Virus record (IMG/VR): IMGVR_UViG_3300021138_000002
Span: 1 to 64,000 of that record
Length of the DNA stretch: 64,000 nucleotides
Strand: one strand, 5' to 3'
Source: a virus
Position 1 is the stretch's first letter; each line of letters opens with the position of its first letter. The notes under the pieces were generated by a model, which worked only from the letters and a program-made list of their open reading frames with translations, did not search any database and was not told the DNA's origin. The translations under genes were made by a program, and so were the position numbers. This document shows positions 1-64,000 of this stretch, in pieces.

Positions 1-1
1 G

Positions 2-115
2 CGAGAATGTGTCGAGTCATTGTGGACGGAAGAATGTTACACAAGCGATTTGGCCTTAAAAGAATTTCTAAAGAATAGTAAGAAGATTAACCTACATTTT
101 GGAGTTGAGGAATGA
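2..115 (+). CDS. Small conserved phage protein, C-terminal part (5' truncated)
   Basis: The reading frame is open from the window edge and ends at the TGA at 113-115, which overlaps the ATG of the next gene (ATGA). The last residues read INLHFGVEE, and the next protein ends EQHFGVAE. Both also carry an ECVE segment (RECVESLWTEE here, QECVEQVRT there). The two are therefore probably tandem paralogues of one small phage family. No function can be assigned. The alternative frame ending at 78 lacks this similarity, so I prefer this one. Confidence 0.6.
   Translation, partial: RECVESLWTEECYTSDLALKEFLKNSKKINLHFGVEE
94..115 (+). repeat. 22-bp repeat, copy 1 (codes HFGVEE and carries the next gene's ribosome site)
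   Basis: The stretch ACATTTTGGAGTTGAGGAATG recurs with one change (GAG to GCG) at 354-375. It encodes the C-terminus of one gene. Its GGAG and GAGGA also form the Shine-Dalgarno sequence of the next gene, whose ATG lies inside it. Confidence 0.75.
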
Positions 116-375
116 ACGAACGAATTCGACTACTTGCCGAACAGGCTGAAGAATACATAGAATTACCCATGCCCGATGAGGTTTACCATATGGGCGATGA
201 TGTATTCCGCAGGCATAAATCATTTAATCGAGAAAAGTTTGCTGAGCTAATCGTGCAGGAATGTGTGGAACAGGTCCGGACCGGAGTAAAAACCAATCCG
301 CCCGAGGCAGAGCCGCCTGAGTTGGTACAAACTCTGGTACGCAGAATCGAACAACATTTTGGAGTTGCGGAATGA
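112..375 (+). CDS. Small conserved phage protein (87 aa)
   Basis: An acidic, soluble protein of 87 residues with no signal peptide or membrane segment. The pattern is an N-terminal helix RIRLLAEQAEEY, a middle segment FNREKFAELIVQECVEQVR and an end in HFGVAE. The ATG overlaps the upstream stop (ATGA) and follows a strong GGAGTTGAGGA ribosome site. It resembles the truncated gene just upstream, so this is probably a tandemly duplicated family. From memory, small proteins of this pattern are common in aquatic T4-like phages, but their function is unknown. Confidence 0.75.
   Translation: MNERIRLLAEQAEEYIELPMPDEVYHMGDDVFRRHKSFNREKFAELIVQECVEQVRTGVKTNPPEAEPPELVQTLVRRIEQHFGVAE
354..375 (+). repeat. 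22-bp repeat, copy 2
   Basis: This differs from 94-115 at one base. It encodes the HFGVAE end of the upstream protein and supplies GGAG/GCGGA upstream of the ATG at 372. Both the coding end and the start signal of the next gene were copied. Confidence 0.75.
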
Positions 376-626
376 CCATTACCATAAATCAATCGCCTTG
401 GGTCGCTATCAGGCCTGGTGATCCCAGTTATCAACTTGCAGGCGACGTGGCTGTGACCAATCGTGCATTTATTGAAATCGTTGATTGTTGCCCGAGATCT
501 TATGCTGAAATAATTGCCAAGGCAATCGAACAAGGCTGGATACAGGCCGTGGCCGCAGTGCCACGCAACGATCCAACTCTTATGTGGGACCTACTGAAGA
601 CTCATCAACATGAACACACAAATTAA
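372..626 (+). CDS. Hypothetical phage protein (84 aa)
   Basis: A soluble protein of 84 residues that I do not recognise. Visible segments are SYQLAGDVAVTNRAFIEI, the Cys pair VDCCP, and a short C-terminus LLKTHQHEH. The ATG overlaps the preceding stop (ATGA) and uses the duplicated GGAGTTGCGGA ribosome site. Its 3' end overlaps the next gene by 17 bases, so it is part of one tightly packed transcription unit. Confidence 0.65.
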   Translation: MTITINQSPWVAIRPGDPSYQLAGDVAVTNRAFIEIVDCCPRSYAEIIAKAIEQGWIQAVAAVPRNDPTLMWDLLKTHQHEHTN

Positions 627-822
627 ACGTATTGGACTGGACATCCAGTTTGGCATGATGCACAGCGAATTGTGGCTGGGACAGATCGACCGATTTGGGC
701 TTGCTGTGGTGGCTGACTGTTGCAAGGTGCTGGAACTCAACGGCTACGACGATGCCAGCCAATGTATCAAACAATATTTTGAACTCGTAAACGAAAGACC
801 CGACAATGAAAATCAAATTTGA
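610..822 (+). CDS. Hypothetical phage protein (70 aa)
   Basis: A small soluble protein with MHSELWLGQIDRFGLAVV and a C-terminal helical stretch CIKQYFELVNERP. It overlaps the genes on both sides by 17 bases and has only a weak ribosome site, so translation is probably coupled to the upstream gene. I do not recognise the family. Confidence 0.6.
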   Translation: MNTQIKRIGLDIQFGMMHSELWLGQIDRFGLAVVADCCKVLELNGYDDASQCIKQYFELVNERPDNENQI

Positions 823-967
823 CAAAGAAACCATGCCCGACGACTTGTACAATGCGTTATTGTTGCATTTTGTACACGAGGCAGTGGCACAAGGTTTTCC
901 GGTAGAAAACCATACACAGTTCGTAAACTGGCGTGTGGAATGCGAAATAGCACAACCCACGCACTAG
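806..967 (+). CDS. Small hypothetical phage protein (53 aa)
   Basis: This frame begins with ATG AAA ATC AAA TTT inside the end of the previous gene and stops at TAG 965-967. The product has 53 residues, with MKIKFDKETMPDDLYNALL at the start and QFVNWRVECEIAQP near the end. It continues the chain of short overlapping genes on this strand, and no other frame here is as good. Its function is unknown. The main doubt is its size. Confidence 0.55.
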   Translation: MKIKFDKETMPDDLYNALLLHFVHEAVAQGFPVENHTQFVNWRVECEIAQPTH

Positions 968-1051
968 ATCAATTTAACCAAAACTGCCAAAATACCGCAG
1001 ATTTTTCAGTGCAAAATATTTGCACTCAATCATATTCAAGTAAATATCTGC
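968..1051 (+). promoter_or_regulatory. Intergenic control region with late-type promoter AGTAAATA
   Basis: This is the first gap without a gene (84 bases). AGTAAATA lies at 1039-1046, five bases before the ATG at 1052, and matches six of eight positions of the T4 late promoter TATAAATA. At the T4 spacing, transcription would begin at the A of the ATG. No Shine-Dalgarno sequence is visible. The imperfect repeat TTTTTCAGTGCAAAATATTTGCACT around 1001-1025 contains a GTGCAAA/TTTGCAC inverted repeat. Confidence 0.45.
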
Positions 1052-1267
1052 ATGGAAAATACTAATCAAATATCAATTGCCGATCTTGATACCATCAAAA
1101 ATATCATTGATCTGGCCAGTAGCCGCGGTGCATTCCGTGGTGAAGAACTCATGGAAGTTGGTCTTGTCTACAACAAACTAAAGAACTTTTTAGATGCTGT
1201 GATAGCACAAGCCCAGGCGCAACAACCACCTGCAGATTCAACTGCACAACCACCACAAGGAGAATAA
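1052..1267 (+). CDS. Conserved phage protein (71 aa)
   Basis: A soluble protein of 71 residues. The N-terminal 50 look like a compact helical domain (ISIADLDTIKNIIDLASS, then GEELMEVGLVYNKLKNFL). The tail is rich in Gln, Ala and Pro and probably disordered. From memory, proteins starting this way recur in T4-like phages of aquatic bacteria, with no known function. The gene has no ribosome site but carries TAAATA five bases before the ATG. It sits one base before the next gene. Confidence 0.7.
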   Translation: MENTNQISIADLDTIKNIIDLASSRGAFRGEELMEVGLVYNKLKNFLDAVIAQAQAQQPPADSTAQPPQGE

Positions 1268-1268
1268 A

Positions 1269-2018
1269 ATGGCATTTACGAAATTCGTAGGCAAACACGG
1301 AGACCGTAGAGTCTGTGTGTTGTTTAGACAGGTACCCGGTGAAGATCACATGTGCCTGGTGATCTATCCTGATCAGATACATGCTCACTGGCAAGATGCC
1401 ATCCAGAAGGTGTTGGAAAGCCCAATGGCACAACAGGGCGATGAATTTGCCGATGCCTTGCATCGCAGCTACTTGCCAGATGGTCGTCCCATACTTGAAA
1501 CCCTGCACCAAGAACGCATGATCAAAAAATTACGCACCAGCGACATTATCATGACTCCAAATCAGGCCAGTTCAATACGCCTGGACGAGCTCAACAAGAT
1601 GTTGAACGAAATGAAACAGGGTGAAGATGCTATCAAGCGTATGGCACAAAATGATGCCAGCCGTGGCTTGGTTGATCCGCAGGTGAAGCGTGCTGCCGAA
1701 GCCGAATACAAAAAATCTCAAAGTCAGAAAACCGATCCTGCCCCGACCGCACAGCCGTTCATAGCCGGCAATGATGGCGCCTTAAGCGATCGCGATATTG
1801 CATCCAACATGTTGGCACAGGCCAAACGCATGGAAATGGAAGCCAAGGCCATGATCGCCGAAGCCGCAAGAATGAAAAAGGATGCAGAAAAAATGGATCC
1901 TCATGTGGCACCCAAAGCCGCAACAGCACCAGTCGCCGACAGCGTGGCGCCAGTCAAGGTCAAACGCACTCGTGGTCCTAACAAACCCAAGACTGTGGTG
2001 GCAGATGCAGCCCAATGA
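1269..2018 (+). CDS. Conserved phage protein with charged C-terminal tail (249 aa)
   Basis: Residues 1-130 form a conserved-looking domain (KFVGKHGDRRVCVLFRQ, then LVIYPDQIHAHWQDAIQKV and MTPNQASSIRLDELNKML). Residues 130-249 are low-complexity, Ala/Lys-rich and probably coiled-coil (repeated AKRMEMEAKAMIAEAARMKK), ending in KRTRGPNKPK. The start has a good ribosome site (AAGGAG, 6-nt spacing). The protein is known to me only as a conserved phage unknown. The basic tail suggests nucleic acid or protein contacts, which is inference. Confidence 0.7.
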   Translation: MAFTKFVGKHGDRRVCVLFRQVPGEDHMCLVIYPDQIHAHWQDAIQKVLESPMAQQGDEFADALHRSYLPDGRPILETLHQERMIKKLRTSDIIMTPNQASSIRLDELNKMLNEMKQGEDAIKRMAQNDASRGLVDPQVKRAAEAEYKKSQSQKTDPAPTAQPFIAGNDGALSDRDIASNMLAQAKRMEMEAKAMIAEAARMKKDAEKMDPHVAPKAATAPVADSVAPVKVKRTRGPNKPKTVVADAAQ

Positions 2019-2307
2019 TGATTTTTTAAACCAGTGGGAACTCATAATCAACGATGTCAGCAAAACTGATGTTCCCCTTGAATGTATCAAAAAGGTCGTG
2101 ATCAAGCTGGCCGGTGGTCGTCAAAAAACTATCAACATACAAACTCTGGTGCGTCAAGGCCTGAGCATGGAAGAAATAGAAACCATGATGACCCGTACAT
2201 TTACCGAACTTGATCCGGTCATACGTGACGTGGATTTTGTGGTAGATATATCGGCCGTGGCACAGATAGTCCAACCCGAAACTGACAAACTGTTAGGCAA
2301 ACTCTAG
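2005..2307 (+). CDS. Conserved phage protein (100 aa)
   Basis: I choose the ATG at 2005, which overlaps the end of the previous gene by 14 bases; an earlier in-frame ATG at 1882 would lie deep in that gene. The product starts MQPNDDFLNQWELIIND and contains VPLECIKKVVIKLAGGRQKTI and VDFVVDISAVAQIVQPETDK. It looks like a single alpha/beta domain without signal or membrane segments. The function is unknown. Its TAG stop lies inside the stem of the terminator that follows. Confidence 0.7.
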   Translation: MQPNDDFLNQWELIINDVSKTDVPLECIKKVVIKLAGGRQKTINIQTLVRQGLSMEEIETMMTRTFTELDPVIRDVDFVVDISAVAQIVQPETDKLLGKL

Positions 2308-2330
2308 ATTGCAAGGTCTAGAGTTTTTTG
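2299..2330 (+). terminator. Rho-independent terminator
   Basis: A perfect 10-bp inverted repeat (AAACTCTAGA at 2299-2308, TCTAGAGTTT at 2317-2326) has an 8-base loop and runs into TTTTTTG. It ends the transcript of the upstream small genes. The loop and right arm also hold the -35 box and spacer of the next promoter. Confidence 0.85.
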
Positions 2331-2337
2331 TTATACT
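2309..2337 (+). promoter_or_regulatory. Sigma70-type promoter TTGCAA-N17-TATACT inside the terminator
   Basis: The -35 box TTGCAA occupies most of the terminator loop. The 17-base spacer covers the right arm and T run. The -10 box TATACT (2332-2337) ends six bases before the ATG at 2344. Transcription would start at or next to the start codon, leaving no room for a ribosome site. Confidence 0.6.
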
Positions 2338-2343
2338 AACAGT

Positions 2344-2586
2344 ATGCCAAAAGTCTTGTTTCATCAGTTGCTCATGGGTGATGTTGAAGATCCATATCTA
2401 TATGCGGCCTTTCCCATCTCGGACTGGCAAAAAACCGAACACGGACAGTGGTGCATGCAACATGCCATTGGCGAGCCTGAATTTTTATGCATACCTGATC
2501 CACATACCATGGGCTATCGGGTGCGTATCACCGGCGAGCTGTCCGAACTTGACATAACTTTTCTCAAACTAAAGTGGGGCCAATGA
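2344..2586 (+). CDS. Conserved phage protein (80 aa)
   Basis: A soluble 80-residue protein with MPKVLFHQLLMGDVEDPYLY, an aromatic middle and MGYRVRITGELSEL near the end. From memory, similar proteins of unknown function recur in aquatic T4-like phages. Its stop overlaps the next gene's ATG (ATGA at 2583-2586). No ribosome site is visible, and the -10 box lies immediately upstream. A competing frame from 2309 overlaps it and lacks conserved features, so it is not called. Confidence 0.7.
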   Translation: MPKVLFHQLLMGDVEDPYLYAAFPISDWQKTEHGQWCMQHAIGEPEFLCIPDPHTMGYRVRITGELSELDITFLKLKWGQ

Positions 2587-3560
2587 ACATATTAGTAACC
2601 GGTGGGCTGGGTTTTATCGGCCACAATGTGGTAAATCTCCTAGAAGCTCAAGGACACACAGTCATCGTCACAGATAGCCAGACCACGTATGGCATAATAC
2701 CAAAGACCGAACTGGACGCTTTGATTGCAGAACGTAGGCAATATATCACCACAGACAGAATCTATCGTGTTGACATTGCCGATCAGACCAGTATGAGCTG
2801 GATGTTACGCAAACACTCGATCGACACTGTGGTACACTTGGCCAGCTTTCCCAGACAAAAGGTAGTAAATGCCAATCCTACCCTGGGCAGTCATACCATG
2901 AGCGAAGGTCTGCTGAGCTTGTTAGAAGCCGGCCGAGATCAAGTTAAAAAATTCGTATATGTATCAAGTTCCATGGTGTACGGTGATTTTCGAGAAGAAG
3001 CGTTTGACGGCATTGCCGAAACAGCCCAGTGTGATCCAATCGGACAGTACGGTATCATGAAATTGGCCGGTGAGTGGTTGGTCAAAGATTATGCCAGACG
3101 TACCGGTATGACCTACACCATATTGCGTCCCAGTGCTGTGTATGGACCCAGAGATGTGGAAGATCGTGTGGTTTCAAAGTTTTTACTCGCAGCCATGCGT
3201 GGAGGAACCATACAGGTCAACGGGTCAGATGAATATTTGGATTTTACCTATGTGGATGATGCCGCACAAGGCATAGCTCAGGCCACAGTCAGTAATAAAA
3301 CCAACAATCGCACATATAATATTACTAGAGGACTCAGTCGTAGTCTAGCCGAAGCAGCCGAACTGGCTGTTACTGTTGTGGGCAGTGGAACCATACAAAT
3401 AAATCCTAGAGATTGCCAGTTCCCCCGACGCGGTCAGTTAAATACTTCACAGGCTCGACACGATTTTGATTTTAAACCCACAACTGACATAGAAAAAGGA
3501 TTTGAAAATTACTTCAACTGGCTTGTTCAGTCACAATATTGGAAGAGGAGCAATTATTAA
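2583..3560 (+). CDS. NAD-dependent nucleotide-sugar epimerase/dehydratase
   Basis: An extended short-chain dehydrogenase of 325 residues, normal for UDP-glucose 4-epimerase-type enzymes. The NAD-binding TGGLGFIG is at residues 6-13. The catalytic Tyr and Lys are in YGIMK (Y156, K160), preceded by VSSSMVYG, and RPSAVYGPRD follows in the usual place. Such enzymes epimerise, dehydrate or reduce nucleotide sugars in the cytoplasm; the exact substrate cannot be read. The start at 2583 (ATGA overlap) puts the Rossmann strand at the N-terminus; an ATG at 2574 would add three residues. The last 47 bases are overlapped by the antisense HNH gene. The aminotransferase 600 bases on is a likely partner. 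Confidence 0.9.
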   Translation: MNILVTGGLGFIGHNVVNLLEAQGHTVIVTDSQTTYGIIPKTELDALIAERRQYITTDRIYRVDIADQTSMSWMLRKHSIDTVVHLASFPRQKVVNANPTLGSHTMSEGLLSLLEAGRDQVKKFVYVSSSMVYGDFREEAFDGIAETAQCDPIGQYGIMKLAGEWLVKDYARRTGMTYTILRPSAVYGPRDVEDRVVSKFLLAAMRGGTIQVNGSDEYLDFTYVDDAAQGIAQATVSNKTNNRTYNITRGLSRSLAEAAELAVTVVGSGTIQINPRDCQFPRRGQLNTSQARHDFDFKPTTDIEKGFENYFNWLVQSQYWKRSNY

Positions 3561-4152
3561 AGTGATATCGTTTCATATTACTGATCCCTCCAGTTTTTCC
3601 ACAATTTGGGCAAACAACTAATTGTTGAGGACCAGGTGGATTTTTACGAGGACCTCGCGGCCCTTTTAATTTGTCTCTGCGAGCAGCGGCCTCAGGACCA
3701 TAGATTTCTTCGTAAGTTTTACCAGCATGAATATAGGATTGTTTTTTATATTTTGCTAACATTGTTTGTCTTTGTTTTTCGTTAGCTTCAGACGTTCTTA
3801 CTTTGCCTTTATTGTGAGTATTACCCTTGAGAGCGATTTTACTTGCCTCAGAAAGTATTTGATATTGTTTACTTGTAATTGTTCTTTGTTGATTAGAGCT
3901 TACCATAGCAAAAGCAGAAAATGCGTGATATAATTTTTTTTGATCAATAGATTTAGGTAACATCTTGGTTAGTAACCAATGGCATATAAAATGTTCTCTA
4001 GCGGTGAGATTAACCAGATTGTCAGCGTCATTTGTACCTCCTAATGATTTAGGGATAATATGATGCCGTTCAAAATACCCAACAGTTAATCTTGCTTTTG
4101 CTCGATTAACTATGTTATAATAGCAGTTAGTATACTTATTTTGTAAATACAT
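3514..4152 (-). CDS. Free-standing HNH homing endonuclease
   Basis: A 212-residue HNH nuclease. The signature is ERHHIIPKSLGGTNDADNL with NLTAREHFICHWLL (residues about 28-60). A basic Lys/Arg-rich middle resembles the DNA-binding repeats of phage homing enzymes. The C-terminus has a zinc-ribbon-like CPNCGKTG followed by H and C ligands. The gene is more AT-rich than its neighbours and opposes them. It separates the epimerase from the aminotransferase, which fits insertion of a homing gene. GATAAATA lies five bases before the ATG and there is no ribosome site. It would cut cognate alleles lacking the gene. Confidence 0.88.
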   Translation of the reverse strand: MYLQNKYTNCYYNIVNRAKARLTVGYFERHHIIPKSLGGTNDADNLVNLTAREHFICHWLLTKMLPKSIDQKKLYHAFSAFAMVSSNQQRTITSKQYQILSEASKIALKGNTHNKGKVRTSEANEKQRQTMLAKYKKQSYIHAGKTYEEIYGPEAAARRDKLKGPRGPRKNPPGPQQLVVCPNCGKTGGISNMKRYHFNNCSSSNIVTEQAS

Positions 4153-4157
4153 AATGT

Positions 4158-4165
4158 TATTTATC
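4158..4165 (-). promoter_or_regulatory. Late-type promoter GATAAATA of the HNH gene
   Basis: GATAAATA matches seven of eight positions of TATAAATA and is separated from the ATG at 4152 by exactly five bases (ACATT). At the T4 late promoter geometry, the first transcribed base would be the A of the ATG. Confidence 0.55.
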
Positions 4166-4188
4166 TACTATTCCGTTTATTGGTACCT

Positions 4189-5274
4189 ATGACATCTACC
4201 GGCCTTACAATTCCTTTTACCGGAATAAAAAAACAGTATAGCGCCATTCGCAACGAAATCCTAGATGCGACCGATGAAGTGTTGCGATCCGGGCAACTCA
4301 TGAATGGCAACTACACAGCCGAATTTGAAAATTGGCTGGCTCGCCGTAATCGAGTCAAGTATGCTGTGACCTGTCACTCGGGCACACAGGCCTTGGAAAT
4401 CATAGCTGAATGGCAACTGTCACGACACAGCATGCCCAATCCACCCAGAGTTTTGATACCCAGCATGACTTATGTGGCCACTGCCAATGCGTTTGCTAGA
4501 GCCGGCTACGAAGTTGTGTTGTTGGATACCAACTACTATGGTCTGGCCGATTACAAGAAAATGGATACTGACATCAGCTATCAGGTCGAGATACTGGTAG
4601 GCATGTATGGCTCGGCCCTGGGTGCAGATCACCCTCGTGCTTCAGAAACATTTGAGGACGCCGCACAACACTGGCTCAGCAACAACAGTGCTCGGTCACC
4701 GTTATCGGCAGCAGCTGCCATCAGTTTTGATCCTATGAAAAATCTTGGCAACTACGGCAACGGTGGTGCTGTTGTAACCGACAACGTGAACTTGTTGGAG
4801 TTTGCTCGCGGCTGGAGAGACAACGGCAAACCCAATCACGATTGCTTTGGTACCAACAGTCGTATGAGTGAAGTGGATTGTGCCCAATTGTTGGTTAAAA
4901 CTCGACATATTGATGCCTGGCAAAAGCGTCGCAGTGTGATAGTACGCTATTGGATGGATCGGCTACGAGGATCTGGTATCCGTAGCCTAATAGATGACAG
5001 TAATTATGCCAGTCATGCCTATCATAAATTTGTGATCGAAACCGACAGTAGAGATCGATTGCAACAACATCTCAAACTGCACAAGATCGAAACACGCATA
5101 CATTACGAACAACCGGTACACGAGTTGCCGGCCTATCAGCAATATTCGGGACCGGATATACTGAGTGGTGCCAGTGCCCTAAGTCGACGCTGTTTGAGCC
5201 TGCCCCTGTATCCTGAACTGACTGACTTGGAAGTGGAATATATCATTGATCAGGTGTTAGATTTTGGCGGATAA
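4189..5274 (+). CDS. DegT/DnrJ/EryC1/StrS-family PLP aminotransferase
   Basis: A sugar aminotransferase-type protein of 361 residues. The N-terminus has the usual FTGIKKQYSAIRNEI and SGQLMNGNYTAEFE. The PLP Lys is K184 in SFDPMKNLGNYGNGGAV, and CHSGTQALEI is the phosphate-binding region. The family transfers an amino group, usually from glutamate, to a keto-sugar nucleotide; a few members are dehydratases, which need other residues at the Lys position. I choose ATG 4189 over the TTG at 4180. The 3' end overlaps the convergent gene by 25 bases. Together with the epimerase it suggests amino-sugar synthesis. Confidence 0.9.
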   Translation: MTSTGLTIPFTGIKKQYSAIRNEILDATDEVLRSGQLMNGNYTAEFENWLARRNRVKYAVTCHSGTQALEIIAEWQLSRHSMPNPPRVLIPSMTYVATANAFARAGYEVVLLDTNYYGLADYKKMDTDISYQVEILVGMYGSALGADHPRASETFEDAAQHWLSNNSARSPLSAAAAISFDPMKNLGNYGNGGAVVTDNVNLLEFARGWRDNGKPNHDCFGTNSRMSEVDCAQLLVKTRHIDAWQKRRSVIVRYWMDRLRGSGIRSLIDDSNYASHAYHKFVIETDSRDRLQQHLKLHKIETRIHYEQPVHELPAYQQYSGPDILSGASALSRRCLSLPLYPELTDLEVEYIIDQVLDFGG

Positions 5275-6134
5275 TCTTTAGATTTCCAATCATATACAGC
5301 CAATGAAATATCACGAGTATTGTTGGGAAAACTGTCTTGATTCAGAATTGGTAAATCATAGCATCTAAAAATTTTAGCTATTTGCCAAGAAATCCAAGCT
5401 TCTTCGGGTAAGGTTAATTTTTCAATTTTACTATTTTTCCCAGACATAATGTCATCAAAAATCTGTCGAGATCTAAGTTCAATGGTTATCCCTTGATTGA
5501 GTCTAAGAAATTCTTGGTGCACCACAGAAATCTGTTGAGTCGGATAAAAATTTAAGCCAAGGAATTTTGACATAGAATTAAGTTCAACACACAAAGTTCT
5601 GAGGTCAAAAAATGCCCTAAATGGAAAGTTATGCCACTTGGGTATAGTTGGATCAAAATCAATATACATGCCCAATCCATGTTCGTATGAATCAAACATC
5701 GAATAAAAATAATTCCGCAACAAGGATCTTGGATAGTCTATTTTTATTCCAAAATCTTTAATTAACGTATCTAAAAATTTATCAGCTTTTGGTAACTTTT
5801 TTAATTTGTTAATAGTGTCTTTTTCCAAAGTCTCAAGATCAAACACCTGATCTCCAGCACGATAAAAACTGTTTATAACTGCTATCAACATGTCCTCATG
5901 GTCAAGGACTATCCTTACTACTACATCATCACTATTAAATGGTATTTGAAAATGCGACCAATGATGTGCCTGTATGTATTTTTGATATGTCGGATCGTGC
6001 TCTTTTAAATGACAGGCTCCTACTTCATTAAAGAGAGGTTTTGTAAGATCATAATGATTTTGATATATAAAAACATTGGCCAACAATTCTAAATAATTCC
6101 CATGTAGCCCACCAAAAAAATCAATTTTGTGCAT
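5250..6134 (-). CDS. Unknown protein, AT-rich (294 aa)
   Basis: Not recognised. It begins MHKIDFFGGLHGNYLELL; a GG-x-HGNYLE motif right after the first strand resembles a nucleotide- or sulphate-binding turn, but it is not a classical P-loop. The rest is mixed helical with many aromatic residues (LLRNYFYSMFDSYEHG, KWHNFPFRAFFDL). There are no membrane segments. The gene is visibly richer in A and T than its neighbours, which suggests separate acquisition. It starts 14 bases inside the end of the upstream glycosyltransferase-like gene behind AAGGAATC. A transferase acting on the same glycan is possible but unproven. Confidence 0.7.
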   Translation of the reverse strand: MHKIDFFGGLHGNYLELLANVFIYQNHYDLTKPLFNEVGACHLKEHDPTYQKYIQAHHWSHFQIPFNSDDVVVRIVLDHEDMLIAVINSFYRAGDQVFDLETLEKDTINKLKKLPKADKFLDTLIKDFGIKIDYPRSLLRNYFYSMFDSYEHGLGMYIDFDPTIPKWHNFPFRAFFDLRTLCVELNSMSKFLGLNFYPTQQISVVHQEFLRLNQGITIELRSRQIFDDIMSGKNSKIEKLTLPEEAWISWQIAKIFRCYDLPILNQDSFPNNTRDISLAVYDWKSKDYPPKSNT

Positions 6135-7728
6135 TGATTAGATTCCTTTTTATAAAAGCATAGCTGGCCAACCAATCCCAGTCGTAAGATTTTTTAAGTG
6201 CGTCAAAATCTCCACCGACCGCTTCGTAGTATTCCACAGCATCCTCTGCACCGTAGATACTCCATTGCCCATTGGGAATGCCCCTGGACACTGTGAGCCA
6301 TTTGTTCAGTCGATACTGACTTTCCACATCTGTTTGTCCACGCAGTTTGATGCATTCACGGAACGCAGTCCTCCAGGCCATCCAAGGTGTGTTGCAGTAT
6401 TCGGCCGTGCCACTTAAAATAGGCACCACTTCGTGAGCACTATCTAAAGTAAAGTCCAAGCCCACTCCGGGATTGTTCAATACCAAGTTCCGGTTGTAGG
6501 CAATCATGGCCTGGTGACCGTATGTCAAGCCGTTGATCGGATTGCGTGCATGGAAGATATAGTGCTTGGGTTCTTGTAGTCTATCTGGTTGCCATGACCA
6601 ATCAAAGTCGGGATTGACACGCAACTTAGCAAACACAGCGAAGAACCAAGGAGTAGTACTGAGCTCGGCTGCGGCTCGATAGGCGGCCACACGACCCTTT
6701 ACACCCGAACTTCGATGTATGCGATTTGGAATACTCACATGAGGCAATTGTAGATAATTGTATTCAGCACCAGGTTCGCCATTGTCAATAAACACAATGT
6801 CCAGCACTTGATCGTAGGCAAGATTGTTATGTGTTTTGTCTATGTAAGGATAATCATACAGTTGTGTTTTGATTGAATTTTTGGCTTCTCTCGGTACCAG
6901 CACAGTGCTGGCACCTGTACTGAGTGGCATCACTGTTTTCATTTGTGTACGCCAGAGGTTCATGGCCGGAACCACTCGTTCGCCGATTGCCCCGGTGTTG
7001 CACACAAACTGTACCACTGGATCTCGAAACTCATGAGCCCAGACTGCAGCAACCTGGGTGTCATGTTCGTGATACACTATCGGCACTGGCTGTCTTGAAA
7101 CTGAGACGTTTTCCACAAAGTGTATGGTGTCAAACCACTCGAGCAGTTTGATATCACGGGCTTTTTCCAAGAAACTGGGCACATGTACATAAAATGTATC
7201 ACCAAACTTTTGTTCGTCGCTGGCAAACACATGTAGCATGTTGGCTTGCCATTCACTGGGGTGCCAGGTAAAGTCAAAGCCGGTATAATCACATACACTG
7301 CTTATGATCCACACATACTCATCCTGTACCCGACTCAATATTCTTTTCAGTGTGCCTAGATAATCACCGATATATCTGGTTTGGTAATCGCAATCGATAT
7401 CAAGGCCATTACCGTGATCGATGCCCACAACAGGTACCGATTTGATCCGTGGCAGTTGACCATGGGCGTAATTGGTCGCTGTGCTGCCTGTCTTAGGCAC
7501 CAAAGCAGTTCCACCGTGCTCTTGCCATTGACTGGGCCACACATGAGTTTGGTCAGCTTCCCATGGCACGGGTTCCCATAAAAAATCGTGACCGGTGTAG
7601 TCGGTTAAATAGTTTACCCACCAAAAATATCTAGTACGACTCAACTGTTTTGCGTGTTCAATATCCTGCGCCGCTTGCTCATGAGCAAACAGATTGGGTT
7701 TGTTTCCAGAATAAAATATATCAAACAT
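6121..7728 (-). CDS. Glycosyltransferase-like protein with triplicated W-P/H-F motif (535 aa)
   Basis: No exact family is recognised. Three segments repeat one pattern: DYTGHDFLWEPVPWEADQTHV (about 42-62), DYTGFDFTWHPSEWQANMLHV (about 150-170) and DFDWSWQPDRLQEPKHYIF in the third quarter. The C-terminal half (AAYRAAAELSTTPWFFAVFA, HARNPINGLTYGHQAM, AWRTAFRECIKL) parallels the protein at 23085-24011, which is GT2/GT-A-like. I infer a glycosyltransferase domain preceded by repeats. The ATG shares CATG with the divergent ATG at 7727. A promoter TTGCAC-N17-TACAAT lies inside that neighbour. Confidence 0.65.
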   Translation of the reverse strand: MFDIFYSGNKPNLFAHEQAAQDIEHAKQLSRTRYFWWVNYLTDYTGHDFLWEPVPWEADQTHVWPSQWQEHGGTALVPKTGSTATNYAHGQLPRIKSVPVVGIDHGNGLDIDCDYQTRYIGDYLGTLKRILSRVQDEYVWIISSVCDYTGFDFTWHPSEWQANMLHVFASDEQKFGDTFYVHVPSFLEKARDIKLLEWFDTIHFVENVSVSRQPVPIVYHEHDTQVAAVWAHEFRDPVVQFVCNTGAIGERVVPAMNLWRTQMKTVMPLSTGASTVLVPREAKNSIKTQLYDYPYIDKTHNNLAYDQVLDIVFIDNGEPGAEYNYLQLPHVSIPNRIHRSSGVKGRVAAYRAAAELSTTPWFFAVFAKLRVNPDFDWSWQPDRLQEPKHYIFHARNPINGLTYGHQAMIAYNRNLVLNNPGVGLDFTLDSAHEVVPILSGTAEYCNTPWMAWRTAFRECIKLRGQTDVESQYRLNKWLTVSRGIPNGQWSIYGAEDAVEYYEAVGGDFDALKKSYDWDWLASYAFIKRNLINAQN

Positions 7729-7729
7729 G
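7726..7729. promoter_or_regulatory. Shared CATG of two divergent start codons
   Basis: The minus gene starts at 7728 (ATG on the minus strand) and the plus gene at 7727, so both start codons sit in one palindromic CATG. Each gene's upstream signals must lie inside the other gene's first codons. Confidence 0.75.
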
Positions 7730-8809
7730 ATTAGAATAGATGAAATTTATTGTAACACATTTTTACCCCTAGTGCAAGACAAATCTTCGCACGGGCTACA
7801 TTGGTTTGACCCATTTGGCAGTGTGCGTTTTGAAGACTTGTGTAATGTTCCGCCTGTTGATAATAACAAGAATTCAGTTCGTTATTTGTTTTGGGATCAG
7901 GAACCATTGCATCAGGAAACTGTGGATCAAACTCTGTCATCATTTGTCACGATGTTTCCACTGGGTACCAGACACATCATCACTAGCGAACACAACAGCG
8001 ATCAGGTTGAACATGTGAAAAATACTTATGGGTTTGTGCCTCATTACTACTTCTTTCATGGCTGGGCTGCCTTGGATTGGTATCGCGGATACGACCGTAG
8101 TTTTTTAATGCCTGCACCCAACGATCGTAAAATTACCGCTACGTTTATCAGTCCCAATCGCATAGTGGCCGGACAAAGAAATCACAGATTGTTGATGTTC
8201 TATCACATACTCAAAAATCAAATGCTGGACAACTATATCAGTTTTCCTGCTATATGTCCGGCCGAGGGAATAGCTGTACGTGATGCTGTCAAGAGTTTAA
8301 CTGACACATACCCTGACATCGAATCTGTGTATGCCGACAAAAATTTACATCTGCCCCTGGAGTTCGAAGGAGAATCTGGTGCTCCTATGCACAGTTTTCA
8401 ACTGAGTCTATTCACACAGTGTGCCAGCAGTTTGCTGTACCTAGTAAACGAAACAGTGGCCGCAGGACGCAGGCATCACCTAACCGAAAAAACATTCAAA
8501 CCTATTTGTTTACGCATGCCGTTTGTGTTGGTCGGCACGCAAGGCAGTCTGGAATATCTACGCAGTTACGGGTTTAAAACATTTAACTCGCTTTGGGATG
8601 AAAGTTACGATCTTGAAACCGACGATGTTATTCGATTGGAAAAAATAGCCGGTTTACTCAAGGAATTAAACAGTCTCAACACAGCAGAAAAAAATTCTTT
8701 GTTTCACAGGGCCGAGCAAATATGCCAACACAATTACGATCATTTTTATGGTGGCGGGTTTGAATCTGTTCTATGGACCGAACTGACACAAATGATCAAA
8801 GAATTTTAA
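7727..8809 (+). CDS. TEK/DESYD glycosyltransferase-like protein, copy 1 (360 aa)
   Basis: The C-terminal third contains LTEKTFKPICLRMPFVLVG, then SLEYLRSYGFKTFNSLWDES. The same arrangement (TEK-x-x-KP, a proline-hydrophobic strand, L-x-x-x-GF-x-TF, then DES[YF]D) occurs in the products at 15047-16009 and 20520-21707. The EK plus downstream hydrophobic strand is what GT-B enzymes such as fucosyltransferases show at their donor site, so I infer a GT-B-like glycosyltransferase; this is not proven. An early strand RYLFWDQEPLH may be part of the acceptor domain. It heads a plus-strand group with the amidinotransferase and an SGNH-type protein. Confidence 0.65.
   Translation: MIRIDEIYCNTFLPLVQDKSSHGLHWFDPFGSVRFEDLCNVPPVDNNKNSVRYLFWDQEPLHQETVDQTLSSFVTMFPLGTRHIITSEHNSDQVEHVKNTYGFVPHYYFFHGWAALDWYRGYDRSFLMPAPNDRKITATFISPNRIVAGQRNHRLLMFYHILKNQMLDNYISFPAICPAEGIAVRDAVKSLTDTYPDIESVYADKNLHLPLEFEGESGAPMHSFQLSLFTQCASSLLYLVNETVAAGRRHHLTEKTFKPICLRMPFVLVGTQGSLEYLRSYGFKTFNSLWDESYDLETDDVIRLEKIAGLLKELNSLNTAEKNSLFHRAEQICQHNYDHFYGGGFESVLWTELTQMIKEF
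7749..7777 (-). promoter_or_regulatory. Sigma70-type promoter TTGCAC-N17-TACAAT
   Basis: On the minus strand, TTGCAC (7777-7772) is 17 bases from TACAAT (7754-7749), which is preceded by TG at the extended -10 position. A transcript would begin about 14 bases before the ATG at 7728. The promoter lies within the coding start of the divergent gene. Confidence 0.45.
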
Positions 8810-8826
8810 TATCGACATATCAACCC

Positions 8827-8834
8827 ATTAAATA
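8827..8834 (+). promoter_or_regulatory. Late-type promoter ATTAAATA
   Basis: ATTAAATA lies in the 29-base gap before the amidinotransferase gene and ends four bases before its ATG (8839). It contains the TAAATA core of T4 late promoters. No ribosome site is visible in the gap. Confidence 0.4.
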
Positions 8835-8838
8835 ACTC

Positions 8839-9858
8839 ATGATAAACGCATATACCAGCTGGCAACCATTGGAAGAAGTCATAGTAGGGCGTGCATACAC
8901 ACCTGACTATTTTGATTTTATTGAAAACGCACAAGTGCGTAATCAATTGCAACAGATCTTGGTTGAGACCGAAGAAGATCTTGACAATCTACAAAAGACA
9001 ATCGAAACTTACGGTGCTCGAGTACGACGTCCTGATCTGATTGACAAACATCGTTTTCAAGATTTACAAATCAACAGCAACGGTGCTCCATTGCCACCAT
9101 TGACACCGAGAGACTGGCAGATCACCCTGGGACAAAAGTTATTGCGGGTGTTGGCCATCCAAGAACTCGATACCATCTGTGCCGACTATGCCGATCAGGT
9201 CATAAACCCACACCGCAGTGCTTGGGACCCGGACTGCATATTAAATGGAGCCAGTGCCAGTTGTATCGTGCGAGTAGGTCAAGACGTGTTCTTCGACAAC
9301 AGCGATTATCTTCGACCCGAGCAAACCAGATGGATAGTGGACAATGTGTTAGGGCCTGAATATCGGATTCACGAAGCCATAACAGACGGACACGGCGATG
9401 CTGTATTTGCCATACTCAAGCCTGGTGTGATACTGTCAAGCAAACACGACATGCACTTGCACCTGGCTCAAGACTTTCCCGGCTGGGAAGTTTTAAAAAT
9501 CTGGGACTCAAGTATCTGGGCTGCCATGGAAGTGGGCAAGTTCAAATGGGAAGCCAATCCTGGAGCCTGGTATGTGCAGGGCCAGACACCCACACCCGAA
9601 TTTACTGCCTTTGTGGACACCTATTTAAACAAGTGGACCGGCTTTGTGGCCGAAACGGTGTTTGATGTCAACTGCCTGGTATTAGACGAAGAAAATGTTA
9701 TCTTCAGTGCCTACAACCGAGATGTTTTTGATTTTTGCAAGCGTCATAGGATCAATCCAATCATATGCGAACTGCGTCACAGCTACTTCTGGGACGGTGG
9801 CATCAGTTGTTGCACCCAGGATCTGCGTAGGCGTGGCGGGCTAGAAACTTATCTATGA
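8839..9858 (+). CDS. Glycine/inosamine amidinotransferase-like enzyme
   Basis: A 339-residue member of the guanidino-group-modifying superfamily, close to the length of arginine:glycine and StrB-type amidinotransferases. It starts with the family's W-x-PLEEVIVGRA (residues 8-19). The catalytic triad region is DGHGDAVF (H185, D187), and the nucleophile is C324 in GGISCCTQDLRRRGG. Known members move the amidino group of arginine to glycine or to an amino-cyclitol. Next to a StrS-type aminotransferase, a guanidino-sugar product is plausible (inference). It overlaps the following gene by four bases. Confidence 0.88.
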   Translation: MINAYTSWQPLEEVIVGRAYTPDYFDFIENAQVRNQLQQILVETEEDLDNLQKTIETYGARVRRPDLIDKHRFQDLQINSNGAPLPPLTPRDWQITLGQKLLRVLAIQELDTICADYADQVINPHRSAWDPDCILNGASASCIVRVGQDVFFDNSDYLRPEQTRWIVDNVLGPEYRIHEAITDGHGDAVFAILKPGVILSSKHDMHLHLAQDFPGWEVLKIWDSSIWAAMEVGKFKWEANPGAWYVQGQTPTPEFTAFVDTYLNKWTGFVAETVFDVNCLVLDEENVIFSAYNRDVFDFCKRHRINPIICELRHSYFWDGGISCCTQDLRRRGGLETYL

Positions 9859-10547
9859 TCAAACGTGCTTTAATTTTAGGATGCAGTCATGCTGCCGGAG
9901 CCGAGATGTACCGAGATCCTTCTATACAGGTTGAACATCCGGATTCGTTTGGTTATCTAAACAGCTACCCGGCATTGGTAGCACAGAAGTTGGGTTATGT
10001 TCCCTTGAACTACGCAATCAGTGGCGGTAGCAATGATGCCATGTTTAGAATATTCTGCGAGCAGATGGATCAGTTGACTGCTGATGACATTGTGATAGCC
10101 TGTTGGACCGGCATTGACCGAACAGAAATCTGGCACGAGCTTGATCGACGTTGGTTACCGTTGAGCATTGGACAACACGACTTTTGCCCAATACAACCAA
10201 GTGACTATGCCTTGTCGGGCTTGAATGTTGGAGGTAAAATTTCTTGTCACCAGGATTATGAACAGTACAGTCATCAATGGAGCAAGTATCATGTTGATTT
10301 GAAATCCAGTCAGCTAAACAAATTGAAAAATATAACAGCACTAAATGCCATGGCCAAAGATCGATCAATCCCGGTCATGAATATTGACAGCTTTTGGCCG
10401 GTCAAAAATAATTCCACCTGGGTTATCAACGAAACCTATTATGATTGGGCCACACGCAATAACTGTGTCAAGACTGCCAACGGTCATTATTTTCTAGACA
10501 CACATCAACGTTTTGCTGATCTGATTGTGTCTAGCTATAGACATTGA
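9855..10547 (+). CDS. SGNH/GDSL-type protein, copy 1 (230 aa)
   Basis: Block I is ILGCSHAAGAE (Ser10 region), block II/III is NYAISGGSNDAMFR, and a C-terminal D-x-H occurs in LDTHQRFADLIV. This order matches SGNH hydrolases and acyl/acetyl esterases of cell-surface sugars. The protein has no signal peptide, so it would act in the cytoplasm. Two further relatives are at 11948-12595 and 19798-20523. It overlaps the amidinotransferase stop by four bases and runs 17 bases into the convergent carbamoyltransferase gene. Activity is inferred from motifs only. Confidence 0.7.
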   Translation: MIKRALILGCSHAAGAEMYRDPSIQVEHPDSFGYLNSYPALVAQKLGYVPLNYAISGGSNDAMFRIFCEQMDQLTADDIVIACWTGIDRTEIWHELDRRWLPLSIGQHDFCPIQPSDYALSGLNVGGKISCHQDYEQYSHQWSKYHVDLKSSQLNKLKNITALNAMAKDRSIPVMNIDSFWPVKNNSTWVINETYYDWATRNNCVKTANGHYFLDTHQRFADLIVSSYRH

Positions 10548-11982
10548 CACCGTACAGTTGTTCAAATTGATCAGCGTCGGCTCGATCGTTTACCATGGGA
10601 CGGCCACGTATGTTCAGGCTGGTATTCAACAGCATAGGGCATCCGGTGGCCGCATACCAGGCTTCTAGCAAGCGTCTAAATCCCGAACCGTCAGCGGGTA
10701 CAGTCTGCACACGACTAGTCCCGTCATGATGTACGATAGCAGGATACAGGTCAGGATGCCGGCAACGACCGACTGTTTGCATGTACCTACTAGTATGCCA
10801 ATTGGCAGGCATATCAAAATACTCATGCACATGCTCTTCCAAAACAGCCGGGGCAAACGGTCTAAACTTTTGTCTACGTTTGATTTCATTGACTCGATCT
10901 TTTATATCTCTTCCTCGCGGGTCGGCAAGGAGACTGCGGTTTCCGAGTGCCCGCGGCCCAAACTCTGCCGCACCCGAGGCGACACCACAGAGTCCATTAG
11001 CCAAAAGGTCGTGGACAACGGCATCAACAGGATATTCTCCGGGAATGACTCGGCCCAGATAGGCATGATCAAATTGTATTTGTTTTCCATAGGCCAAAGC
11101 GGCCGCACCAAGGCTACTGCCAGCATCACCAGGACAAGGCATGATCCAAATTTTTTCAAAATATTCACCGAGTTTTCTATTAGCAAGACAATTTAGGGCA
11201 ACACCGCCCGAATAAACCAAATTTGTGCTCCAGCCAAATGCTCTGGCTCGGCGCATAATACTATATATCATCTCTTCACAAACTACCTGGGCACTTGCCG
11301 CTATATCTTGATCTCTGGCTCCGGGCAAGAATTCTGGATCCAGGCCGGCATGCAAATTGTCATAGGCTATGGCATGCAGTTGATTGCTGTAACAGGCCTG
11401 TCCATAGGCAACCATGCCCATGGTTATGTATTCTTCTTCCATGGGTCGTAAGCCTACACGATCGGTCACAGCACTGTAAAACAATCCTATACTTTGTGGA
11501 TACCATTGACGCCACAGTCGTTTGTACTGAGCCTGTCCGTTGCAGTATTCGACCGACCAGATGGTGGCAGTGTCCCATTCACCAATGGCATCTATTACCA
11601 CCACTGTGGCCCGATCAAACGGTGATGTCTGAAAGCCACCAGCCGCATGACTGAGATGGTGATTGTGTACCGTGACAGGTACTCCGGGAAAATGACCTTT
11701 CAGTTGATGTCGTAGTATCTGACCTGCTGTGAGTTTTGACCATTCTAGTCCTTGTCCTGAGTAAAGCTGTCGCAGTTGTTTTTTCCAAGGTGTTTCATAG
11801 TAGGCTATGTGATCGATGTGCCGATCTTGGGACAAATCCCAGATAAGGTCATTGTGTATGTCCGGATCATTTTTAATTTTGCTGTAGCGTTCACTGTGTC
11901 CGGCAAACGCAACTTTGCCTGAACCGTCGATCACGGCCACAGCCGCATCATGAAAACCAGCTGAAATTCCTAATATATTCAT
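10531..11982 (-). CDS. NodU/CmcH/TobZ-type O-carbamoyltransferase
   Basis: A 483-residue enzyme. The N-terminal Kae1/YrdC-like half carries NILGISAGFHDAAVAV (H11), SERYSK and the metal-binding HHLSHA (108-113). The C-terminal half has GGVALNCLANRK, CPGDAGSSLGAAALAYG and PRALGNRSLLADPRG. The family moves a carbamoyl group from carbamoyl phosphate, via carbamoyl-AMP, onto a hydroxyl of a sugar or antibiotic. I choose ATG 11982 over TTG 11997 because the family starts MxILGIS. It is the last gene of the minus-strand block and overlaps its upstream neighbour by 35 bases. Confidence 0.93.
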   Translation of the reverse strand: MNILGISAGFHDAAVAVIDGSGKVAFAGHSERYSKIKNDPDIHNDLIWDLSQDRHIDHIAYYETPWKKQLRQLYSGQGLEWSKLTAGQILRHQLKGHFPGVPVTVHNHHLSHAAGGFQTSPFDRATVVVIDAIGEWDTATIWSVEYCNGQAQYKRLWRQWYPQSIGLFYSAVTDRVGLRPMEEEYITMGMVAYGQACYSNQLHAIAYDNLHAGLDPEFLPGARDQDIAASAQVVCEEMIYSIMRRARAFGWSTNLVYSGGVALNCLANRKLGEYFEKIWIMPCPGDAGSSLGAAALAYGKQIQFDHAYLGRVIPGEYPVDAVVHDLLANGLCGVASGAAEFGPRALGNRSLLADPRGRDIKDRVNEIKRRQKFRPFAPAVLEEHVHEYFDMPANWHTSRYMQTVGRCRHPDLYPAIVHHDGTSRVQTVPADGSGFRRLLEAWYAATGCPMLLNTSLNIRGRPMVNDRADADQFEQLYGVNVYS

Positions 11983-12595
11983 AAATTTTGTTTGCAATTA
12001 TTTCGTGTCCTTGTTCCAACGGATGATGATTGGGTCCTATAGGGACACCTTCGCACCAGTTGCATATTCCGGCCTTTTGCCAATCTAGATAGTATTTGGT
12101 ATCTATATGCGATATTAAATCTTGATTGTTTGTTGCTGGAAATTCTGTATTGTATGAGGCTGTTTGGCACATTATGTATTTTTGATTGTTTGCTTGAAAA
12201 AAATTTTGTAGTAGTATTATGTTTCTCAACCAAGCTCTATAACTCCATACATCCATTTGATTGGTATGATTGATCGTGAGTATTTTTGTTATCGTTTTTC
12301 GTTCTTGTAGTGCCAAATGATCGGTATTTTGACCTGGCCATGCATCAAATATTCCGTAAGGATCGCAAAATTCTATTCTGGCAAAGTTTGGCCAGGCAAC
12401 GACAATTAGTTCGGCATCGTTGGCGTAAACACAATCCATGCTGCGTTTGACCACTCTATTGGTGCCAGAGCCAGATCTTCCTAGATTGATCATAGGTCGA
12501 TCCAACAGTTGGCCCAACAATACCGGCCAGGCTGACTGTGTAGGATCTGTCAATTCGTCACCGTAGGTAAAACTATCGCCGATGCAATAAATCAT
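11948..12595 (-). CDS. SGNH/GDSL-type protein, copy 2 (215 aa)
   Basis: Block I is IGDSFTYGDEL at residues 5-15 with the likely nucleophile Ser8. A Gly/Asn block follows (NLGRSGSGTNRVV), then strand LIVVAW. The C-terminus holds HHPLEQGHEIIANKI with the usual His. These are the three landmarks of SGNH hydrolases. There is no signal sequence. The ATG overlaps the stop of the 33-residue gene (ATGA). A sugar esterase or acetyltransferase-like role in the same pathway is inference. Confidence 0.72.
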   Translation of the reverse strand: MIYCIGDSFTYGDELTDPTQSAWPVLLGQLLDRPMINLGRSGSGTNRVVKRSMDCVYANDAELIVVAWPNFARIEFCDPYGIFDAWPGQNTDHLALQERKTITKILTINHTNQMDVWSYRAWLRNIILLQNFFQANNQKYIMCQTASYNTEFPATNNQDLISHIDTKYYLDWQKAGICNWCEGVPIGPNHHPLEQGHEIIANKIYEYIRNFSWFS

Positions 12596-12693
12596 TTGTA
12601 TATAAAAGGGTCTCTTTTACGCAGTTCTTTGAGTTTTTTACGATAGCGTATTTCCAATCTAATACGATCAATTATGTGTTTAATCCATTTCAT
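12592..12693 (-). CDS. Hidden 33-residue basic protein
   Basis: This frame joins two larger genes with ATGA overlaps on both sides: its ATG (12693-12691) overlaps the stop of the 360-residue gene, and its TGA (12594-12592) overlaps the ATG at 12595. The product begins MKWIKHIIDRIRLEIRYRKK and ends DPFIYK. It is a strongly basic, amphipathic helix, too short for common gene callers. The exact fit argues that it is translated. It could be a small accessory or membrane-associated peptide, or a peptide substrate of the radical SAM enzymes; the sequence does not decide. Confidence 0.75.
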   Translation of the reverse strand: MKWIKHIIDRIRLEIRYRKKLKELRKRDPFIYK

Positions 12694-13772
12694 GTTTTTG
12701 ATCCTTGTGTTGAGTAATCGTATCCGGGTTTCATTATGTCAATTTGTTGCTGATAATAATCAGGATCGGTCCAGGTATAATCATAAGTTGCCGTGATATC
12801 TCCGGCTGTGATCTGATATATATCCAGATGTTGAGAAAGTACAGGCCAAATCTGTTGATAATCATCGGTTCCAAAACTTTCTTTCAATTGTACCTGTCCC
12901 ACAGGATGATATCCAAAATTGTATTCCGGGTCAGTGGGGTCAAAACCATTGCGTTCTATCCAGGCCCTAAACCCAATCATGCGATCGGTGTGCCAAGGAT
13001 ATAGTCCACCGTGGGTGACATCTCGTGCCCATTCGATATCAAATTCACCGCTGTAATAACGCAAATGTGTAATGGCATCGCACGTGGTTTGATCTATATC
13101 GGCACCGTTCTCATCAACGTAAACTTCGTAAAGCGTCTTTCCTATTTGAGTCCAGTGCAGGTATACTCCACCAAAAACTCGATCGTATCTGGTTTCGTCA
13201 AATGTTGTTTTGTATTCGGTTGGAAACTCAATTCTTGGTGCGTTCAGGAATGTAGTAATCTGAGTGGGGCGTACCCACTCAGGCTGTCGTGCCTGCTTGC
13301 GTTGACTTAGCATGAGACTTTCTGCTTCGTGACAGAGATTGTTTAATTGTCTAATTGCAAATTTTGTTTGATAATCTGCACGACGGTAATAGTCACTCAA
13401 TTGCCAGACAGTTCCTTGCAGATGTTCAAAATGATTGTGCAAAAGATTCATGGTTGCCTGATTAGGGTCAAGCGTAACAGGATCACGCAGTAGATCAGGC
13501 GTGTACGTTTCTACAATATGATATCGGTCTTGGAAAAAACCGTTAATTTGGTTTCGTGCCCATGTCAGTTCTTGACAAATAAAATCTAGATTTCTTGCAC
13601 TATCTGGGAATCCCAAAAAACAAAAATTCTTTTCCAGATACTGATTGCGCCTTACCAGATCCTGCAATGCCAGATACCATCGACGGGCCATTGGATCGTC
13701 ATAGACTGCAATAGTGTAGTCGATAAGATCTTTTCTATCTAACGGATTGCGTAGCACTACTTTAACATTCAA
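12690..13772 (-). CDS. Unknown protein in radical SAM operon (360 aa)
   Basis: I do not recognise this family. The N-terminal half is helical (MARRWYLALQDLVRRNQYLEKN, AIRQLNNLCHEAESLML). The C-terminal half is rich in aromatic and acidic residues (FGGVYLHWTQIGKTLYEVYVDENG, GFDPTDPEYNFGYHPVGQVQ). There is no signal or transmembrane segment. The frame begins with TTG at 13772 behind GGAATCAAA; an in-frame GTG is at 13757. It lies just downstream of a radical SAM gene, so it could be its partner, carrier or substrate. Confidence 0.7.
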   Translation of the reverse strand: MNVKVVLRNPLDRKDLIDYTIAVYDDPMARRWYLALQDLVRRNQYLEKNFCFLGFPDSARNLDFICQELTWARNQINGFFQDRYHIVETYTPDLLRDPVTLDPNQATMNLLHNHFEHLQGTVWQLSDYYRRADYQTKFAIRQLNNLCHEAESLMLSQRKQARQPEWVRPTQITTFLNAPRIEFPTEYKTTFDETRYDRVFGGVYLHWTQIGKTLYEVYVDENGADIDQTTCDAITHLRYYSGEFDIEWARDVTHGGLYPWHTDRMIGFRAWIERNGFDPTDPEYNFGYHPVGQVQLKESFGTDDYQQIWPVLSQHLDIYQITAGDITATYDYTWTDPDYYQQQIDIMKPGYDYSTQGSKT

Positions 13773-15060
13773 TTTGATTCCACCATTCTAGTACGGCAGG
13801 TCGTTCTGCCAAGATATTATTCATAGTATACTGGTCTTTTCGTATTTGTTCAAGTTGCAATATTCTCTTTTTGCCTCGTATCAATCCAGTCCGATAGGTG
13901 TCGGGCCACTGTTCTTCAAAGGTCTGCCGAGATTGCAATTGAACAAGAACTGCTCGCATGGCCCCTGTGGTAGTTGGTATTAACTCTGCTAACCAAGGTG
14001 CCAACAGTGATCTGGGCAGTGCCAAGGGACTCATGACTATATCGGGTGAAAATGAAAATATCACCTTGGCCAACACATCAACTCCCAACTGTTGTGCCAA
14101 TTGTGTGATTGATCCGACTTCAAACATGCCGGGCAAGGTCAGGGTAAAATCTATTCGCATCTGTCTTGAGTGTCGGGCGACGGCAACTCCTTGTTGGAAG
14201 TTTTCAAGCCATGCCTTGTAGTCCAATCCGGTGCGTATGTATTCGCCAATCCTTCCTGTTCCATCAAGGCTTGCACAGATCTGCCAGTCTCGTAGCCCAG
14301 ATAAAATATCTTGATACAGATTCCTACCGCCATAGCTGACACGGCTAAGATTAGTATTATATCTAGCATAAACATGTGGTCCATCTCCTAGTTCAATTAT
14401 TCTGGCCATGTAGCGCCAGTGCTGTTCATACATGAGTGGCTCACCACCTACCCAGTATATTTCTTCTACCCTGTGTTCTTCTACTGCTTGGGCAAATTCT
14501 GCTTCGATCTGTTGATCTTGGAATTGTGTAATTTGTGCTTTTATTTCTGGAATCATCCAATTATTTTTACTATTAGACCAGTCAATCATGTTGTGCTGTC
14601 GTTGCTCGCTTTCCCAGGCACTCGACAACATGTCACCACACATACGACATTTGAAGTTGCAGAGATTGCTGAATCTATAGTCCCAAGACACCGGTTTCAT
14701 AGTGGTATATCCATCAGCATCTGTGGTCGTGGCAATCTGATTTCGTTTGTGACCAAACAGTTGGTTGAAATAGCTACGGTACACGTCGGTGTTGAGCAAT
14801 TGATTGTTACATACCTCGCACTCGGGCAAGATTTCTCCGGCCATCATTCGACGACGCACCGATCGCATGTGTTCGCTGTTCCAATGTTCGTCCAAAGTGA
14901 TAGGATGATATCGCCCACTTCCGGACGCGGTGTCTATGTATTGTTCAAAGTTTTGAGCAGGCTCTCGACTGGCACAACACATCCTGCGTTCGGTTTGCGG
15001 ACTGAGATAGGTGTGTGTCCAGGGTGCCATGCACAAGGTTTGAGAGTTATCCATTGACAT
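13762..15060 (-). CDS. Radical SAM enzyme with N-terminal twitch-type Fe-S region, type A
   Basis: A protein of 432 residues. The radical SAM cluster motif is CNFKCRMC (C134, C138, C141), and GGEP at 205-208 is the SAM-binding loop. Ahead of it lies a second cysteine set typical of an auxiliary cluster: C10 in CMAPW, the pair C28-C29 and C81-x-x-C84. The family would reductively cleave S-adenosylmethionine to start a radical reaction; its substrate is unknown. It overlaps its neighbours by 14 and 11 bases. Three close relatives of type A are at 16002, 17207 and 55939. Confidence 0.9.
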   Translation of the reverse strand: MSMDNSQTLCMAPWTHTYLSPQTERRMCCASREPAQNFEQYIDTASGSGRYHPITLDEHWNSEHMRSVRRRMMAGEILPECEVCNNQLLNTDVYRSYFNQLFGHKRNQIATTTDADGYTTMKPVSWDYRFSNLCNFKCRMCGDMLSSAWESEQRQHNMIDWSNSKNNWMIPEIKAQITQFQDQQIEAEFAQAVEEHRVEEIYWVGGEPLMYEQHWRYMARIIELGDGPHVYARYNTNLSRVSYGGRNLYQDILSGLRDWQICASLDGTGRIGEYIRTGLDYKAWLENFQQGVAVARHSRQMRIDFTLTLPGMFEVGSITQLAQQLGVDVLAKVIFSFSPDIVMSPLALPRSLLAPWLAELIPTTTGAMRAVLVQLQSRQTFEEQWPDTYRTGLIRGKKRILQLEQIRKDQYTMNNILAERPAVLEWWNQIEC

Positions 15061-16009
15061 AGTTTAACAGTGGTTGTATTATTTCGGTATTGACTCGTTG
15101 GCCCACCAATGTTTTATCAAAAAATCTTTGATAATTATGCTCAATTTTGTCAAGGGTCAAAGTATCGTAGGGTTGCCGCACAAAGTTTTTTACATTGTCT
15201 ATTATTTTGGCCAATTTTGAATCGGGTCGAGTTGTGTCACTGTTGTCAATTTGGTCATAACTTTCGTCAAACAAGTTTTCAAAAGTTTCAAATCCCAACG
15301 AATGTAAATGCGACAAAGTATTTGTTTGCCCGTAGACCATAAATGGATGACGATAACACAATGGCTTCATTGTTTTTTCGGTAACAAAAGGGCAAGGTCC
15401 TGAATATCGGTCTATGCCAAATCGATCATATTCCAATACCGGCACATGATCCGTCCAGGTTTCGACCACCAAACTAAAATGCGTGTCGTTGTACCAAGAT
15501 AGATCGGTATAACGATCCCAGTCTCCGGCATTTTTTTGATCATTGGGCAGGTAGATACCGTCGATGGTATAGCTGTATATGCAGTCGTCTAAATAAGGTT
15601 CCATCGCTTGGTACAATTTTGTTTTGTGGGTTTTGACATTGCCGATGGGCATTAGTGCTAGTTTTTTATAGGTTTTGACAGGTGTATATTTGTGGTTGCT
15701 TCGATCAAGCAGGCAGTCTTCGTACCAGAACCAATTGACATTGTTCAATATGTAATGTTTGTCAAGTGCAGGAACATATCTTTTATAAAGATTGAGCGGC
15801 TCATGTAAATTATCAACTACAAAACGAAACCCATCGTGGTACAGTGCTTGCCACCAATTGTCTTGATCGTACAAGCTGACCAATACCAAACTGTGATTGA
15901 TATCATAGTTGCTGGTCGGATCATAGGCTACCAAGTCAAATTCTTTCTTCAGCACAGTATAAAGAATATACTCCACGAGAGATTTTACAATTATAGTTGG
16001 TTTATTCAT
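15047..16009 (-). CDS. TEK/DESYD glycosyltransferase-like protein, copy 2 (320 aa)
   Basis: Near residue 220 it has VTEKTMKPLCYRHPFMVYG, then HSLGFETFENLFDESYDQID, the same signature as the proteins at 7727 and 20520. An upstream HFSLVVETWTDHVP matches the YFSLVTETVFTYPYSFRTEK of copy 3. I choose ATG 16009; a TTG at 16015 is in frame but weaker. GT-B-type sugar transfer is inferred from the EK-KP donor-site pattern. It sits between two radical SAM genes and overlaps both. Confidence 0.65.
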   Translation of the reverse strand: MNKPTIIVKSLVEYILYTVLKKEFDLVAYDPTSNYDINHSLVLVSLYDQDNWWQALYHDGFRFVVDNLHEPLNLYKRYVPALDKHYILNNVNWFWYEDCLLDRSNHKYTPVKTYKKLALMPIGNVKTHKTKLYQAMEPYLDDCIYSYTIDGIYLPNDQKNAGDWDRYTDLSWYNDTHFSLVVETWTDHVPVLEYDRFGIDRYSGPCPFVTEKTMKPLCYRHPFMVYGQTNTLSHLHSLGFETFENLFDESYDQIDNSDTTRPDSKLAKIIDNVKNFVRQPYDTLTLDKIEHNYQRFFDKTLVGQRVNTEIIQPLLNYVNG

Positions 16010-17210
16010 AATCAATCAACTTGGCCAATTCGGGTTGTATTTGCGAAAGATTTTGGTTGCGTTTGCGATCAAGGTCACGCACCCGCATTCGCAATATGTT
16101 TCCGTCTAAACTCACACCACGATTCATAAAATATATGATTTGAGCAAATTCTTGTTGGGTAATTGTGTTGACCTGAGCCGATTGTAATTTTTCAGTGATC
16201 GCCTGCTTGGCCGTGTCTGGCAAGGTACTGATACTGAAGTAATAGGCCTCGTGCATCATGTTCCAATACACAAAATCAAAATCCTGTGTATCAATCCAGC
16301 GGGCCACGTCCTCAAGATAGTACACGTTAAAAACGTTCACAGTGGTGCACACCTGTAGTCGTATGTTGCGGAAACGTCTACGCATTTCTTGAAATTTCTT
16401 TATGTTGTCACACACTTCACTCCATACAGCATTTGATCTTTGATACTCAAATCTGGCACCTACATCGTCTATGCTGAATGCTATTTCCACGGTCTTGAAA
16501 TGGCGCCAAATTTCTTCGCCTTGTTCGGGCCATTGGGTGCCATTGGTATTGTAGTGTATCTCAATATTGCCGGCGATGCCTCGATCGATCAGATCATACA
16601 GTAGATCAAAGTGCTCCTGTATCATGAATGGTTCGCCGCCGGTAAATTCTATATAGCGTATTTGATCCGACACCTGATCCAGTTCGGTCCAAAATGTAGG
16701 GTTTTCTCTAGGCCATGCTCCTTGCCTGAGCATTTGGTAATGATGGTTTGATCGGCGATCTTCTCCAGGAGAGAGATTGGCCAGTTCTTCGGTGGCAAAT
16801 GTGCTCGAGCTCCAAGATCCACAAATACGACATTTCAAGTTACAGATATTGCCCAATTTCAAATCTAAAAACATCAAGGGTCGAGCGTCTTGTGTCCAAG
16901 GTTGATCAGGTATCATGTGCTTGAGACGATTGAGTGTGTGCATGCGTTTACTGACCCGACCGGCTGATTCTTCTCTCCAGCATTTTCTACAGGCTTGTGG
17001 TTGCTTCTGATCCAAAAACTGTTGTCTAAGATCTTGCATGTACCGACTGCTTTGTATGTCGGCAAAATTGGCCCTGTTCAAATCAAATTTGTTGCCGGCA
17101 TCGTCTACGATTTCTTCTTCGGCCAAACAACAGGGTCTCACAGTACCAATTGGACTGGTTTCCAAGCTGACCCAAGGCAATACACAAAATTTGTCGTGTG
17201 GTATTTTCAT
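16002..17210 (-). CDS. Radical SAM enzyme with N-terminal twitch-type Fe-S region, type A
   Basis: A protein of 402 residues. The auxiliary cysteines are C9 (CVLPW), C27-C28 (PCC) and C74-x-x-C77 (CRKC). The radical SAM motif is CNLKCRIC (C123, C127, C130), and GGEP is at 191-194. Later segments include HYNTNGTQWP and VEIAFSIDDVGARFEYQR, the usual barrel strands. The ATG overlaps the upstream stop (ATGA). No C-terminal SPASM cysteines are seen, so the auxiliary cluster is N-terminal. The substrate is unknown; the glycosyltransferase-like neighbour suggests a glycan or glycoconjugate. Confidence 0.9.
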   Translation of the reverse strand: MKIPHDKFCVLPWVSLETSPIGTVRPCCLAEEEIVDDAGNKFDLNRANFADIQSSRYMQDLRQQFLDQKQPQACRKCWREESAGRVSKRMHTLNRLKHMIPDQPWTQDARPLMFLDLKLGNICNLKCRICGSWSSSTFATEELANLSPGEDRRSNHHYQMLRQGAWPRENPTFWTELDQVSDQIRYIEFTGGEPFMIQEHFDLLYDLIDRGIAGNIEIHYNTNGTQWPEQGEEIWRHFKTVEIAFSIDDVGARFEYQRSNAVWSEVCDNIKKFQEMRRRFRNIRLQVCTTVNVFNVYYLEDVARWIDTQDFDFVYWNMMHEAYYFSISTLPDTAKQAITEKLQSAQVNTITQQEFAQIIYFMNRGVSLDGNILRMRVRDLDRKRNQNLSQIQPELAKLIDYE

Positions 17211-18475
17211 GCGACATCCTTGAGTTCGGGAATTGTTGATAAAACACTTTCGTGTCTCATGCGATCAAGTTCGAAGGTCTTTTCCCAAAATTTAGGTATC
17301 AGTTTTGAGTTATCTGTGGCTGTCATAAATCTCCAGGCACTTTCAAATCCGGTCGTGGCACGTTGCAACGGGTCCAGGGGACGTAACCATGCAAGATGTT
17401 CATTGAACTTTTCAGAGAGTTTTGCTTTGTACAAGGCCGGAGCAATATCAATACGCAAATGTGCAGGATCTTGTAGAATATTTACATTTAGGTCTTGTGG
17501 TCGAATCAGGCCGCGGTCGGCCCAGTTACGATGAAAGTCCGGCAGGTGCCAGGCATTCATGATGCTCAAGGTAGGACTGATATAAAAATCAACGTTGGGA
17601 CAGATCGCTAACATCTGTTCGCGATTGCGTTCCACTGTGTCCCAATTGGTGCCTTTTCTTATATATTCGGCCCGTGGTCCCATGGCATCTAAACTGGCTC
17701 CCACAGCCACTGACTTGAATCGTTGCCAATAATCAAACACTGTGCGATCTTTGAGTTTGACCTGTGTAAAGTTTGTGTTGTAGATCAAGCGAACATCAAA
17801 ACGACCTCTACGTTCCAGTTCATCAAGTATGTTGTAGTGTTCGGCCATCATGAGTGGCTCACCACCAGCAAAGTAAATCTGTTCTACATAATCCAAATGT
17901 GGGATCAGTTGTTCCCACATGTCGGTCGCGGTTCGTCCGGCATAGTTCAATGCCGAATGGGCATTTGCCCAACCGTTACCAGCCAGTCGAGCTTGATCTT
18001 GATACCAACTGCTGCTGAATATGTGTCCACAACTGCGGCAACTTAAATTGCACAAATTACTAAATCGTATGTCCCAGTAGGTCATTTCAAAAGGATATTG
18101 TTCATTCTGTAATTTTTTAATATGATGCCCGTGGTGCTTGTTGGCTGACCGACGTCCAGAAAAAAATCCCGATTGCTCTTGTTCATAACAACGTTGACAG
18201 GCTGGCGATTTTATTTCGTTGAGCATGTTATCTCGCAATATGCCCATTGGTGTATCGTAAAAGATTTCTTCTAGAGTATTGCTACGGCAGTTACCTACTT
18301 GTCCTACTCCCATTTCGGCGTGACAGCACGGATATGCTTCGCCTGTGGGATAAGCGTGTAGGTGTATCCAAGGATAGATACAGAATGTCTTGCTGTCTTT
18401 GAGCAAAAATTCTTCTCGAGAATCTAACTGTGTCGGTCTTACCAAGTCTGTGCTGTTATAGTTGTATTGATTCAT
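17207..18475 (-). CDS. Radical SAM enzyme with N-terminal twitch-type Fe-S region, type A
   Basis: A protein of 422 residues. Auxiliary cysteines are C32 (CIYPW), C50-C51 (PCCHAEMG) and C93-x-x-C96 (CQRCYEQE). The radical SAM cluster is CNLSCRSC (C142, C146, C149). AGGEPLMM gives GGEP at 204-207. YNTNFTQV and SVAVGASLDAMGPRAEYIR are barrel strands also found in its relatives. It lies directly upstream of another type-A gene, with a four-base overlap, and could be the product of tandem duplication. The reaction is unknown. Confidence 0.9.
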   Translation of the reverse strand: MNQYNYNSTDLVRPTQLDSREEFLLKDSKTFCIYPWIHLHAYPTGEAYPCCHAEMGVGQVGNCRSNTLEEIFYDTPMGILRDNMLNEIKSPACQRCYEQEQSGFFSGRRSANKHHGHHIKKLQNEQYPFEMTYWDIRFSNLCNLSCRSCGHIFSSSWYQDQARLAGNGWANAHSALNYAGRTATDMWEQLIPHLDYVEQIYFAGGEPLMMAEHYNILDELERRGRFDVRLIYNTNFTQVKLKDRTVFDYWQRFKSVAVGASLDAMGPRAEYIRKGTNWDTVERNREQMLAICPNVDFYISPTLSIMNAWHLPDFHRNWADRGLIRPQDLNVNILQDPAHLRIDIAPALYKAKLSEKFNEHLAWLRPLDPLQRATTGFESAWRFMTATDNSKLIPKFWEKTFELDRMRHESVLSTIPELKDVA

Positions 18476-19811
18476 ACCAATCTTTCAAGTTAGGGAATGT
18501 TGCAACAAAATTTTTACCGCGTCTTTGATCGTACTGGGCATAAAATTGACCAAAGTCGTTTAGCAACCGGTCATGATCAAAGGCCTCACTGTGTGGAGTT
18601 TTGACCACGTCCAAATAGTCTATTAGTCGTTGCACATGATTGCGTTCGTGTTCGTGCATCATGGAATCTTGACCCCATTGATCCAACCATTGTTGCAATC
18701 GATGTCGATGTTGATCACGCACATGCTCGGGCAAGACCAAGACGCTTTGGAAACTAGGGAAACGCAAGATGTTCAATGTAAAATTGGGAAACTCTGAACC
18801 GTATTCGTGTTTCCATCGCATAAACACAGTCAATAAATCCGGCAACGAATCCAAACACAAGGCATTTATGGTACACATAACGTGTAGGCCACGCAACTGA
18901 CCGCTGGTGATCAAGCGTGTCATGTTCTGTACCCATAACGAATAATCCAGTCCATCGCGTATGTATTCGGCCTGCGGCCCTACACTTTCCATACTGGTGT
19001 ATAGATCTAGCGGTATGTCTTGAGTCGCAGACAGCAGTCGGTCCAGATCCACTCCGGGGCCCAAATTGCTATTGATGGCCAATCTTGTTTGACTGCGTCC
19101 GGGATTGTCGCGGAACCAATCCAGCAATTTCCAGGTGTCACCGCTCATGAGTGGTTCACCACCAGTGATCCTTAGTTCTTGTAGTGTTTGGTGTAGGTCT
19201 GACTCCCACCACCGGAAGAATGCTTCCACGTACGGATTTGTTTCGCCAAAGCGGTATAGTTGACTATGATCGTGAGCATGAGTAAAGTGGCCACGCCCAT
19301 CGGACACCAGATTGACATAGGCACCGTGCTGTCGTATGTCGCGAACCCATGTGCTACTGAAAGCAGGGTTACAATAGCTACAAGCCAATTGGCAAGTACG
19401 GTCAAACGCGATTTCCAAGGTGCGTAGGTTGATGTCTTGATCTGCGGGTGTGTGGTATGCATGTGATAAATCCTCCAGGGTATAAATTTTACTCTTGTAC
19501 ACACGGTCACTGATGTTGTCACGTCCGATGTCTTCTATTTTCCAACAGTATTCGCAACCACTGGGTCGTTCGCCCTGTTGCATCTGTACCCGTTCGTGTT
19601 TTTTTCTTGGCGTGTTGTGCAAAGCACTGGGATTGGTTTTGATCGCTTCGGGATCAATCGCGTGCGGTAGCGGATGATGGCAACTGGTAGTCTGGCCGGA
19701 TCCCAACCATATGGTGGCATTGTACCATTTGGCAGCACAGAAGCTGGCACTTTTGGTATCCAACACCTGCTGACGGAATTCCAAATCTGTCAATGTGTTA
19801 GGCTTTGACAT
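18456..19811 (-). CDS. Radical SAM enzyme with N-terminal Fe-S region, type B
   Basis: I start at ATG 19811; the open frame extends 50 codons further but that part lies inside the upstream gene. Of 451 residues, the auxiliary set is C25 (CAAKW), C44 (SCHHPLPHAID) and C86-x-x-C89 (CEYCWKIED). Between them is LHNTPRKKHERVQMQQGERP, shared with the proteins at 21676 and 58472. The radical SAM motif is CQLACSYC (C140, C144, C147), and GGEP is at 217-220. The single C-H in place of CC, plus the LHNTP segment, separates type B from type A. Confidence 0.9.
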   Translation of the reverse strand: MSKPNTLTDLEFRQQVLDTKSASFCAAKWYNATIWLGSGQTTSCHHPLPHAIDPEAIKTNPSALHNTPRKKHERVQMQQGERPSGCEYCWKIEDIGRDNISDRVYKSKIYTLEDLSHAYHTPADQDINLRTLEIAFDRTCQLACSYCNPAFSSTWVRDIRQHGAYVNLVSDGRGHFTHAHDHSQLYRFGETNPYVEAFFRWWESDLHQTLQELRITGGEPLMSGDTWKLLDWFRDNPGRSQTRLAINSNLGPGVDLDRLLSATQDIPLDLYTSMESVGPQAEYIRDGLDYSLWVQNMTRLITSGQLRGLHVMCTINALCLDSLPDLLTVFMRWKHEYGSEFPNFTLNILRFPSFQSVLVLPEHVRDQHRHRLQQWLDQWGQDSMMHEHERNHVQRLIDYLDVVKTPHSEAFDHDRLLNDFGQFYAQYDQRRGKNFVATFPNLKDWYESIQL

Positions 19812-20523
19812 TTTGCGTTTCCTTGACAACAATATCGGCCCACAATTTTCCTGCTCGTGAATCAGGATGAATACCATCCTGTGCAAAAAAATCGCGATCT
19901 CTAGCCAGCTCAAAAATTCCATTCTTTGCAGTGTCGGCAAATATAAATTTGTCAAAATCAATTTGATTTACCAAGGCATCTAGACCTAGATTTTTAACAC
20001 TGGGGTACTCTTTTCCGTTTTCGAAATAGTTGTCATTCCAGTAATTCATAAAACTCATAAATCTATAATCGATATTTTTTGATTTCAACCATGCTTGTAA
20101 TTTCAACATGTTCAATAGGGACTCGAATACCAATTCTAACAATCCGCCAAATTTCACAATCGGTTTGCTTATGTCCGACATTGGAAAGACAGGATTATCT
20201 CCAACGCCACAGTGTCCGTAATGTATTCCCAATTCGTTTGTGTTTCTAAATTGCCAAAATTGTTGCCAGGTCAATTGATTGATTGGCCGGTCAATCCGAG
20301 TCAGTCCGCTCCACATTATCAATACCAAATCATAATCGTGTTTTATGCTGTTTACCATGGTAGAATCACATATCCATTGATTGCCTGCGGCATGACTGGC
20401 TATGTTTGTTATTGACCAATTGTCAGGCAGATGCTCGGGCCAATTTTTGCAGTCCGAATCAGCAGTAAAACTGCAACCGTTAATTAAAACTCGTTTGTTA
20501 CGATAGGATCCTGAATTGGTCAT
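19798..20523 (-). CDS. SGNH-type protein, copy 3 (241 aa)
   Basis: It begins with a strand and INGCSFTADSD (block I, nucleophile Ser in CSF). It then has SHAAGNQWICDSTMV (Gly/Asn block) and a strand DLVLIMWSG. Near the C-terminus is DGIHPDSRAGKLWADIV with the D-x-x-H pair of SGNH hydrolases. There is no secretion signal. It overlaps the upstream glycosyltransferase-like gene by four bases and the downstream radical SAM gene by 14. As with its two relatives, an ester or acyl modification of the glycan is plausible but inferred. Confidence 0.72.
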   Translation of the reverse strand: MTNSGSYRNKRVLINGCSFTADSDCKNWPEHLPDNWSITNIASHAAGNQWICDSTMVNSIKHDYDLVLIMWSGLTRIDRPINQLTWQQFWQFRNTNELGIHYGHCGVGDNPVFPMSDISKPIVKFGGLLELVFESLLNMLKLQAWLKSKNIDYRFMSFMNYWNDNYFENGKEYPSVKNLGLDALVNQIDFDKFIFADTAKNGIFELARDRDFFAQDGIHPDSRAGKLWADIVVKETQNVKA

Positions 20524-21707
20524 TGATGTTTTATTAAAAAATTATGCAACTGATCTGAGAAATCGGCCGGACTTTGTTGAGCCAAGTCAGCATAGTGTTG
20601 TTGATTGTATTTACATATATTATAACACTCTGCAAGGAATTGGTCAAGATCTTGTTCACATAGATCTTCAACTATTTTGGCAATACGTTCAATGCGTGCT
20701 TGACTACATTCGATACTGTCAAAACTTTCATCTATGATTCCGTCAAAGGTTTGAAATCCCAAATTGCGTATGTCTCGATAAAAACCCTGATTGGCCACTG
20801 CTATCCAAGGATGCCCGATCGCGATAGGTTTCCAAATTTTTTCTGTCCTAAAACTGTAAGGATAGGTAAACACCGTTTCGGTTACCAGACTAAAATAGGT
20901 ATCAACATACGATTCAAGATTTAAATAAAGTTCACCCCATTCGTTATTGAACAAATTTGTTTTTACAAAACTGTTGTCAACTGCGTGACCGACGCGTTCT
21001 CGGTAACGATCAACTTCGTATTTGGCCGGCAAGTATTGTACCGGTCTATGTGCTGTGATCAAATTTTCACCGTGATGTATCAGTTGTATGTTTACCAACT
21101 CAGGATCAATGTCAAACCAGGGTCCAGAATTTGACTGCTGGATCAAACCTATACTCTGATCCAACAAAGACCATAAACTGTGATCCAGCAATCCGGTCAA
21201 TCTAAATTGTTCTAACAAATATTTTCTATGCGACCGTCCGCGACCATTTAAAAATAAAAATTTATAAGGCTTGTTGTGCTTGGTAAAAATTGTGTCGCTT
21301 TGAGCAATAGCCTGTTGGTTATGCTCACAATAATGGATTTTGGGCAAAAAGAATTCATGCTGTATATGTATCCACCGAGGATGCATGTCTCCGCCACTGA
21401 TCAACAGCACTTGACCTGACTGAATCAAATCAGCCAGCCCCCATCGCAGGCACATGGTCAACAGAGTCTCGCTACCTTCCTCGGGTATGCTCAACACTAT
21501 CTTTGCGCCAGCGTGTGCTAGATCTTTTATTAGAGCATTGTTTTCCACCACAGTCTGACGACAAACCACATAGATTGCATTTGTGTCACGGGTGGCTGTG
21601 CCAAGATTCCAAAATTCTTCGTCGATCCAGGCTTTCAAGCAATCACTTACTCCTGAATGAGTATCAACTATGAGTCTACGATTGCCTAGCATGATACTCG
21701 CATTCAT
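20520..21707 (-). CDS. TEK/DESYD glycosyltransferase-like protein, copy 3 (395 aa)
   Basis: The longest copy. It has an extra N-terminal region (NASIMLGNRRLIVDTHSG, VLLISGG) and KFLFLNGRGRSHRKYLL in the middle. It ends with RTEKIWKPIAIGHPWIAVA, NLGFQTFDGIIDESFDSI. I choose ATG 21707; GTG 21719 and ATG 21692 are alternatives. All of them overlap the upstream radical SAM gene. A GT-B-like transferase is inferred from the signature. Confidence 0.65.
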   Translation of the reverse strand: MNASIMLGNRRLIVDTHSGVSDCLKAWIDEEFWNLGTATRDTNAIYVVCRQTVVENNALIKDLAHAGAKIVLSIPEEGSETLLTMCLRWGLADLIQSGQVLLISGGDMHPRWIHIQHEFFLPKIHYCEHNQQAIAQSDTIFTKHNKPYKFLFLNGRGRSHRKYLLEQFRLTGLLDHSLWSLLDQSIGLIQQSNSGPWFDIDPELVNIQLIHHGENLITAHRPVQYLPAKYEVDRYRERVGHAVDNSFVKTNLFNNEWGELYLNLESYVDTYFSLVTETVFTYPYSFRTEKIWKPIAIGHPWIAVANQGFYRDIRNLGFQTFDGIIDESFDSIECSQARIERIAKIVEDLCEQDLDQFLAECYNICKYNQQHYADLAQQSPADFSDQLHNFLIKHQ

Positions 21708-23091
21708 GCCACCAGGCACTCATTTCAGGAAATGTTTTTAAAAAATCAGTGTTGCGCCTGCGGTCGTGTTCGTTGAAAAATCTATAAAAGTCGGCTTTGT
21801 TTTGGTTCAGGTATTGAATATCCAACTGTTGTCCAGCACGCATCCAGGCAATGTCTCGATCCAGTCTTGCCAGTTCATAATCTTTGAATCCTTGGAATCT
21901 GGTTTTGGGAGTTTCCAACTGTTTCATCATCCAGACCCAGATCTGTTCCAATTGATCACAATAGCTTTCGGGTAAAAGTTGTAGACTTTGCCAAGCGGGC
22001 TGTCTGAGTATTGGAGTATCAAACCACACACGCTGATAGGTAGTACTATAAAGTTTCCTAAGTCCCAATATGCCAGCCATGAGACTGCCAAATCCGGTCA
22101 CCGAAAGATTGTTCATGGTCACGATAAATGTGACACTATTGCGTCCGGGTATCTCGGTCAGGAATTGATTGACTCGATCCCATAGCAAGTTGAAATCCAA
22201 GCCGTGTCTGACATATTCGGCCTGTGTGCCCCACGAGTCCAGACTCACATACTGCATAAAGTGTTCGATCTGTTCACCTTCGCACAACTGTTTTACATAG
22301 CTCTTGTACTTTTGCCACGAGCGTTCGTCTACACTGAAGTTTGACGTCACGTTCAAATGCAAGTTGGGCTTGGGGTTGGCCAACACATAATCAAACACTC
22401 GATAGGTGTTTTTGTCCAACAAAGGTTCACCACCGGTCATCCTGAAGTGTTTGAGTTCCGGATACAGAGTGGGCCACCATGACCAAAATGCTTCTACGTA
22501 GGGATTGTGTTCGCGGGCAGGAATAGGCCTATTACGACCGGTAAAATGACCAGGATCATTATGAGTACGGCTAGTAGGATATCCACCATGACTGTCCACT
22601 TCCTGTTGCCAGGTACTGCTAAACTGTGGACTACAATAACTGCAAGCAAGATTACAAACATGATTAAAATTAACTTCAACATAGCTAGGAACAACATCTT
22701 CGTCTCCAGTGGAATTTGCGATAACGTGATAGTCTTTGCTGGCCCAAGGTTCGCCCGACCTGTAATGACGATCACTCAGCTTGCCAGCGTCCTCCATGGT
22801 CCAACAGTAAGAGCATTCACCAGGACGCTCTTGTGTAAGCATAATCTTACGTTGAGTTTTTTTGTATGGTGTGTTATGCAGTGCAGATGGATTGTCAGCC
22901 AATAGTTCTGCTGGTATAGCATGCAAGGGCGGGTGATAACAACTGTTGTTAAGACCAGTAGGTAGGTGTAAACTGACCTGTTTCCATTTGGCTAGACAAA
23001 GTGCAGGCCCTAGCGCCTCTTTCATGTGTTCGGCACTGCTTAAAAATCGTGATTTGAAGTCGGTCGAAACTTCGTCGCCTTTGTTTACCAA
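21676..23091 (-). CDS. Radical SAM enzyme with N-terminal Fe-S region, type B
   Basis: The start appears to be TTG 23091, nine bases after AGGAG; the next ATG is at residue 23, close to the first cysteine. Of 471 residues, the auxiliary cysteines are C32 (CLAKW), C51 (SCYHPPLHAI) and C93-x-x-C96 (CSYCWTMED), with LHNTPYKK between. The radical SAM motif is CNLACSYC (C146, C150, C153), and GGEP is at 220-223. GHFTGRN and NPYVEAFWSWW match GHFTHAH and NPYVEAFFRWW of the product at 18456, so the two are close paralogues. Confidence 0.9.
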   Translation of the reverse strand: MVNKGDEVSTDFKSRFLSSAEHMKEALGPALCLAKWKQVSLHLPTGLNNSCYHPPLHAIPAELLADNPSALHNTPYKKTQRKIMLTQERPGECSYCWTMEDAGKLSDRHYRSGEPWASKDYHVIANSTGDEDVVPSYVEVNFNHVCNLACSYCSPQFSSTWQQEVDSHGGYPTSRTHNDPGHFTGRNRPIPAREHNPYVEAFWSWWPTLYPELKHFRMTGGEPLLDKNTYRVFDYVLANPKPNLHLNVTSNFSVDERSWQKYKSYVKQLCEGEQIEHFMQYVSLDSWGTQAEYVRHGLDFNLLWDRVNQFLTEIPGRNSVTFIVTMNNLSVTGFGSLMAGILGLRKLYSTTYQRVWFDTPILRQPAWQSLQLLPESYCDQLEQIWVWMMKQLETPKTRFQGFKDYELARLDRDIAWMRAGQQLDIQYLNQNKADFYRFFNEHDRRRNTDFLKTFPEMSAWWHECEYHARQS

Positions 23092-24011
23092 CCTTCTTGA
23101 CTCCTGATCACATCAATTTCTCTGGTCATGACGCCACGGTTGTGCCAGTTAGATCGATAGTGATGTTTGAAGAATCGGCTGGATTCAGCATCCATCACAG
23201 TTATTGGCAGATCCAGCTGTCGATGTAGGTCTTCGGCCACACGACCTGCTAGTATTTCAGGATTATGACCGTCTACGGTTTTGTACAGTTCGGCCAAGGC
23301 ATCAAAATCTTGTACCTGCTGATAATCCCATGCAGTCAACATGGTCATGTAAGTGCCCATCCTACTACCGGCGATGGCCCAGATACCGTGCTCGACATCG
23401 CGACCCACATTGTGCCATATAGTCAAATGATCGAGATTTCTTTGATGTACCTGTCGTTTGAAATCTGATAAAGAGGGTCTTGCTCCTTGATTGAGACACA
23501 TTTTTACACCTTCTCTGAATCCGGCACGCCAGGCATGGAATTCTGATCCGTTAGGGTATGTGGTTGAATAACAGTCGTGCATGGCCCAGTAAAGTGGATC
23601 AAAACAAAATTCCACTTGGGTTTCGGTCCGACCGTCGGTGGCTTCGTGTGTACGCATGTTGTTGGCAAATGTCTTGGTCCACGAACTTAAACCACCGTTG
23701 CCGTACATGAGTCCGTTGATATGATTTCTGGCACGCCAGCGGAACACAGCTGATTCCCATTGCTCATCCGGCAACTCCAGGGTAAGATTGAAAAAACGTT
23801 CGTCGGGCATGTTGTCGCCATCGATCAAGATGAATCGTTCGGTAGTGCTGGCCTCGGCTGCGGCCTTGTGTGCAGAATCGCTTCCTTTTACCCCGTCCAC
23901 ACGCTGTGCCCAAGGAATCATGTTGCGAATACGGACCCACGTTTCTTCTCGATCGGGCTCGTCGTAGGTGAGGTAAATGCAGTCTAAATCGGCTATATCA
24001 ATATGTTTCAC
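23085..24011 (-). CDS. GT2/GT-A-like glycosyltransferase-like protein (308 aa)
   Basis: The N-terminus LDCIYLTYDEPDREETW resembles the first strand and loop of GT2 enzymes. FILIDGDNMPDE is a D-x-D-like metal and nucleotide site. AARNHINGLMYGNGGLSSW is close to the acceptor-side segment of the 535-residue protein at 6121-7728, as is EFHAWRAGFREGVKM. It starts with GTG (11 bases after GGAG) and overlaps neighbours on both sides. Sugar transfer is inferred; the donor is unknown. Confidence 0.7.
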   Translation of the reverse strand: MKHIDIADLDCIYLTYDEPDREETWVRIRNMIPWAQRVDGVKGSDSAHKAAAEASTTERFILIDGDNMPDERFFNLTLELPDEQWESAVFRWRARNHINGLMYGNGGLSSWTKTFANNMRTHEATDGRTETQVEFCFDPLYWAMHDCYSTTYPNGSEFHAWRAGFREGVKMCLNQGARPSLSDFKRQVHQRNLDHLTIWHNVGRDVEHGIWAIAGSRMGTYMTMLTAWDYQQVQDFDALAELYKTVDGHNPEILAGRVAEDLHRQLDLPITVMDAESSRFFKHHYRSNWHNRGVMTREIDVIRSQEGW

Positions 24012-24357
24012 GGTGTTTCACACTCCATTTGGTATTTGGTTGATCATGCTCTACTACCACACATACATTGTTAGGACTGCAGGTGATTCCTGAATCGGAC
24101 GGAACCAATTTGGAGATCAGTACAGGTGGTCGTATTTTTACGATTTTTCCGTCGACGATGCGTATGTTCCAGTCCGGTAAGGAGAACGTTGCAGCATCCA
24201 CTTCAATATAGTTACCTGGCAAGTCGTCTGCCGAATAACTTAGTGGTCGGCCTTGTTCGTCATAGTAGATACGATAACTGGGTTTTTTGACCGGAGACGG
24301 ATTGCCGAAAACTTCGGCCATGGCTGTTAAAAAATTTTCTGTAGTTTGGTCAAGCAT
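23998..24357 (-). CDS. Conserved phage protein (119 aa)
   Basis: A single small domain that opens SYRIYYDEQGRPLSYSADDL, continues with PGNYIEVDA and VRIVDGKIV-like strands, and ends NTKWSVKH. It is probably mostly beta. From memory, proteins of this pattern occur widely in T4-like phages of aquatic bacteria, with no known function. It is embedded between GT-like genes with overlaps of 8 and 14 bases. Confidence 0.7.
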   Translation of the reverse strand: MLDQTTENFLTAMAEVFGNPSPVKKPSYRIYYDEQGRPLSYSADDLPGNYIEVDAATFSLPDWNIRIVDGKIVKIRPPVLISKLVPSDSGITCSPNNVCVVVEHDQPNTKWSVKHRETY

Positions 24358-25129
24358 TGATACGCCAATCTTTTATGTGATAGTGTATGGCACCCCATTG
24401 TGCCACAGTGTTTATTCTAAGACCCAAGTCGCCGAATTCCCATACCAATTCCTGTGTCCAATCGTCGGTCTGTGTTTTTAAAATGTGCTGTTTCATGTGT
24501 ACTATCGTGGGGCCCAATCCAGCCGGCAAAGTCACCTGTTCGGGGCCCATGATCACAGCGGCCATGGCATAGACCACATCAGTTGATGGCGATTCATCAG
24601 GCAGTTTGAGCAGTCTGCTGTAGTCGGCCCAGTGCTCGAATATGTTGCGAACAAGAGCAAAAAATTCTTGTGCTGTGCGACTTCGACGCCAGTAGGTGAT
24701 GGCATTGTAAACATCAGGTAGATTGTTGTCATCAAACAGGCGACGATAATATCTAGATACTGCTGGCTGATCATAGATGTCTCTACAGCCTTGGCTGATC
24801 ACAACATCTCGTAGTTCAAACAGGGTCCACCAATGATCGATTGGACCTGCTACTACCATGTCGGCTTCGAGCTTGATTGTTTGTCTGTAAGGTGTGGCAT
24901 CAAAACACTGCCAGTCGTTGGCATATCCGCCCAGATCGCCATGCGGCAAAGGAATCACATGATCAAATACTGGATCACTGCATCTACGCACAGTCAACGT
25001 AGCAATGTTAGCATCAGGATGCCAACGGCGAATAGATCGAGCCAGTTGGATGGCACAACTCAGGTAGTCCACATCGTCTGTGTCAATGGCCGGTATTAGA
25101 TAACCGCGTTCAGCAAGTACTGGCAACAA
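24350..25129 (-). CDS. GT8-like glycosyltransferase, copy 1 (259 aa)
   Basis: It opens with strand GYLIPAIDTDDVDYLSCAIQ, typical of GT8/GT-A enzymes that bind a nucleotide sugar. KLEADMVVAGPIDHWW holds the acidic metal-binding D-x-D-like site. VYNAITYWRRS and the late GPTIVHMK would lie near the acceptor. The start is TTG: two adjacent TTG codons (25129, 25126) follow AGGAG, and the second has the better spacing. Its neighbour 25110-25913 is a related copy. Confidence 0.72.
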   Translation of the reverse strand: MLPVLAERGYLIPAIDTDDVDYLSCAIQLARSIRRWHPDANIATLTVRRCSDPVFDHVIPLPHGDLGGYANDWQCFDATPYRQTIKLEADMVVAGPIDHWWTLFELRDVVISQGCRDIYDQPAVSRYYRRLFDDNNLPDVYNAITYWRRSRTAQEFFALVRNIFEHWADYSRLLKLPDESPSTDVVYAMAAVIMGPEQVTLPAGLGPTIVHMKQHILKTQTDDWTQELVWEFGDLGLRINTVAQWGAIHYHIKDWRINA

Positions 25130-25913
25130 TGTCTCCTAGATGTCGTTTGCCCATGGCATGGAAATCTTGATTTATCGAAATCCATCTGGATTGTCCATGT
25201 CCGTTGGTGTAATCAACGCGGTATTGATCCTGACCAATTTGTGTCACACAGGGTGCCGGAGTCACCGTGGCCAACGACCACGGAATAACTGGCCAATCCA
25301 GCAGTTGTCCGTTCACCACAAGCTGTGCAATAGTGAGAGCATAGTCATTGCGATAGGTCGAAGGTGTGATACCATAAAGATTTCGATAGTGGCTCCAGTT
25401 GGTTTTTATCATTTGCATGGTGTCAAAGATCAATTCGGCCTGTCGGCTGCGATTGAAGTACATCACAGTGGCCCAGCTCATGGGCACGTGATATTGTCCA
25501 AATGTGTTGTTGGCCCGGAACGGCTCGGCTCCGGTAATGTCATGGGCTCGATCATGTGCTAGAAAATCTTGTCCGCTTTCAAACAATACCGACAACTGGT
25601 CTGATGCTACCACATAATCAGCATCCAGTACCAGAGTCTGATCCCACGGGCTTAACCGATAAGCATCCATGCGATTTTTATTGTACCAGGTCACACTGTC
25701 TTCAAAGTCTACGAAGTATCTGTGGTATTCGCTGTGCTTTTCAGTGCGTATGACTTGATCAAATTCGTAATGACCAGGTAAATCGGTTGCATCTGTAATT
25801 AGACATACCGGAAGATTCAAGTGCCTGTGTATGTTGCCAGCTGACCAAGCTGCCAGAGCCACATAGTCAATCAACTCATTGTTGTAGGCAAAGATAACAA
25901 TTCCAGAAGTCAT
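25110..25913 (-). CDS. GT8-like glycosyltransferase, copy 2 (267 aa)
   Basis: The N-terminus is MTSGIVIFAYNNELIDYVAL, a first strand and helix of a GT-A fold. TLVLDADYVVASDQLSVLF carries the D-x-D (DAD) metal site. MSWATVMYFNRS occupies the same place as VYNAITYWRRS in copy 1, and SQINQDFHAMGKRH-type C-terminal His matches the last motif of GT8. It overlaps the upstream 102-residue gene by ATGA. The sugar and acceptor are unknown. Confidence 0.75.
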   Translation of the reverse strand: MTSGIVIFAYNNELIDYVALAAWSAGNIHRHLNLPVCLITDATDLPGHYEFDQVIRTEKHSEYHRYFVDFEDSVTWYNKNRMDAYRLSPWDQTLVLDADYVVASDQLSVLFESGQDFLAHDRAHDITGAEPFRANNTFGQYHVPMSWATVMYFNRSRQAELIFDTMQMIKTNWSHYRNLYGITPSTYRNDYALTIAQLVVNGQLLDWPVIPWSLATVTPAPCVTQIGQDQYRVDYTNGHGQSRWISINQDFHAMGKRHLGDIVASTC

Positions 25914-26218
25914 CTGTTTTGGTTCAACCCTTCGTATTCGATTAACCAGGCGTTCATTTGTTCTTGCCAGCGTTGACTGGCCAACTCACGCAGTTCTTTG
26001 GGTACCACTCGCACTGGATTATGGTACAGGTCCAGGATCACCTGTGGCGTGTCAGGGTTGCAGACGTGCAACACAGTCAGCAGTTCGGGACCGGCCTGCC
26101 ACATGCCACCTGCGTGGGCAAAGGTCAATTTGGCCTGATATTTTTCTTGGAGAGTTTTTCGTGCTATTGCATGATCAAAACGGGCACGACCGTGAGCTAC
26201 AAGTTCATCAGTGTTCAT
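25910..26218 (-). CDS. Conserved phage protein (102 aa), first gene of the 17-gene block
   Basis: A helical soluble protein that starts MNTDELVAHGRARFDHAIAR and has KLTFAHAGGMWQAGPELL in the middle. From memory it belongs to a small conserved family of T4-like phages, with no known role. It is the promoter-proximal gene of the minus-strand tailoring block. A perfect TATAAT lies six bases before its ATG and there is no ribosome site. Confidence 0.72.
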   Translation of the reverse strand: MNTDELVAHGRARFDHAIARKTLQEKYQAKLTFAHAGGMWQAGPELLTVLHVCNPDTPQVILDLYHNPVRVVPKELRELASQRWQEQMNAWLIEYEGLNQNR

Positions 26219-26224
26219 AGTTCT

Positions 26225-26253
26225 ATTATACTAGAAAAAAGTCTAGCAGTAAA
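26225..26253 (-). promoter_or_regulatory. Sigma70-type promoter TTTACT-N17-TATAAT of the tailoring block
   Basis: On the minus strand, the perfect -10 TATAAT (26230-26225) is preceded by a 17-base spacer and TTTACT (4/6 to TTGACA). The ATG at 26218 follows after six bases. The spacer holds CTAGA-CTTTTT-TCTAG, a short inverted repeat reminiscent of the terminator/promoter at 2299-2337. This is the only good promoter I see for the 15.7-kb gene block. Confidence 0.6.
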
Positions 26254-26280
26254 GAGATTTTTGGTCCAAACCGCCGTGAA

Positions 26281-27186
26281 TTACGCTACAGAAGCACTGA
26301 GAGTAGGTGTGCCCCAGGTGTTGCTGATATAGGTAGTCTCAGGCGGATAATAACTGATAGCAGTTACCGCGCCAGCAGATATTGATTGATTTTCGCTAGG
26401 TGTTGGTTGAGCTGCTGCGTACCATTGGGTTGAAAATGCTACGTTGTTGCCACTCTTAAATGCATACACAACAATATAGTCACCGCCATAAGGATAAGTG
26501 GAACTGTATTGTAGGAATATCTGTTGAGGAGTCCCAGTCAATTGAGCATATCCAATGGTAGTAGCTAGGGTACTAGGCGTTCCGCTTCCACCTTGCTTGG
26601 TAGTACCTGTGTATGTAGTAGTAGCAATAACTTTTGAAGTGCCAGTACTGGTAAATGTAATTTGATTACAGGCAGCGGCCAGTGCGTTCCATGTTGCGTC
26701 AGCCGGCTTGCCGGTACTGCTTTTACTGAAATTTAATAGCACTCGTCCGCCGGCATAGAAAAAATAATCTCTTGCTGCGGTACTACTAAACAGTATGGTA
26801 TTAGTAAAAGTCATAGTCCAACTGGCATTGCCAGAACCTTTGGCCGGACCTGACACAGAACCGCTGGTATTATACAAGGTGCCCGAAGCATAACAATCAT
26901 ACTGGTGACCGGTTATGTAAGTGACCGCTGTGGACAAATTAGAGATGATCGAAATTGTTGATCCGGCACTGGGACTGGCCACGCTGGGATTGGTTCCAGA
27001 TTCGTGAGTATAAGCATTGGTTATGGTACTGGCCAAAGTGCTCCATTGTGCGGCTGTCACAGTGCCGCCGGTGGATACAGATCCTATTGAGCTTTGCCCC
27101 CATAGAGTATTCCATACTCCATTCACACTTGTAGCAAATCCATTGTAATCGCTTGCTGATATTAAACTGCCCGAGCTGTATGTCAT
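26281..27186 (-). CDS. Virion structural protein, probably tail-associated (301 aa)
   Basis: Low-charge protein rich in Ser, Thr and Gly. It starts MTYSSGSLISASDYNGFATSVN, a type of N-terminus seen in structural proteins of T4-like phages. It has many short beta-prone strands (SWTMTFTNTILFSS, GRVLLNFS, KVIATTTYTGTT). It is the last gene of the structural run. A fibre or decoration role is inferred from composition and position. Confidence 0.6.
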   Translation of the reverse strand: MTYSSGSLISASDYNGFATSVNGVWNTLWGQSSIGSVSTGGTVTAAQWSTLASTITNAYTHESGTNPSVASPSAGSTISIISNLSTAVTYITGHQYDCYASGTLYNTSGSVSGPAKGSGNASWTMTFTNTILFSSTAARDYFFYAGGRVLLNFSKSSTGKPADATWNALAAACNQITFTSTGTSKVIATTTYTGTTKQGGSGTPSTLATTIGYAQLTGTPQQIFLQYSSTYPYGGDYIVVYAFKSGNNVAFSTQWYAAAQPTPSENQSISAGAVTAISYYPPETTYISNTWGTPTLSASVA

Positions 27187-27327
27187 TTTATTCTATTTCC
27201 CTTTGTATTAGTTGATCAATTTCAACGCTATATCTCAACGGCGTTCTATTGTAGCACAATAGTAAAGTGGTTGTTTACCACAAGCGTCATTTTTTTTAAT
27301 ATAGCCGGGTGATTTTAATCCTTCATT
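27187..27327. other. 141-base gap between structural genes
   Basis: No gene fits here. On the minus strand there is an extended -10 box (TGC plus TACAAT, 27256-27248) about 60 bases before the ATG at 27186. There is also a weak hairpin GTGGT/ACCAC at 27267-27281, without a strong T run. Neither is convincing alone. Confidence 0.35.
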
Positions 27328-28734
27328 TTATTTAATTGTCACAATGGCTTCCACTGTGCCGACTCCGGTGCCCGATTTATCCACTAGTGCTCGACCAATC
27401 GTGTTAAATGCTGTGGCTTCGCCAGGTTTAGCCGATCTTGCAATTCCGTTTCCGGCACTGACCAGGCGATCGCCTTTTGTCACGATACCCGTACATTGTA
27501 CAGGAACTCGACCAGTCATTGCAACCGGTGGATGAGTCGCATCATCTCCGGCACCACTGTTCATCAAATATGCTGCTCGTGTACTTATAACTCCAAACAC
27601 AGTTTCGCTCAATTCCGCTATGGCTTTTGTGATTTCTTGTGATCCGCCCAGTTCAACCACGGTACCGGCTTCATAAACAGCATCAGCAGCAAATCGCTCA
27701 GCCACGTCGGCATATTGAGCACTGGTAGCTGTTGCAAATATTGTACCAAAATAACGGCTTGAGTTTCCTATGTTGCCAACACCGTTGGCGTTGTTGTTGA
27801 TAATGCCCGACACATTGGCTATGCCGCCAAAATAAGGCAAATAATTGGCCACGTTGGCGTTGCCGTAACCGCCAGGAATACCATTGGCAAAGGCTATGTT
27901 ACCCAATATGTAACCACCTGAAACATTGCCGGTGGTGCTGATATTGCCGCTTGTGGCAATGATCATGCTGTTGCCACTGCCCATAAAGGTCGCTACATTG
28001 GCATCGGTATAGCTGGCCGGAAGACCGCTCAGTTGACTACCATTGCCCAAAATATACTTGCCGCTGACGTTGCCAGTTACGCTGACTCCTACATTGCCAG
28101 ATCCCCAAAAACTGGGCACACTGGTACCGCCTACGCCCAGCACAGAATTGGCCAACTGTAGTCCGGGATTGACGTTGCCAAATCCGGTAATGGTGTTAGC
28201 AGGTATAAATGTTGTGTCTTCGCTGATGATACCAACCACGGTGCTGTTTACTACCAATTCAATGACTTTGTGTGAAACGTTACCTGTGTCGGTTATCACG
28301 TTGGCAAATGCACCAGTCACACCAGTGCCAGTATTAAATTGCGGACCAACCAACAACCAAGTGTTGCCAGTCCAGATATTAACCTGTTGATTGGTAGTAT
28401 CAAACCACATGTCGCCAGTTGTACTGTAGGTTGAAGTGCTGGGTGTGGTGTTAGAAACAGCCATTGATGCCAGCGTTTTCCAGCTGGTGCCCATGTAAAC
28501 GGATAATACACCTGCGTTAGGAGTGTTGTTCCACCAAAGTTGGCCGGTCAACGGAGCAGAAGGAGCAGTGTTGTTAGATGCATTTTCCAACAAACGTATA
28601 AAATTGGTGTCTAAAAATTGTCCGTAACCGGCATAGTTTTTGCCTACCAAGGTCATGGAACTTGAAGTGTTGATAGTACCATCTTGTATGGTACCAAAGA
28701 CTGATCCGTCAGTTAAGGTTATTGTGTATGACAT
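27328..28734 (-). CDS. Tail fibre-like protein with glycine-rich repeats (468 aa)
   Basis: The N-terminus MSYTITLTDGSVFGTIQDG and the PLTGQLWWNN/TWLLVGP motifs are typical of fibre proteins in aquatic T4-like phages. The middle has repeats of the form GNVSGKYILGNGSQLSGLP and GNVSGGYILGNIAFANGIP (about 225-310). The C-terminal domain (SAQYADVAERFAADAVYEAG, VVELGGSQEI) is a conserved distal module. It would lie on the outside of the tail or baseplate and may bind the host surface. CATAAATA upstream and AGGG near the ATG suggest late expression. Confidence 0.75.
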   Translation of the reverse strand: MSYTITLTDGSVFGTIQDGTINTSSSMTLVGKNYAGYGQFLDTNFIRLLENASNNTAPSAPLTGQLWWNNTPNAGVLSVYMGTSWKTLASMAVSNTTPSTSTYSTTGDMWFDTTNQQVNIWTGNTWLLVGPQFNTGTGVTGAFANVITDTGNVSHKVIELVVNSTVVGIISEDTTFIPANTITGFGNVNPGLQLANSVLGVGGTSVPSFWGSGNVGVSVTGNVSGKYILGNGSQLSGLPASYTDANVATFMGSGNSMIIATSGNISTTGNVSGGYILGNIAFANGIPGGYGNANVANYLPYFGGIANVSGIINNNANGVGNIGNSSRYFGTIFATATSAQYADVAERFAADAVYEAGTVVELGGSQEITKAIAELSETVFGVISTRAAYLMNSGAGDDATHPPVAMTGRVPVQCTGIVTKGDRLVSAGNGIARSAKPGEATAFNTIGRALVDKSGTGVGTVEAIVTIK

Positions 28735-28762
28735 TTGTTTTTATTCTGCCCTGTTATACTCA

Positions 28763-28770
28763 TATTTATG
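28763..28770 (-). promoter_or_regulatory. Late-type promoter CATAAATA
   Basis: CATAAATA matches seven of eight positions of TATAAATA, 28 bases before the ATG at 28734. It leaves a leader that includes AGGG as ribosome site. It overlaps the stop codon of the upstream gene. Confidence 0.55.
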
Positions 28771-29374
28771 CGGCACTCAAGTTAGTGAGAGTCTGGATTC
28801 TCAAAGTGTAATCGATCTGGATTTGACGATTTAGACTTTTCTGTACCGGATGAAAAATCACATGAGTGATCAACAACAAATTTGAGCTGGACCCGTTCCA
28901 GCACTGTAAACCTAGTTCATCAAACACATATTCACCGTTGAAATTGGTGCTGTTGTCAAAGGCCTGTTGACCAGCTGGTTCGCCGTAATCCAACAAACAG
29001 GTTACCACGATGTCTGTGTATACCTGCCCGGCTGTGTGGACCACAGTCATGTAGTTGTTGCCAGGATCTTGATTGGCTGCACTGTTTTGATCCACCACTT
29101 TGGCATAGGTTTCGTTGTACAAACTGGCGTTGGTGCCCACAGTGTTTGGGGGCAAATAGGTTATAACTCCGGTGGCATCCACGGCACTTCCGCCGTTGCC
29201 AAATGCCATTTGATAGATAAATCCGTTGGTTTTGTCACTGAGTGTGTTGGCCATACACACGCTGATGTTTTCGTAGTTTATGGCGTTCTTTTTGTCCAAC
29301 AAAATTTCGCCTGTTTTGGGATCGTGTATTTTTACAAAACCCTCAATTTTGGTCAGTCCTGGAGTGATTATCAT
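28766..29374 (-). CDS. Virion structural protein (202 aa)
   Basis: Starts MIITPGLTKIEGFVKIHDPK and continues TGEILLDKKNAINYENISV. A glycine-rich stretch (YQMAFGNGGSAVDATGVI) and a C-terminal beta region (VIFHPVQKSLNRQIQIDYTL) follow. The opening G-x-V-x-I-x-DP-x-T resembles the 50-residue protein encoded just upstream. It is probably a baseplate or fibre connector of the T4-like tail; the precise role is not known to me. Confidence 0.65.
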   Translation of the reverse strand: MIITPGLTKIEGFVKIHDPKTGEILLDKKNAINYENISVCMANTLSDKTNGFIYQMAFGNGGSAVDATGVITYLPPNTVGTNASLYNETYAKVVDQNSAANQDPGNNYMTVVHTAGQVYTDIVVTCLLDYGEPAGQQAFDNSTNFNGEYVFDELGLQCWNGSSSNLLLITHVIFHPVQKSLNRQIQIDYTLRIQTLTNLSAA

Positions 29375-29523
29375 GCCCGTTTCTCCACAAATACTTGTTT
29401 GGTTTGAGGATCCGAAATCCTTACATGTCCTTGCACTGAAACCGATCCTACCTCGTTGGGACGACGCTGTGGAGTTTTTGCAGTACCGGATGATTGTTGA
29501 GTTGTCTGTTTATTTTCAGTCAT
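29371..29523 (-). CDS. Small structural-region protein (50 aa)
   Basis: ATG at 29523 and TGA at 29373-29371 overlap the next gene's ATG (ATGATA). The product is 50 residues: a Gln/Pro/Arg-rich N-terminus (TPQRRPNEVG), then VSVQGHVRISDPQTKQVFVE and KRA. The second half parallels IEGFVKIHDPKTGEILLDKK in the next protein, so it could be a partial duplicate or a partner with the same fold. ACTAAATA lies four bases before its ATG. Confidence 0.65.
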   Translation of the reverse strand: MTENKQTTQQSSGTAKTPQRRPNEVGSVSVQGHVRISDPQTKQVFVEKRA

Positions 29524-29527
29524 ATTT

Positions 29528-29535
29528 TATTTAGT
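29528..29535 (-). promoter_or_regulatory. Late-type promoter ACTAAATA
   Basis: ACTAAATA contains the TAAATA core and ends four bases before the ATG at 29523. It lies in the 30-base gap after the giant gene. No ribosome site is visible. Confidence 0.4.
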
Positions 29536-29553
29536 TTGTTTTTGACCCGGGAA

Positions 29554-32500
29554 TCAGTAATCTACCCAGGTTCCTCTACGTACCAGTATGGTCACGTCCA
29601 CTCCTGCAGCAGGTGCAGTAGCAAAGGTTACCTGTACCGGACTTTCGGCAGTTATTGTGTACAGCGTGCTATTGACTCGCTGACCGGCCACATACACTTC
29701 GACTGCCACATTGAGCGGTTGCCAGTAGTTGGAGTTGGAAATTGCTGTGTTGGCTGGCACATCTTGTTTTGCACGGTAAAAATTACCGCTGGACTTGACT
29801 ATATCACCCAAAGAGTATGTGTTGCCGATGGCCCATGTTGTGGTCGAAGTACTCAAAGTGATACTAGGAGCATTAAACACTGTGGCAGTTCCGTTGGCCA
29901 AAGTTGTGTCTTGCACAACATAGTTTTGATACTGTCGTCCATACAAGTTGCTACTGCTCATGTTGTAAACTGTTGCACCGGTGTTGTGGGTTGTAACCGC
30001 AGTACCAGCAGTGCCACGAATCAGATCACTCACAGTATTGTTCACCAAATCAATGGTTCTGTACATGATACGTTCGGCGCCGATGGTCAATACACCCCAT
30101 TGATTGGCATCAAAATCTGGCACAAACAGTGCACCTGCATTGGCCACATGTATGATGTCGGCATTCGCAGTTACAGCCTGTGTGAGTGTGGTTGTGGTGT
30201 TGTCAGTGATTGTGTAGGTCAATTGTAGTCCACGCATGTCCTGGAATATGCGGAAATCGGCTCCGCCAGTTGGACCGCCAGTGGTATAAACACGGAAGTC
30301 CAAGGTATCAAATTCAATACCAGGAACCAGTTCTTCGGGGGCATAACTGCTGTAAGCATCCACGTATCCGCCACCAGCCACATTGATATCGGTGGTTCTG
30401 AGACCCAGGTAAGGATCTATATATGAACTTGAATACACTGTGTCCAGCATGCTGACATCTTGACCGGCTGTGTAATTGAGTCCGGCCACCTGTACTCCAG
30501 GATAGCTGACTCCTTCGATCAAGAGCGGTAAACTGAGACCCGGCATGTTTGGAGTAGGAGTATAGTAGCCCATGGTGCGGTCCACTCCGCTAAGAGTACC
30601 AGCATCAACCAAGCTCCATTGATTTGGATCAAACACAGCGGATGATACTGCGGCATTGGCTGACCAAACACGATTTTGCCAACGCACCTGATCACCTTCG
30701 GCATAATTGTGGCCTGCTTGCCATTCATATATGGTGGTCTCATATTGGTAACGATCAAACTTGATTCGTATCGCGAACTCTCGCACCATGTGATTGTTCA
30801 TAACAGTAGCTGCTTGAGCACCGGTGCCGTTACCACCAGTCAAGGTAACTGAAGCTGTGGTCAAGTATCCTGATCCTGGATTGGTTATAGTAACTGCGGT
30901 CACTTGACCGGTTCCGTTGATTGTGGCATACCCGCTGGCACCGTTGCCAACCCAGGTCAAGGTCGCAGTTCCGTTGGTCTGTGAGCCCGATGTAAATATT
31001 GGCGGTGTGTCGCCTGAAGTTCCGGCCGCTGTGACCGAATACAAGTTGTTGGTCGGGCCCGATATGTAATAGATCTGTTGTCCCAACACATACACAGTGT
31101 TGGCTGTCCAGGCGGTACCAATGGTCACAACCGGAGCTGTGGTGTAACCGGTTCCGCCCGACACAACATTGACTCCGTCAATGCTCAAGGTATAGTTGTT
31201 GAACCAGTTGGTCCAAGGCTGTTCAGACCAAACAGCAGAATTGGGTGCCGCATCACTGACAAAAGATTCTGGATAGCTGTTACTATCAGCGTACGGAGTC
31301 AAGACCGGACTGGTAAACTGTGGTATTTCTAGTGTGTTGTTCCAGTAGGCCGGCACGTCAAAGTCGGTCATGCCACCCGGATAAGTGTCGGAACCGTTGT
31401 AGATCAAATTGAATGCCAGGGTCTGTACATGGTAAGGTTTTACTTCGGTCAAGTAATCTTGCACAAAAGTTTGATCGTCGACTTCGTACAACTGATACGG
31501 CAACAATGGTTCCAGCTGATGATCTACCACGATAAAACTGCTTTTTATCAACCAGTTAGGCGAGGCAAATTCGCTGTAGACATACTGGAACATCAGCATC
31601 AACAGTTCGTTGCGATAGATCAACAGTTCGTCCGTGAACAATTCAAAATTGATCGCATTGATGATCTGTCGTGTTTCGGTTATTGGTGCCTGATCAAAAA
31701 ATTGTGCATCAAACACGTTGGCGTCGTAACCATAAGGTCCCAGTTGATAGTTCCATAACACTTCGCTGAAGGCGATAGTGCCGTTTTGTAAAGCCACTCG
31801 TGTCCACCCAAGATCGGTCCTTAGATAAATTTCGTATTGTCCATGACCGTTGCTGTTGACTTGTACACTGCTGCCCACAGGTGCCACAGTGATACTGAGT
31901 GTCTGCAAATCAGAATAGTTAGCCACTTGTGCCACTGGCTGTATCGAACTGTTGTATCCAGGTTGATACCAGTTGATGTAGTTCCAGTACAAGGGTGTGT
32001 CGTAGCTTTGGATCTGTGCCAACTGCAACGTACCAGATCCGGTGTTGCTGGTCACTTCATACACAGTCCATCGGCCGTTGTAATCGCTATCGGACAGCAC
32101 AAGATACAAATATCCCACCGGTACCGCTGTCAGGTCTTGATAGCCCAACACAGTTAGATTGGGCACAGACATATTGTATCCGGCTGTGGCTGTGATTGTG
32201 CTTGATGTGATATTGAGGCTGGTAGAAATCGTATAGGTACCTGCTCCGCCTGTGCCAGTTCCACGTGCCACAATAGTAACAAATGCTGGAATTCCAGTGC
32301 CGGTCAAGGTTTGCCCAGGTTCAAATACTCCGGTCACGGTTCCGGCCACGGTTAGAGTTTTTCCAGATATTGAAGCTGCTGTAGCCGTTCCTGTAGTTGA
32401 ATCCGGGACTGGTTGACTGCTGTTCAACAGATTGAAACTACGCATTTCTGTGATGGGATATTGAGCAAGAATGGTATTAGCTCGATCGAGATAATTTTCC

Positions 32501-35500
32501 AAGGCTCGATAGCGATTGACAAACATGCCCTGTCTTGGGCTGTATTGCACTCCGTAACGCATGCCCGGACTCAACAGCGGATCAGGAACCAGGGCACCTG
32601 ACAGATTTTCTCCACAAAAACTGTCGACCATTTTTTGATAGATTGAATCGGTTATGAAACTGTCGGCTTTGCCGTCGGCCACGAATTGATATTCGGTGTG
32701 TATGTTTGCTGCGGCTCCTTGTGCCTGGCGTTCGTATTCCACATGTAAAATGGTATCACTGGCGCTGATCAATCCCACACTGTTGTACAACGCCACTGTG
32801 CTGGAATTGATAGGTGCTATGTAAGGCAGTCCACTGTTTAACGGATTGGCAATGTAACTGGCTATAGCCGATGCACTGAGTGTCTTGCCGTTAGCACTGT
32901 CAACTGTGGTAATACCACGCACCCAATAGTAGTACTGGGTTGAGAATGTTCCAGTTGAAGTCAACGAAGATTGAGTGGTATAGCTGGTGGTGCTTAACGG
33001 TGTTCCTGTTCCGCTGTAGCTGGCCGGTGGCACATCGCTTTGTATCCATTGATATATGTCCACGCGACTGCCCGGAAACAATCGACCCCATTGGCGACTG
33101 GCATACACTATGTCGCTTTGATTGGGGTTGATAAATCTCACAGTGTCGGTATCCCACCAGATTTCGCCAACATGCTTGTCAGCCCAGGCGGTACCATTGT
33201 TGTGTATGGTTCCAGTGTTGTAGTTGGCCGGGTCAACTGCTGATGTGTAATTGATGTTTTGAGCAGCCACTCCTAGTATCTTGCCCTGTAAAGGATCGAT
33301 AAAATCATAATAGGTCTGTGTGCTACTCAACAATTTGTCAAAACTGTAAACTGAATTCAGTAGATCAATGTTGACCACTGGCTGTTGCTGATATATGGTG
33401 GCCCAGGCCGGTAAATTGTTAGGATTATCGTAAACAGCAACTGATCCATAATTGGCATTGTTGGTAGTTGCAAGATCCACGCCCGGGGCACCCACAACCA
33501 AACGACCGTTCACATAGCTGGCTGAGGTACCAAACTGATCGCCTGTGGCTGTGCCGCTTTGATAAATCTGTTGTCCAAACACCATTTTTCCAGGATTGTT
33601 CACTGAGCTATTGGCACTGGGGAAATAGTCGAAAGTATAAGCAACACCACTGTTGCTGACCGGATTGCTGAACAAGGTGCTGTTTTCGTCAAATATGGTT
33701 TGTCCACCATCAAAACTCATGGCTTCGTACACATTGCCGTTGGGAGCTCCTATCACCACGTTGAGACTGTTGCTGTTGATGCTGATGGAGCTGCCGAAAT
33801 AACCGTAAGATACTGGATTTGGACTGTACAATGTTTGCGTATAAACAAATGTGTCAAAACCCAAGGTGTCAAAAGCAGAACCGGCACCGCCCAATCCAGG
33901 CAACACTGAAAGCTGATTGTAGGTCGGAGCTGATGCAGAATTTATCACAGACAGAACCAATTTTCCAGTGACCACCACAATGTTTGAGTAAGTGTTGGGA
34001 GCAGTCACAAATGCAATTTGCTGACTGTTGGCCAGATAGGTGTAGGTATAGCCCGCGGCCGGACTGGCTTTCTGTAACACGCCATCTATATAGACCACAG
34101 GATTTGAGCCTGCTGTGCTGTAGACTGATCCTACATCAAACAGTTTGGTAACACCATCACCGATAAAATTCAAATTGTTGCTCAACGATGCTTGAACATT
34201 TGGTATCACATACGAACTGGTCCATTGCACGCTGCTGTTAGAAGGAGCCACATTCAAACTGGTTGTGGCAGCAGTATAGCAAACAGAATTGTAAATCACT
34301 CGATCGTTTAGATAGTACTGTGTGGTGCTTGACCATGGCAATGGAGATATGGCATTTACCAGACCGGTCACAGTGTTGTTGGGACTGTTAGGCACAACCA
34401 CTTCAATGCCGTTCACGCGAATGGAAGTTCCTGCTGTCAGCACCGGATTGGCCACAGTGCTCACGGTCACTCCATACAGTCTACTCTGATTGACTGCACG
34501 TTCTACACTGCCGTCCTGCACCATGGGCAAGTTGCTGTTTTTTGGTGATCCGATATACAAACTGCAATCGTTGTAGCAGAGTCGAGAACTGTAACCAAAC
34601 AACGAACCTGACTCGGGCGATTGTGCTGTTATTTTTTGTACCAACTGGAATTGATTGGTTTCTATTTCTATTGTATCGCCAACAGCAAGTATCACCGACG
34701 GTGCTAACACGATGTTGTTGCTGACAACTGTGAATTGTCCGTTGGGGTACTGTGCGGTGTTGGTCAAGTACACGCCGTTGTGTAGAACAGCGATTGGATC
34801 AGCGAAAGATCCTATGATTGCATACGTGGTTTGTGCGGTATTGTTGACCAGGTATTTTATCACGCTACGATCAAAAATATAGGTTGATCCAGCATTGGCC
34901 ACAACATTACCGGCCGAGTCAAGTGCAGAATCTGCAACAGTTCCAACAATCACAGTGCGTCCATCGGTGCTGGTGGCAACACTTGATCCAAAACCAGCAC
35001 CTGCACCCAGCGACAAACCGGCTGTGGGCAAGGTTGAAATATATTTCCAATAGGTTCTGGTTGTAATCTGCACTGATGCACCCGATGCGGGTTCATGTCC
35101 ACTGACAAATTCTATCTGTGTGGTATAATTGTAATCGATATAAGGTCGTTGTAGAACGCCATTTACCAACACATTGAACGAATCAATGTTGGTGGCTGTG
35201 TACAGGTATGGTACAAGATTGTAGTTGGCTGACCCAGTGCCGGTCAATGCCAACGCCGAACGACGGCTGATTGTTAATTTTTTTCCAGTGACCGGTGCAG
35301 TCGCAAATAAAATTTGTGAACTGTTCAGGGTATAATCGGTTGGATATACCAAAGTTTGATTGTCCAAGGTCACGATCAACTGCTCAGGATATGTGAAGTT
35401 GACCAATATGGCCGAAGACCAATTGAATGCAGCAGTAACTCCATCAGTGGTGTACGAAATCGACTGTTCCGGAGTATCAACCAGACCGTATGCGTAGACC

Positions 35501-38500
35501 AAGTTTCCGCCAGGAGCACCAATGTACATCCATTGTTCGTTGTAGCTCATTGCCACCGACGATCCAAATGCCACAGCGTTGGCAGTAGTTGGAGCTGTGA
35601 ACAACTGTGTTTGTATATACTGATTGCTTGCAGGAACTTGGTATATGGCACTGGCATATCCTCGACCACCATCGCTAGCACTAGCACCGGCTATGCTCCA
35701 GTTGCTGTTGCCCCAGTCGAGACTGTTTCCGTAACCGGCCACGTTGGCCGCTGACAGTGTGAGTATGGTGTTGTCCACATAGGTTCCCTGTCCGGTGCCA
35801 GCATTTACTCGTGTATAGGTGTAAATTGCACCAGTATCTTGATTGGGACTGCCTACCAGTAGGCTGACACTGTTGGTGGATTGTGCTATACTGGTGCCAA
35901 ACAAACTGTTTGTTTCAGGAACAAATGCTGTCAAACTTTCCACAGTGGCAAACGGTGATTGTTTTTCCAACACTTCCCAGTGGCCCGATCCATTGTTGTC
36001 GACCCAGGCACGAGCTCCAGGAACCAGGTCCGTTGCGTAAGATAATGTGGCCACATCGCTGGCCTGAGCCACACGCATGGTCTGTAGGTGCCAGGCTAAA
36101 CCAGTGCCAGTGATGGTGGTTTGATTGGTTGAAGTAAACGAATAAGAAATTATCACTTGAGTGGGCGACGGCACACCCAACACACGATACACTCCATCAA
36201 CGCCGGTGGCAAAATAACGCACGATGATCAAATCGCCGATGGCCAAGCCGGTCACTGCGGTAAATTGTGCAATACTTGTGCCATTCAAGTTGTCAGTCAG
36301 CTGTCGTAGTCGACCGGGAACCTGGGCACACCGATATATGTTCCAGTCATAACTGTTGTCGTGAGCCACCCATATGGTAGTTCCGGTACCGATGGTATTG
36401 AGTTTGGCCGCGATAGCCGATGGATCGTCTAACGAATATACTGTGATGTCAGCATCATTGACATTGACATAACCGGCCGAAGGCAGTGCAGTGTTTAGCG
36501 TGGTAGGATAAATGGTTGGCAATATATCAGTGCTAGTAATATTGTAACTTTCCTTCCACAGATTGCTCAACAACACAGTTTGATTGGCCTGGCTGACATC
36601 ACCAGGTTGTATTATTTGTACTGTGCTGGGATTGTTGGTCAGCAGTGCTTCGTTGAGATTGATTTCAAAATAGCTACGATTGGCTGTGGCCCCGTAGGTT
36701 CCGATTAGCACTCCCCAGGTTTCGTAAATTTTGTAAGTTCCACTGCCCTTGGTCAAAGCCACGTTGGTGAAAAGATCAGTGGCTCTTACCGTGCCTTTGG
36801 TCTTGATAAACTGTTGATAGAGATTGACCTGGGTCACATCGTCAAGATTGAGATTGACCATGTACTGTCTGGGAGTAAATCCTATCAGATTGTAGGCCAA
36901 CAAATCGTTGTTGTTGTTTAGATTGGCAGTTTGTGTGTTGTAGGTGTTGGCCAACTGATCGGCCTTGTTGGCCAAGTTGGGCAAGAGACCACGTTCAATA
37001 CGAGTCCAATTACTCTGGAACCAGTTGTTGTAATCAAAAACCGATGTGGGTTGCACCAGGCCCGACGCTTGCCAGTATTGATTCTTGTATCGTACTATGT
37101 CGCCCTTGGTATATCTTTGTGTGGGACTCCATGGCTGTACATTGTCTTGATTGAGTATAAATCCTTGTGCGTTGAGCGTGCCATCCCATTCGGTGGTGTT
37201 AAACGCATTGAGATACAGTCTGTTTTGTCTTTCTGCCGTGGTAGGATCATAGATCAGGTCGTTGAAAATATCCACGTTGTCAAACACTATCATGTTTTCG
37301 TAGTCGGTAAACTGTAAATTTAAAAAACTGATGGCCTGATTGGTGCTGGGTGCCGGATTTATCGTAAAACTGTCACCGTATCTCTGTATGACCAAGTCTC
37401 TGGTGGCAAATGTGCGACGATTTTGGTCCAGCAACTGATTTTGCGGACTGTAACTGACTATGCTGTCAACCACGGCCCCGGCATTGTTCACACTGAGTTG
37501 ACTGGCTGCCGGATTGAGATTGATCAATGTTCCTGTTTGCCAGCCTTGTTGACTAAAGTACAAAAACTCCTGGGCCATTTGACCCCAATTGAGCACATAG
37601 CCATTTTCCATGTAGGTAAAGGTCATGCCTTGTGATTCTAGATACTTTCCGTAACTGAGTAAAAAGTCCACAACCATGGTCTGATTGGTAAACACATAAC
37701 CGTACGGAATATAAGTGATCTTGTTGGTGTACTGTGCAGGCACAGTCACCGTGGCTCCGCCGCTGCTGACAGTCTGTGTCAGGCCGTTGACTGAGCTGAT
37801 AAAAATTGGAAAGTATGGTTGATAACTGCCGTACCCGTACACGGCCCATCCGTTGTTGACTATTTCAATCACGACCGAGCTGTAGGCAATTTGTCCATAT
37901 GGCTGATCTTTGTACAGCAACAAATTGTAACTTTCGGGTGGAATCAACAGACTCTTGTTTTGGCTTTCAGGGCTGCTTTTTTCAAGATAGATTTCAAGAC
38001 TTTGTTGATCGGTCCATGACGCCATCCTATAACACAATCTTACATCTAGATTAGACAAATCGGTGGTCAACGAATCTGTGCTGTTGAGTCCAATCTGTTG
38101 ATTATAGTCCACTATCCAGTTGATATAGCTGGCTTTGCTGACGCCGTTGCCGTAGATTTCCAGTTCGCTGGCATTCAATCTATAGCGTCCGTTGTAAAGA
38201 TACTGACCAAGATCCGCATTGTATTTGTAAAGATCTCGATCGGCAAACAGGCTGAAAAATTCTGCCGGTCTGGTCAAGGCCAACAGTCGCATGACCGCGA
38301 ACGGATAGCTAGAGCTCATCCACCACGAGGCTTCAACCGGTCCACCATCGCCCACAGTCCAGCTCTTGCGGAAATCGTTGGGGTTGTACAGTCCTACCAC
38401 ACTTTCCAGAGGTGGTAACAGTTGTCCCAGGCTGTCTACAGGAATGGCCGAGGTCAGTCCGGGTCTGGCAAAAGCCGGGTCGATATAGGGTGCCACTGGA

Positions 38501-41500
38501 TCGGCTATATAGCCGCGTTCTAGATCTCCCCATAGCACTAGGTTACCATTGGTATAAGGAGGCAATCCGTAACGGTCGGCCCACCATACCGGCTGTTCGC
38601 TAAAACCCAGCATTTCCCACGGAGTAAGATTGGGTGTTATGGTGTCATAAAAATAGCGATAAATTCCGCGCCAGGCTCCTTGGCTCAACACTGCGCCGTT
38701 GATTCTGTTGCCAGCTGTACTGTAATTGTAAGTGAAAGCATTGTTAGGCAAGTAATCTTGAGCAGTATAATCCAACTTGTTGTAGCCGGTCCAGATCAAA
38801 AAGTCTTCGCCTAGTATTTGTGTTATTTCACTTTCGGTATAATCTGTTGTGCGGAAAAATCCCGGAGCCACTTCGTAAACGGAAAGCGGTACAGGGTTGT
38901 CATCATTTTTGAGATTGTTGTAGATTCTGGTTTCAAATTCCAACAGGATCTGGTCTCGTATGTCGCCAAATGCCACTGTGGTACTGCCGTCGTGGCCCTG
39001 TATGACCAAGGTTGGGTTCACATAATCGGTATCAAGATAGATTTTAGGAATCCATTTGGGATACAGCCCCAGCTTGGTAGGAGTATTGGGAACAAAGTTT
39101 CCGTAGGTAGGATTGTATTCGTTTATGGTGACCACATCTCCTACAGCTAATGTAATCAAGACGGTCAAGGTCGGAGTACCCGATCCTACCACATATTCCA
39201 CATTGCGAGTCAGCAAGCGATCGTTGACATAGACCAACAGCCCTAGATAGTTACTGGTAGTAAAGTCATAAGTTTGTACAGTGTTAAATCGTGCTGTGGT
39301 TATCGGATTCACTGTGGTTGAATTGCTGGCAATGACCGTGCCTGTGGGCAACATATCGCTCCAGTAAAACGGGCTGATGCTGGTATCTCCTGCGTTGATA
39401 ATAGAGACGGCACTGTCTAATATTTCAGGCACAGTCTGTGTGCCAAAATCGTTGCTTATCACAGTGTTCAACAGCAAGGATTTGAACTTGATATATTCTC
39501 TACTGTTGAATTCAAGGGCATTGAAAATATTGTATTGATCACTGCGTAAAAAATAACCAGCCAGGGTCAACGGACTACTTTGTTGCAGGATCTGTAGACC
39601 GTAAGGAACGATGTTGCCCAGATCTCTGCTGTTGTTGGCGCCAATGATTGGACCTTGAAGATTGATTAGATTTTGTCCAATGGTACTGTAGTGATTTCTT
39701 GCGGTGCCTAGGGTAAGTGTTGGGCTGTTTTTGTTGAGCGGATTGTTTTCTAAATTGATAGGAACCTGATAAAATCCAGTGGCACTGATCTGATCGCTCA
39801 ACACTTGTATTTCTACCACGTCACCGGTGGTGGCCACGGAAGAATTCAAAATGATGGTCGTGGTATTGCTGGTGACAGAATAGGTATAGTTATAGGTTTC
39901 TGTAGTTGAATCATACGGCTCAACAAAATTGGCATTTACGAACAGTTGTACCGACGGCACAGTGGTGTTGGGATTGACTGCAACGTCTAGCAATAACGGA
40001 GCACCCGAATAGGTATATCTAAACTGTTGACGGATTTGACTCTTGGTGACAGCAGTTTGCCATCCAATTTCTTTGCTGAACACCAAACGAGATGCATACT
40101 GTCTTACAAATCCAGTGCTCAACGCCAAGGTAATACCTTGATTGTTTATGGTATAATTGAAACTGTCCACGTAGAGATTGTTGTCAAACACGATATCGCC
40201 AAGATTGCTGAGATTGAGATAGGTCAGAGGAAATCCCAGGTAAGCATCGGCTGATCCGTTGCCTACCGCATAGCTGAACAACTTGCTACCGGTAAAGTTG
40301 GAACTTGGATATGTAACTGGGTCTGCAAAACTGATGCCGTTGCTGTCATACACATCAAATTCAGGTGGCTGATTGACTGTGGTTTTTTGCTGTGATTGGA
40401 TCCAGTAGGATCCATCAAAATAGTACGTGATTCCGATCAGGGTATTGCCATTGAGACAAAAAGTAGACTGGTCAGACAAGACCGTAGCAATAGGTAAAAG
40501 ATTGATTATGGGTTCGGTGATTAAGGGCGGCACAGTATCGGGCGTGATAAATTCCACCTGATACACAGTGCCACGAACCGCAATGTCCAGGTCGCCGGCA
40601 AAAATCACAGTGCTGCCGTTGACCAAGGTGTAACCGTCGGTGGTAAAACCAATTGACCCATTCACTGTGGCCAATGCATTAGTTTGAGAAAAATCAATGA
40701 TGTTGACTGGGGCTATGCCTTCGGTTCCAAAGTCAAACAGTCGGGTGCCAGGCCTGAATTCCAAGATAGGTCGTTTGGCTCTAGCCAGTTGATCTAGTAC
40801 CGGTATGTTGTTATTATATTTGGCTGTGACGTCAATCACATCCACATGGAACCATCTGTTGCTGCGAGTCCACGGATTGTGGTCCGGACTGGCTCGGTTG
40901 ATGGTAAGATAGTCAGGTACAACCGGAGATCCCGAAATATAAGTTTCAGGTGTCACAAATTCTGTAACTGGCAACAGTTTAATGGCTGTGCCTACACCTT
41001 CCACGTAGTATTCATTGCCTGAGTAGCTGGCCGGTATTGTGGTTCCTGTAAATAACACCTTTAGGCCATTGGTAAAAGTCACGCCGTTAGGACTGGTATA
41101 ATTGGTCTTGCCTAGTATGTTGTTGATGTTCAAAACTGCGTTTTGGGCAACATCCACCAGATGTATAGTTCCAAACATGGTTGGATCGGTGCCGTCTTGA
41201 TAGTACAAGGTGTCTCTTGAAGCAGTCAACAACGGCATTTCGACAAACACACCAGATGAATTTTTAAACCATTTGGTGCTGGCATACTGTGTACCAAACA
41301 ACACACTGAACTGTGTGAGATTGTCCACCGACAATATGTTGACCAACTGGATGCGACCACCGACTATGGTAATCAGCCAGACCACATATAGATTGGGATC
41401 CAGGTCTGTGGTGCTACTAAATGCGAGAGTGCGGTTTTCAATGTTTGTGATGCCATCAATACCGTCGGGGTTGGCGGCAAAAAAATCTGTGACCAAGACT

Positions 41501-42660
41501 CCGTTGATTTGATCAAACGGCAAGGTCGTTACCAGATCCACAGTGCCAGCCGGTTGATTGGGTATTGATCCAATGATTGGCAATGTGTAATAGAAATTTT
41601 GTGCAGTGCTGGCCGGTGTGTTGAAAGTCACGGTACCCAAGTCTGCACCGTTGTTGACCACACCCATGACTCCGCGACTGCTGATGTTGGGCGTTGACGG
41701 AATTGTGCCATTCACTCCGGGGTCAGTCTGTATCCAAAATCCCGGACCAGTACCGGGTGTGCCATCCACGATGTTGAACTGACCACGCATGTTGAATTCG
41801 GTTGAACTGCAATAGTACAAGGTATCGGGTGCGTCTTGCGGTACTACAAAAGTGATCAGGCCAGTGGCGGCACCGTTGTTGGTCACTCCTGAATTGTAAA
41901 GATTCACGGTGCCATAACTCAACTGTGTTTTGATATAGAACGGCAGGGGTGCTGTCAACGAAAGATTGAAAGTGTAAGTGTTGCCACGCACCAAGGTCAA
42001 AGTAGGATTGCTGGCGTAGTCGATGATCCAAGACGTGGTGCCATTGTTGGTCACACGATACTGAATGGTTGCTTGATCGTTTTGTGCCACAGCAAAGTTG
42101 TAGGTGCCTTGTCGTGCCAGAGTCAGAGTTGGATTGGTTCCGGGTACTCCACTAAAGGTATAAAAGCCGTTGCTGCGAGTCACTGTAAAATTTTCAAAAG
42201 TGGGTATACCGGTCGCATTTACTGTGACTGCATCCGGTCCGTTGGGCAACCAATAGTATTGAGAATAATTTATAAATTTGTCAAAGTCAACGAACGGATC
42301 CCAGGTATAGTATTCGCTGGTGTACAAAGCAGACGGATCGGCAGTCACTGCACCTTGCAAGGCAAGTGCATCGTTCATGCCCGGATAGGTTATGGCATCA
42401 ACCACCTTGTGAGTGTTGGTTGGATCCAGTTGTACCACGCCAGGCTCCAGCTGATAGTTGTTGCGTACAGCCGTGGGTTCAATCACGTACTGATCGTTGG
42501 CATTTACTCCGGGTCCGATACGTCGGCCCACGTACCCTTGTCGCTTGGCAAAGGCCGGTTCCTGTACCAATTGGTCCAGGGTAGCTGCCAAAAATTGCTT
42601 GTTGGTTTGGGTTTGAAATATCTCAGGAAGAAAGTCTACTGTGCGTACTGTTGTGGCCAT
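29554..42660 (-). CDS. Giant tail/baseplate protein (4368 aa) with FG-GAP propeller and CBM5/12-like modules
   Basis: It starts MATTVRTVDFLPEIFQTQTN, which I associate with giant post-gene-6 structural proteins of aquatic T4-like phages. It lies where T4 has genes 7-12. FG-GAP-like blades occur near residues 2252, 2364, 2555, 2685, 2953 and 3041 (FGTS/FGSS, then VGxP or IGxP), suggesting an integrin-like beta-propeller. Segments of the form W-x4-Y-x2-GD-x-V-x-Y near 1842, 2774, 3849, 3977 and 4275 resemble CBM5/12 chitin-binding modules. A repeated unit (NG-x-L, then DY and FATAP-x-G) recurs at least six times. The stop follows GTWVDY. The gene overlaps gene 6 by one base (TAATG). Likely a baseplate wedge or fibre-network protein; function inferred. 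Confidence 0.8.
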   Translation of the reverse strand: MATTVRTVDFLPEIFQTQTNKQFLAATLDQLVQEPAFAKRQGYVGRRIGPGVNANDQYVIEPTAVRNNYQLEPGVVQLDPTNTHKVVDAITYPGMNDALALQGAVTADPSALYTSEYYTWDPFVDFDKFINYSQYYWLPNGPDAVTVNATGIPTFENFTVTRSNGFYTFSGVPGTNPTLTLARQGTYNFAVAQNDQATIQYRVTNNGTTSWIIDYASNPTLTLVRGNTYTFNLSLTAPLPFYIKTQLSYGTVNLYNSGVTNNGAATGLITFVVPQDAPDTLYYCSSTEFNMRGQFNIVDGTPGTGPGFWIQTDPGVNGTIPSTPNISSRGVMGVVNNGADLGTVTFNTPASTAQNFYYTLPIIGSIPNQPAGTVDLVTTLPFDQINGVLVTDFFAANPDGIDGITNIENRTLAFSSTTDLDPNLYVVWLITIVGGRIQLVNILSVDNLTQFSVLFGTQYASTKWFKNSSGVFVEMPLLTASRDTLYYQDGTDPTMFGTIHLVDVAQNAVLNINNILGKTNYTSPNGVTFTNGLKVLFTGTTIPASYSGNEYYVEGVGTAIKLLPVTEFVTPETYISGSPVVPDYLTINRASPDHNPWTRSNRWFHVDVIDVTAKYNNNIPVLDQLARAKRPILEFRPGTRLFDFGTEGIAPVNIIDFSQTNALATVNGSIGFTTDGYTLVNGSTVIFAGDLDIAVRGTVYQVEFITPDTVPPLITEPIINLLPIATVLSDQSTFCLNGNTLIGITYYFDGSYWIQSQQKTTVNQPPEFDVYDSNGISFADPVTYPSSNFTGSKLFSYAVGNGSADAYLGFPLTYLNLSNLGDIVFDNNLYVDSFNYTINNQGITLALSTGFVRQYASRLVFSKEIGWQTAVTKSQIRQQFRYTYSGAPLLLDVAVNPNTTVPSVQLFVNANFVEPYDSTTETYNYTYSVTSNTTTIILNSSVATTGDVVEIQVLSDQISATGFYQVPINLENNPLNKNSPTLTLGTARNHYSTIGQNLINLQGPIIGANNSRDLGNIVPYGLQILQQSSPLTLAGYFLRSDQYNIFNALEFNSREYIKFKSLLLNTVISNDFGTQTVPEILDSAVSIINAGDTSISPFYWSDMLPTGTVIASNSTTVNPITTARFNTVQTYDFTTSNYLGLLVYVNDRLLTRNVEYVVGSGTPTLTVLITLAVGDVVTINEYNPTYGNFVPNTPTKLGLYPKWIPKIYLDTDYVNPTLVIQGHDGSTTVAFGDIRDQILLEFETRIYNNLKNDDNPVPLSVYEVAPGFFRTTDYTESEITQILGEDFLIWTGYNKLDYTAQDYLPNNAFTYNYSTAGNRINGAVLSQGAWRGIYRYFYDTITPNLTPWEMLGFSEQPVWWADRYGLPPYTNGNLVLWGDLERGYIADPVAPYIDPAFARPGLTSAIPVDSLGQLLPPLESVVGLYNPNDFRKSWTVGDGGPVEASWWMSSSYPFAVMRLLALTRPAEFFSLFADRDLYKYNADLGQYLYNGRYRLNASELEIYGNGVSKASYINWIVDYNQQIGLNSTDSLTTDLSNLDVRLCYRMASWTDQQSLEIYLEKSSPESQNKSLLIPPESYNLLLYKDQPYGQIAYSSVVIEIVNNGWAVYGYGSYQPYFPIFISSVNGLTQTVSSGGATVTVPAQYTNKITYIPYGYVFTNQTMVVDFLLSYGKYLESQGMTFTYMENGYVLNWGQMAQEFLYFSQQGWQTGTLINLNPAASQLSVNNAGAVVDSIVSYSPQNQLLDQNRRTFATRDLVIQRYGDSFTINPAPSTNQAISFLNLQFTDYENMIVFDNVDIFNDLIYDPTTAERQNRLYLNAFNTTEWDGTLNAQGFILNQDNVQPWSPTQRYTKGDIVRYKNQYWQASGLVQPTSVFDYNNWFQSNWTRIERGLLPNLANKADQLANTYNTQTANLNNNNDLLAYNLIGFTPRQYMVNLNLDDVTQVNLYQQFIKTKGTVRATDLFTNVALTKGSGTYKIYETWGVLIGTYGATANRSYFEINLNEALLTNNPSTVQIIQPGDVSQANQTVLLSNLWKESYNITSTDILPTIYPTTLNTALPSAGYVNVNDADITVYSLDDPSAIAAKLNTIGTGTTIWVAHDNSYDWNIYRCAQVPGRLRQLTDNLNGTSIAQFTAVTGLAIGDLIIVRYFATGVDGVYRVLGVPSPTQVIISYSFTSTNQTTITGTGLAWHLQTMRVAQASDVATLSYATDLVPGARAWVDNNGSGHWEVLEKQSPFATVESLTAFVPETNSLFGTSIAQSTNSVSLLVGSPNQDTGAIYTYTRVNAGTGQGTYVDNTILTLSAANVAGYGNSLDWGNSNWSIAGASASDGGRGYASAIYQVPASNQYIQTQLFTAPTTANAVAFGSSVAMSYNEQWMYIGAPGGNLVYAYGLVDTPEQSISYTTDGVTAAFNWSSAILVNFTYPEQLIVTLDNQTLVYPTDYTLNSSQILFATAPVTGKKLTISRRSALALTGTGSANYNLVPYLYTATNIDSFNVLVNGVLQRPYIDYNYTTQIEFVSGHEPASGASVQITTRTYWKYISTLPTAGLSLGAGAGFGSSVATSTDGRTVIVGTVADSALDSAGNVVANAGSTYIFDRSVIKYLVNNTAQTTYAIIGSFADPIAVLHNGVYLTNTAQYPNGQFTVVSNNIVLAPSVILAVGDTIEIETNQFQLVQKITAQSPESGSLFGYSSRLCYNDCSLYIGSPKNSNLPMVQDGSVERAVNQSRLYGVTVSTVANPVLTAGTSIRVNGIEVVVPNSPNNTVTGLVNAISPLPWSSTTQYYLNDRVIYNSVCYTAATTSLNVAPSNSSVQWTSSYVIPNVQASLSNNLNFIGDGVTKLFDVGSVYSTAGSNPVVYIDGVLQKASPAAGYTYTYLANSQQIAFVTAPNTYSNIVVVTGKLVLSVINSASAPTYNQLSVLPGLGGAGSAFDTLGFDTFVYTQTLYSPNPVSYGYFGSSISINSNSLNVVIGAPNGNVYEAMSFDGGQTIFDENSTLFSNPVSNSGVAYTFDYFPSANSSVNNPGKMVFGQQIYQSGTATGDQFGTSASYVNGRLVVGAPGVDLATTNNANYGSVAVYDNPNNLPAWATIYQQQPVVNIDLLNSVYSFDKLLSSTQTYYDFIDPLQGKILGVAAQNINYTSAVDPANYNTGTIHNNGTAWADKHVGEIWWDTDTVRFINPNQSDIVYASRQWGRLFPGSRVDIYQWIQSDVPPASYSGTGTPLSTTSYTTQSSLTSTGTFSTQYYYWVRGITTVDSANGKTLSASAIASYIANPLNSGLPYIAPINSSTVALYNSVGLISASDTILHVEYERQAQGAAANIHTEYQFVADGKADSFITDSIYQKMVDSFCGENLSGALVPDPLLSPGMRYGVQYSPRQGMFVNRYRALENYLDRANTILAQYPITEMRSFNLLNSSQPVPDSTTGTATAASISGKTLTVAGTVTGVFEPGQTLTGTGIPAFVTIVARGTGTGGAGTYTISTSLNITSSTITATAGYNMSVPNLTVLGYQDLTAVPVGYLYLVLSDSDYNGRWTVYEVTSNTGSGTLQLAQIQSYDTPLYWNYINWYQPGYNSSIQPVAQVANYSDLQTLSITVAPVGSSVQVNSNGHGQYEIYLRTDLGWTRVALQNGTIAFSEVLWNYQLGPYGYDANVFDAQFFDQAPITETRQIINAINFELFTDELLIYRNELLMLMFQYVYSEFASPNWLIKSSFIVVDHQLEPLLPYQLYEVDDQTFVQDYLTEVKPYHVQTLAFNLIYNGSDTYPGGMTDFDVPAYWNNTLEIPQFTSPVLTPYADSNSYPESFVSDAAPNSAVWSEQPWTNWFNNYTLSIDGVNVVSGGTGYTTAPVVTIGTAWTANTVYVLGQQIYYISGPTNNLYSVTAAGTSGDTPPIFTSGSQTNGTATLTWVGNGASGYATINGTGQVTAVTITNPGSGYLTTASVTLTGGNGTGAQAATVMNNHMVREFAIRIKFDRYQYETTIYEWQAGHNYAEGDQVRWQNRVWSANAAVSSAVFDPNQWSLVDAGTLSGVDRTMGYYTPTPNMPGLSLPLLIEGVSYPGVQVAGLNYTAGQDVSMLDTVYSSSYIDPYLGLRTTDINVAGGGYVDAYSSYAPEELVPGIEFDTLDFRVYTTGGPTGGADFRIFQDMRGLQLTYTITDNTTTTLTQAVTANADIIHVANAGALFVPDFDANQWGVLTIGAERIMYRTIDLVNNTVSDLIRGTAGTAVTTHNTGATVYNMSSSNLYGRQYQNYVVQDTTLANGTATVFNAPSITLSTSTTTWAIGNTYSLGDIVKSSGNFYRAKQDVPANTAISNSNYWQPLNVAVEVYVAGQRVNSTLYTITAESPVQVTFATAPAAGVDVTILVRRGTWVDY

Positions 42661-45600
42661 TAAATTACCCCACTACCGGGTGCAGTTTGTAAATTTGTAC
42701 TGGTAAGTGCTGTGATAACTTCAACGTCGTTGACTGTGGCACCATTGACAAATATTTGATTGGGGGCTGATCTTATTTCATAAAGGTCACCAAAACTTTT
42801 CTGTGGATTCAGTGGAACCAGAACCACACTGCTTACTATGTCACCAATCTGTTGATGTATGTAGGCCGCCAATTCACTAAAATAAAAGGTATCGCCAAAG
42901 TTCCAATTGGCCAGGTCAAAGTACGTAGCCATGGTAGCCACGACAGAATTTTTGATTTCAGTCACGCTGGCTGTGCTCTGACTGTTTTGTATGACCTTGA
43001 TGGTGGCTCGCAAGGCCGGATCGGCTTTTTGTCCAAACAAGGGCTGGAAGTCCACGGAATTTATAATCAAATTGTCTGATATCATTTTGTAAGTGTCTAA
43101 GCCAGCGTAGGCTGTGCTTAATTCGTTTATGGTAGGTGGGCTGGGTTCGGTCACAGTGCCGGTCACATCTTGTAGCCAATTTTGATAGGCTGTGTAGTAT
43201 TCGTTGGTGACCACATAAGAATCAATGATGTTTGTGCTGCCCGGATCGATACGACTGGTTAGGGGACTGTTGTGTCTGTATTGGAAATAGAGATCTTGTC
43301 GACCAATTTTGGCCAGATAAGATGAGTTCACAGTGAGCACTCGATTACCAGTGCTGTCTAGAGTTATGGTATAAAACACCTGATTGGTTATAGCCTGGCT
43401 GGGGTATTGATTGTAAGCGTAGAATGTCTGTCCCACAGTGTACTGACTCAATACCAACTGTATTGAAGCTTGTGTGGGGTAATCTGAATTGACCACACCC
43501 TGATTGACCAGCAAATATCTCTGCAGATTGTCAAAGTCGGTGGTCTGTTGGAAGAACACCAGTTTGTGATTGCTGTTGACTGTGGGGGCCACTAGATCAT
43601 TGAAGAAATCTGGATTGATAGGCACGCTGCTTCCGGGCACACTTTCAAAACTGACTTCAACTTGGAAATCATCTACTAGGCCGTCGGTCAATACTGGCTG
43701 GGCGATAATGGTCATGACACTGTCTTCAGGCAAGGGGTAATTTGAATCAGGCTGACTGTTGATCTTGAGCACGTTTATGTAATCCCGTATCACAGTTCCG
43801 GTACGGCTGTCATAGATTGGATCACTGGTATAAAAGAAAAATCTTGTTTCGGCCACGCTGCCAAAAAAGTATTCGAGCGATCTAGATATCACGGTATAGT
43901 TGTTGCCGTTGGTGGTACACTGGATCAGCCAGCTGGCATCGCTGTTGGTTCCGGCTGTGCTTTGTGCGTTGGTCAGACTGAATTGGGCATTAGTATCCAA
44001 ATTGCTGGATGTGATCAGATACCAGGTTCCGGTAAGATTGTTGTAGCCCAGGCCAAAGTTTTGATTGAGATAGATTTGATTGACCACACTCTGTTTTAAA
44101 CTTGTGGGAATGTCGGTGACAAAAAGCGGAATCACTTGGTTGGGGATGGCACCGGTGGGAACATAAGTGTTCAACACCACTGGACCAACTCCTGTAGGCA
44201 AATTGCCCAGTCCTTGAGCGGTACCCGACAGATAAACTGCGGTCGGGCTGGCCCAGATAGACATTTTTTCACTGGGTTGGCTGGCTGTACCAGGTTGCAA
44301 ATTGTTTTCGGCATCAAAATAATAACCGGCAGGAGGAACAAATTCTACCAAGCTACCGACCACGATATATTTGGCATTGTTGCTGGCATAAGGACCAACC
44401 GGTACCGGTGTGCCTGAACTGTTTTGGAAATAACCTGTGGTTTCGTTGTTGAGCACAGTGCTCTGATGCCAAGTGTAGTTTAGGCTGTACAAGTCGGGTC
44501 TAGGAAAATTGGCATAGTAAAACTGTTGCATGCCGGCTGTGCTCAATAAAGGATTGACTTGATTGTACACAATGTCGCTGATGTCGTTGACTGTGAGCCA
44601 CGAAAACAAAAATGCCGGTGTTAAATTGCTTTCGTACAAGGCACCGTCGCTGGCAAAAATATTGGTGCTGGAATATTTGCCTGTGCCATCGACCAGGTCA
44701 AGATATCTGCTGGTTCCTATGCTGGCTCTATTGACCGCTGTGCTTTTTAATATGCTGTTGTATTGGGTGAACGGAAAAGTGGTATAGTCTTCGCCGTTGA
44801 CCATTCTGTTCTGTGTGTAATACTGTGCCGGTGCACGCTGTTTGATTTCTTGTATGGTTTCGCGTGCTTGTGCATTGGTCACTGGTTCAGTGATGCCACA
44901 AACAAAAGTCAAGGTTTCAATCTGTCCAGTGCGGCTCACATAACTGATCGGAATCTGTATGTTTTGCATTTCCTGTGGATTGATAATGTAGGTCAATCCG
45001 TTGCTGGCTCTCACATAGGTTCTAAACGTGCCCACTGGAATGGTACTGAATATACCATCGCCAAAGTTCAGGGTTATCTGATCATTGGTTCTGCTGGCGA
45101 TACTGTAGATGTTTTGAGTGCCCGGTGTCAACTGTTGTGTGGCAGCAGCATAAACACTGGGTACTGGAACCCAAAAATACTGTATGTTGCCCACATTGTC
45201 CAACTGATACAACCATACATCGGTATTATTGACACCGTCGATGTTGATGTTGACTGCACGATTGCTTATTCTTTCGGCCAAGTTGAAATCTTGATTTTGC
45301 AGTGTGCCCTGTTTGAAGTAGAAAAAATATCCGGTATTGGCACTGGCAAAACCCAGTTTGTCGTTTCTAAACAAGATGTTGAATTGTCCGTTGGGCAATG
45401 GAGGTGGTTCATACACATATTCTTGCCCGGCTGATGTGGCGTTTACAGCTTCAAACGGCATGCTGACGCCATCAACTGTGGCTGTGTAAGGAATCACCGG
45501 CAAATATCCTGGAACTAGATTGATAGTATATTCTTGTGTAGTAATGCCTAGAATGTCTTGTGTGGCTCCCGGACGTCCAAAACGCTGTGTGTTTACTAAC

Positions 45601-46088
45601 GAAGCATTTATGATGGTGGTAAACTGTTCTTGCCAATCAAGATTGGTAGGATCTGCCCAGTTCACTGTGATATTTTGTAAATTGATACCGTTGTAGTCGG
45701 TGAGATTTTCTGTGGTGCTGACACTGAACACTTTGAGATAGCCCGATGCTTCGGTGTTGCGTAACGGTGTGTAGCTGACCAAGTTGGCCAATTTGATAAC
45801 ACTGTCTCTACGTTCAGCAGTGTCTAGATAATTTTCTCTGTTGTTTAGGTCGGTACGAAATGCTAGAGCCTGGCCCATAAATGCCATCACGTCCAGCAAG
45901 GCAATAAATTCGCTGCTTTCAATGTAGTCGTTGAAAGTTTCTGGATAGTATATTCGCAAATAGTCTACAAAACTTTTGCGTAGTGTTTCAAAATCATAGC
46001 TTTGAAAGTTGGCTTCTTGGTAGGTCTGATAGATCTGCTTCCAATCTTCAACGCCAAATATTGCAGTTTGTCTTGTGGTTGTGGCCAT
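42660..46088 (-). CDS. gp6: Baseplate wedge protein gp6
   Basis: A 1142-residue protein of the T4 gp6/baseplate J family. The N-terminus (QTYQEANFQSYDFETLRKSF, then DYIESSEFIALLDVMAFMGQ and REN-x-LDTAERRDSVIKLANL) is the conserved gp6 start. In T4, gp6 forms the inner ring of the baseplate that triggers sheath contraction. T4 gp6 has 660 residues, so this one is much longer; the extra length lies in the beta-rich middle and C-terminal parts. It lies just after gene 25, as in T4-like phages. GATAAATA lies 19 bases upstream and GGA near the ATG. Confidence 0.92.
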   Translation of the reverse strand: MATTTRQTAIFGVEDWKQIYQTYQEANFQSYDFETLRKSFVDYLRIYYPETFNDYIESSEFIALLDVMAFMGQALAFRTDLNNRENYLDTAERRDSVIKLANLVSYTPLRNTEASGYLKVFSVSTTENLTDYNGINLQNITVNWADPTNLDWQEQFTTIINASLVNTQRFGRPGATQDILGITTQEYTINLVPGYLPVIPYTATVDGVSMPFEAVNATSAGQEYVYEPPPLPNGQFNILFRNDKLGFASANTGYFFYFKQGTLQNQDFNLAERISNRAVNINIDGVNNTDVWLYQLDNVGNIQYFWVPVPSVYAAATQQLTPGTQNIYSIASRTNDQITLNFGDGIFSTIPVGTFRTYVRASNGLTYIINPQEMQNIQIPISYVSRTGQIETLTFVCGITEPVTNAQARETIQEIKQRAPAQYYTQNRMVNGEDYTTFPFTQYNSILKSTAVNRASIGTSRYLDLVDGTGKYSSTNIFASDGALYESNLTPAFLFSWLTVNDISDIVYNQVNPLLSTAGMQQFYYANFPRPDLYSLNYTWHQSTVLNNETTGYFQNSSGTPVPVGPYASNNAKYIVVGSLVEFVPPAGYYFDAENNLQPGTASQPSEKMSIWASPTAVYLSGTAQGLGNLPTGVGPVVLNTYVPTGAIPNQVIPLFVTDIPTSLKQSVVNQIYLNQNFGLGYNNLTGTWYLITSSNLDTNAQFSLTNAQSTAGTNSDASWLIQCTTNGNNYTVISRSLEYFFGSVAETRFFFYTSDPIYDSRTGTVIRDYINVLKINSQPDSNYPLPEDSVMTIIAQPVLTDGLVDDFQVEVSFESVPGSSVPINPDFFNDLVAPTVNSNHKLVFFQQTTDFDNLQRYLLVNQGVVNSDYPTQASIQLVLSQYTVGQTFYAYNQYPSQAITNQVFYTITLDSTGNRVLTVNSSYLAKIGRQDLYFQYRHNSPLTSRIDPGSTNIIDSYVVTNEYYTAYQNWLQDVTGTVTEPSPPTINELSTAYAGLDTYKMISDNLIINSVDFQPLFGQKADPALRATIKVIQNSQSTASVTEIKNSVVATMATYFDLANWNFGDTFYFSELAAYIHQQIGDIVSSVVLVPLNPQKSFGDLYEIRSAPNQIFVNGATVNDVEVITALTSTNLQTAPGSGVI

Positions 46089-46106
46089 AATTGTTCCAGT
46101 GTTTTG

Positions 46107-46114
46107 TATTTATC
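46107..46114 (-). promoter_or_regulatory. Late-type promoter GATAAATA of gene 6
   Basis: GATAAATA (7/8 to TATAAATA) lies in the 46-base gap between genes 25 and 6. The leader holds CTGGAACAATT before the ATG, so it has room for a ribosome site. Confidence 0.6.
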
Positions 46115-46134
46115 GACGTTATTAACTGGTCAGT

Positions 46135-46509
46135 TTATACATAGCTGGCCACACGTTGAGATTGATTGAAAAAGATACTCAACTGTTGTGCCGTGGTAGT
46201 GCCTACCACTGTTATTTCTAGCTGTATTAAAAGTCCGTTCTGTTGCGGAAATACTTCAATTGAGCTGATGTAGATTCTAGGATCCCCGCCAGCTACCCGT
46301 TGCACTTCGTTGTACACAGCCTGTATGGTATCCTGTGTTTGGTTTTCAAATATGTTGTTCCACAAGGTAGTTCCGTACCAGGGCAGGCCCACCAGTTCAC
46401 CTTGTCTGATATTGAATGCATTGAGTAAATCACGTTTGATCAACTCAAAATCAGTCAAGGTAAAATATTTGTTTTGATTGATTGTGTTGAATCCAATAAA
46501 TGTTGTCAT
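46135..46509 (-). CDS. gp25: Baseplate wedge protein gp25
   Basis: A 124-residue protein of the gp25/GPW family, the usual length. It begins MTTFIGFNTINQNKYFTLTD, continues with LIKRDLLNAFNIRQGELVGLPWYGTTLW, and has the conserved GGDPRIYISSIEV (the EPR-motif region, here DPR). gp25 sits in the inner baseplate ring next to gp6 and starts sheath assembly. The gene order 25-6 supports the call. AGTAAATA is only four bases before the ATG. Confidence 0.92.
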   Translation of the reverse strand: MTTFIGFNTINQNKYFTLTDFELIKRDLLNAFNIRQGELVGLPWYGTTLWNNIFENQTQDTIQAVYNEVQRVAGGDPRIYISSIEVFPQQNGLLIQLEITVVGTTTAQQLSIFFNQSQRVASYV

Positions 46510-46513
46510 GGTG

Positions 46514-46521
46514 TATTTACT
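46514..46521 (-). promoter_or_regulatory. Late-type promoter AGTAAATA of gene 25
   Basis: AGTAAATA ends four bases (CACC) before the ATG at 46509, in an 18-base gap. No Shine-Dalgarno sequence fits between them. Confidence 0.5.
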
Positions 46522-46527
46522 CTCAAA

Positions 46528-48486
46528 TCAAATCAGACCAGACAATGCGTTTGAGATAATGCCACCGGGATTATTTTTTAAATTAGACACAGTGTTGGTC
46601 ACATTTTGTACTTGGCTTAATAATGCTCCACCTTGGCTTTTTAAATTTTGCAATATGTTTGCCGCTGCTGTTATATCTGCACTGGCGTTTAGACTTATGC
46701 TGTTTATGGAAGGAAAATCAAAAATAGGAGTGGGTACTTTGCTACTGCCTATTATTTTGGTCATGGCCACGTCCAGGGTGGCACGATTCACAGTGTTGCT
46801 GTAACCGGCTGCTACCTTTGTGCCCGACACTAGATCGTCACCGCCACCACCAAATATTCCACCAATGGCCCCTAGACCGCCGAGGTCTCCCAGGCTGGCC
46901 AAACTGCTGAAATCACCAAAACTGCTTAACAAACTGCCAACATCGGCTCCACCCAATAGGTCACTGGCCAGGCTGGTCACATCACCGCTTAACAACCCAT
47001 CAACTATGTTGCTGGCCTGACCGCCAAGATCACTGATCAAATTGGTCACGTCACCGCTTAACAATCCATTTACCACGCTACCGGCTTGACCACCTAACAA
47101 ATTGCTGGCGACGCCACTGGCACTGCCCAACAGATTGGTCACAGCACCGCTGCCTAAATTGGTCAAGCTGGCAAGATCAAAGTTTCCTAGATTGGATAAC
47201 GCCGCACCAGGGTCACTGAAAAGGCTGGCAAATTGTCCGGCTTTGCCGGTAATGTCAAGATTGCTGGTCAGACTGGTTATACTTTGACCTATGTCACCGG
47301 GAAGAGCGTTCAATAGATTACTGCCAAGATTGAAAGTTCCGGCGGCTGGACTGATGATACCGCCTAGAAGATTTTGTGCATAGTCGGTCGCTTGAGTGGC
47401 TAATCCTCCTGTGAGAGCAGAAAGTCCGCCCGAACTCAACTGACTCCAAGCGGCTGTGGCTTCTGTGCCAAATCTACCGGCATTGGTCACTAAGGCTCCT
47501 ACATCGCCCAGTGCTGTGTTGGCCAACTTGCTGGCGATGCCGCTGACATTGTTTAGATTCAAAGCGCCATTTGTAATTGTGTCAATCGCACCCGATGCAA
47601 TGGTAGAAACATTGGTCAACGGAGAAGACAACAGCGAAGCCAGGGGCGTGCTGGCCAGTGCACCTGACACAGATGCAGGAACTGATAAACTGATTCCAGT
47701 TGCTGCTCCCAGACTCGAGACTGTCTGCAATCCGCTTTGCGTAAAAACCTGCCCTACACTGGCAGTAATGGCCTGTGCGGTGGAGGGATTGATAACACCA
47801 GCCGATACCAGCCCGTCGTAACCGTTTTGCAACAGAGTGGTCTGTGCATTGGTTTGCAAGCCGGTATTGGACAAAAAATCTGCGGCCGAGTTTACACCTT
47901 TTAGACCGGTCCATATGCCCGGCGAACTCAACACCGTGGTCAGAGGTGCTGGATCAAAAATAAATCGTTGCCAGGTTCCAGGCTTGACATAACCAGCTTG
48001 CTCCAGTTGCACACAACTCAATCCATACTGCCCAACACCTTTGTCATCGCTCATGACTGTGGCCGGTTGATCGACTAGATTGGCTATCTGTGCCAGAATT
48101 CCTTGTACTTGTGAGCTGTTCAATGGACCAATAGGATTGGGTGCCAGTTCGCCCGAGTTCACATTGACCAAATCAGCCTGTCCAACTGGGCGTGTCAGCG
48201 GAGTGTTGATCAAGGCCGGAACTCCGGTTGATGTGGGTATGTTGTTGATGATACTCAGTATGGCCCGTGTGTCTACTCCAGCAGTGCCTCGGTCCAGGCG
48301 ACTGAGAGCAAATTTAGTCACAGCAGTTTTTGTACTGGTCAGGGTCTGTCCAGGGCTGTATCCTACCAAGGCACCGGCGGCCACTTGACCATAGAATATA
48401 AGGTCGGCCTGCAGTTGTGTGGTCCCAGTAGGAGCTGTCAGCCTAAACGTTGATCCGGACGGAAGGGTATATGTAAACACGCTCAT
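46528..48486 (-). CDS. Baseplate-region structural protein with Leu/Gly repeats (652 aa)
   Basis: Residues 1-250 include DKGVGQYGLSCVQLEQAGYV, then an FLSN-x-LQ and helix pattern that looks like a degenerate lysozyme- or transglycosylase-like domain (inference). Residues 250-600 are low-complexity with repeats of the type GLLSGDVTNLISDLGGQAS and GLLSGDVTSLASDLLGGADV. At DNA level these are two tandem copies at about 46975-47105. It lies between gp25 and the gp5-like hub, overlapping the latter by ATGA. No close family is recognised. Confidence 0.65.
   Translation of the reverse strand: MSVFTYTLPSGSTFRLTAPTGTTQLQADLIFYGQVAAGALVGYSPGQTLTSTKTAVTKFALSRLDRGTAGVDTRAILSIINNIPTSTGVPALINTPLTRPVGQADLVNVNSGELAPNPIGPLNSSQVQGILAQIANLVDQPATVMSDDKGVGQYGLSCVQLEQAGYVKPGTWQRFIFDPAPLTTVLSSPGIWTGLKGVNSAADFLSNTGLQTNAQTTLLQNGYDGLVSAGVINPSTAQAITASVGQVFTQSGLQTVSSLGAATGISLSVPASVSGALASTPLASLLSSPLTNVSTIASGAIDTITNGALNLNNVSGIASKLANTALGDVGALVTNAGRFGTEATAAWSQLSSGGLSALTGGLATQATDYAQNLLGGIISPAAGTFNLGSNLLNALPGDIGQSITSLTSNLDITGKAGQFASLFSDPGAALSNLGNFDLASLTNLGSGAVTNLLGSASGVASNLLGGQAGSVVNGLLSGDVTNLISDLGGQASNIVDGLLSGDVTSLASDLLGGADVGSLLSSFGDFSSLASLGDLGGLGAIGGIFGGGGDDLVSGTKVAAGYSNTVNRATLDVAMTKIIGSSKVPTPIFDFPSINSISLNASADITAAANILQNLKSQGGALLSQVQNVTNTVSNLKNNPGGIISNALSGLI
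46975..47105 (-). repeat. Tandem repeat inside the 652-residue structural gene
   Basis: Two imperfect copies of a roughly 70-base unit encode GLLSGDVTNLISDLGGQAS-like segments of the low-complexity region. The repeat is coding and in frame, and adjacent stretches show weaker copies. Confidence 0.6.
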
Positions 48487-49997
48487 GATATTTTTGTGAT
48501 ACTTACTCCATCAGGTAATTCGGGTGCGTCCGGCGGCGGACTGGGTTGTCCGGGCTGTACGATAGTGGTTGGATTGTCTACACCTTGATTGTGATAAGGA
48601 TAGGGTTCGTGTGTGGGGGCACGAGTAACAATACTTTCAGTCCCGGTTGGACTCACTTGCCAACCGGTGCTGGGGTTGAATTCAGTATTGGGCTGTAGGT
48701 ACTTGGTTATGCCTTTGGGGGTGCTTGCTGGTAATCCAGGTCCACTGTTGAGCAACAGCAGGGTACCGCTGAGTGATAATGCACCGCCTGCACTCCAACT
48801 GCCCAGAGTACTCTTGATTGCCAAGGTACCTCCACTTTTGACTGACATGCTGCCTTTGCCGTACAAGCTGAGTTTGCCTTTGCTGGCCAGATCAGCGTCA
48901 CCGTCACTTTGAACACTGGTGCTGGTCTTGCTTTTGAGATTCATGCTACCACCAGCATAGATATTGACATCGTTGTCGGCGTGTAGATTTATGGTGCCCT
49001 CGGTCCGCATGTTTATGCTGTTGGTACTGTAAACGTCCAGGGTGCCTTCCTGGCCCAGTTCGACCCAGGTTTGGCCATTGGCATGACAGATGTAAAAACA
49101 GTTGCCGTCATCGCTCATGGTTATCTGATGACCTTTGCTGGTACGTATGCGTATGAGATTGTCAGATCCATCTAGAGCACCGTCGTCCATGACCAGGCTG
49201 TGCCCACCACGTCGACCAACTACCGAAATTCCTTGCAGTGTTTGTGCGTCCAAGGTTTTGGCGTCAGCTGTGTCGCCCAGTCCGCTTTGATAGATAGCAC
49301 GACCCGGCGTGCTGATTCCGTAACAGTTGCTGGGACTTTCTCTTTGGGCACTGCTGGCTATTGGGCCGCGTACTGTGTCGTTGTTGAGACCTTGTTGGAA
49401 CAAGATTCCGGCCACATAACTGTGTACCGGTTTGGGTTCGTTGTAAAAAGTAGGGCTTTCGCTGGTCTTGAGATTCTTAGGACTGTTGTTTATTTCAGTG
49501 ACTGGCAATCTAGTTGAATTGCCCAGATAACTGGCCTGGCTGGCATTTTGTGTGGCTGCCTCACTGCGGGGCACCGATCCGATGGCCGGTATCATGCGTG
49601 TGATGCCATTGGTAGGTATGCAACCTATATAGTAACCGTTTCCTGGATCGTCGTTGACAAAAATGCAGATCACCTGCGTGCCAATGTCGGGCGTGGTGAA
49701 CCACATGCCGTAGCTTTGTTGATTGCCATCTAAAAATGTTCCGGTTCCGGCACTGCCGCCCTTGGGCGTGGCACCGTAGAAAGGTGTCACATAACTGACC
49801 CATTTCCAGGCCGTATCATCATTTTCGTTGTAGGCACCAAATGCTTCGATATAGACCTGCACACGACCCATCCTGGTCGGATCAAGATTGTTTTTCACTA
49901 TACCGATGTACGGTCCGCCTGTGCCCGGAGTTCCGCCGCGATTTTGATCGAACGTTTTTGGAGTTCCGGTACTGCGTTGATAATTTTGTATTCCCAT
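48483..49997 (-). CDS. gp5: Baseplate hub/spike protein, gp5-like, lacking a lysozyme domain
   Basis: A 504-residue protein. An N-terminal OB-fold (GPYIGIVKNNLDPTRMGRVQ, then PDIGTQVICIFVNDDPGNGYY) is shared with gp5 and VgrG. A middle segment (GHSLVMDDGALDGSDNLIRI, RTSKGHQITMSDDG) leads into a needle-like beta-helix of short repeats (GTLDVYSTNSINMRTEG, INLHADNDVNIYAGGSMNLK). T4 gp5 carries a lysozyme domain between these parts; none is visible here. It would form the membrane-piercing spike. Confidence 0.85.
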   Translation of the reverse strand: MGIQNYQRSTGTPKTFDQNRGGTPGTGGPYIGIVKNNLDPTRMGRVQVYIEAFGAYNENDDTAWKWVSYVTPFYGATPKGGSAGTGTFLDGNQQSYGMWFTTPDIGTQVICIFVNDDPGNGYYIGCIPTNGITRMIPAIGSVPRSEAATQNASQASYLGNSTRLPVTEINNSPKNLKTSESPTFYNEPKPVHSYVAGILFQQGLNNDTVRGPIASSAQRESPSNCYGISTPGRAIYQSGLGDTADAKTLDAQTLQGISVVGRRGGHSLVMDDGALDGSDNLIRIRTSKGHQITMSDDGNCFYICHANGQTWVELGQEGTLDVYSTNSINMRTEGTINLHADNDVNIYAGGSMNLKSKTSTSVQSDGDADLASKGKLSLYGKGSMSVKSGGTLAIKSTLGSWSAGGALSLSGTLLLLNSGPGLPASTPKGITKYLQPNTEFNPSTGWQVSPTGTESIVTRAPTHEPYPYHNQGVDNPTTIVQPGQPSPPPDAPELPDGVSITKIS

Positions 49998-50012
49998 GTG
50001 TTGTTCTTTCTA

Positions 50013-51623
50013 TTATGCGTCGCCGTAGCCGTTGGGGTTAAATGGATTGATTTTGGTTGTTGGTCCACTATATGCGCCAGTAGCTGTGGTTTTAACTCCG
50101 CGTATCCTGTTTCCTGCTATGTTGTTGCCGGCTCGATATTCGGCTTCAGCACGTTGCAAAATTGCGTTGCTGTTCTGCGACGGAGCAGCCGGCGGTGGAG
50201 CGGTTTTTGCAGGCAAGGTTGTGGATTTTGGAGGCGCAGCAGGTCTAGCAACTTGTTGTTTTGACACTGCTTGATTGGGTTTGCTTTCGACCAACAACTT
50301 CCCTTCGATTTCTTGTTCAAATTTTCCTCTACTGAAAAAACTACGACATTCAGTGGCTATGTATGTATTGTTGATGCGAGGTCGGCCTTGAGTATCATTC
50401 ACGTTCATGACTCCGGTATCAAAGTCGTAATCTTGTGGCTGGTTCCAGTTGATATCAAAATTGATCATTTGACTGTCAAAGTTGATACTGCCGTCAGCAT
50501 TGAACGGACTGAACGTGAAGGTCTGGGCACTTACTCCGGTAACTATCGTGCCCTGTTGCATCCAGGCTGGGTCGCCCACTATACGAATCTTGACCATGCC
50601 AAGGTCAGTGGGGCTGTATAAAAAATCTGCAGCACTGTCAGCAGCCTGATTGGTATAGGTTCCGGTCTGCTGTCCAGTTTTTTGTGTGGTGGTTGGCATG
50701 GGCGTTTTGGTATACTGGTCTCGATATTGTGTGGTAATTGCTGCCTGTTGTATTGCTGCGCCTTCGCCACTCAGTAACAGCCTATATGCTGCATCGTATT
50801 TTTGTTCAAAGCTGAGAATCTGCGTGTTTTGTCCGGTGAACCAGTAGTTGTAACTTTTGTGACTGCCACGATACCGACTGTCCGGAAAGTATTCGCTGGC
50901 CATCTTGGTTATGGCATAAGGTGTTATGAGAAATTTCATACGATAAGCAAAATCTTTGCGTTTGTTATCGTAGCCCAGGCTAGTAGCCTGTACCGTGACG
51001 TTGTACCAGGTAACAATACCAGTTCCGTTTCCGTTACTAGCCTCGGTCTGTTGTGTGACTGCATCTGTTTTCGTGTTGGCTTGGCTTCGAACATACTCAC
51101 TGCCACGCATGATCTGATCAATCAATTGTATTATCTGCGTTCCTGCTTGTATGTCCCAGTTTTGACTGTTGTTGTTTACTGGTACTGTGTTGGAATCCAG
51201 GGCCTGTCGTGCTGTGGCAGCATTTTTTCCAGCAGTTTTTGACCGGTCGGTGCTGCCGGGATTTTTGACCTTGCTGGCACCCAGCTCGGGTGGGTGAAAT
51301 TCAAATTCATAAATGTCGGCTATATAGCCTTCGGCCTTGTATTTGTTGGCTAGGTCATTTTGATAGGAGTTGAGTGCTTCGGCCAACCCGGTAAACATGT
51401 ATCCGTTGTTGCCGGTGGGTGCTGCTGTGGCCTTAGGCGGCGATTGTGCAGGGCTGGAACTGGCGGTGCTAGGAACTTGCTGAGATCTTCTGCTGTTTTG
51501 ATCTGGGTATTGATTGATATTTGGACCATCAAAAATACTTCCTTTGACTCTGTTTTGAGCATAAGGATTGTAACCATTGGGGTATTGACCAGAATTTTGT
51601 GTTTTGTTAGTCAGGTCGGCCAT
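50013..51623 (-). CDS. Virion structural protein, possible baseplate hub component (536 aa)
   Basis: A Gln/Asn-rich N-terminus (residues 1-70) is followed by a folded part (GLAEALNSYQNDLANKYKAE, IADIYEFEFHPPELGASKV). A central domain carries VTWYNVTVQATSLGYDNKRK and NYWFTGQNTQILSFEQKYD. The C-terminal 100 residues are Pro/Ala-rich with a basic end. The position between the spike gene and gene 53 suggests a hub or inner baseplate protein such as gp27, but I cannot show similarity to gp27. The start is in frame with GGAG upstream. Confidence 0.65.
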   Translation of the reverse strand: MADLTNKTQNSGQYPNGYNPYAQNRVKGSIFDGPNINQYPDQNSRRSQQVPSTASSSPAQSPPKATAAPTGNNGYMFTGLAEALNSYQNDLANKYKAEGYIADIYEFEFHPPELGASKVKNPGSTDRSKTAGKNAATARQALDSNTVPVNNNSQNWDIQAGTQIIQLIDQIMRGSEYVRSQANTKTDAVTQQTEASNGNGTGIVTWYNVTVQATSLGYDNKRKDFAYRMKFLITPYAITKMASEYFPDSRYRGSHKSYNYWFTGQNTQILSFEQKYDAAYRLLLSGEGAAIQQAAITTQYRDQYTKTPMPTTTQKTGQQTGTYTNQAADSAADFLYSPTDLGMVKIRIVGDPAWMQQGTIVTGVSAQTFTFSPFNADGSINFDSQMINFDINWNQPQDYDFDTGVMNVNDTQGRPRINNTYIATECRSFFSRGKFEQEIEGKLLVESKPNQAVSKQQVARPAAPPKSTTLPAKTAPPPAAPSQNSNAILQRAEAEYRAGNNIAGNRIRGVKTTATGAYSGPTTKINPFNPNGYGDA

Positions 51624-51625
51624 GA

Positions 51626-53278
51626 TTATGCTCCAAATCCACTGACAGGCGAGAAATCCGCGGTGCCGTTACTGAGCAGACTGTTCTGTCCGGTAAATGT
51701 CACGTTGTTATTGGTTGCTTCGGTAAGCGTGAACCCATCCTCAAATGGTGCTGGTGGAACATTGTTTCCAGGAGGTGTAGCACTAGGAACTCGACCATCT
51801 TGTTGAGGTTGTAGCCTCGATTGTGCAGTTTTGCCAATCAGCAAATCTTTCGCCGTGGTTCCTGACAATTGAAAATTGAACGGAATGGTACCACGTGCTT
51901 GACCAAAACCGGTGGCATTGTTGAGAGCCACGCCTTCGACATGATACTCGATTCCTCTACTGTTGGCCCCGGGTGCCATGGCAAATGTTATGTTGCTCAG
52001 CAGGAACGGGTAAATTTTTAATACGACAGCATTGACATCGTTGGGTGGTCCTGGCAAATTAGGCGTGTTGTTGATGGTGTATCGACCCTTGAGCGGAGCC
52101 TGTAAGTTTCCGTTCGCGTCGTAGCCGTAAAACTTGATGGTCAAACAATAGTGAGCTTGCAAATAGTTGGGTGTGAGCCCGGGCACGCGACTGCTGGTAG
52201 TGGGCAACAAATTGTTTGCTGCCAGGGTACTGGCTGCTTGCTCGGCTAGGCTGCTCGATGTGTCGAGCTCGGGCGAATTGGCACCTATACTGTAAACGCT
52301 GTTTACTGCTGCATACAGGTTGTTTATCAATGTCAGGCCGTTGGGCTCAACCACTTTGAATTTGACAGAAACATCACCGCGTGTGGCCTGTGTTCCGCCC
52401 AGCGGAATCAAACTGTGTATTTCTAAATCATCTAGATAGTAATCGACTGGAAAAAATTGACTGCGTGTAGGGAAAGCAGTGTTGCTGGCTGTGTTGATAT
52501 TGTTTTGTAAGGCACTGTTTAACGGAATTCCGCCACTTTGCATCAGCAAACTCCAGGCGCCCACATTGCGTTGTGACGAATTGACCAAGGCATTGTATTG
52601 ATCTTGATTCAGCAGATACCAGCTGATTTGATAGGTATAGCTGGCATAATCGTCCAGGACATTTGGTTGTGTGTAAATCCGTTGATTGGTACTGGTCTGA
52701 AATGTGGCCTTGATTATGTCTTTGGCAGTGTTGCCGGTTACAGTAACAGCATCGTCGCTTCTAGCACCTGCCCCGGCCTGACTGGGCGCCGATACTTCCG
52801 GGTTACCTGATGCCAGGGCATTGATGTCGCTGGGCGGCGTGGCTTGACTTTGTGCCAGGGTTATTGTTTTGGCATTGAGTCCTCTATCGGCGGGTATTAC
52901 GCCAGCTGATTGCAATCGGGTGTTGGTGGCTAATAAATCTTGTGCCTGTGCATTTGACAACGGCAGACTCAGCAGAGAAGTATCTATCACAGCCGAGGTT
53001 GGCGGGTTTTGCGCCACTGCACCTTCGGTTCGGGCCAGTTGATTTTCAACAGCAACAGATCCGGCACTGTCTTGAGATCGGACGGCTTCTACCACGCCAA
53101 GTTGTCCGCCCTGGGCTAGATATTGAGCATAGGCCTGTGCATCTAACGTTCCGGGGCTAGCACTAGAATAGGTGTCGTTGCCCAGTTGAACAGACAACGA
53201 GATAGCTGCCATTTGTGCCAGCGACAAAGACTGCCCCGGTACATAAAGTTCACCGCCAATCAAAAGTTGTGTGGCCAT
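51626..53278 (-). CDS. Virion structural protein of the baseplate region (550 aa)
   Basis: The N-terminus TQLLIGGELYVPGQSLSLAQ leads into an Ala/Gln-rich helical segment. Beta domains follow (TYQISWYLLNQDQYNALVN, DDLEIHSLIPLGGTQATRGD, VEPNGLTLINNLYAAVN). The VEPNG-x-T-x-INNL element recurs in structural proteins of aquatic T4-like phages that I remember, but the exact T4 counterpart is unclear. It is followed directly by the 536-residue gene and preceded by gene 53. AGGA lies before the ATG. Confidence 0.65.
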   Translation of the reverse strand: MATQLLIGGELYVPGQSLSLAQMAAISLSVQLGNDTYSSASPGTLDAQAYAQYLAQGGQLGVVEAVRSQDSAGSVAVENQLARTEGAVAQNPPTSAVIDTSLLSLPLSNAQAQDLLATNTRLQSAGVIPADRGLNAKTITLAQSQATPPSDINALASGNPEVSAPSQAGAGARSDDAVTVTGNTAKDIIKATFQTSTNQRIYTQPNVLDDYASYTYQISWYLLNQDQYNALVNSSQRNVGAWSLLMQSGGIPLNSALQNNINTASNTAFPTRSQFFPVDYYLDDLEIHSLIPLGGTQATRGDVSVKFKVVEPNGLTLINNLYAAVNSVYSIGANSPELDTSSSLAEQAASTLAANNLLPTTSSRVPGLTPNYLQAHYCLTIKFYGYDANGNLQAPLKGRYTINNTPNLPGPPNDVNAVVLKIYPFLLSNITFAMAPGANSRGIEYHVEGVALNNATGFGQARGTIPFNFQLSGTTAKDLLIGKTAQSRLQPQQDGRVPSATPPGNNVPPAPFEDGFTLTEATNNNVTFTGQNSLLSNGTADFSPVSGFGA

Positions 53279-53279
53279 G

Positions 53280-53579
53280 TTAGATTCCTAGCACAGTTTG
53301 TAAGGTGCTGATATTGGGCAGATATATCTGTACGCCAGAGGCAAAATCCAACGGCGGCCGGGTCAAGGTATTGGGATTGCGTTGATAAAATACCCACCAT
53401 AGTCTACTGTTGCCGTACAGATCGTAGGCCAAGAGATCGGGCCTGTACTGATAGGTCAAGTTGATGTTGAACAAGATATCGTCAGCCAAGGCCGGGATAG
53501 GCCGATTGGTCATGGTATCTAGGAAAAATTGACTGTAGCCGGTAAGATAATACGGGCTGGTCGCGTCATAGGTGGCCAT
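53280..53579 (-). CDS. gp53: Baseplate wedge protein gp53
   Basis: A protein of 99 residues. NINLTYQYRPDLLAYDLYGN leads into SRLWWVFYQRNPN and PLDFASGVQIYLP, the conserved LysM-like part of gp53 that binds neighbouring wedge proteins. T4 gp53 is about twice as long, so this is the short form seen in many aquatic T4-like phages. It overlaps the upstream gene by one base and uses GAGGA as ribosome site. Confidence 0.85.
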   Translation of the reverse strand: MATYDATSPYYLTGYSQFFLDTMTNRPIPALADDILFNINLTYQYRPDLLAYDLYGNSRLWWVFYQRNPNTLTRPPLDFASGVQIYLPNISTLQTVLGI

Positions 53580-54910
53580 TACCAGAATCCTCCTTTGAGT
53601 AGATCACCGTTAGCAAAATTTTGTAAACTGAATTGTTGGCTGACCTGTGTACGACTCTGTATCGGCAACAGGGTCAGCACTATGTCTATCTTGGTCGGCA
53701 CATAGGTTGGGTTGTTTGTGTTGGGCGCCGTAGGAGCCGGAATTCCGGGCTTGGCGCCTACCGGAGTAGGAAACAGTGTGTTGTACAAACTGGACACCGA
53801 AGTGGCCAGACGCGACACTGATGCCAGCTGTGGATTGAGTGTGTTGGTTTTGGCCCGCAATCCGTTTTGATTCAGTTGCAGGTTGTTGCTGCTGCCGGCA
53901 CGGATGTAATCCACATCGGCTGGCAACGAGTAGTTGAATTGACTGACCAAGACTGGGTGTTTGTTGAACTGATATTCGCCCAGGCCGTTGAGATAACACA
54001 CCGGTGGCGGGCTTCCAACATTTTGACTCTGTCCATAAAACATCTTGGTCACCGATCTAAAAAAGTGTATGACCGCCAGGAGATAGTTGGCCTCATAGGT
54101 GTTCTGGGCAGTAAAAGTGGCATTTACCGTGATCGCATCGGTATAGCTGTTTTGATAAAAGTATCCACGATAGTTGCTGTGTGTGAGGTCGTAGCTGTTG
54201 TAATTGGCCTTGTAGCTGGTAGTGATCTGTGGTGTATATGGAAATATCACACCGTTGGTAGGTGACAAATAGGACAATATCCCAGGATTGGTCGCATTGT
54301 AAAGATAGTTTGAATTGTCGGCCAGGCTCAATCTAACACGCCAATCCTGATTGTTCAACTGTCGCTGTTGATCAATTATGGTCTGTTGACGCTGGGCTTC
54401 TTTGACCTGTGCAGCTATACGACTCTGTTCGGCACTGGCCAAGGTAGCAGGTTCTACAAAATCGCCGCCCACATAGACCGGATTGTTGTTTTCGTCCAGG
54501 GTCCAGCCTGGGTTGAGATTGCCTTCATCGTTGTAAGGAAAACCGTGCGGATTGGCGTAGGGATCTTCGCCCGGTGGCTGTGGTTGCGGAACCGGCGGCG
54601 ACGATACCAGGCTTTGCTGTAGGCCAGCTACTTCTTCTGCGGTGGCCCTGTCTGGCAAATTACCGGCAATTATAGCACCGGTATTGGGGTCAACTACGTC
54701 GTACAATTCGGTGACGGCATTGTAGCTGACCGCATAGTATGGTACTGCGGCAGGTGAAGTATCAATTCCGCTTATTTGATCGGCTACTGCTGCAATATTA
54801 GCAGAAACAGCAACATCGGCTGGGGCCGTATCAAGTTCACTGGCCGGTACAAAAGGCGAAGCATTTTCTTCGGCAAATGGGTCTACGTTTGGATCAACTT
54901 CGGTTGGCAT
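53579..54910 (-). CDS. Virion structural protein preceding gp53 (443 aa)
   Basis: Residues 1-190 are acidic, Pro-rich and probably flexible (ASPFVPASELDTAPADVAV). Residues 190-420 form a beta-rich domain (DWRVRLSLADNSNYLYNATN, QITTSYKANYNSYDLTHSNY, FTAQNTYEANYLLAVIHFFRS), ending TKIDIVLTLLPIQSRTQVSQ. The gene heads the structural run, behind GGTAAATA and AGGA. It may be a tail tube or baseplate protein such as gp48/gp54, but I see no decisive motif. Confidence 0.65.
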   Translation of the reverse strand: MPTEVDPNVDPFAEENASPFVPASELDTAPADVAVSANIAAVADQISGIDTSPAAVPYYAVSYNAVTELYDVVDPNTGAIIAGNLPDRATAEEVAGLQQSLVSSPPVPQPQPPGEDPYANPHGFPYNDEGNLNPGWTLDENNNPVYVGGDFVEPATLASAEQSRIAAQVKEAQRQQTIIDQQRQLNNQDWRVRLSLADNSNYLYNATNPGILSYLSPTNGVIFPYTPQITTSYKANYNSYDLTHSNYRGYFYQNSYTDAITVNATFTAQNTYEANYLLAVIHFFRSVTKMFYGQSQNVGSPPPVCYLNGLGEYQFNKHPVLVSQFNYSLPADVDYIRAGSSNNLQLNQNGLRAKTNTLNPQLASVSRLATSVSSLYNTLFPTPVGAKPGIPAPTAPNTNNPTYVPTKIDIVLTLLPIQSRTQVSQQFSLQNFANGDLLKGGFW

Positions 54911-54930
54911 TATTTTATTTTCCTATACGA

Positions 54931-54938
54931 TATTTACC
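54931..54938 (-). promoter_or_regulatory. Late-type promoter GGTAAATA of the structural block
   Basis: GGTAAATA (6/8 to TATAAATA) lies 20 bases before the ATG at 54910, with AGGA in the leader. It is placed to drive gene 53 and its neighbours. Confidence 0.5.
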
Positions 54939-54970
54939 AAGAAAATAAACCACCCACTTAATGATCGAGG

Positions 54971-54998
54971 TTGACAAAAACCAAAAGTGTTGTAAAAT
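54971..54998 (+). promoter_or_regulatory. Strong sigma70 promoter TTGACA-N16-TAAAAT of gene 55
   Basis: A perfect -35 (TTGACA, 54971-54976) is spaced 16 bases from TAAAAT (54993-54998, 5/6). The start would be near 55006, followed by AGGAG and GTG 55024. An open frame running through this region from 54961 is therefore not translated. Confidence 0.8.
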
Positions 54999-55023
54999 AA
55001 ATACACTTTCCAGGAGACCATTA

Positions 55024-55923
55024 GTGGCTACAACCATACCAAAAACACCAGCAAAAATCAACTATCTCAACAATAGAGATATCCTAAAAGAAATACACCT
55101 AAGCAAAAACACTTACTGCACATTCCGAGATCCGGTACAGGATCATCAGTACGATATCATTCTGCCCACGGTTTCAAAAATCAATCAACGCACCGTGGCC
55201 GAAGCAAGACGCAACCGAGCCGACCGTATCAAACGCGAAACCGGCCAGGTCATAGATCCAGTCAAAATACCCAACACCGATCTGGTGTTCCGGGTGACCT
55301 GTTGGGAACACATACCCATGGCGCCTAAAAAAGTGCCAAAAACAGCGACCAAAAAGAAAAAGATCGACGAACTGTTTGAACTGGAATTAGAACCCGAAGA
55401 TCCCTTAGCCGAGCTGATTGAAGAGCCGGTGCTGAGCCCGACTCACGTGCGACTGAATTTCCCTCCGTTTTATCACTACAGAATAGACGAAAATCGTGAA
55501 CCGTACTTGGTGGGCAAAAGCCACTGGCGGGGTGATCTCGAATACGGAGAATTCTGCAAGGATCATGGCACCATGACTAGAAAATTAGCCACCATGTTCA
55601 TGAAACTGTGCGAACGCTATGCCACCAGATCAAACTGGCGCGGCTATACCTACAACGAAGAAATGCGTGGTCAGGCACTGTTACAGCTCAGCCAGATCGG
55701 CCTGCAGTTTGACGAAAGCAAGAGCCAAAATCCATTTGCCTACTACACAGCAGCCATCACCAACAGTTTTACCCGTATCCTGAATCTGGAAAAGAAAAAT
55801 CAAAACATCAGAGATGACATACTGGAAATGAACGGCTTGAATCCGTCATGGACCAGACAGAATTCAGGCAAACGCGATCCAGATCATGTTGCCGGAGAGG
55901 TCGTTATACTGTCAGAAGAGTAA
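55024..55923 (+). CDS. gp55: Late transcription sigma factor gp55
   Basis: I choose GTG 55024, seven bases after AGGAG; the in-frame ATG at 54961 lies upstream of the promoter. The 299-residue product has a variable N-terminal half. The gp55 core follows: EFCKDHGTMTRKLATMFMKL, then RGYTYNEEMRGQALLQLSQI and NPFAYYTAAITNSFTRILNL. These correspond to sigma region 2-like helices. In T4, gp55 directs host RNA polymerase to TATAAATA with the gp45 clamp and gp33. It fits the TAAATA boxes in this window. Confidence 0.9.
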   Translation: MATTIPKTPAKINYLNNRDILKEIHLSKNTYCTFRDPVQDHQYDIILPTVSKINQRTVAEARRNRADRIKRETGQVIDPVKIPNTDLVFRVTCWEHIPMAPKKVPKTATKKKKIDELFELELEPEDPLAELIEEPVLSPTHVRLNFPPFYHYRIDENREPYLVGKSHWRGDLEYGEFCKDHGTMTRKLATMFMKLCERYATRSNWRGYTYNEEMRGQALLQLSQIGLQFDESKSQNPFAYYTAAITNSFTRILNLEKKNQNIRDDILEMNGLNPSWTRQNSGKRDPDHVAGEVVILSEE

Positions 55924-55927
55924 CTGT

Positions 55928-55935
55928 TATAAATC
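55928..55935 (+). promoter_or_regulatory. Late-type promoter TATAAATC
   Basis: TATAAATC (7/8 to TATAAATA) lies just after the gene 55 stop, three bases before the ATG at 55939 if the downstream TTG is part of the leader. It could drive the radical SAM gene that follows. Confidence 0.4.
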
Positions 55936-55938
55936 TTG

Positions 55939-57453
55939 ATGCTATCGTCTGAGTTATATCAACATCTGGGAAAAACATACAACATTGTGTGTTTTGTAGA
56001 TCTGGCCGAGATTGTCGGATCCAAAAGTGCAATATTCAAACTATTTGATGATTACCACAAAGATACATATGATCCAAACGATCGATTGGTATTGTACTCT
56101 GGTCATTATCTGTCGTCGGAATTGTTAGAACATGTTCAAAAAGCAGCTTCGATTGTTGATATCAGCAACAGTTTTATTTTGATTTGTTGTCCTTATGATG
56201 TTGGTAGTACGCTAATAACCATTGGGGGAAAGTATGGAGCCGACATACCAATTCAAAACAGTGTGATCGATATCGATTCAGAAGAGTTGTTGACCAACGA
56301 CTTTTATGTCGCTGATACTGTTTGTCCGGTGGTATGGAGTCATTTAGTAATAACAAATCAAGGAAATATTCATCCGTGTTGTATACAAACCGACGTGGTC
56401 GGAAATGTGATTGACCATCAGGTAATCGATGTATTCTACAATGATAAGATGCAGAATTTAAGGCACGATCTTTTAGATGGCATACAGGCACCGGGTTGCG
56501 ATCAATGCTGGAAAACAGAAAAAGAAGGAAGCATCCTCAGTTACAGACAACGACATTTGAATGCACATTCAAAAGATTTTTATACCAATTGGATTGACGA
56601 TCCAAAAATTCTCAGTCTTGATTTGAATGCTGGTAATGTGTGTAATTTTAAATGCAGAATATGTAACACTGTAAAAAGTTCTTTGCATGCCGACGAACAG
56701 CTGAAACATACCAACGATCCATCCAGAATTATACAAATAAAAAATAACACAGCAAAAGGCAAATGGGCCGACACTGAACTGTTTTCTTTGCAATTGGAAT
56801 CGCTATTGCCTCAATTGACCAATTTGGATTTGTACGGTGGAGAACCATTTTTGCTAAAACAATTGCCGAGAATACTACAAACAGCAATTGACCTCGATGT
56901 TGCAAAAAATATTCGATTGCATTTTAATTCTAACGGCTCTATATTTCCAGAAAAATTGATTCCGTTATTTGAACAGTTCAGAGAAGTAGACATTGCTTTG
57001 AGTATAGACAATGTAGGTAAAAGATTTGAACTAGAGCGTGGTGGCAACTGGACGGAAATTGAAAAAAATATCACTGAATTTATGTCCCTACAAAAGCACA
57101 ATTTCCGCACATATCTATTTCCTACCATCAACATTCAAAATGTACTTTATGTTGATGAATTGATAGATTGGGCTAACCAAACAGGAATCAAGGCAACCTA
57201 CAACCTGCTGAGTAATCCGTGGTATTTTAATATTGAACACATGACTGAATCTGCCAAACAATTGGTAATTGATCGATTTAGCAACAGAGACCATTTGATA
57301 TTAAAAACCATTATTAACTATATTCAAAATGGTAAAGGTAGCGATGGCACTGAGTTTGTCCGTCATATGAAAAAATACGACAACATACGCCAGGAAGATT
57401 TTCTTTTGACTCACAACGAGATTGCAATAGCCATGGGGTATGTGTTACACTAA
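55939..57453 (+). CDS. Radical SAM enzyme, type A, with N-terminal extension
   Basis: A protein of 504 residues; I take ATG 55939 rather than TTG 55936. About 125 residues of extra N-terminus (LGKTYNIVCFVDLAEIVGSK) precede C129 in CPVVW, C147-C148 in HPCC and C187-x-x-C190 in CDQCWKTEKEG. The radical SAM motif is CNFKCRIC (C235, C239, C242), with GGEP at 300-303. A large part is close in pattern to the protein at 16002-17210 (HFNSNGSIFP, VDIALSIDNVGKRFE). The gene is AT-rich compared with its neighbours, a sign of separate origin. Confidence 0.88.
   Translation: MLSSELYQHLGKTYNIVCFVDLAEIVGSKSAIFKLFDDYHKDTYDPNDRLVLYSGHYLSSELLEHVQKAASIVDISNSFILICCPYDVGSTLITIGGKYGADIPIQNSVIDIDSEELLTNDFYVADTVCPVVWSHLVITNQGNIHPCCIQTDVVGNVIDHQVIDVFYNDKMQNLRHDLLDGIQAPGCDQCWKTEKEGSILSYRQRHLNAHSKDFYTNWIDDPKILSLDLNAGNVCNFKCRICNTVKSSLHADEQLKHTNDPSRIIQIKNNTAKGKWADTELFSLQLESLLPQLTNLDLYGGEPFLLKQLPRILQTAIDLDVAKNIRLHFNSNGSIFPEKLIPLFEQFREVDIALSIDNVGKRFELERGGNWTEIEKNITEFMSLQKHNFRTYLFPTINIQNVLYVDELIDWANQTGIKATYNLLSNPWYFNIEHMTESAKQLVIDRFSNRDHLILKTIINYIQNGKGSDGTEFVRHMKKYDNIRQEDFLLTHNEIAIAMGYVLH
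57422..57451 (+). promoter_or_regulatory. Sigma70-type promoter TTGCAA-N18-TACACT of gene 47
   Basis: TTGCAA is also the -35 box of the promoter at 2309-2337. TACACT ends seven bases before the ATG at 57459. The promoter lies inside the end of the previous coding region. It leaves no room for a ribosome site. Confidence 0.45.
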
Positions 57454-57458
57454 CACTT

Positions 57459-58472
57459 ATGAATCTATTTAAAAAAGTAGCAGTTTGTACCGATATTCAT
57501 TTTGGATTAAAGTCAAACAGTCTGGTGCACAACCAGGACTGTTCGGATTTTATTGACTGGTTTATCAAAACGGCCAAGGACAACGGTTGTGAGACCGGCA
57601 TGTTCTTGGGAGATTGGAGTCATCAACGATCGGCCATCAACATGCAGACCTTGCAGTACAGTCTACGTAGCCTGGAAAAACTGTCGGCGGCCTTTGATCG
57701 TTTTTATTTTATTCCCGGCAATCACGATTTATACTATCGCGACAAGCGAGATATCTACAGCACCGAGTGGGCAAGGCACATTCCTAATATACAGATTGTC
57801 AACGACTTTTTCAAAGATGGCGATGTGATTATTGCTCCATGGTTGGTGGGCGACGATTATAAAAAGCTAGCCAAAATGAGTGCCCGGTACATGTTTGGAC
57901 ATTTTGAGCTTCCGCACTTTAAAATGAATGCCATGGTAGAAATGCCCGATCACGGTGAGTTACGAGTGGATGATTTTACCGGAATCGAAAGTGTGTACTC
58001 CGGACATTTCCACTTGCGTCAAAAGAAAAAGAATATTAACTATATCGGCAACTGTTTCCCACACAACTTTGCCGATGCCGGCGATGCCAATCGTGGTATG
58101 TTGGTCAAAGAATGGGGCAAAGAGGATCAATACTTCAGTTGGCCCGGGCAACCGTTATATCGTGTGATGAAACTGAGCGAGGCCATTGACAACGGTGCCA
58201 ATCTGTTGCAACCCAACATGCATGTGCGTGTGGAACTGGACATTGATATCAGCTACGAAGAAGCCAGTTTTATCAAAGACACCTTTGTTCGAGACCACAA
58301 GCTCAGAGAAATGAGCTTGATACCAGTCAAGAGTACCGCAGTAGATGCTGACATGGCGCCAGGTGAGATCCGCTTTGAAAGCGTGGATCAGATTGTAACT
58401 GATCAGTTGACCAATATTGAAAGCGAGTTTTACGACTCCAAATTGCTGTTAAAAATATATCAAAATTTATAA
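57459..58472 (+). CDS. gp47: Recombination endonuclease subunit gp47 (Mre11/SbcD-like)
   Basis: A 337-residue calcineurin-type phosphodiesterase of the usual gp47 length. Motifs are DIH (D12, H14), GDW (D52), GNHD (87-90), GHFE (H148) and GHFH (H183, H185), the complete metal site of Mre11 enzymes. With gp46 it processes double-strand ends for recombination-dependent replication. It is followed by a radical SAM gene and only then by gene 46. The stop and the next ATG share one base (TAATG). Confidence 0.95.
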   Translation: MNLFKKVAVCTDIHFGLKSNSLVHNQDCSDFIDWFIKTAKDNGCETGMFLGDWSHQRSAINMQTLQYSLRSLEKLSAAFDRFYFIPGNHDLYYRDKRDIYSTEWARHIPNIQIVNDFFKDGDVIIAPWLVGDDYKKLAKMSARYMFGHFELPHFKMNAMVEMPDHGELRVDDFTGIESVYSGHFHLRQKKKNINYIGNCFPHNFADAGDANRGMLVKEWGKEDQYFSWPGQPLYRVMKLSEAIDNGANLLQPNMHVRVELDIDISYEEASFIKDTFVRDHKLREMSLIPVKSTAVDADMAPGEIRFESVDQIVTDQLTNIESEFYDSKLLLKIYQNL

Positions 58473-59764
58473 TGTCAGATCGCTCGATTTTTCCTATCAA
58501 ATCCGAATCTGCCTGTCAATTAAAATGGGCATGGAGCTCTGTGTTTTTTAATAGCGGAAGTACATCTAGTTGTCATCGCACGCAAAAATATCCTATCGAT
58601 CCTGAACATTTTGATCAGTTCCATAACACTCCGGACAAAATCACAGCTAGACAAAAAATGCAACAAGGTCAATGGCCCGGTGCAGGATGTGAATACTGTC
58701 GCAATGTTGAGGAAGCCGGAGGAATCAGTGATCGACAGAGCAACTTAAACAATGCATCTCTGATCCCACCAGAGTTAATAAATGATTCTACTGCTACGTC
58801 AATCACTCCGACCATAATAGAGGCCTATTTTAAAAATACCTGTAACATGGCATGCGTGTATTGCGGTCCACATTTTAGTAGTCAATGGGAAGATGAAAAT
58901 CGTCGATTTGGATCAGATTTTTCTTCTGGAAAAGCGTTTGATGTTAGAGCTCCACAAAATAATTCCAATTATGATCAAATGGTTTCTGATTTTTGGAAGT
59001 ATCTTGAAAACGAAAATAGATATCAAGTGTTGCAACGCTATCATGTCTTGGGCGGAGAACCTTTTTTAATAAAAGAACTAGATGACAGCATAGAGTTTTG
59101 GCGTACTCACCCCAATCCAGATTTAACTTTTAGTATTATTACCAATTTAAATATCCCCACTCCACGCTTTGAAAAATACATCAAACAGTTCGAAAAGTTG
59201 GTGTTGGGCAACAAAATATGGAAACTGCAACTCACAGCCAGTCTAGATTGCTGGGGTGCAGAACAAGAATACGTCAGATACGGGCTTGATCTAGAAACTT
59301 GGCAACAAAATTTTGAATTGGTGCTGAATCGACCCTGGATCAGTGTAAGTATCAACAGTGTTATATCTGCCTTGACTATTAAAACCATGCCGAAACTGTT
59401 GGAAAAAATCAACGAATGGAATACTCGACAAACTGCTGTGATACGCGGACGAGAGCGTGAGCGTAGAGCCGAACCCATCTTGCATAGTTTCAATACCACC
59501 AACAACTGGGTCGATGATCCGCATGCGTTTGGCAGTTATTTTTCTGATGACATGACAAAAATTTTGTCGCTAATGCCCAACAACTCCGAAGATCAGCAAC
59601 GGCAAAAAAATGCAATGTCCGGTATCGCAAAAAGATTATCCACCGGTGTGCCAAACCGTTTGCAGATATCCAATCTCAAACAATACCTAGATCAACTGGA
59701 CCGACGTCGCTCGACCAATTGGCGAACTCATTTTTCTTGGCTTGATCAAGACTTCAGTGTATAA
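58472..59764 (+). CDS. Radical SAM enzyme, type B, between genes 47 and 46
   Basis: A 430-residue protein. Auxiliary cysteines are C15 (CQLKW), C34 (SCHRTQKYPID) and C73-x-x-C76 (CEYCRNVEE). FHNTPDKITARQKMQQGQWP matches the LHNTP segment of the other type-B proteins. The radical SAM motif is CNMACVYC (C124, C128, C131), with GGEP at 194-197. It overlaps gene 47 by one base and ends nine bases before gene 46, where TATAAT overlaps its stop. No role in recombination is evident. Confidence 0.9.
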   Translation: MSDRSIFPIKSESACQLKWAWSSVFFNSGSTSSCHRTQKYPIDPEHFDQFHNTPDKITARQKMQQGQWPGAGCEYCRNVEEAGGISDRQSNLNNASLIPPELINDSTATSITPTIIEAYFKNTCNMACVYCGPHFSSQWEDENRRFGSDFSSGKAFDVRAPQNNSNYDQMVSDFWKYLENENRYQVLQRYHVLGGEPFLIKELDDSIEFWRTHPNPDLTFSIITNLNIPTPRFEKYIKQFEKLVLGNKIWKLQLTASLDCWGAEQEYVRYGLDLETWQQNFELVLNRPWISVSINSVISALTIKTMPKLLEKINEWNTRQTAVIRGRERERRAEPILHSFNTTNNWVDDPHAFGSYFSDDMTKILSLMPNNSEDQQRQKNAMSGIAKRLSTGVPNRLQISNLKQYLDQLDRRRSTNWRTHFSWLDQDFSV

Positions 59765-59765
59765 T
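59737..59765 (+). promoter_or_regulatory. Sigma70-type promoter TTGGCT-N17-TATAAT of gene 46
   Basis: A perfect -10 TATAAT (59760-59765) overlaps the TAA of the radical SAM gene. TTGGCT (59737-59742) is 17 bases upstream. The ATG is eight bases after the -10, so transcripts would begin next to the start codon. Confidence 0.5.
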
Positions 59766-59773
59766 ACTACTAT

Positions 59774-61537
59774 ATGATACAGATAAAAAATCTTACAGTT
59801 CGTAATTTCATGAGTGTGGGTAACGCCACCCAGGGTATTGATTTTGATCGACGCGACCTCACTTTGGTGTTGGGCGAAAACCTAGACCTCGGCGGAGACG
59901 GCAGTCGTAACGGCACTGGTAAGACCACAATCATCAATGCTCTCAGCTATGCCCTGTACGGACAAGCACTCAGCAACATACGCAAAGACAATCTAGTCAA
60001 CAAGACCAACGGCAAAAACATGTTGGTCAGTCTAGATTTTGTAGTAGGATCCCAACAGTACCGAATTGAACGCGGTCGCAAACCCAATGTGTTGCGATTC
60101 TTTGTTGATAGTCAAGAACAAACAGCCACGGACAATGCACAAGGTGATTCAAGAGAAACCCAGGAAGCTATAGAACAAACCTTGGGTCTCAGCCACGACA
60201 TGTTCAAACATATCTTGGCCTTAAACACCTATACTGAACCGTTTCTCAGCCTCAAGGCCAACGATCAGCGTACCATCATTGAACAACTGTTGGGCATCAC
60301 CATGCTGAGTGAACGTGCGGACAGGATCAAAGAACTGAACCGACAGACCAAGGACTCAATCACACAAGAAGAATTCCGCATCCGTGCAGTACAAGATGCC
60401 AATAAGCGTATTGAAGAACAGATTGAAAACCTAAAACGCAGACAGAGATTATGGGCAGAAAAACATGAATCAGATATCACGGAACTTGAGACCGCACAGG
60501 CAGCGTTACAAGATATTGACATCGAAGCGGAAATCCAGGCCCATCAGGAACACAAAGTTTGGGATCAGCGTAGAAAAGACCTCAACGATCTATCTAGCCA
60601 GATCAGTCGGACGAAGCTGGACCGCGATCGCGAAACAAAAACGATTTCCAAACTATCTAAGGAAATCGAGACACTGGCGAACCATGAGTGCCATACATGT
60701 GGACAACCCTTCCACGACAATAAGCACCAACTTGTTATGGAAACAAAACAGGCTGAATTGGCAACGGCTAGAACGGCAAGCCAAGAACATTCCCAACTGT
60801 TATCAGACTTGGAGGCTGCCTTCGCGGCCCTGGGCCCGCTAGGACGACCACCCAAAATGTTCTACGACAACGAGTCAGATGCCATACAACATCAGGCCAC
60901 CCTGGCCGGTCTGGCACAACAGATTGCCGCTAAACGAATTGAAACAGATCCGTACACCGAACAGATTGAGGAAATGCAGGCACAGGCCTTGCAGACTGTG
61001 AGTTATGACGAACTGAATGCACTTACTAGATTGCAAGAACATCAAGAATTCCTGCTCAAACTGTTGACCAACAAAGATTCATTTATCCGTAAAAAAATCA
61101 TCGAACAGAATTTAAGTTACTTGAACGCTAGACTGACCTACTATCTGGATCGCATTGGCCTGCCACACACTGTGGTGTTCCAAAACGATCTCACTGTCAG
61201 CATCGAAGAGCTGGGACGAGAATTGGATTTTGATAATTTGAGTCGAGGTGAGCGTAATCGTTTAATCCTCAGCATGAGCTGGGCCTTTCGAGACGTGTTC
61301 GAAAGTTTATATCAACCGATCAATGTGCTGTTTATTGATGAAATGATTGACTCGGGTCTGGACACGCAGGGTGTGGAAAATGCCTTGGCCTTGTTGAAAC
61401 AGATGAGCCGCGAACGTCACAAGAGCATATGGTTGGTCAGTCATAGAGACGAGCTTGCTGGTCGTGTGGAAAATATCCTGCGTGTGGTCAAAGAAAACGG
61501 CTACACCAATTACAGCACAGACGTGGAACATGTTTAA
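59774..61537 (+). CDS. gp46: Recombination endonuclease subunit gp46 (Rad50/SbcC-like)
   Basis: A 587-residue SMC-type ATPase. Walker A is GSRNGTGKTT (43-52). The coiled coil holds a zinc hook CHTCGQ (C306, C309). The signature is SRGER (490-494), and Walker B is VLFIDEMIDSGLD (D522, E523). It works with gp47 in end resection. Several long helices flank the hook, as expected. The gene overlaps the next radical SAM gene by eight bases. Confidence 0.95.
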   Translation: MIQIKNLTVRNFMSVGNATQGIDFDRRDLTLVLGENLDLGGDGSRNGTGKTTIINALSYALYGQALSNIRKDNLVNKTNGKNMLVSLDFVVGSQQYRIERGRKPNVLRFFVDSQEQTATDNAQGDSRETQEAIEQTLGLSHDMFKHILALNTYTEPFLSLKANDQRTIIEQLLGITMLSERADRIKELNRQTKDSITQEEFRIRAVQDANKRIEEQIENLKRRQRLWAEKHESDITELETAQAALQDIDIEAEIQAHQEHKVWDQRRKDLNDLSSQISRTKLDRDRETKTISKLSKEIETLANHECHTCGQPFHDNKHQLVMETKQAELATARTASQEHSQLLSDLEAAFAALGPLGRPPKMFYDNESDAIQHQATLAGLAQQIAAKRIETDPYTEQIEEMQAQALQTVSYDELNALTRLQEHQEFLLKLLTNKDSFIRKKIIEQNLSYLNARLTYYLDRIGLPHTVVFQNDLTVSIEELGRELDFDNLSRGERNRLILSMSWAFRDVFESLYQPINVLFIDEMIDSGLDTQGVENALALLKQMSRERHKSIWLVSHRDELAGRVENILRVVKENGYTNYSTDVEHV

Positions 61538-62498
61538 TTACAAAACTGTACATGTGGAAGTCAGTAGCAAATGCGTGCTCAAATGCCCGCGATGCCCAAG
61601 AACCGAACTGGATCTGGATCGGCTGAATCAGGAAATGTCTTTGCAAGAATTTAAATCGGGCTTTCCAGTTGACACCTTGAACAAAATCGAGCATTTTATA
61701 TTCTGTGGCGACATAGGAGATCCAATCTATGCCACAGAGTTTTTAGAAATCGTCGAGTATATCAAACATCACAGTCGCAGTCGCATAAGAATAGTGACCA
61801 ATGGAAGTTATAAAAAATCCTCCTGGTGGCAACAACTGGGTGCATTGCTGGATCACAACGATCGCGTCACGTTCAGTGTTGACGGATGGGACGATCAATC
61901 CAACAACCAGTACAGGGTCAACAGCAATTTTGAAAGTATTCTGACTGGAATTCGCTCGTTGCGAAGCTCCAGCGACTGTTTGATCCAGTGGTCAACGATA
62001 TATTTTTCTTTCAATCAAGACAACATTGACCGTATAAGAAATTTGTCTAGATCTTTGGGTTGTGATCAGTTTCAAACTGTCAAAAGCTCAAAATTCAACG
62101 GCAGGTACGTACACAACAACACAGATTTGCTGAGACCAGCCGACGAGTTGGTAGCCGAGACAGCCGTGTACGAAACCACCACAGAATCATTCAATCAAAC
62201 TAAGTATGTGTCTATTGTGCCCGAGATCAGCCCAACGCCGCATACATGGGCCAAATGTTTGAATTATAAAAAAGATTTATTTGTTGGAATTGACGGGCTG
62301 GTGTCTCCGTGTCCGTGGTTCAACAACGGGTACCAAGACAATCGTTTTGTAAAACAGCATCGCGATCGGTTGTTGATTAAAAATCGATCGTTTTTTGACA
62401 TAATCGACGATGCCGAACTATGGTCACAGTTGATGCAAAGTTTTGAAACTGACCCTTTGGAAATTTGTTTAATAAAGTGTAAAAATGGCCAACAGTGA
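61530..62498 (+). CDS. Radical SAM enzyme with C-terminal SPASM/twitch-like cysteines
   Basis: A frame open from 61455 lies inside gene 46; the real start is ATG 61530. The 322-residue product has the radical SAM motif near its N-terminus (CVLKCPRC: C15, C19, C22). A C-terminal set follows (C243, C261 in SPCPW, C313, C317 in CLIKC), as in SPASM/twitch enzymes. IRIVTNGSYKK and VTFSVDGWDDQ are typical barrel strands. It lacks the N-terminal cysteine region of the other eight and so is a third type. It overlaps the next gene by 14 bases. Confidence 0.88.
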   Translation: MFNYKTVHVEVSSKCVLKCPRCPRTELDLDRLNQEMSLQEFKSGFPVDTLNKIEHFIFCGDIGDPIYATEFLEIVEYIKHHSRSRIRIVTNGSYKKSSWWQQLGALLDHNDRVTFSVDGWDDQSNNQYRVNSNFESILTGIRSLRSSSDCLIQWSTIYFSFNQDNIDRIRNLSRSLGCDQFQTVKSSKFNGRYVHNNTDLLRPADELVAETAVYETTTESFNQTKYVSIVPEISPTPHTWAKCLNYKKDLFVGIDGLVSPCPWFNNGYQDNRFVKQHRDRLLIKNRSFFDIIDDAELWSQLMQSFETDPLEICLIKCKNGQQ

Positions 62499-63798
62499 TA
62501 TTTTTTGTAACATTCCCTGGTTCGAATTGAACATCAATCATGATGGCAGTTATGATCTTTGCGGATGCCAAAACGACAAAATAGTAGGCACCGAACTAGG
62601 AAAAATATACAATATCAAAAAAATACCAATCGCCGATTATTGGAACAGCGAGCGATTGCGACAGGCACGACTTCGCAAGTTGGGTGATACACCGGATCCC
62701 ATGTGTCGTATGTGTCAGCAAAAAGAACAGGTTGGATACAGTAGCAATCGCATAAAAGAAAATCATAAATCTGTTATTTTTAAAGAATCCTTTGAACGCA
62801 GTTTTTTGCAGAGCCCAAATTACAAACATTTTGAATACAGTCAACAGAATCAAGGGTTTACTACCAGTCACGTACACAGCCTGCATGTGAATCTAGGTGA
62901 TGTTTGCAATTTCGCCTGTCGCATGTGCAACCCATTTGCCAGCAGTCGTCTCCAAGACGAGTATAAAAAATTACAATGGGTTGACTCAAATACTGTTTTT
63001 GAACACTGGACCGACAACGACACAGCCTGGTGCAATTTTTTAACTTTCTTGGATGCCCAGGTTGCCAATATCAAGGTATTACACATCATAGGCGGTGAGG
63101 TCGAATTCATGCCTAAATTTTTATTTTTGATTGATTATTTTATTCAAGCCGGAGTGGCACCCACAGTCAACATCAGTTTCACATCAAACGGCAGCATCGA
63201 TTACTCGAAATATTTTGAAAAATTATCCAAGTTTAAAAGATGCGAAATTGGAATCAGCATAGAAAGTGTTGACCCCATTGGGAACTACATCAGGCAAGGA
63301 GGAAACATTGTTGATATTTTAAAAAATATCCAAGACATGAACAACCGTAGGCCCAACAACACACAATTTGTCATACGAACTGTGCCCAGTATTCTGAGCT
63401 TGCCTTTTTATGCCAACTTGATCAAATGGGCCCTGGATACAAAAATACCCATTGACAACAGTCTGTTGGTTCAACCCAACTGGCTCCAAGCCGTGCTATT
63501 GCCAGATCATATCAAAAAAACCATTGTTGATTCAGTATCAACTGTGTTGGAAAGTTTGCCCAAAGACGGTCATGAATTCAACAATCAAAAAGATCCAACC
63601 AGGATCGATACCAGCATACGCAACGAATGCGAAAGCATTATTAAATTGGCACAGGAACCTGTGCCCGTTGATGCCGACCTGTTAAGAAAAAAATGTGCTG
63701 AAAAATTAAATCAATGGGATCAATACAAGAACATCAGCATCAAGACCTATTCGATCGACCTTTACAATTTTTTATCGGAGTTTGGATATGATGCGTGA
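62485..63798 (+). CDS. Radical SAM enzyme with N-terminal Fe-S region, type A variant
   Basis: A protein of 437 residues. The auxiliary set is C8 (CNIPW), C26 and C28 in DLCGC and C74-x-x-C77 (CRMC). The radical SAM motif is CNFACRMC (C141, C145, C148). The SAM-loop is GGEV (203-206), not GGEP as in the others. FTSNGSIDY and CEIGISIESVDPIGNYIR are barrel strands shared with relatives. It follows the C-terminal-cluster type by overlap, so the two may act in series. Confidence 0.85.
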   Translation: MANSDIFCNIPWFELNINHDGSYDLCGCQNDKIVGTELGKIYNIKKIPIADYWNSERLRQARLRKLGDTPDPMCRMCQQKEQVGYSSNRIKENHKSVIFKESFERSFLQSPNYKHFEYSQQNQGFTTSHVHSLHVNLGDVCNFACRMCNPFASSRLQDEYKKLQWVDSNTVFEHWTDNDTAWCNFLTFLDAQVANIKVLHIIGGEVEFMPKFLFLIDYFIQAGVAPTVNISFTSNGSIDYSKYFEKLSKFKRCEIGISIESVDPIGNYIRQGGNIVDILKNIQDMNNRRPNNTQFVIRTVPSILSLPFYANLIKWALDTKIPIDNSLLVQPNWLQAVLLPDHIKKTIVDSVSTVLESLPKDGHEFNNQKDPTRIDTSIRNECESIIKLAQEPVPVDADLLRKKCAEKLNQWDQYKNISIKTYSIDLYNFLSEFGYDA

Positions 63799-64000
63799 CG
63801 TCAACCTGGGACTGGTAGTAGACCCGGTATACTGGGCCGACTGTCCAGAAATACAAATCAAATTCAATCAAGATATTTTGTTTTCTGGCATGCTCAAACA
63901 ACCGCACACATTCAACTGGTTGTTGCCGGCGCAAGATCTAAATCGAATCAGCGTGTTCATGCTGAACAAACAAGACACTGACACAGTGGGCAACCAGGAC
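63788..64000 (+). CDS. Unknown protein, 5' part (continues past the window)
   Basis: ATG at 63788 (or 63791) overlaps the radical SAM stop. Seventy-one residues are visible: MMRDVNLGLVVDPVYWADCP, then IQIKFNQDILFSGML and a segment NRISVFMLNKQDTDTVG. The visible part looks beta-rich. No family is recognised. The overlap suggests it belongs to the same operon, possibly as partner or substrate of the two radical SAM enzymes before it. Confidence 0.6.
   Translation, partial: MMRDVNLGLVVDPVYWADCPEIQIKFNQDILFSGMLKQPHTFNWLLPAQDLNRISVFMLNKQDTDTVGNQD

Follow-up and report, generated by a model that had tools for sequence, protein, structure and literature searches.

A recurrent set of five predicted radical SAM genes in two phage lineages, possibly for glycan tailoring

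The 64,000-nucleotide stretch that we analysed (hereafter the window; positions 1 to 64,000 of IMG/VR record IMGVR_UViG_3300021138_000002) contains nine predicted radical SAM genes, five of which, in a block on the minus strand, appear from sequence comparisons to form a fixed unit that is distinct from scattered genes of the same kind on the plus strand. Naming each gene by its first coordinate, these five are 21676 (21676..23091, a CYH variant), 18456 (18456..19961, a CHH variant, given here as its longest ORF and probably starting at an internal ATG), 17207 (17207..18475), 16002 (16002..17210) and 13762 (13762..15060). The full set was found in 74 of 80 loci from a first phage lineage and in 54 of 63 loci from a second, which collapse at 95% nucleotide identity into 55 and 48 clusters, respectively, and in all loci with an incomplete set every missing member falls at the end of the contig. 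Gene order is nearly constant across both lineages; the five are mostly contiguous in the second, and variable genes sit between them in the first. Conservation can be high, as with 21676, whose 76 first-lineage relatives show 66–84% identity. The longest ORFs from 10531 to 26218 all overlap their neighbours, with the sole exception of one 94-b gap, and in both lineages the cassette comes straight after tail-type genes that share its strand. Joint recurrence in related phages, which a first-pass annotation of this DNA had proposed as a check, was clearly borne out for these five genes, which occur together in phages and also in a bacterial array (see below).

All nine ORFs claimed by the first-pass annotation, five on the minus and four on the plus strand, are present at the positions it gave, and all nine carry the complete CX3CX2C motif, which is kept in 548 of 548 collected relatives. 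Eight of them surpassed the curated cut-off of 170 bits for NF033640 (N_Twi_rSAM), with 211–377 bits over nearly the full model (304.9 bits for 21676, 299.2 for 18456, 377 for 17207, 341 for 16002 and 279.5 for 13762); the E-values, from 3e-62 to 1e-112, indicate that these eight matches are not due to chance. With PF04055 (cut-off 29.5 bits), however, only 16002, 55936, 61455 and 62485 were over the cut-off, four others were below it and 18456 was absent from the matches, so that the Pfam cut-off alone would miss five of the nine. The eight can thus be assigned, on sequence grounds, to the N-terminal-twitch radical SAM family. The three designs proposed earlier reduce to two and a subdivision, types A and B being branches of one family; the CH signature taken to define type B holds for 18456 (CHH) and 58472 (CHR), but not for 21676, where the tyrosine of CYH is found in 76 of 76 close relatives.

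A profile of 37 sequences from the 17207 group aligned its positions 14–85 with residues 183–256 of BtrN (E 2e-7), with four cysteines in register. BtrN was the closest PDB sequence to this N-terminal domain, and the cores matched weakly in the same search. The aligned region lies in the C-terminal part of BtrN, its twitch domain; by sequence comparison, the N-terminal domain of the 17207 subtype is homologous to it. Cysteines C32, C50, C93 and C96 are invariant in 11 of the 13 members in the virus record; the four cysteines aligned in the 17207 group are putative ligands in the N-terminal twitch domain that characterises NF033640. The AlphaFold2 model of 17207 (pLDDT 92.6, pTM 0.90) gave tied best matches in the PDB, with BlsE (Z 13.0) and with SuiB, anSME and DesII (Z 12.7), and SkfB was also among the best structural matches. 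Together, model and profile support the proposed radical SAM barrel and twitch domain for 17207, the single subtype modelled and profiled. BlsE and DesII are sugar enzymes; since sugar and peptide enzymes score alike against the model, no function follows from these matches.

The plus-strand genes behave differently from the five. Three of them encode N-terminal-twitch proteins, namely 55936 (55936..57453, with an additional segment at the N-terminus; 269.7 bits with NF033640, over residues 127–495), 58472 (58472..59764, the CHR variant; 211 bits) and 62485 (62485..63798; 222.6 bits). In 15 related records, all of which contain the five, we found full-length relatives of 62485 in five (28–33% identity), relatives of 58472 with at least 40% identity in four and full-length relatives of 55936 in two. 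These three genes are, as judged from such comparisons, scattered, variable and outside the fixed set. The fourth, 61455 (61455..62498, with an internal ATG near 61530), encodes a SPASM-like radical SAM protein (PF04055 38.9 bits; NF033640 34 bits, below the cut-off) and has its extra cysteines at the C-terminus, as had been noted before and as we saw by eye. Its best NCBIfam match was to TIGR04317, a SPASM-type maturase, with 66.5 bits against a curated cut-off of 380, and we rejected its identification as a tungsten cofactor oxidoreductase radical SAM maturase. The plus-strand radical SAM genes lie tens of kb from the five and adjoin recombination-nuclease-type genes, among which 57459 is weakly SbcD-like.

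The first-pass count of nine is correct for the window but not for the virus: the whole record (145,096 b) contains 15 NF033640 matches, 12 of them over the cut-off, which with 61455 amount to 16 radical SAM genes. Likewise, such numbers are exceptional when compared with deposited phages, but they are the rule within the lineage of this virus. In tblastn searches of 50,697 deposited phage records, 16002 matched three, 17207 three and 21676 two, whereas 30 of 30 related IMG/VR records had 5–17 NF033640 matches (E <= 0.001). A phage with many radical SAM genes had already been published, since the available text of a 2017 paper describes a T4-like marine genome with 12 of them (PMC5332604); a fixed five-gene radical SAM unit was not described in any paper found in our literature search.

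Relatives of all five genes are also found together in bacteria, in one Bacteriovoracaceae array (L100) situated next to apparent rsfS and obgE genes. In the tree (support given as ultrafast bootstrap/SH-aLRT), 13762 falls in a clade with five bacterial genes (100/99), 18456 in a clade with two genes of the array (100/99), and 17207 is grouped with another array gene (99/90). Gene 16002 pairs with L100:7992-9206 (100/79) within a clade to which window gene 55936 belongs as well, and 21676 groups with L100:9643-11121 (77/99), weakly by bootstrap. Among 131 proteins neighbouring the family in bacteria we counted PhyH (6), GDSL (6), carbamoyltransferase (3), GT2 (3) and DegT (2) proteins, while PhyH, SGNH/GDSL, carbamoyltransferase, glycosyltransferase and DegT were all missing among the 25 families that were listed for a control set of 126 proteins from eight of the same genomes; ABC transporters were equal, with three in each group. 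In six bacterial genomes, six of ten carbamoyltransferase copies have a cluster of the family that exceeds the cut-off no more than 15 kb away, against an expected 0.52, in a count done by hand, with hand-entered cluster numbers for the expectation and excluding a 24-bit fragment in one genome (G032); another genome (G036) was chosen knowing of its carbamoyltransferase neighbour, and without it the count is five of nine. Several bacterial relatives are placed among polysaccharide-type genes, and some arrays have no adjacent glycan gene, L154 lying behind ATP-synthase-type genes and L115 beside housekeeping-type genes, as labelled by eye.

In the window, one conserved neighbour of the five is 10531 (10531..11997, minus strand), a predicted O-carbamoyltransferase of the NodU/TobZ type, with PF02543 (128 bits) and PF16861 (157 bits) both over the cut-off and matches in the PDB to TobZ, GdmN and novobiocin carbamoyltransferase. 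A match lies beside the five in 70 of 80 first-lineage and 51 of 63 second-lineage loci, so that the family has a putative carbamoyltransferase as a recurrent neighbour in phages and bacteria alike. Three sugar-type genes are on the plus strand: a putative amidinotransferase of the GATM/StrB1/SxtG type (8839..9858), with PDB phmmer matches to arginine:glycine amidinotransferase (E 4e-16), inosamine-phosphate amidinotransferase and SxtG; a DegT/DnrJ/EryC1-type aminotransferase (4180..5274; PF01041, 188.7 bits); and an NAD-dependent epimerase/dehydratase (2574..3560; PF01370, 152.8 bits). The amidinotransferase has relatives in 49 of 80 first-lineage loci (median identity 82%); at the 63 loci of the second lineage, the 10-kb flanks gave no match. 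Likewise, the conserved minus-strand protein 12690 (12690..13772) has relatives over more than 60% of its length in 71 of 80 first-lineage loci, and none was found in the flanks examined of the 63 second-lineage loci; its model (pLDDT 84.5) matches, among the hits listed, nearly always cyclophilins or cyclophilin-type chains (Z 7.8–8.5, 126–141 residues aligned), and it is possibly a cyclophilin-like barrel with inserts.

Glycosyltransferase-like genes had also been claimed for this region, and they could be confirmed for no protein of the window: candidates 6121, 7727, 15047, 20520, 23085, 24350 and 25110 match no family in Pfam or NCBIfam, and three candidate-family profiles retrieved no credible structure from the PDB. 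Several of these genes, on the minus strand, are part of the cassette in many loci. Gene 24350 (24350..25129), present in 62 of 80 first-lineage and 60 of 63 second-lineage loci, matches only phrog_1903 (function unknown), and its hhalign comparison with a GT8-positive protein of Vibrio phage K566 gave E 0.048 and a probability of 1%; 25110 (25110..25913), in 59 of 63 second-lineage loci, matches phrog_1903 weakly. Two variable genes between the radical SAM genes are 20520 (20520..21719), which resembles 7727 and 15047, and 15047 (15047..16015), which has no Pfam match. Relatives of 20520 occur in 78 of 80 first-lineage loci (median identity 40%) and in 0 of 63 second-lineage loci, with no Pfam match in any of 26 aligned relatives; those of 15047 occur over more than 60% of its length in 27 of 80 loci (median identity 32% over all matches) and in one of 63 of the second lineage. 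It is possible that 20520, 15047, 24350 and 25110 are glycosyltransferases. Protein 23085 (23085..24011), with an invariant D-G-D-N and found in 72 of 80 and 60 of 63 loci, respectively, is unmatched in Pfam, NCBIfam, PHROGs, the PDB and deposited phages; that it is a GT-A enzyme is our guess.

The sugar-type enzymes nearby and the co-occurrence of the genes support one pathway, probably of sugar tailoring, for the five. A common pathway had been suggested for all nine, and it is supported, if unproven, for the five but not for the whole number, the plus-strand genes being scattered and distant. With slightly less than even confidence, we lean towards a pathway in which the minus cassette tailors a glycan or glycoconjugate by successive radical steps. 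Five different and probably non-interchangeable enzymes would act on one substrate, serially or at separate positions. Each would make a 5′-deoxyadenosyl radical and abstract hydrogen from a substrate that is a sugar or is linked to one, with oxidation, epimerisation, deoxygenation or bond formation as the outcome. The carbamoyltransferase would add carbamoyl and, in the first lineage, the amidinotransferase would add guanidino and the aminotransferase amino groups. Two observations make a surface or virion glycan the most likely target for decoration by the product: the cassette, with its overlapping genes, comes directly behind tail-type genes of the same strand, and several bacterial relatives sit among polysaccharide-type genes. 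The plus-strand enzymes would be separate, variable additions.

The position behind tail-type genes in both lineages would also suit a direct modification of a virion protein by the five enzymes, in the manner of RiPP or sulfatase maturases, with the sugar enzymes decorating the same protein. Two proteins could be considered: a tail-fibre-type protein upstream of the cassette (27328..28734, minus strand; labelled by eye and from a weak match to Peptidase_G2, 20.6 bits against a cut-off of 25), with relatives in 55 of 63 second-lineage loci, and the protein at the cassette head (26281..27186, minus strand), which is 32% Ser/Thr, has no match in deposited phages and is, speculatively, a candidate acceptor. 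The peptide enzymes SuiB, anSME and SkfB among the best structural matches agree with this, as do the radical SAM cassettes reported within the host-recognition cluster of pelagimyophages in the accessible part of PMC7029224. We nevertheless consider it unlikely, at about one chance among four. In the bacterial loci, phage-like contigs aside, no relatives of the tail-type genes were found beside the radical SAM genes; 26281 has relatives in 43 of 80 first-lineage loci, but its conservation in the second lineage is poor (35 of 63 loci, median identity 28%), and the Ser/Thr-rich protein beside the radical SAM genes of K566 shows no detectable relation to it (hhalign E 0.82). Moreover, the N-terminus is a predicted twitch domain, and thus no leader-peptide domain is evident.

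We give a small chance to the radical SAM genes being passengers, or Fe-S-related metabolic genes of large phages, without a common pathway. This may hold for the scattered and variable plus-strand genes, and the 12 genes of the published phage were read, in the available text of PMC5332604, in terms of Fe-S cluster supply and use; a near-constant order in two lineages and a bacterial array of all five would, however, not be expected from independent passengers. There is likewise a slender chance that the product is a small, soluble molecule, similar to an aminoglycoside or a guanidino-sugar, instead of a decoration on a polymer or protein. The StrB1/SxtG-related amidinotransferase, the DegT protein, the epimerase and the TobZ-type carbamoyltransferase would fit, as would the proximity of the N-terminal domain, among PDB sequences, to the aminocyclitol enzyme BtrN, yet the second lineage keeps the five with no amidinotransferase relative found in its flanks, and a Pfam scan of 20 proteins of the region recognised no transporter or resistance gene. 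Hypermodification of phage DNA, as carried out by other base-modifying phage enzymes, is highly improbable, for although a phage carbamoyltransferase of the same superfamily acts on 5-hydroxymethylcytosine, such enzymes co-occur with thymidylate-synthase-family genes and those of unmodified contigs can adjoin glycosyltransferases (all from the accessible part of PMC8670742), while PF00303 matched none of the 15 related records (five above 340 kb; records may be incomplete) and nine of 14 control genomes.

Returning to glycan tailoring, we advance more tentatively a broader proposal, in which five old subfamilies would form an obligate 'pentad' acting on one glyco-substrate, with the array present in relatives of predatory bacteria and captured whole by large phages, and would decorate virions or cell surfaces with a radically modified sugar unseen in characterised systems. 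To our knowledge, no characterised radical SAM pathway has five distinct, always co-inherited members. That no member of the five is missing where contigs are long enough, and that a bacterial genome mirrors the set, presumably reflects a function that these phages can hardly lose. The set also provides defined enzymes, with distant relatives in the named Vibrio phages K566 and K567, for asking what use phages make of radical chemistry, a question standing at least since the report of the marine phage with 12 radical SAM genes, and it gives the NF033640 subfamily a genomic context pointing to carbamoylated or guanidinylated glycans.

Compared with known systems, eight of the nine window proteins belong to NF033640, a family whose title names no reaction. 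BtrN (PDB 4m7t, 4m7s), the aminocyclitol enzyme 2-deoxy-scyllo-inosamine dehydrogenase, shares the homologous domain with four aligned cysteines, which is C-terminal in BtrN and N-terminal in the window proteins. BlsE, DesII, anSME and SuiB have the common radical SAM core fold (Z 12.7–13.0 over 208–237 aligned residues) at 13–17% identity to 17207. In Vibrio phage K566, two GT8 genes that exceed the cut-off lie interspersed among four related radical SAM genes; the products of the latter are 20–25% identical to the window twitch-type proteins and not assignable to the five, and no carbamoyltransferase is annotated in the stretch examined. The likeness of Vibrio phage K567 is known from a tblastn match only. 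TARA_ERS488813_N000010 (Nishimura et al. 2017, PMC5332604), likened here by description, is a 183-kb T4-like virus whose 12 radical SAM genes are explained by Fe-S cluster supply in the available text. Finally, the pelagimyophage host-recognition cluster, as described in the accessible part of PMC7029224, is an island in which tail fibres and glycosyltransferases accompany radical SAM cassettes; that island is hypervariable, whereas in the present loci the five radical SAM genes stay constant and it is the genes between them that vary.

The five radical SAM genes on the minus strand of the window (21676, 18456, 17207, 16002 and 13762, named by start coordinate) constitute a set of fixed composition in two lineages of phages. 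In the first lineage, to which the window belongs and which we sampled as the best 80 of the 169 IMG/VR relatives of 17207 (70–79% identity), relatives of the five lie on one strand and in exactly this order in 74 of 80 loci. In the second, reached via contig L096 and showing median identities of 40–57% to the five, all of them are present in 54 of 63 loci, with the last two genes swapped in 52 and the order of the first lineage in 2. The virus records compared are fragments, and in each of the 15 incomplete loci of the two lineages the contig breaks off short of the missing gene. Clustering at 95% nucleotide identity reduces the 80 loci of the first lineage to 55 distinct groups and the 63 of the second to 48.

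Median identities in the first lineage are 66–74% for the five, versus 40% for the intervening gene 20520 and 32% for 15047; in the second lineage, 20520 is found in none of the 63 loci and 15047 in one. Likewise, neither 12690 nor the amidinotransferase gene 8839 had a match within the 10-kb flanks of these 63 loci, which retain 23085 (60/63), 24350 (60/63), 25110 (59/63), the carbamoyltransferase gene 10531 (51/63) and the upstream tail-type gene 27328 (55/63). The first-pass annotation had proposed a common pathway, suggested to tailor a sugar or glycoconjugate, for the nine radical SAM enzymes of the window; this is supported to the extent that the minus-strand genes stay together, but not for the plus-strand genes 55936, 58472 and 62485, whose close relatives occur in few of 15 related records.

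The count of nine was itself borne out, with the CX3CX2C motif present in every one of these ORFs. The proposed division into three designs stood in part: eight proteins match NF033640, the NCBIfam model for N-terminal-twitch (N_Twi) radical SAM proteins, over its curated cut-off, and ORF 61455-62498 (with an internal ATG near 61530) is of another type that exceeds the cut-off of Pfam PF04055 only; however, the Cys-His signature of the presumed type B is not uniform, with 21676 reading C-Y-H in the window and Y occurring in 76 of 76 close relatives. With PF04055, three of the eight N_Twi proteins were over cut-off, four under it and one absent from the matches listed. The whole 145,096-base record, of which the window makes up bases 1-64000, contains 16 radical SAM genes, comprising 15 matches to NF033640 (12 over cut-off) plus 61455. 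An alignment of 11 of its 13 members has 17 invariant columns, among them a GGE motif and seven cysteines, three of the core and four N-terminal. Two neighbouring genes at record positions 105238-107141 (L011) represent a further radical SAM type (CNLTCHNC and CNIACKNC), over cut-off for PF04055 and below it for NF033640.

AlphaFold2 predicts 17207 with confidence (pLDDT 92.6, pTM 0.90), and the model contains a radical SAM core. In PDB comparisons, BlsE, SuiB, anSME and DesII tied as its nearest structures (Z 12.7–13.0); because sugar and peptide enzymes score equally, we read no function from the fold. In a 37-sequence profile of the 17207 group, N-terminal residues 14–85 align with BtrN 183–256, which we take to be its twitch domain, with an E-value of 2e-7 and all four cysteines matched, and this supports an auxiliary-cluster domain at the N-terminus of the group.

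The four plus-strand radical SAM genes (55936, 58472, 61455 and 62485) sit between or after recombination-nuclease-like genes, 57459 being weakly SbcD-like and 59774 SbcC-like by eye, and our analysis found no link between them and the cassette. Among the 15 related records, 62485 has a full- or near-full-length relative in five (28–33% identity), 58472 a relative of 40–47% identity in four, and 55936 a whole-length relative in two (37 and 40%); the remaining matches of these queries are weaker and mostly to the five cassette genes. ORF 55936-57453, which falls within the 16002 clade of the maximum likelihood tree of 70 proteins, carries some 125 extra residues ahead of the twitch domain, a part shared by a relative in two of the 15 records. 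By hand count in seven records, family members over cut-off outside the cassette range from 1 (G004) to 7 (G010). In the window's own record, eight N-terminal-twitch genes (one below cut-off) at window 55936-63798 and record 123685-140476 are scattered singly among genes of replication and recombination type, as judged by eye, a pattern that resembles recurrent insertion into a T4-like core. Homing endonuclease-like ORFs (HNH and GIY-YIG by eye) were seen at window 3514-4152 and record 64290-64718, 115946-116635 and 128771-129544. Additionally, window 29554-42660 is a single ORF of 4368 amino acids between genes judged by eye to be of tail-fibre and baseplate type.

A major-capsid-type protein (record 74487-75683) is present in 18 of the 30 related records, at 86–92% identity, and is 61–66% identical to its 15 best deposited matches, from phages of 284–469 kb that include Vibrio phage 2.275.O, Sinorhizobium phage Phosso and Pseudomonas phage PA5oct, a group that we take to be T4-like. 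The record is probably a fragment, because its IMG/VR relatives reach 353 kb. Tblastn searches of 50,697 deposited phage records retrieved three records each for 16002 and 17207 and two for 21676. The deposited 7,955-base single-cell-derived contig MH319727 (Marine virus AG-345-D19) encodes a carbamoyltransferase with 52% identity to 10531 and, as the next gene, a 16002-like radical SAM protein; the sorted cell behind it might give the name of a host.

Scanning 84,980 species genomes yielded 59 loci, many of them, by record titles, from Bdellovibrio-like bacteria and Bacteroidota. One contig of a Bacteriovoracaceae metagenome-assembled genome (MAG), L100, contains seven consecutive N_Twi genes adjoining rsfS- and obgE-like genes (named by eye). 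Another MAG (G032) has 26 matches to NF033640, which include a stretch of seven genes following others of ATP-synthase type and a separate run of four (L154, L155 and others). Phage-like contigs with parts of the cassette also occur in bacterial and archaeal MAGs (L095-L099, L122, L127 and L131); they are probably mis-binned and, given their appearance, were left out of the cellular counts. Proteins with an S-D-L-D-L motif that by eye resemble nucleotidyltransferases form a family encoded next to the radical SAM genes, or not far from them, in three bacterial loci (L100:12502-13464, L142:3658-4632 and L157:10352-11365); L142 and L157 also carry a carbamoyltransferase relative.

In the IQ-TREE analysis of 70 proteins, midpoint-rooted for reading, every one of the five phage subtypes clusters with at least one gene of the single L100 array, with ultrafast bootstrap/SH-aLRT supports of 100/99 (13762), 100/79 (16002), 99/90 (17207), 100/99 (18456) and 77/99 (21676, weak by bootstrap). 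From these sequence groupings, the five subtypes would have existed before these phage copies and their bacterial counterparts diverged. Support was weak for the 17207 group (2) and for 21676 (67) in a FastTree of 175 proteins, and we went on to use the smaller tree; short, duplicate and multi-domain proteins and most near-identical phage loci had been removed from both. From other phages the FastTree took in only cassette surroundings, and the variability of the plus-strand genes therefore rests on the comparison of 15 records.

The cassette follows tail-type genes on the same strand, and from 10531 to 26218 all neighbouring longest ORFs overlap save for one 94-base gap, the overlaps being smaller if internal starts apply. 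Carbamoyltransferase (10531), amidinotransferase (8839), DegT aminotransferase (4180) and epimerase (2574) are firm assignments, and GDSL/SGNH-like 11948 is below the Pfam cut-off. Three genes in or beside the cassette (window 9855-10547, 11948-12595 and 19798-20523), SGNH/GDSL-like or DUF6071-like by weak Pfam matches, are probably optional: within the reach of the flanks, matches to them occur in just 3, 6 and 3 of the 80 loci, respectively. For the conserved protein at 12690-13772, almost every one of the 50 structural matches listed for its model has a cyclophilin-type fold (126–141 residues, model range 1–325), a likeness that is suggestive only, given its middling Z of 7.8–8.5.

The supposed glycosyltransferases of the window matched no known glycosyltransferase family in Pfam, NCBIfam or, with three family profiles, the PDB, where nothing credible was found, leaving this identity unproven for 23085, 24350 and the 20520/7727/15047 family. 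The profile of the latter retrieved five PDB entries, nucleoporins and a packaging NTPase, at E-values of 0.017–0.087 that we take as chance, and nothing relevant emerged from two Pfam scans that covered 24 and 26 relatives of these proteins.

Sugar-type genes are also found near bacterial members. Of 10 carbamoyltransferase copies counted by hand across six bacterial genomes, 6 lie within 15 kb of an N_Twi cluster over cut-off, versus an estimated 0.52 expected from hand-entered cluster numbers; leaving out one genome that had been chosen for having a neighbour of this kind gives 5 of 9. In L100, the carbamoyltransferase is ca. 12 kb from the array, with SGNH hydrolase-, GT2- and nucleotidyltransferase-like genes (by eye) in between. 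Among 131 proteins, drawn at random from the 176 encoded no more than three genes away from a family member, we found PhyH (6), GDSL (6), carbamoyltransferase (3), GT2 (3) and DegT (2), none of them among the listed families of a control of 126 proteins from 10 stretches of eight of the same genomes (the two listings cover the 25 most frequent families, out of 142 and 154).

We favour, tentatively, that the radical SAM set would tailor a glycan or glycoconjugate in serial radical steps; that it acts on a sugar we infer from the adjacent sugar-type genes. Direct modification of a virion protein is a less likely alternative. Hypermodification of phage DNA is unlikely, because PF00303 had no match in 15 of 15 related records, in contrast to the contigs described in PMC8670742 that encode a known cytosine carbamoyltransferase.

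In Vibrio phage K566, four related radical SAM genes are interleaved with two GT8 genes. VPHK566_0308 (L094:21445-22707) of this phage is annotated as hypothetical and is related to the radical SAM proteins of the window; its PF04055 and SPASM matches are both below cut-off, the latter at the N-terminus. Comparison of 24350 with a K566 GT8 protein by hhalign gave an E-value of 0.048 and a probability of 1%, and the same method gave no support for a common family of 26281 and the K566 Ser/Thr-rich protein (E 0.82).

A high number of radical SAM genes per phage is not new, because it is common in related IMG/VR records, with 5–17 matches to NF033640 in all 30 examined and 8–19 to PF04055 in 14 of 14, the window's own among them, and because two publications report 12 such genes in a T4-like marine genome (2017, PMC5332604) and radical SAM cassettes in the host-recognition cluster of pelagimyophages (2020, PMC7029224). 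Both the subfamily and the kind of phage were already known; in the literature searched, which leaves aside most subscription journals, we found no description of the five-gene unit or of its bacterial counterpart, and it is this unit that appears to be new.

Follow-up and report, generated by a model that had tools for sequence, protein, structure and literature searches.

The giant gene P0001 occupies positions 29554-42660 on the minus strand of the window, the 64,000-nucleotide stretch of DNA analyzed here, which is part of a 145,096-base virus record. The gene is a single, uninterrupted open reading frame of 4,368 codons, as the original prediction had stated, and close relatives have the same layout. 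Its first base coincides with the last base of a gp6-like baseplate wedge gene directly upstream on the same strand (42660-46088; phrog_10646 and phrog_219), for which hhalign gave 73.6% over 85 residues against T4 gp6. Further upstream are a gp25-like baseplate wedge gene (46135-46509, minus strand) and hub/lysozyme-like and gp53-like genes, the order being gp53-like, hub and gp5-like, gp25, gp6 and then P0001. This gene neighborhood recurs in phages 121Q, GAP32, RaK2 and Cassandra (PA5oct-like). In Atu_ph07, SCTP-2 and Vibrio phage 2.275, the giant gene follows a large gene that takes gp6's place without being annotated as gp6. The Vibrio phage gene in that place (L086:8941-12804) is annotated as carbohydrate-binding module (CBM) family 5/12, and by this annotation CBM5/12 modules may have entered neighboring wedge proteins too.

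Elsewhere in the window, the tail genes have as neighbors a cluster of radical SAM genes, at least four in number and several of them containing SPASM domains (12690-23091, minus strand), which is followed by a carbamoyltransferase-like gene (10531-11997). The gene at 27328-28734 (minus strand) shows a weak match over residues 324-394 to Peptidase_G2, a self-cleaving chaperone domain of a type also present in the C termini of some fibers or spikes. The record is probably a fragment of a larger genome, as related contigs reach 346,856 bases; separate wedge genes may therefore lie outside it.

In four scaffold stretches, P0001 matches the virion structural protein profile phrog_10938, of length 3,324, at E = 3.8e-286. 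The family consists of giant virion proteins already known from jumbo myophages (RaK2, 121Q, CBB, PA5oct, Atu_ph07), and the jumbo-phage orthologues found by tblastn are ~22-32% identical to P0001. Relatives in IMG/VR are encoded by 133 stretches, 80 of which were kept; L005 (4,368 amino acids, 86% identical) and L002 (4,410 amino acids, 74% identical) share the full-length layout. Near query residue 4130, most metagenomic relatives carry 410-830 additional residues (for example, ~4022-4507 of L009), compared with 13 in the query. In L058 (4237-9023), two overlapping reading frames divide the protein at about query residue 803, owing to either an assembly error or a frameshift. Mass spectrometry of purified virions detected 21 peptides of the CBB orthologue, gp236 (PMC5259590). 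Seventeen unique peptides were reported from purified phAPEC6 virions for the 382 kDa gp245, which adjoins the baseplate wedge protein gp244 in the list (PMC7247149) and is called an orthologue here by size and order, without sequence comparison. Synteny and these virion data together support the wedge or tail role that had been proposed.

The protein had also been predicted to stand in for several T4 wedge genes. In T4, gp6 is followed by gp7, gp8, gp9 and gp10, and P0001 does hold the position after gp6. Profile comparison by hhalign in large and small windows detected no similarity to T4 gp7-gp11, with at most 2.8% for gp7 (reversed gp7 served as the control and gp6, at 73.6%, as the positive control) and 31% with T4 gp10 in one small window. 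The Pfam gp7 helical, domain V and domain VI families are present in T4 gp7 and absent from P0001 at E values up to 1, and a fold search with the scaffold model, itself weak, returned no gp7 match. An HMM search for gp6-gp11 over 144 kb of the record found no match, but is uninformative because it missed the window's own gp6 as well. Replacement of several T4 wedge genes is thus a positional statement. Against the PDB, phmmer with whole P0001 gave no match, and profiles of two scaffold parts gave chance-level matches only. Two further hits, Pfam DUF2460 (E = 0.71) and phrog_460 head closure (E = 0.00093, residues 3895-3977), were taken as chance or common glycine-rich β repeats.

The scaffold consists of conserved blocks, all on the minus strand: residues 1-140 (42241-42660), which align in all family members, residues 600-1835 (37156-40863), residues 1895-2160 (36181-36978) and, after the propeller described below, residues 3090-3400 (32461-33393) and 3560-3800 (31261-31983). 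The AlphaFold model of residues 1180-2180 is poor (pLDDT 64, pTM 0.37) and usable for its CBM segment alone. A cupredoxin-like domain at residues ~190-300 (41761-42093, minus strand), assigned by motif only, is common to P0001 and cyanophage fiber proteins. Its metal ligands are degenerate: the copper-ligand places are H, C, H and M in PSSM2_028 of P-SSM2 and L, C, E and M in P0001. The RaK2-like members of phrog_10938 (121Q gp582, CBB gp236, GAP32_230 and RaK2 ORF070) have the scaffold and the place after gp6 in common with P0001, but at ~3,320-3,340 amino acids they lack the propeller, CBM module 1 and the cupredoxin-like domain. The Cassandra/PA5oct orthologue (3,857 amino acids) likewise follows gp6, and that of Atu_ph07 (4,449 amino acids) the large gene in gp6's place. 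In these Wroclawvirus (PA5oct, Cassandra) and Atu_ph07 proteins, CBM_5_12 matches fall below the Pfam cut-off and at sites other than those of P0001, the blade profile finds no FG-GAP blades, and the insertions differ from those of P0001.

As no similarity to the wedge proteins of T4 could be detected, and as fiber-type domains are present (the cupredoxin-like domain and the NG units described below), P0001 might be a large fiber, whisker or tail-surface decoration protein for which the place after gp6 is incidental; the RaK2-like phages CBB and phAPEC6 indeed have fibers along the sheath (PMC5259590, PMC7247149). We consider this unlikely, given that the place directly after gp6, with the gp25 and hub genes, is conserved in divergent phages, and that the large scaffold is under strong purifying selection and present across phages of different fiber types.

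A seven-bladed FG-GAP propeller with inserted domains spans residues 2240-3085 (33406-35943, minus strand). Pfam FG-GAP_2 scores 56.2 bits on P0001 against a cut-off of 23, and the strict FG-GAP motif occurs in six copies, with 0.17 expected from shuffled sequences. The original prediction of a propeller holds, but its count of six blades, which the strict motif reproduces, rises to seven by a blade profile (starts at residues 2250, 2308, 2362, 2553, 2685, 2952 and 3039). Of the 40 full-length members that bear a propeller, the query among them, 36 have exactly seven blades and four have five or six, a count that is partly circular as the profile was trained on these same sequences. The profile finds no blades in L046-L048, nor in any of the seven isolate orthologues. 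Atu_ph07, a candidate propeller bearer by the length of its insert, was rejected on this basis. AlphaFold modeling of residues 2190-3110 with 30 sequences gave a pLDDT of 86.5 and a pTM of 0.86. The DSSP string, as we read it, groups the strands into seven sheets and places additional domains inside blades 4 and 5 as well as between blades 3 and 4. The recurring NG-x-L/F-ATAP β unit that had been predicted is likewise present, with the strict motif at residues 2430 and 2856 (none in shuffles); inspection by eye adds further copies, some between blades and others at the C terminus. Two such units lie in the insert between blades 3 and 4 (residues 2405-2543; 35032-35448, minus strand), assigned by motif and secondary structure, the second by eye, and one lies inside blade 5 (residues 2840-2910; 33931-34143, minus strand).

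The best Foldseek match of the propeller in the PDB is a tail chain of cyanophage A4 (9k09_U, E = 3.5e-11). Those after it are mostly integrin alpha chains, with E values from ~1e-8 upward and global TM-scores of ~0.2-0.5, which are low because the inserts depress them. The propeller profile matches integrin alpha-M in the PDB at E = 4e-4. Integrin-type propellers are defined by FG-GAP repeats with a Cage motif in every blade, and in half of the integrins an alpha-I domain is inserted between blades (PMC3192720). P0001 shares seven FG-GAP blades and inserted domains with the integrin alpha propeller, but differs in its phage setting, in the domains inserted and in the absence from residues 2240-3085 of the DxDxDG calcium loops expected in several blades; it is accordingly classed as an FG-GAP propeller and not as an integrin. 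Among predicted viral structures, the fold is found in giant-virus FG-GAP proteins, in the Atu_ph07 'hemagglutinin' (A0A2L0UZX4) and in a virion protein of S-TIM5 (H6WG31); unlike P0001, the latter two are separate proteins of ~400 amino acids outside any wedge scaffold. A tblastn search with the propeller alone found no match in 50,697 INPHARED phage records, and a literature search found no paper on a baseplate, FG-GAP and jumbo phages in combination.

Pfam CBM_5_12 scores 37.7 bits on the whole protein (cut-off 26.2), in three stretches. Five CBM-type modules had been predicted, four of which are recovered by the strict CBM5/12 motif at residues 1844, 2776, 3980 and 4276 (~0 expected in shuffles); the fifth, placed at 3849, fails this motif and is a degenerate copy at residues 3851-3905 (30946-31110). 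Module 1 comprises residues 1844-1890 (36991-37131), module 2 residues 2776-2820, inside blade 5 (34201-34335), module 3 residues 3980-4022 (30595-30723) and module 4 residues 4276-4320 (29701-29835), all five copies being on the minus strand. Profile comparison relates the segment at 1844 to chitin-binding domains. The predicted fold of this segment resembles 2d49 (TMt 0.67) and 2rts (0.51), as well as chains of the Milano baseplate and receptor-binding complex (rmsd 0.7-1.2) and of the Lilla1 baseplate, all with E values of 0.06-0.2 from a long, weak model. The original prediction would have been refuted by models lacking a propeller or CBM fold; this outcome did not arise for the propeller or for module 1, where the weak model gives a candidate CBM fold. 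CBM5/12-like folds occur in phage baseplate and receptor-complex proteins for which no sugar binding has been shown (Milano 8fqc), and a fold so widespread does not imply chitin itself as the ligand.

The propeller and CBM modules are cassettes inserted into a conserved scaffold, an arrangement that is new in this analysis. Residues 1842-1890, containing module 1, are absent with sharp ends, and with conserved scaffold on both sides, from seven isolate relatives (121Q, GAP32, RaK2, Atu_ph07, PA5oct-like, SCTP-2 and Vibrio 2.275). The stretch between anchors at residues 2160 and 3095 is 936 residues long in the query, compared with 111-113 in 121Q, RaK2, GAP32 and the metagenomic relative L046. 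In a scaffold tree whose deep branches are long and unsure, L046 groups within the clade that bears the propeller (fork support 100 and 99), which indicates that it lost the propeller. The accessory parts also change at different rates. Relative to L005, the scaffold has a dN of 0.066, compared with 0.166 for the propeller and 0.225 for the insert between blades 3 and 4, so that the propeller protein sequence changes ~2.5 times faster than the scaffold; the contrast was repeated with L002 and L006. Estimates of dN/dS against L005, rough because dS is close to saturation, are ~0.1 for the propeller and near 0.04 for the scaffold, and the propeller is still under purifying selection. CBM modules 2 and 3 change faster than the scaffold, and module 1 at about the scaffold rate, which fits a structural role for module 1.

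L046 and all of the cultured relatives compared do without the propeller, as would be expected if ordinary divergence had left the accessory domains as relics without a role in infection. This is very improbable in view of the dN/dS across the propeller and the retention of seven blades in nearly all of the full-length members that carry it. A propeller and modules that are optional and change faster would suit exposed parts in contact with the host or the fibers. We favor, at a probability of about 0.55, a reading of P0001 as a giant wedge protein whose outward-facing propeller and CBM cassettes touch host glycans or glycan-binding fibers. The wedge position, outward orientation and glycan binding are all inferred. 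The scaffold (residues ~1-140, 600-2160 and 3090-3800), conserved across jumbo myophages, would build or link the wedges. Plugged onto it are the accessory domains, namely the propeller with its β units and CBM5/12-type module, and the further CBM5/12-type modules. Most likely facing outward, these cassettes could engage host surface glycans, or the fibers that bind them, weakly and multivalently, and such contacts may help seat the baseplate on the cell ahead of contraction.

Carbohydrate binding by P0001 is plausible from the fold and from a precedent in Bacillus phage Vp4, whose wedge protein Gp119 has CBM folds and binds and decorates cells; Gp177 of Deep-Blue, a homologue without CBM folds, does not bind cells (PMC11406892). 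By analogy, Gp119 would resemble P0001 as a wedge protein with optional CBM folds, but it has 831 amino acids, CBM16-like folds and no propeller. It is conceivable, and at present speculative, that a wedge-built propeller with a sugar-binding module inserted in a blade acts as a surface sensor that helps trigger contraction, comparable with the integrin alpha-I domain by convergence.

Docking of other tail proteins is a serious rival. P0001 would again be a wedge component, but its propeller and CBM-like modules would hold fibers or fiber-network connectors, binding no sugar, and their variation would follow that of the fibers. Propellers are common protein-binding scaffolds, module 1 changes as slowly as the scaffold, and its fold matches in Milano and Lilla1, noted above, are to chains without demonstrated sugar binding. 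Such docking is possible but appears less likely than glycan contact, as the propeller diverges fastest and was lost whole in a relative, and as cell binding has been observed for Vp4 Gp119, a wedge protein that has CBM folds.

The usual view of wedge proteins is of conserved machinery that leaves host recognition to the fibers; in the family described here, a conserved scaffold at the wedge position holds surface-type domains that are optional. With this analysis, one of the largest jumbo-phage proteins still lacking an explanation has a domain map. It also identifies natural controls, L046 with its lost propeller and the cultured phages RaK2, 121Q and CBB with a barer scaffold, which make a direct contribution of the wedge to host binding testable. 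P0001 probably lets the tail base touch the bacterial surface directly, in an unusual version of a known idea.
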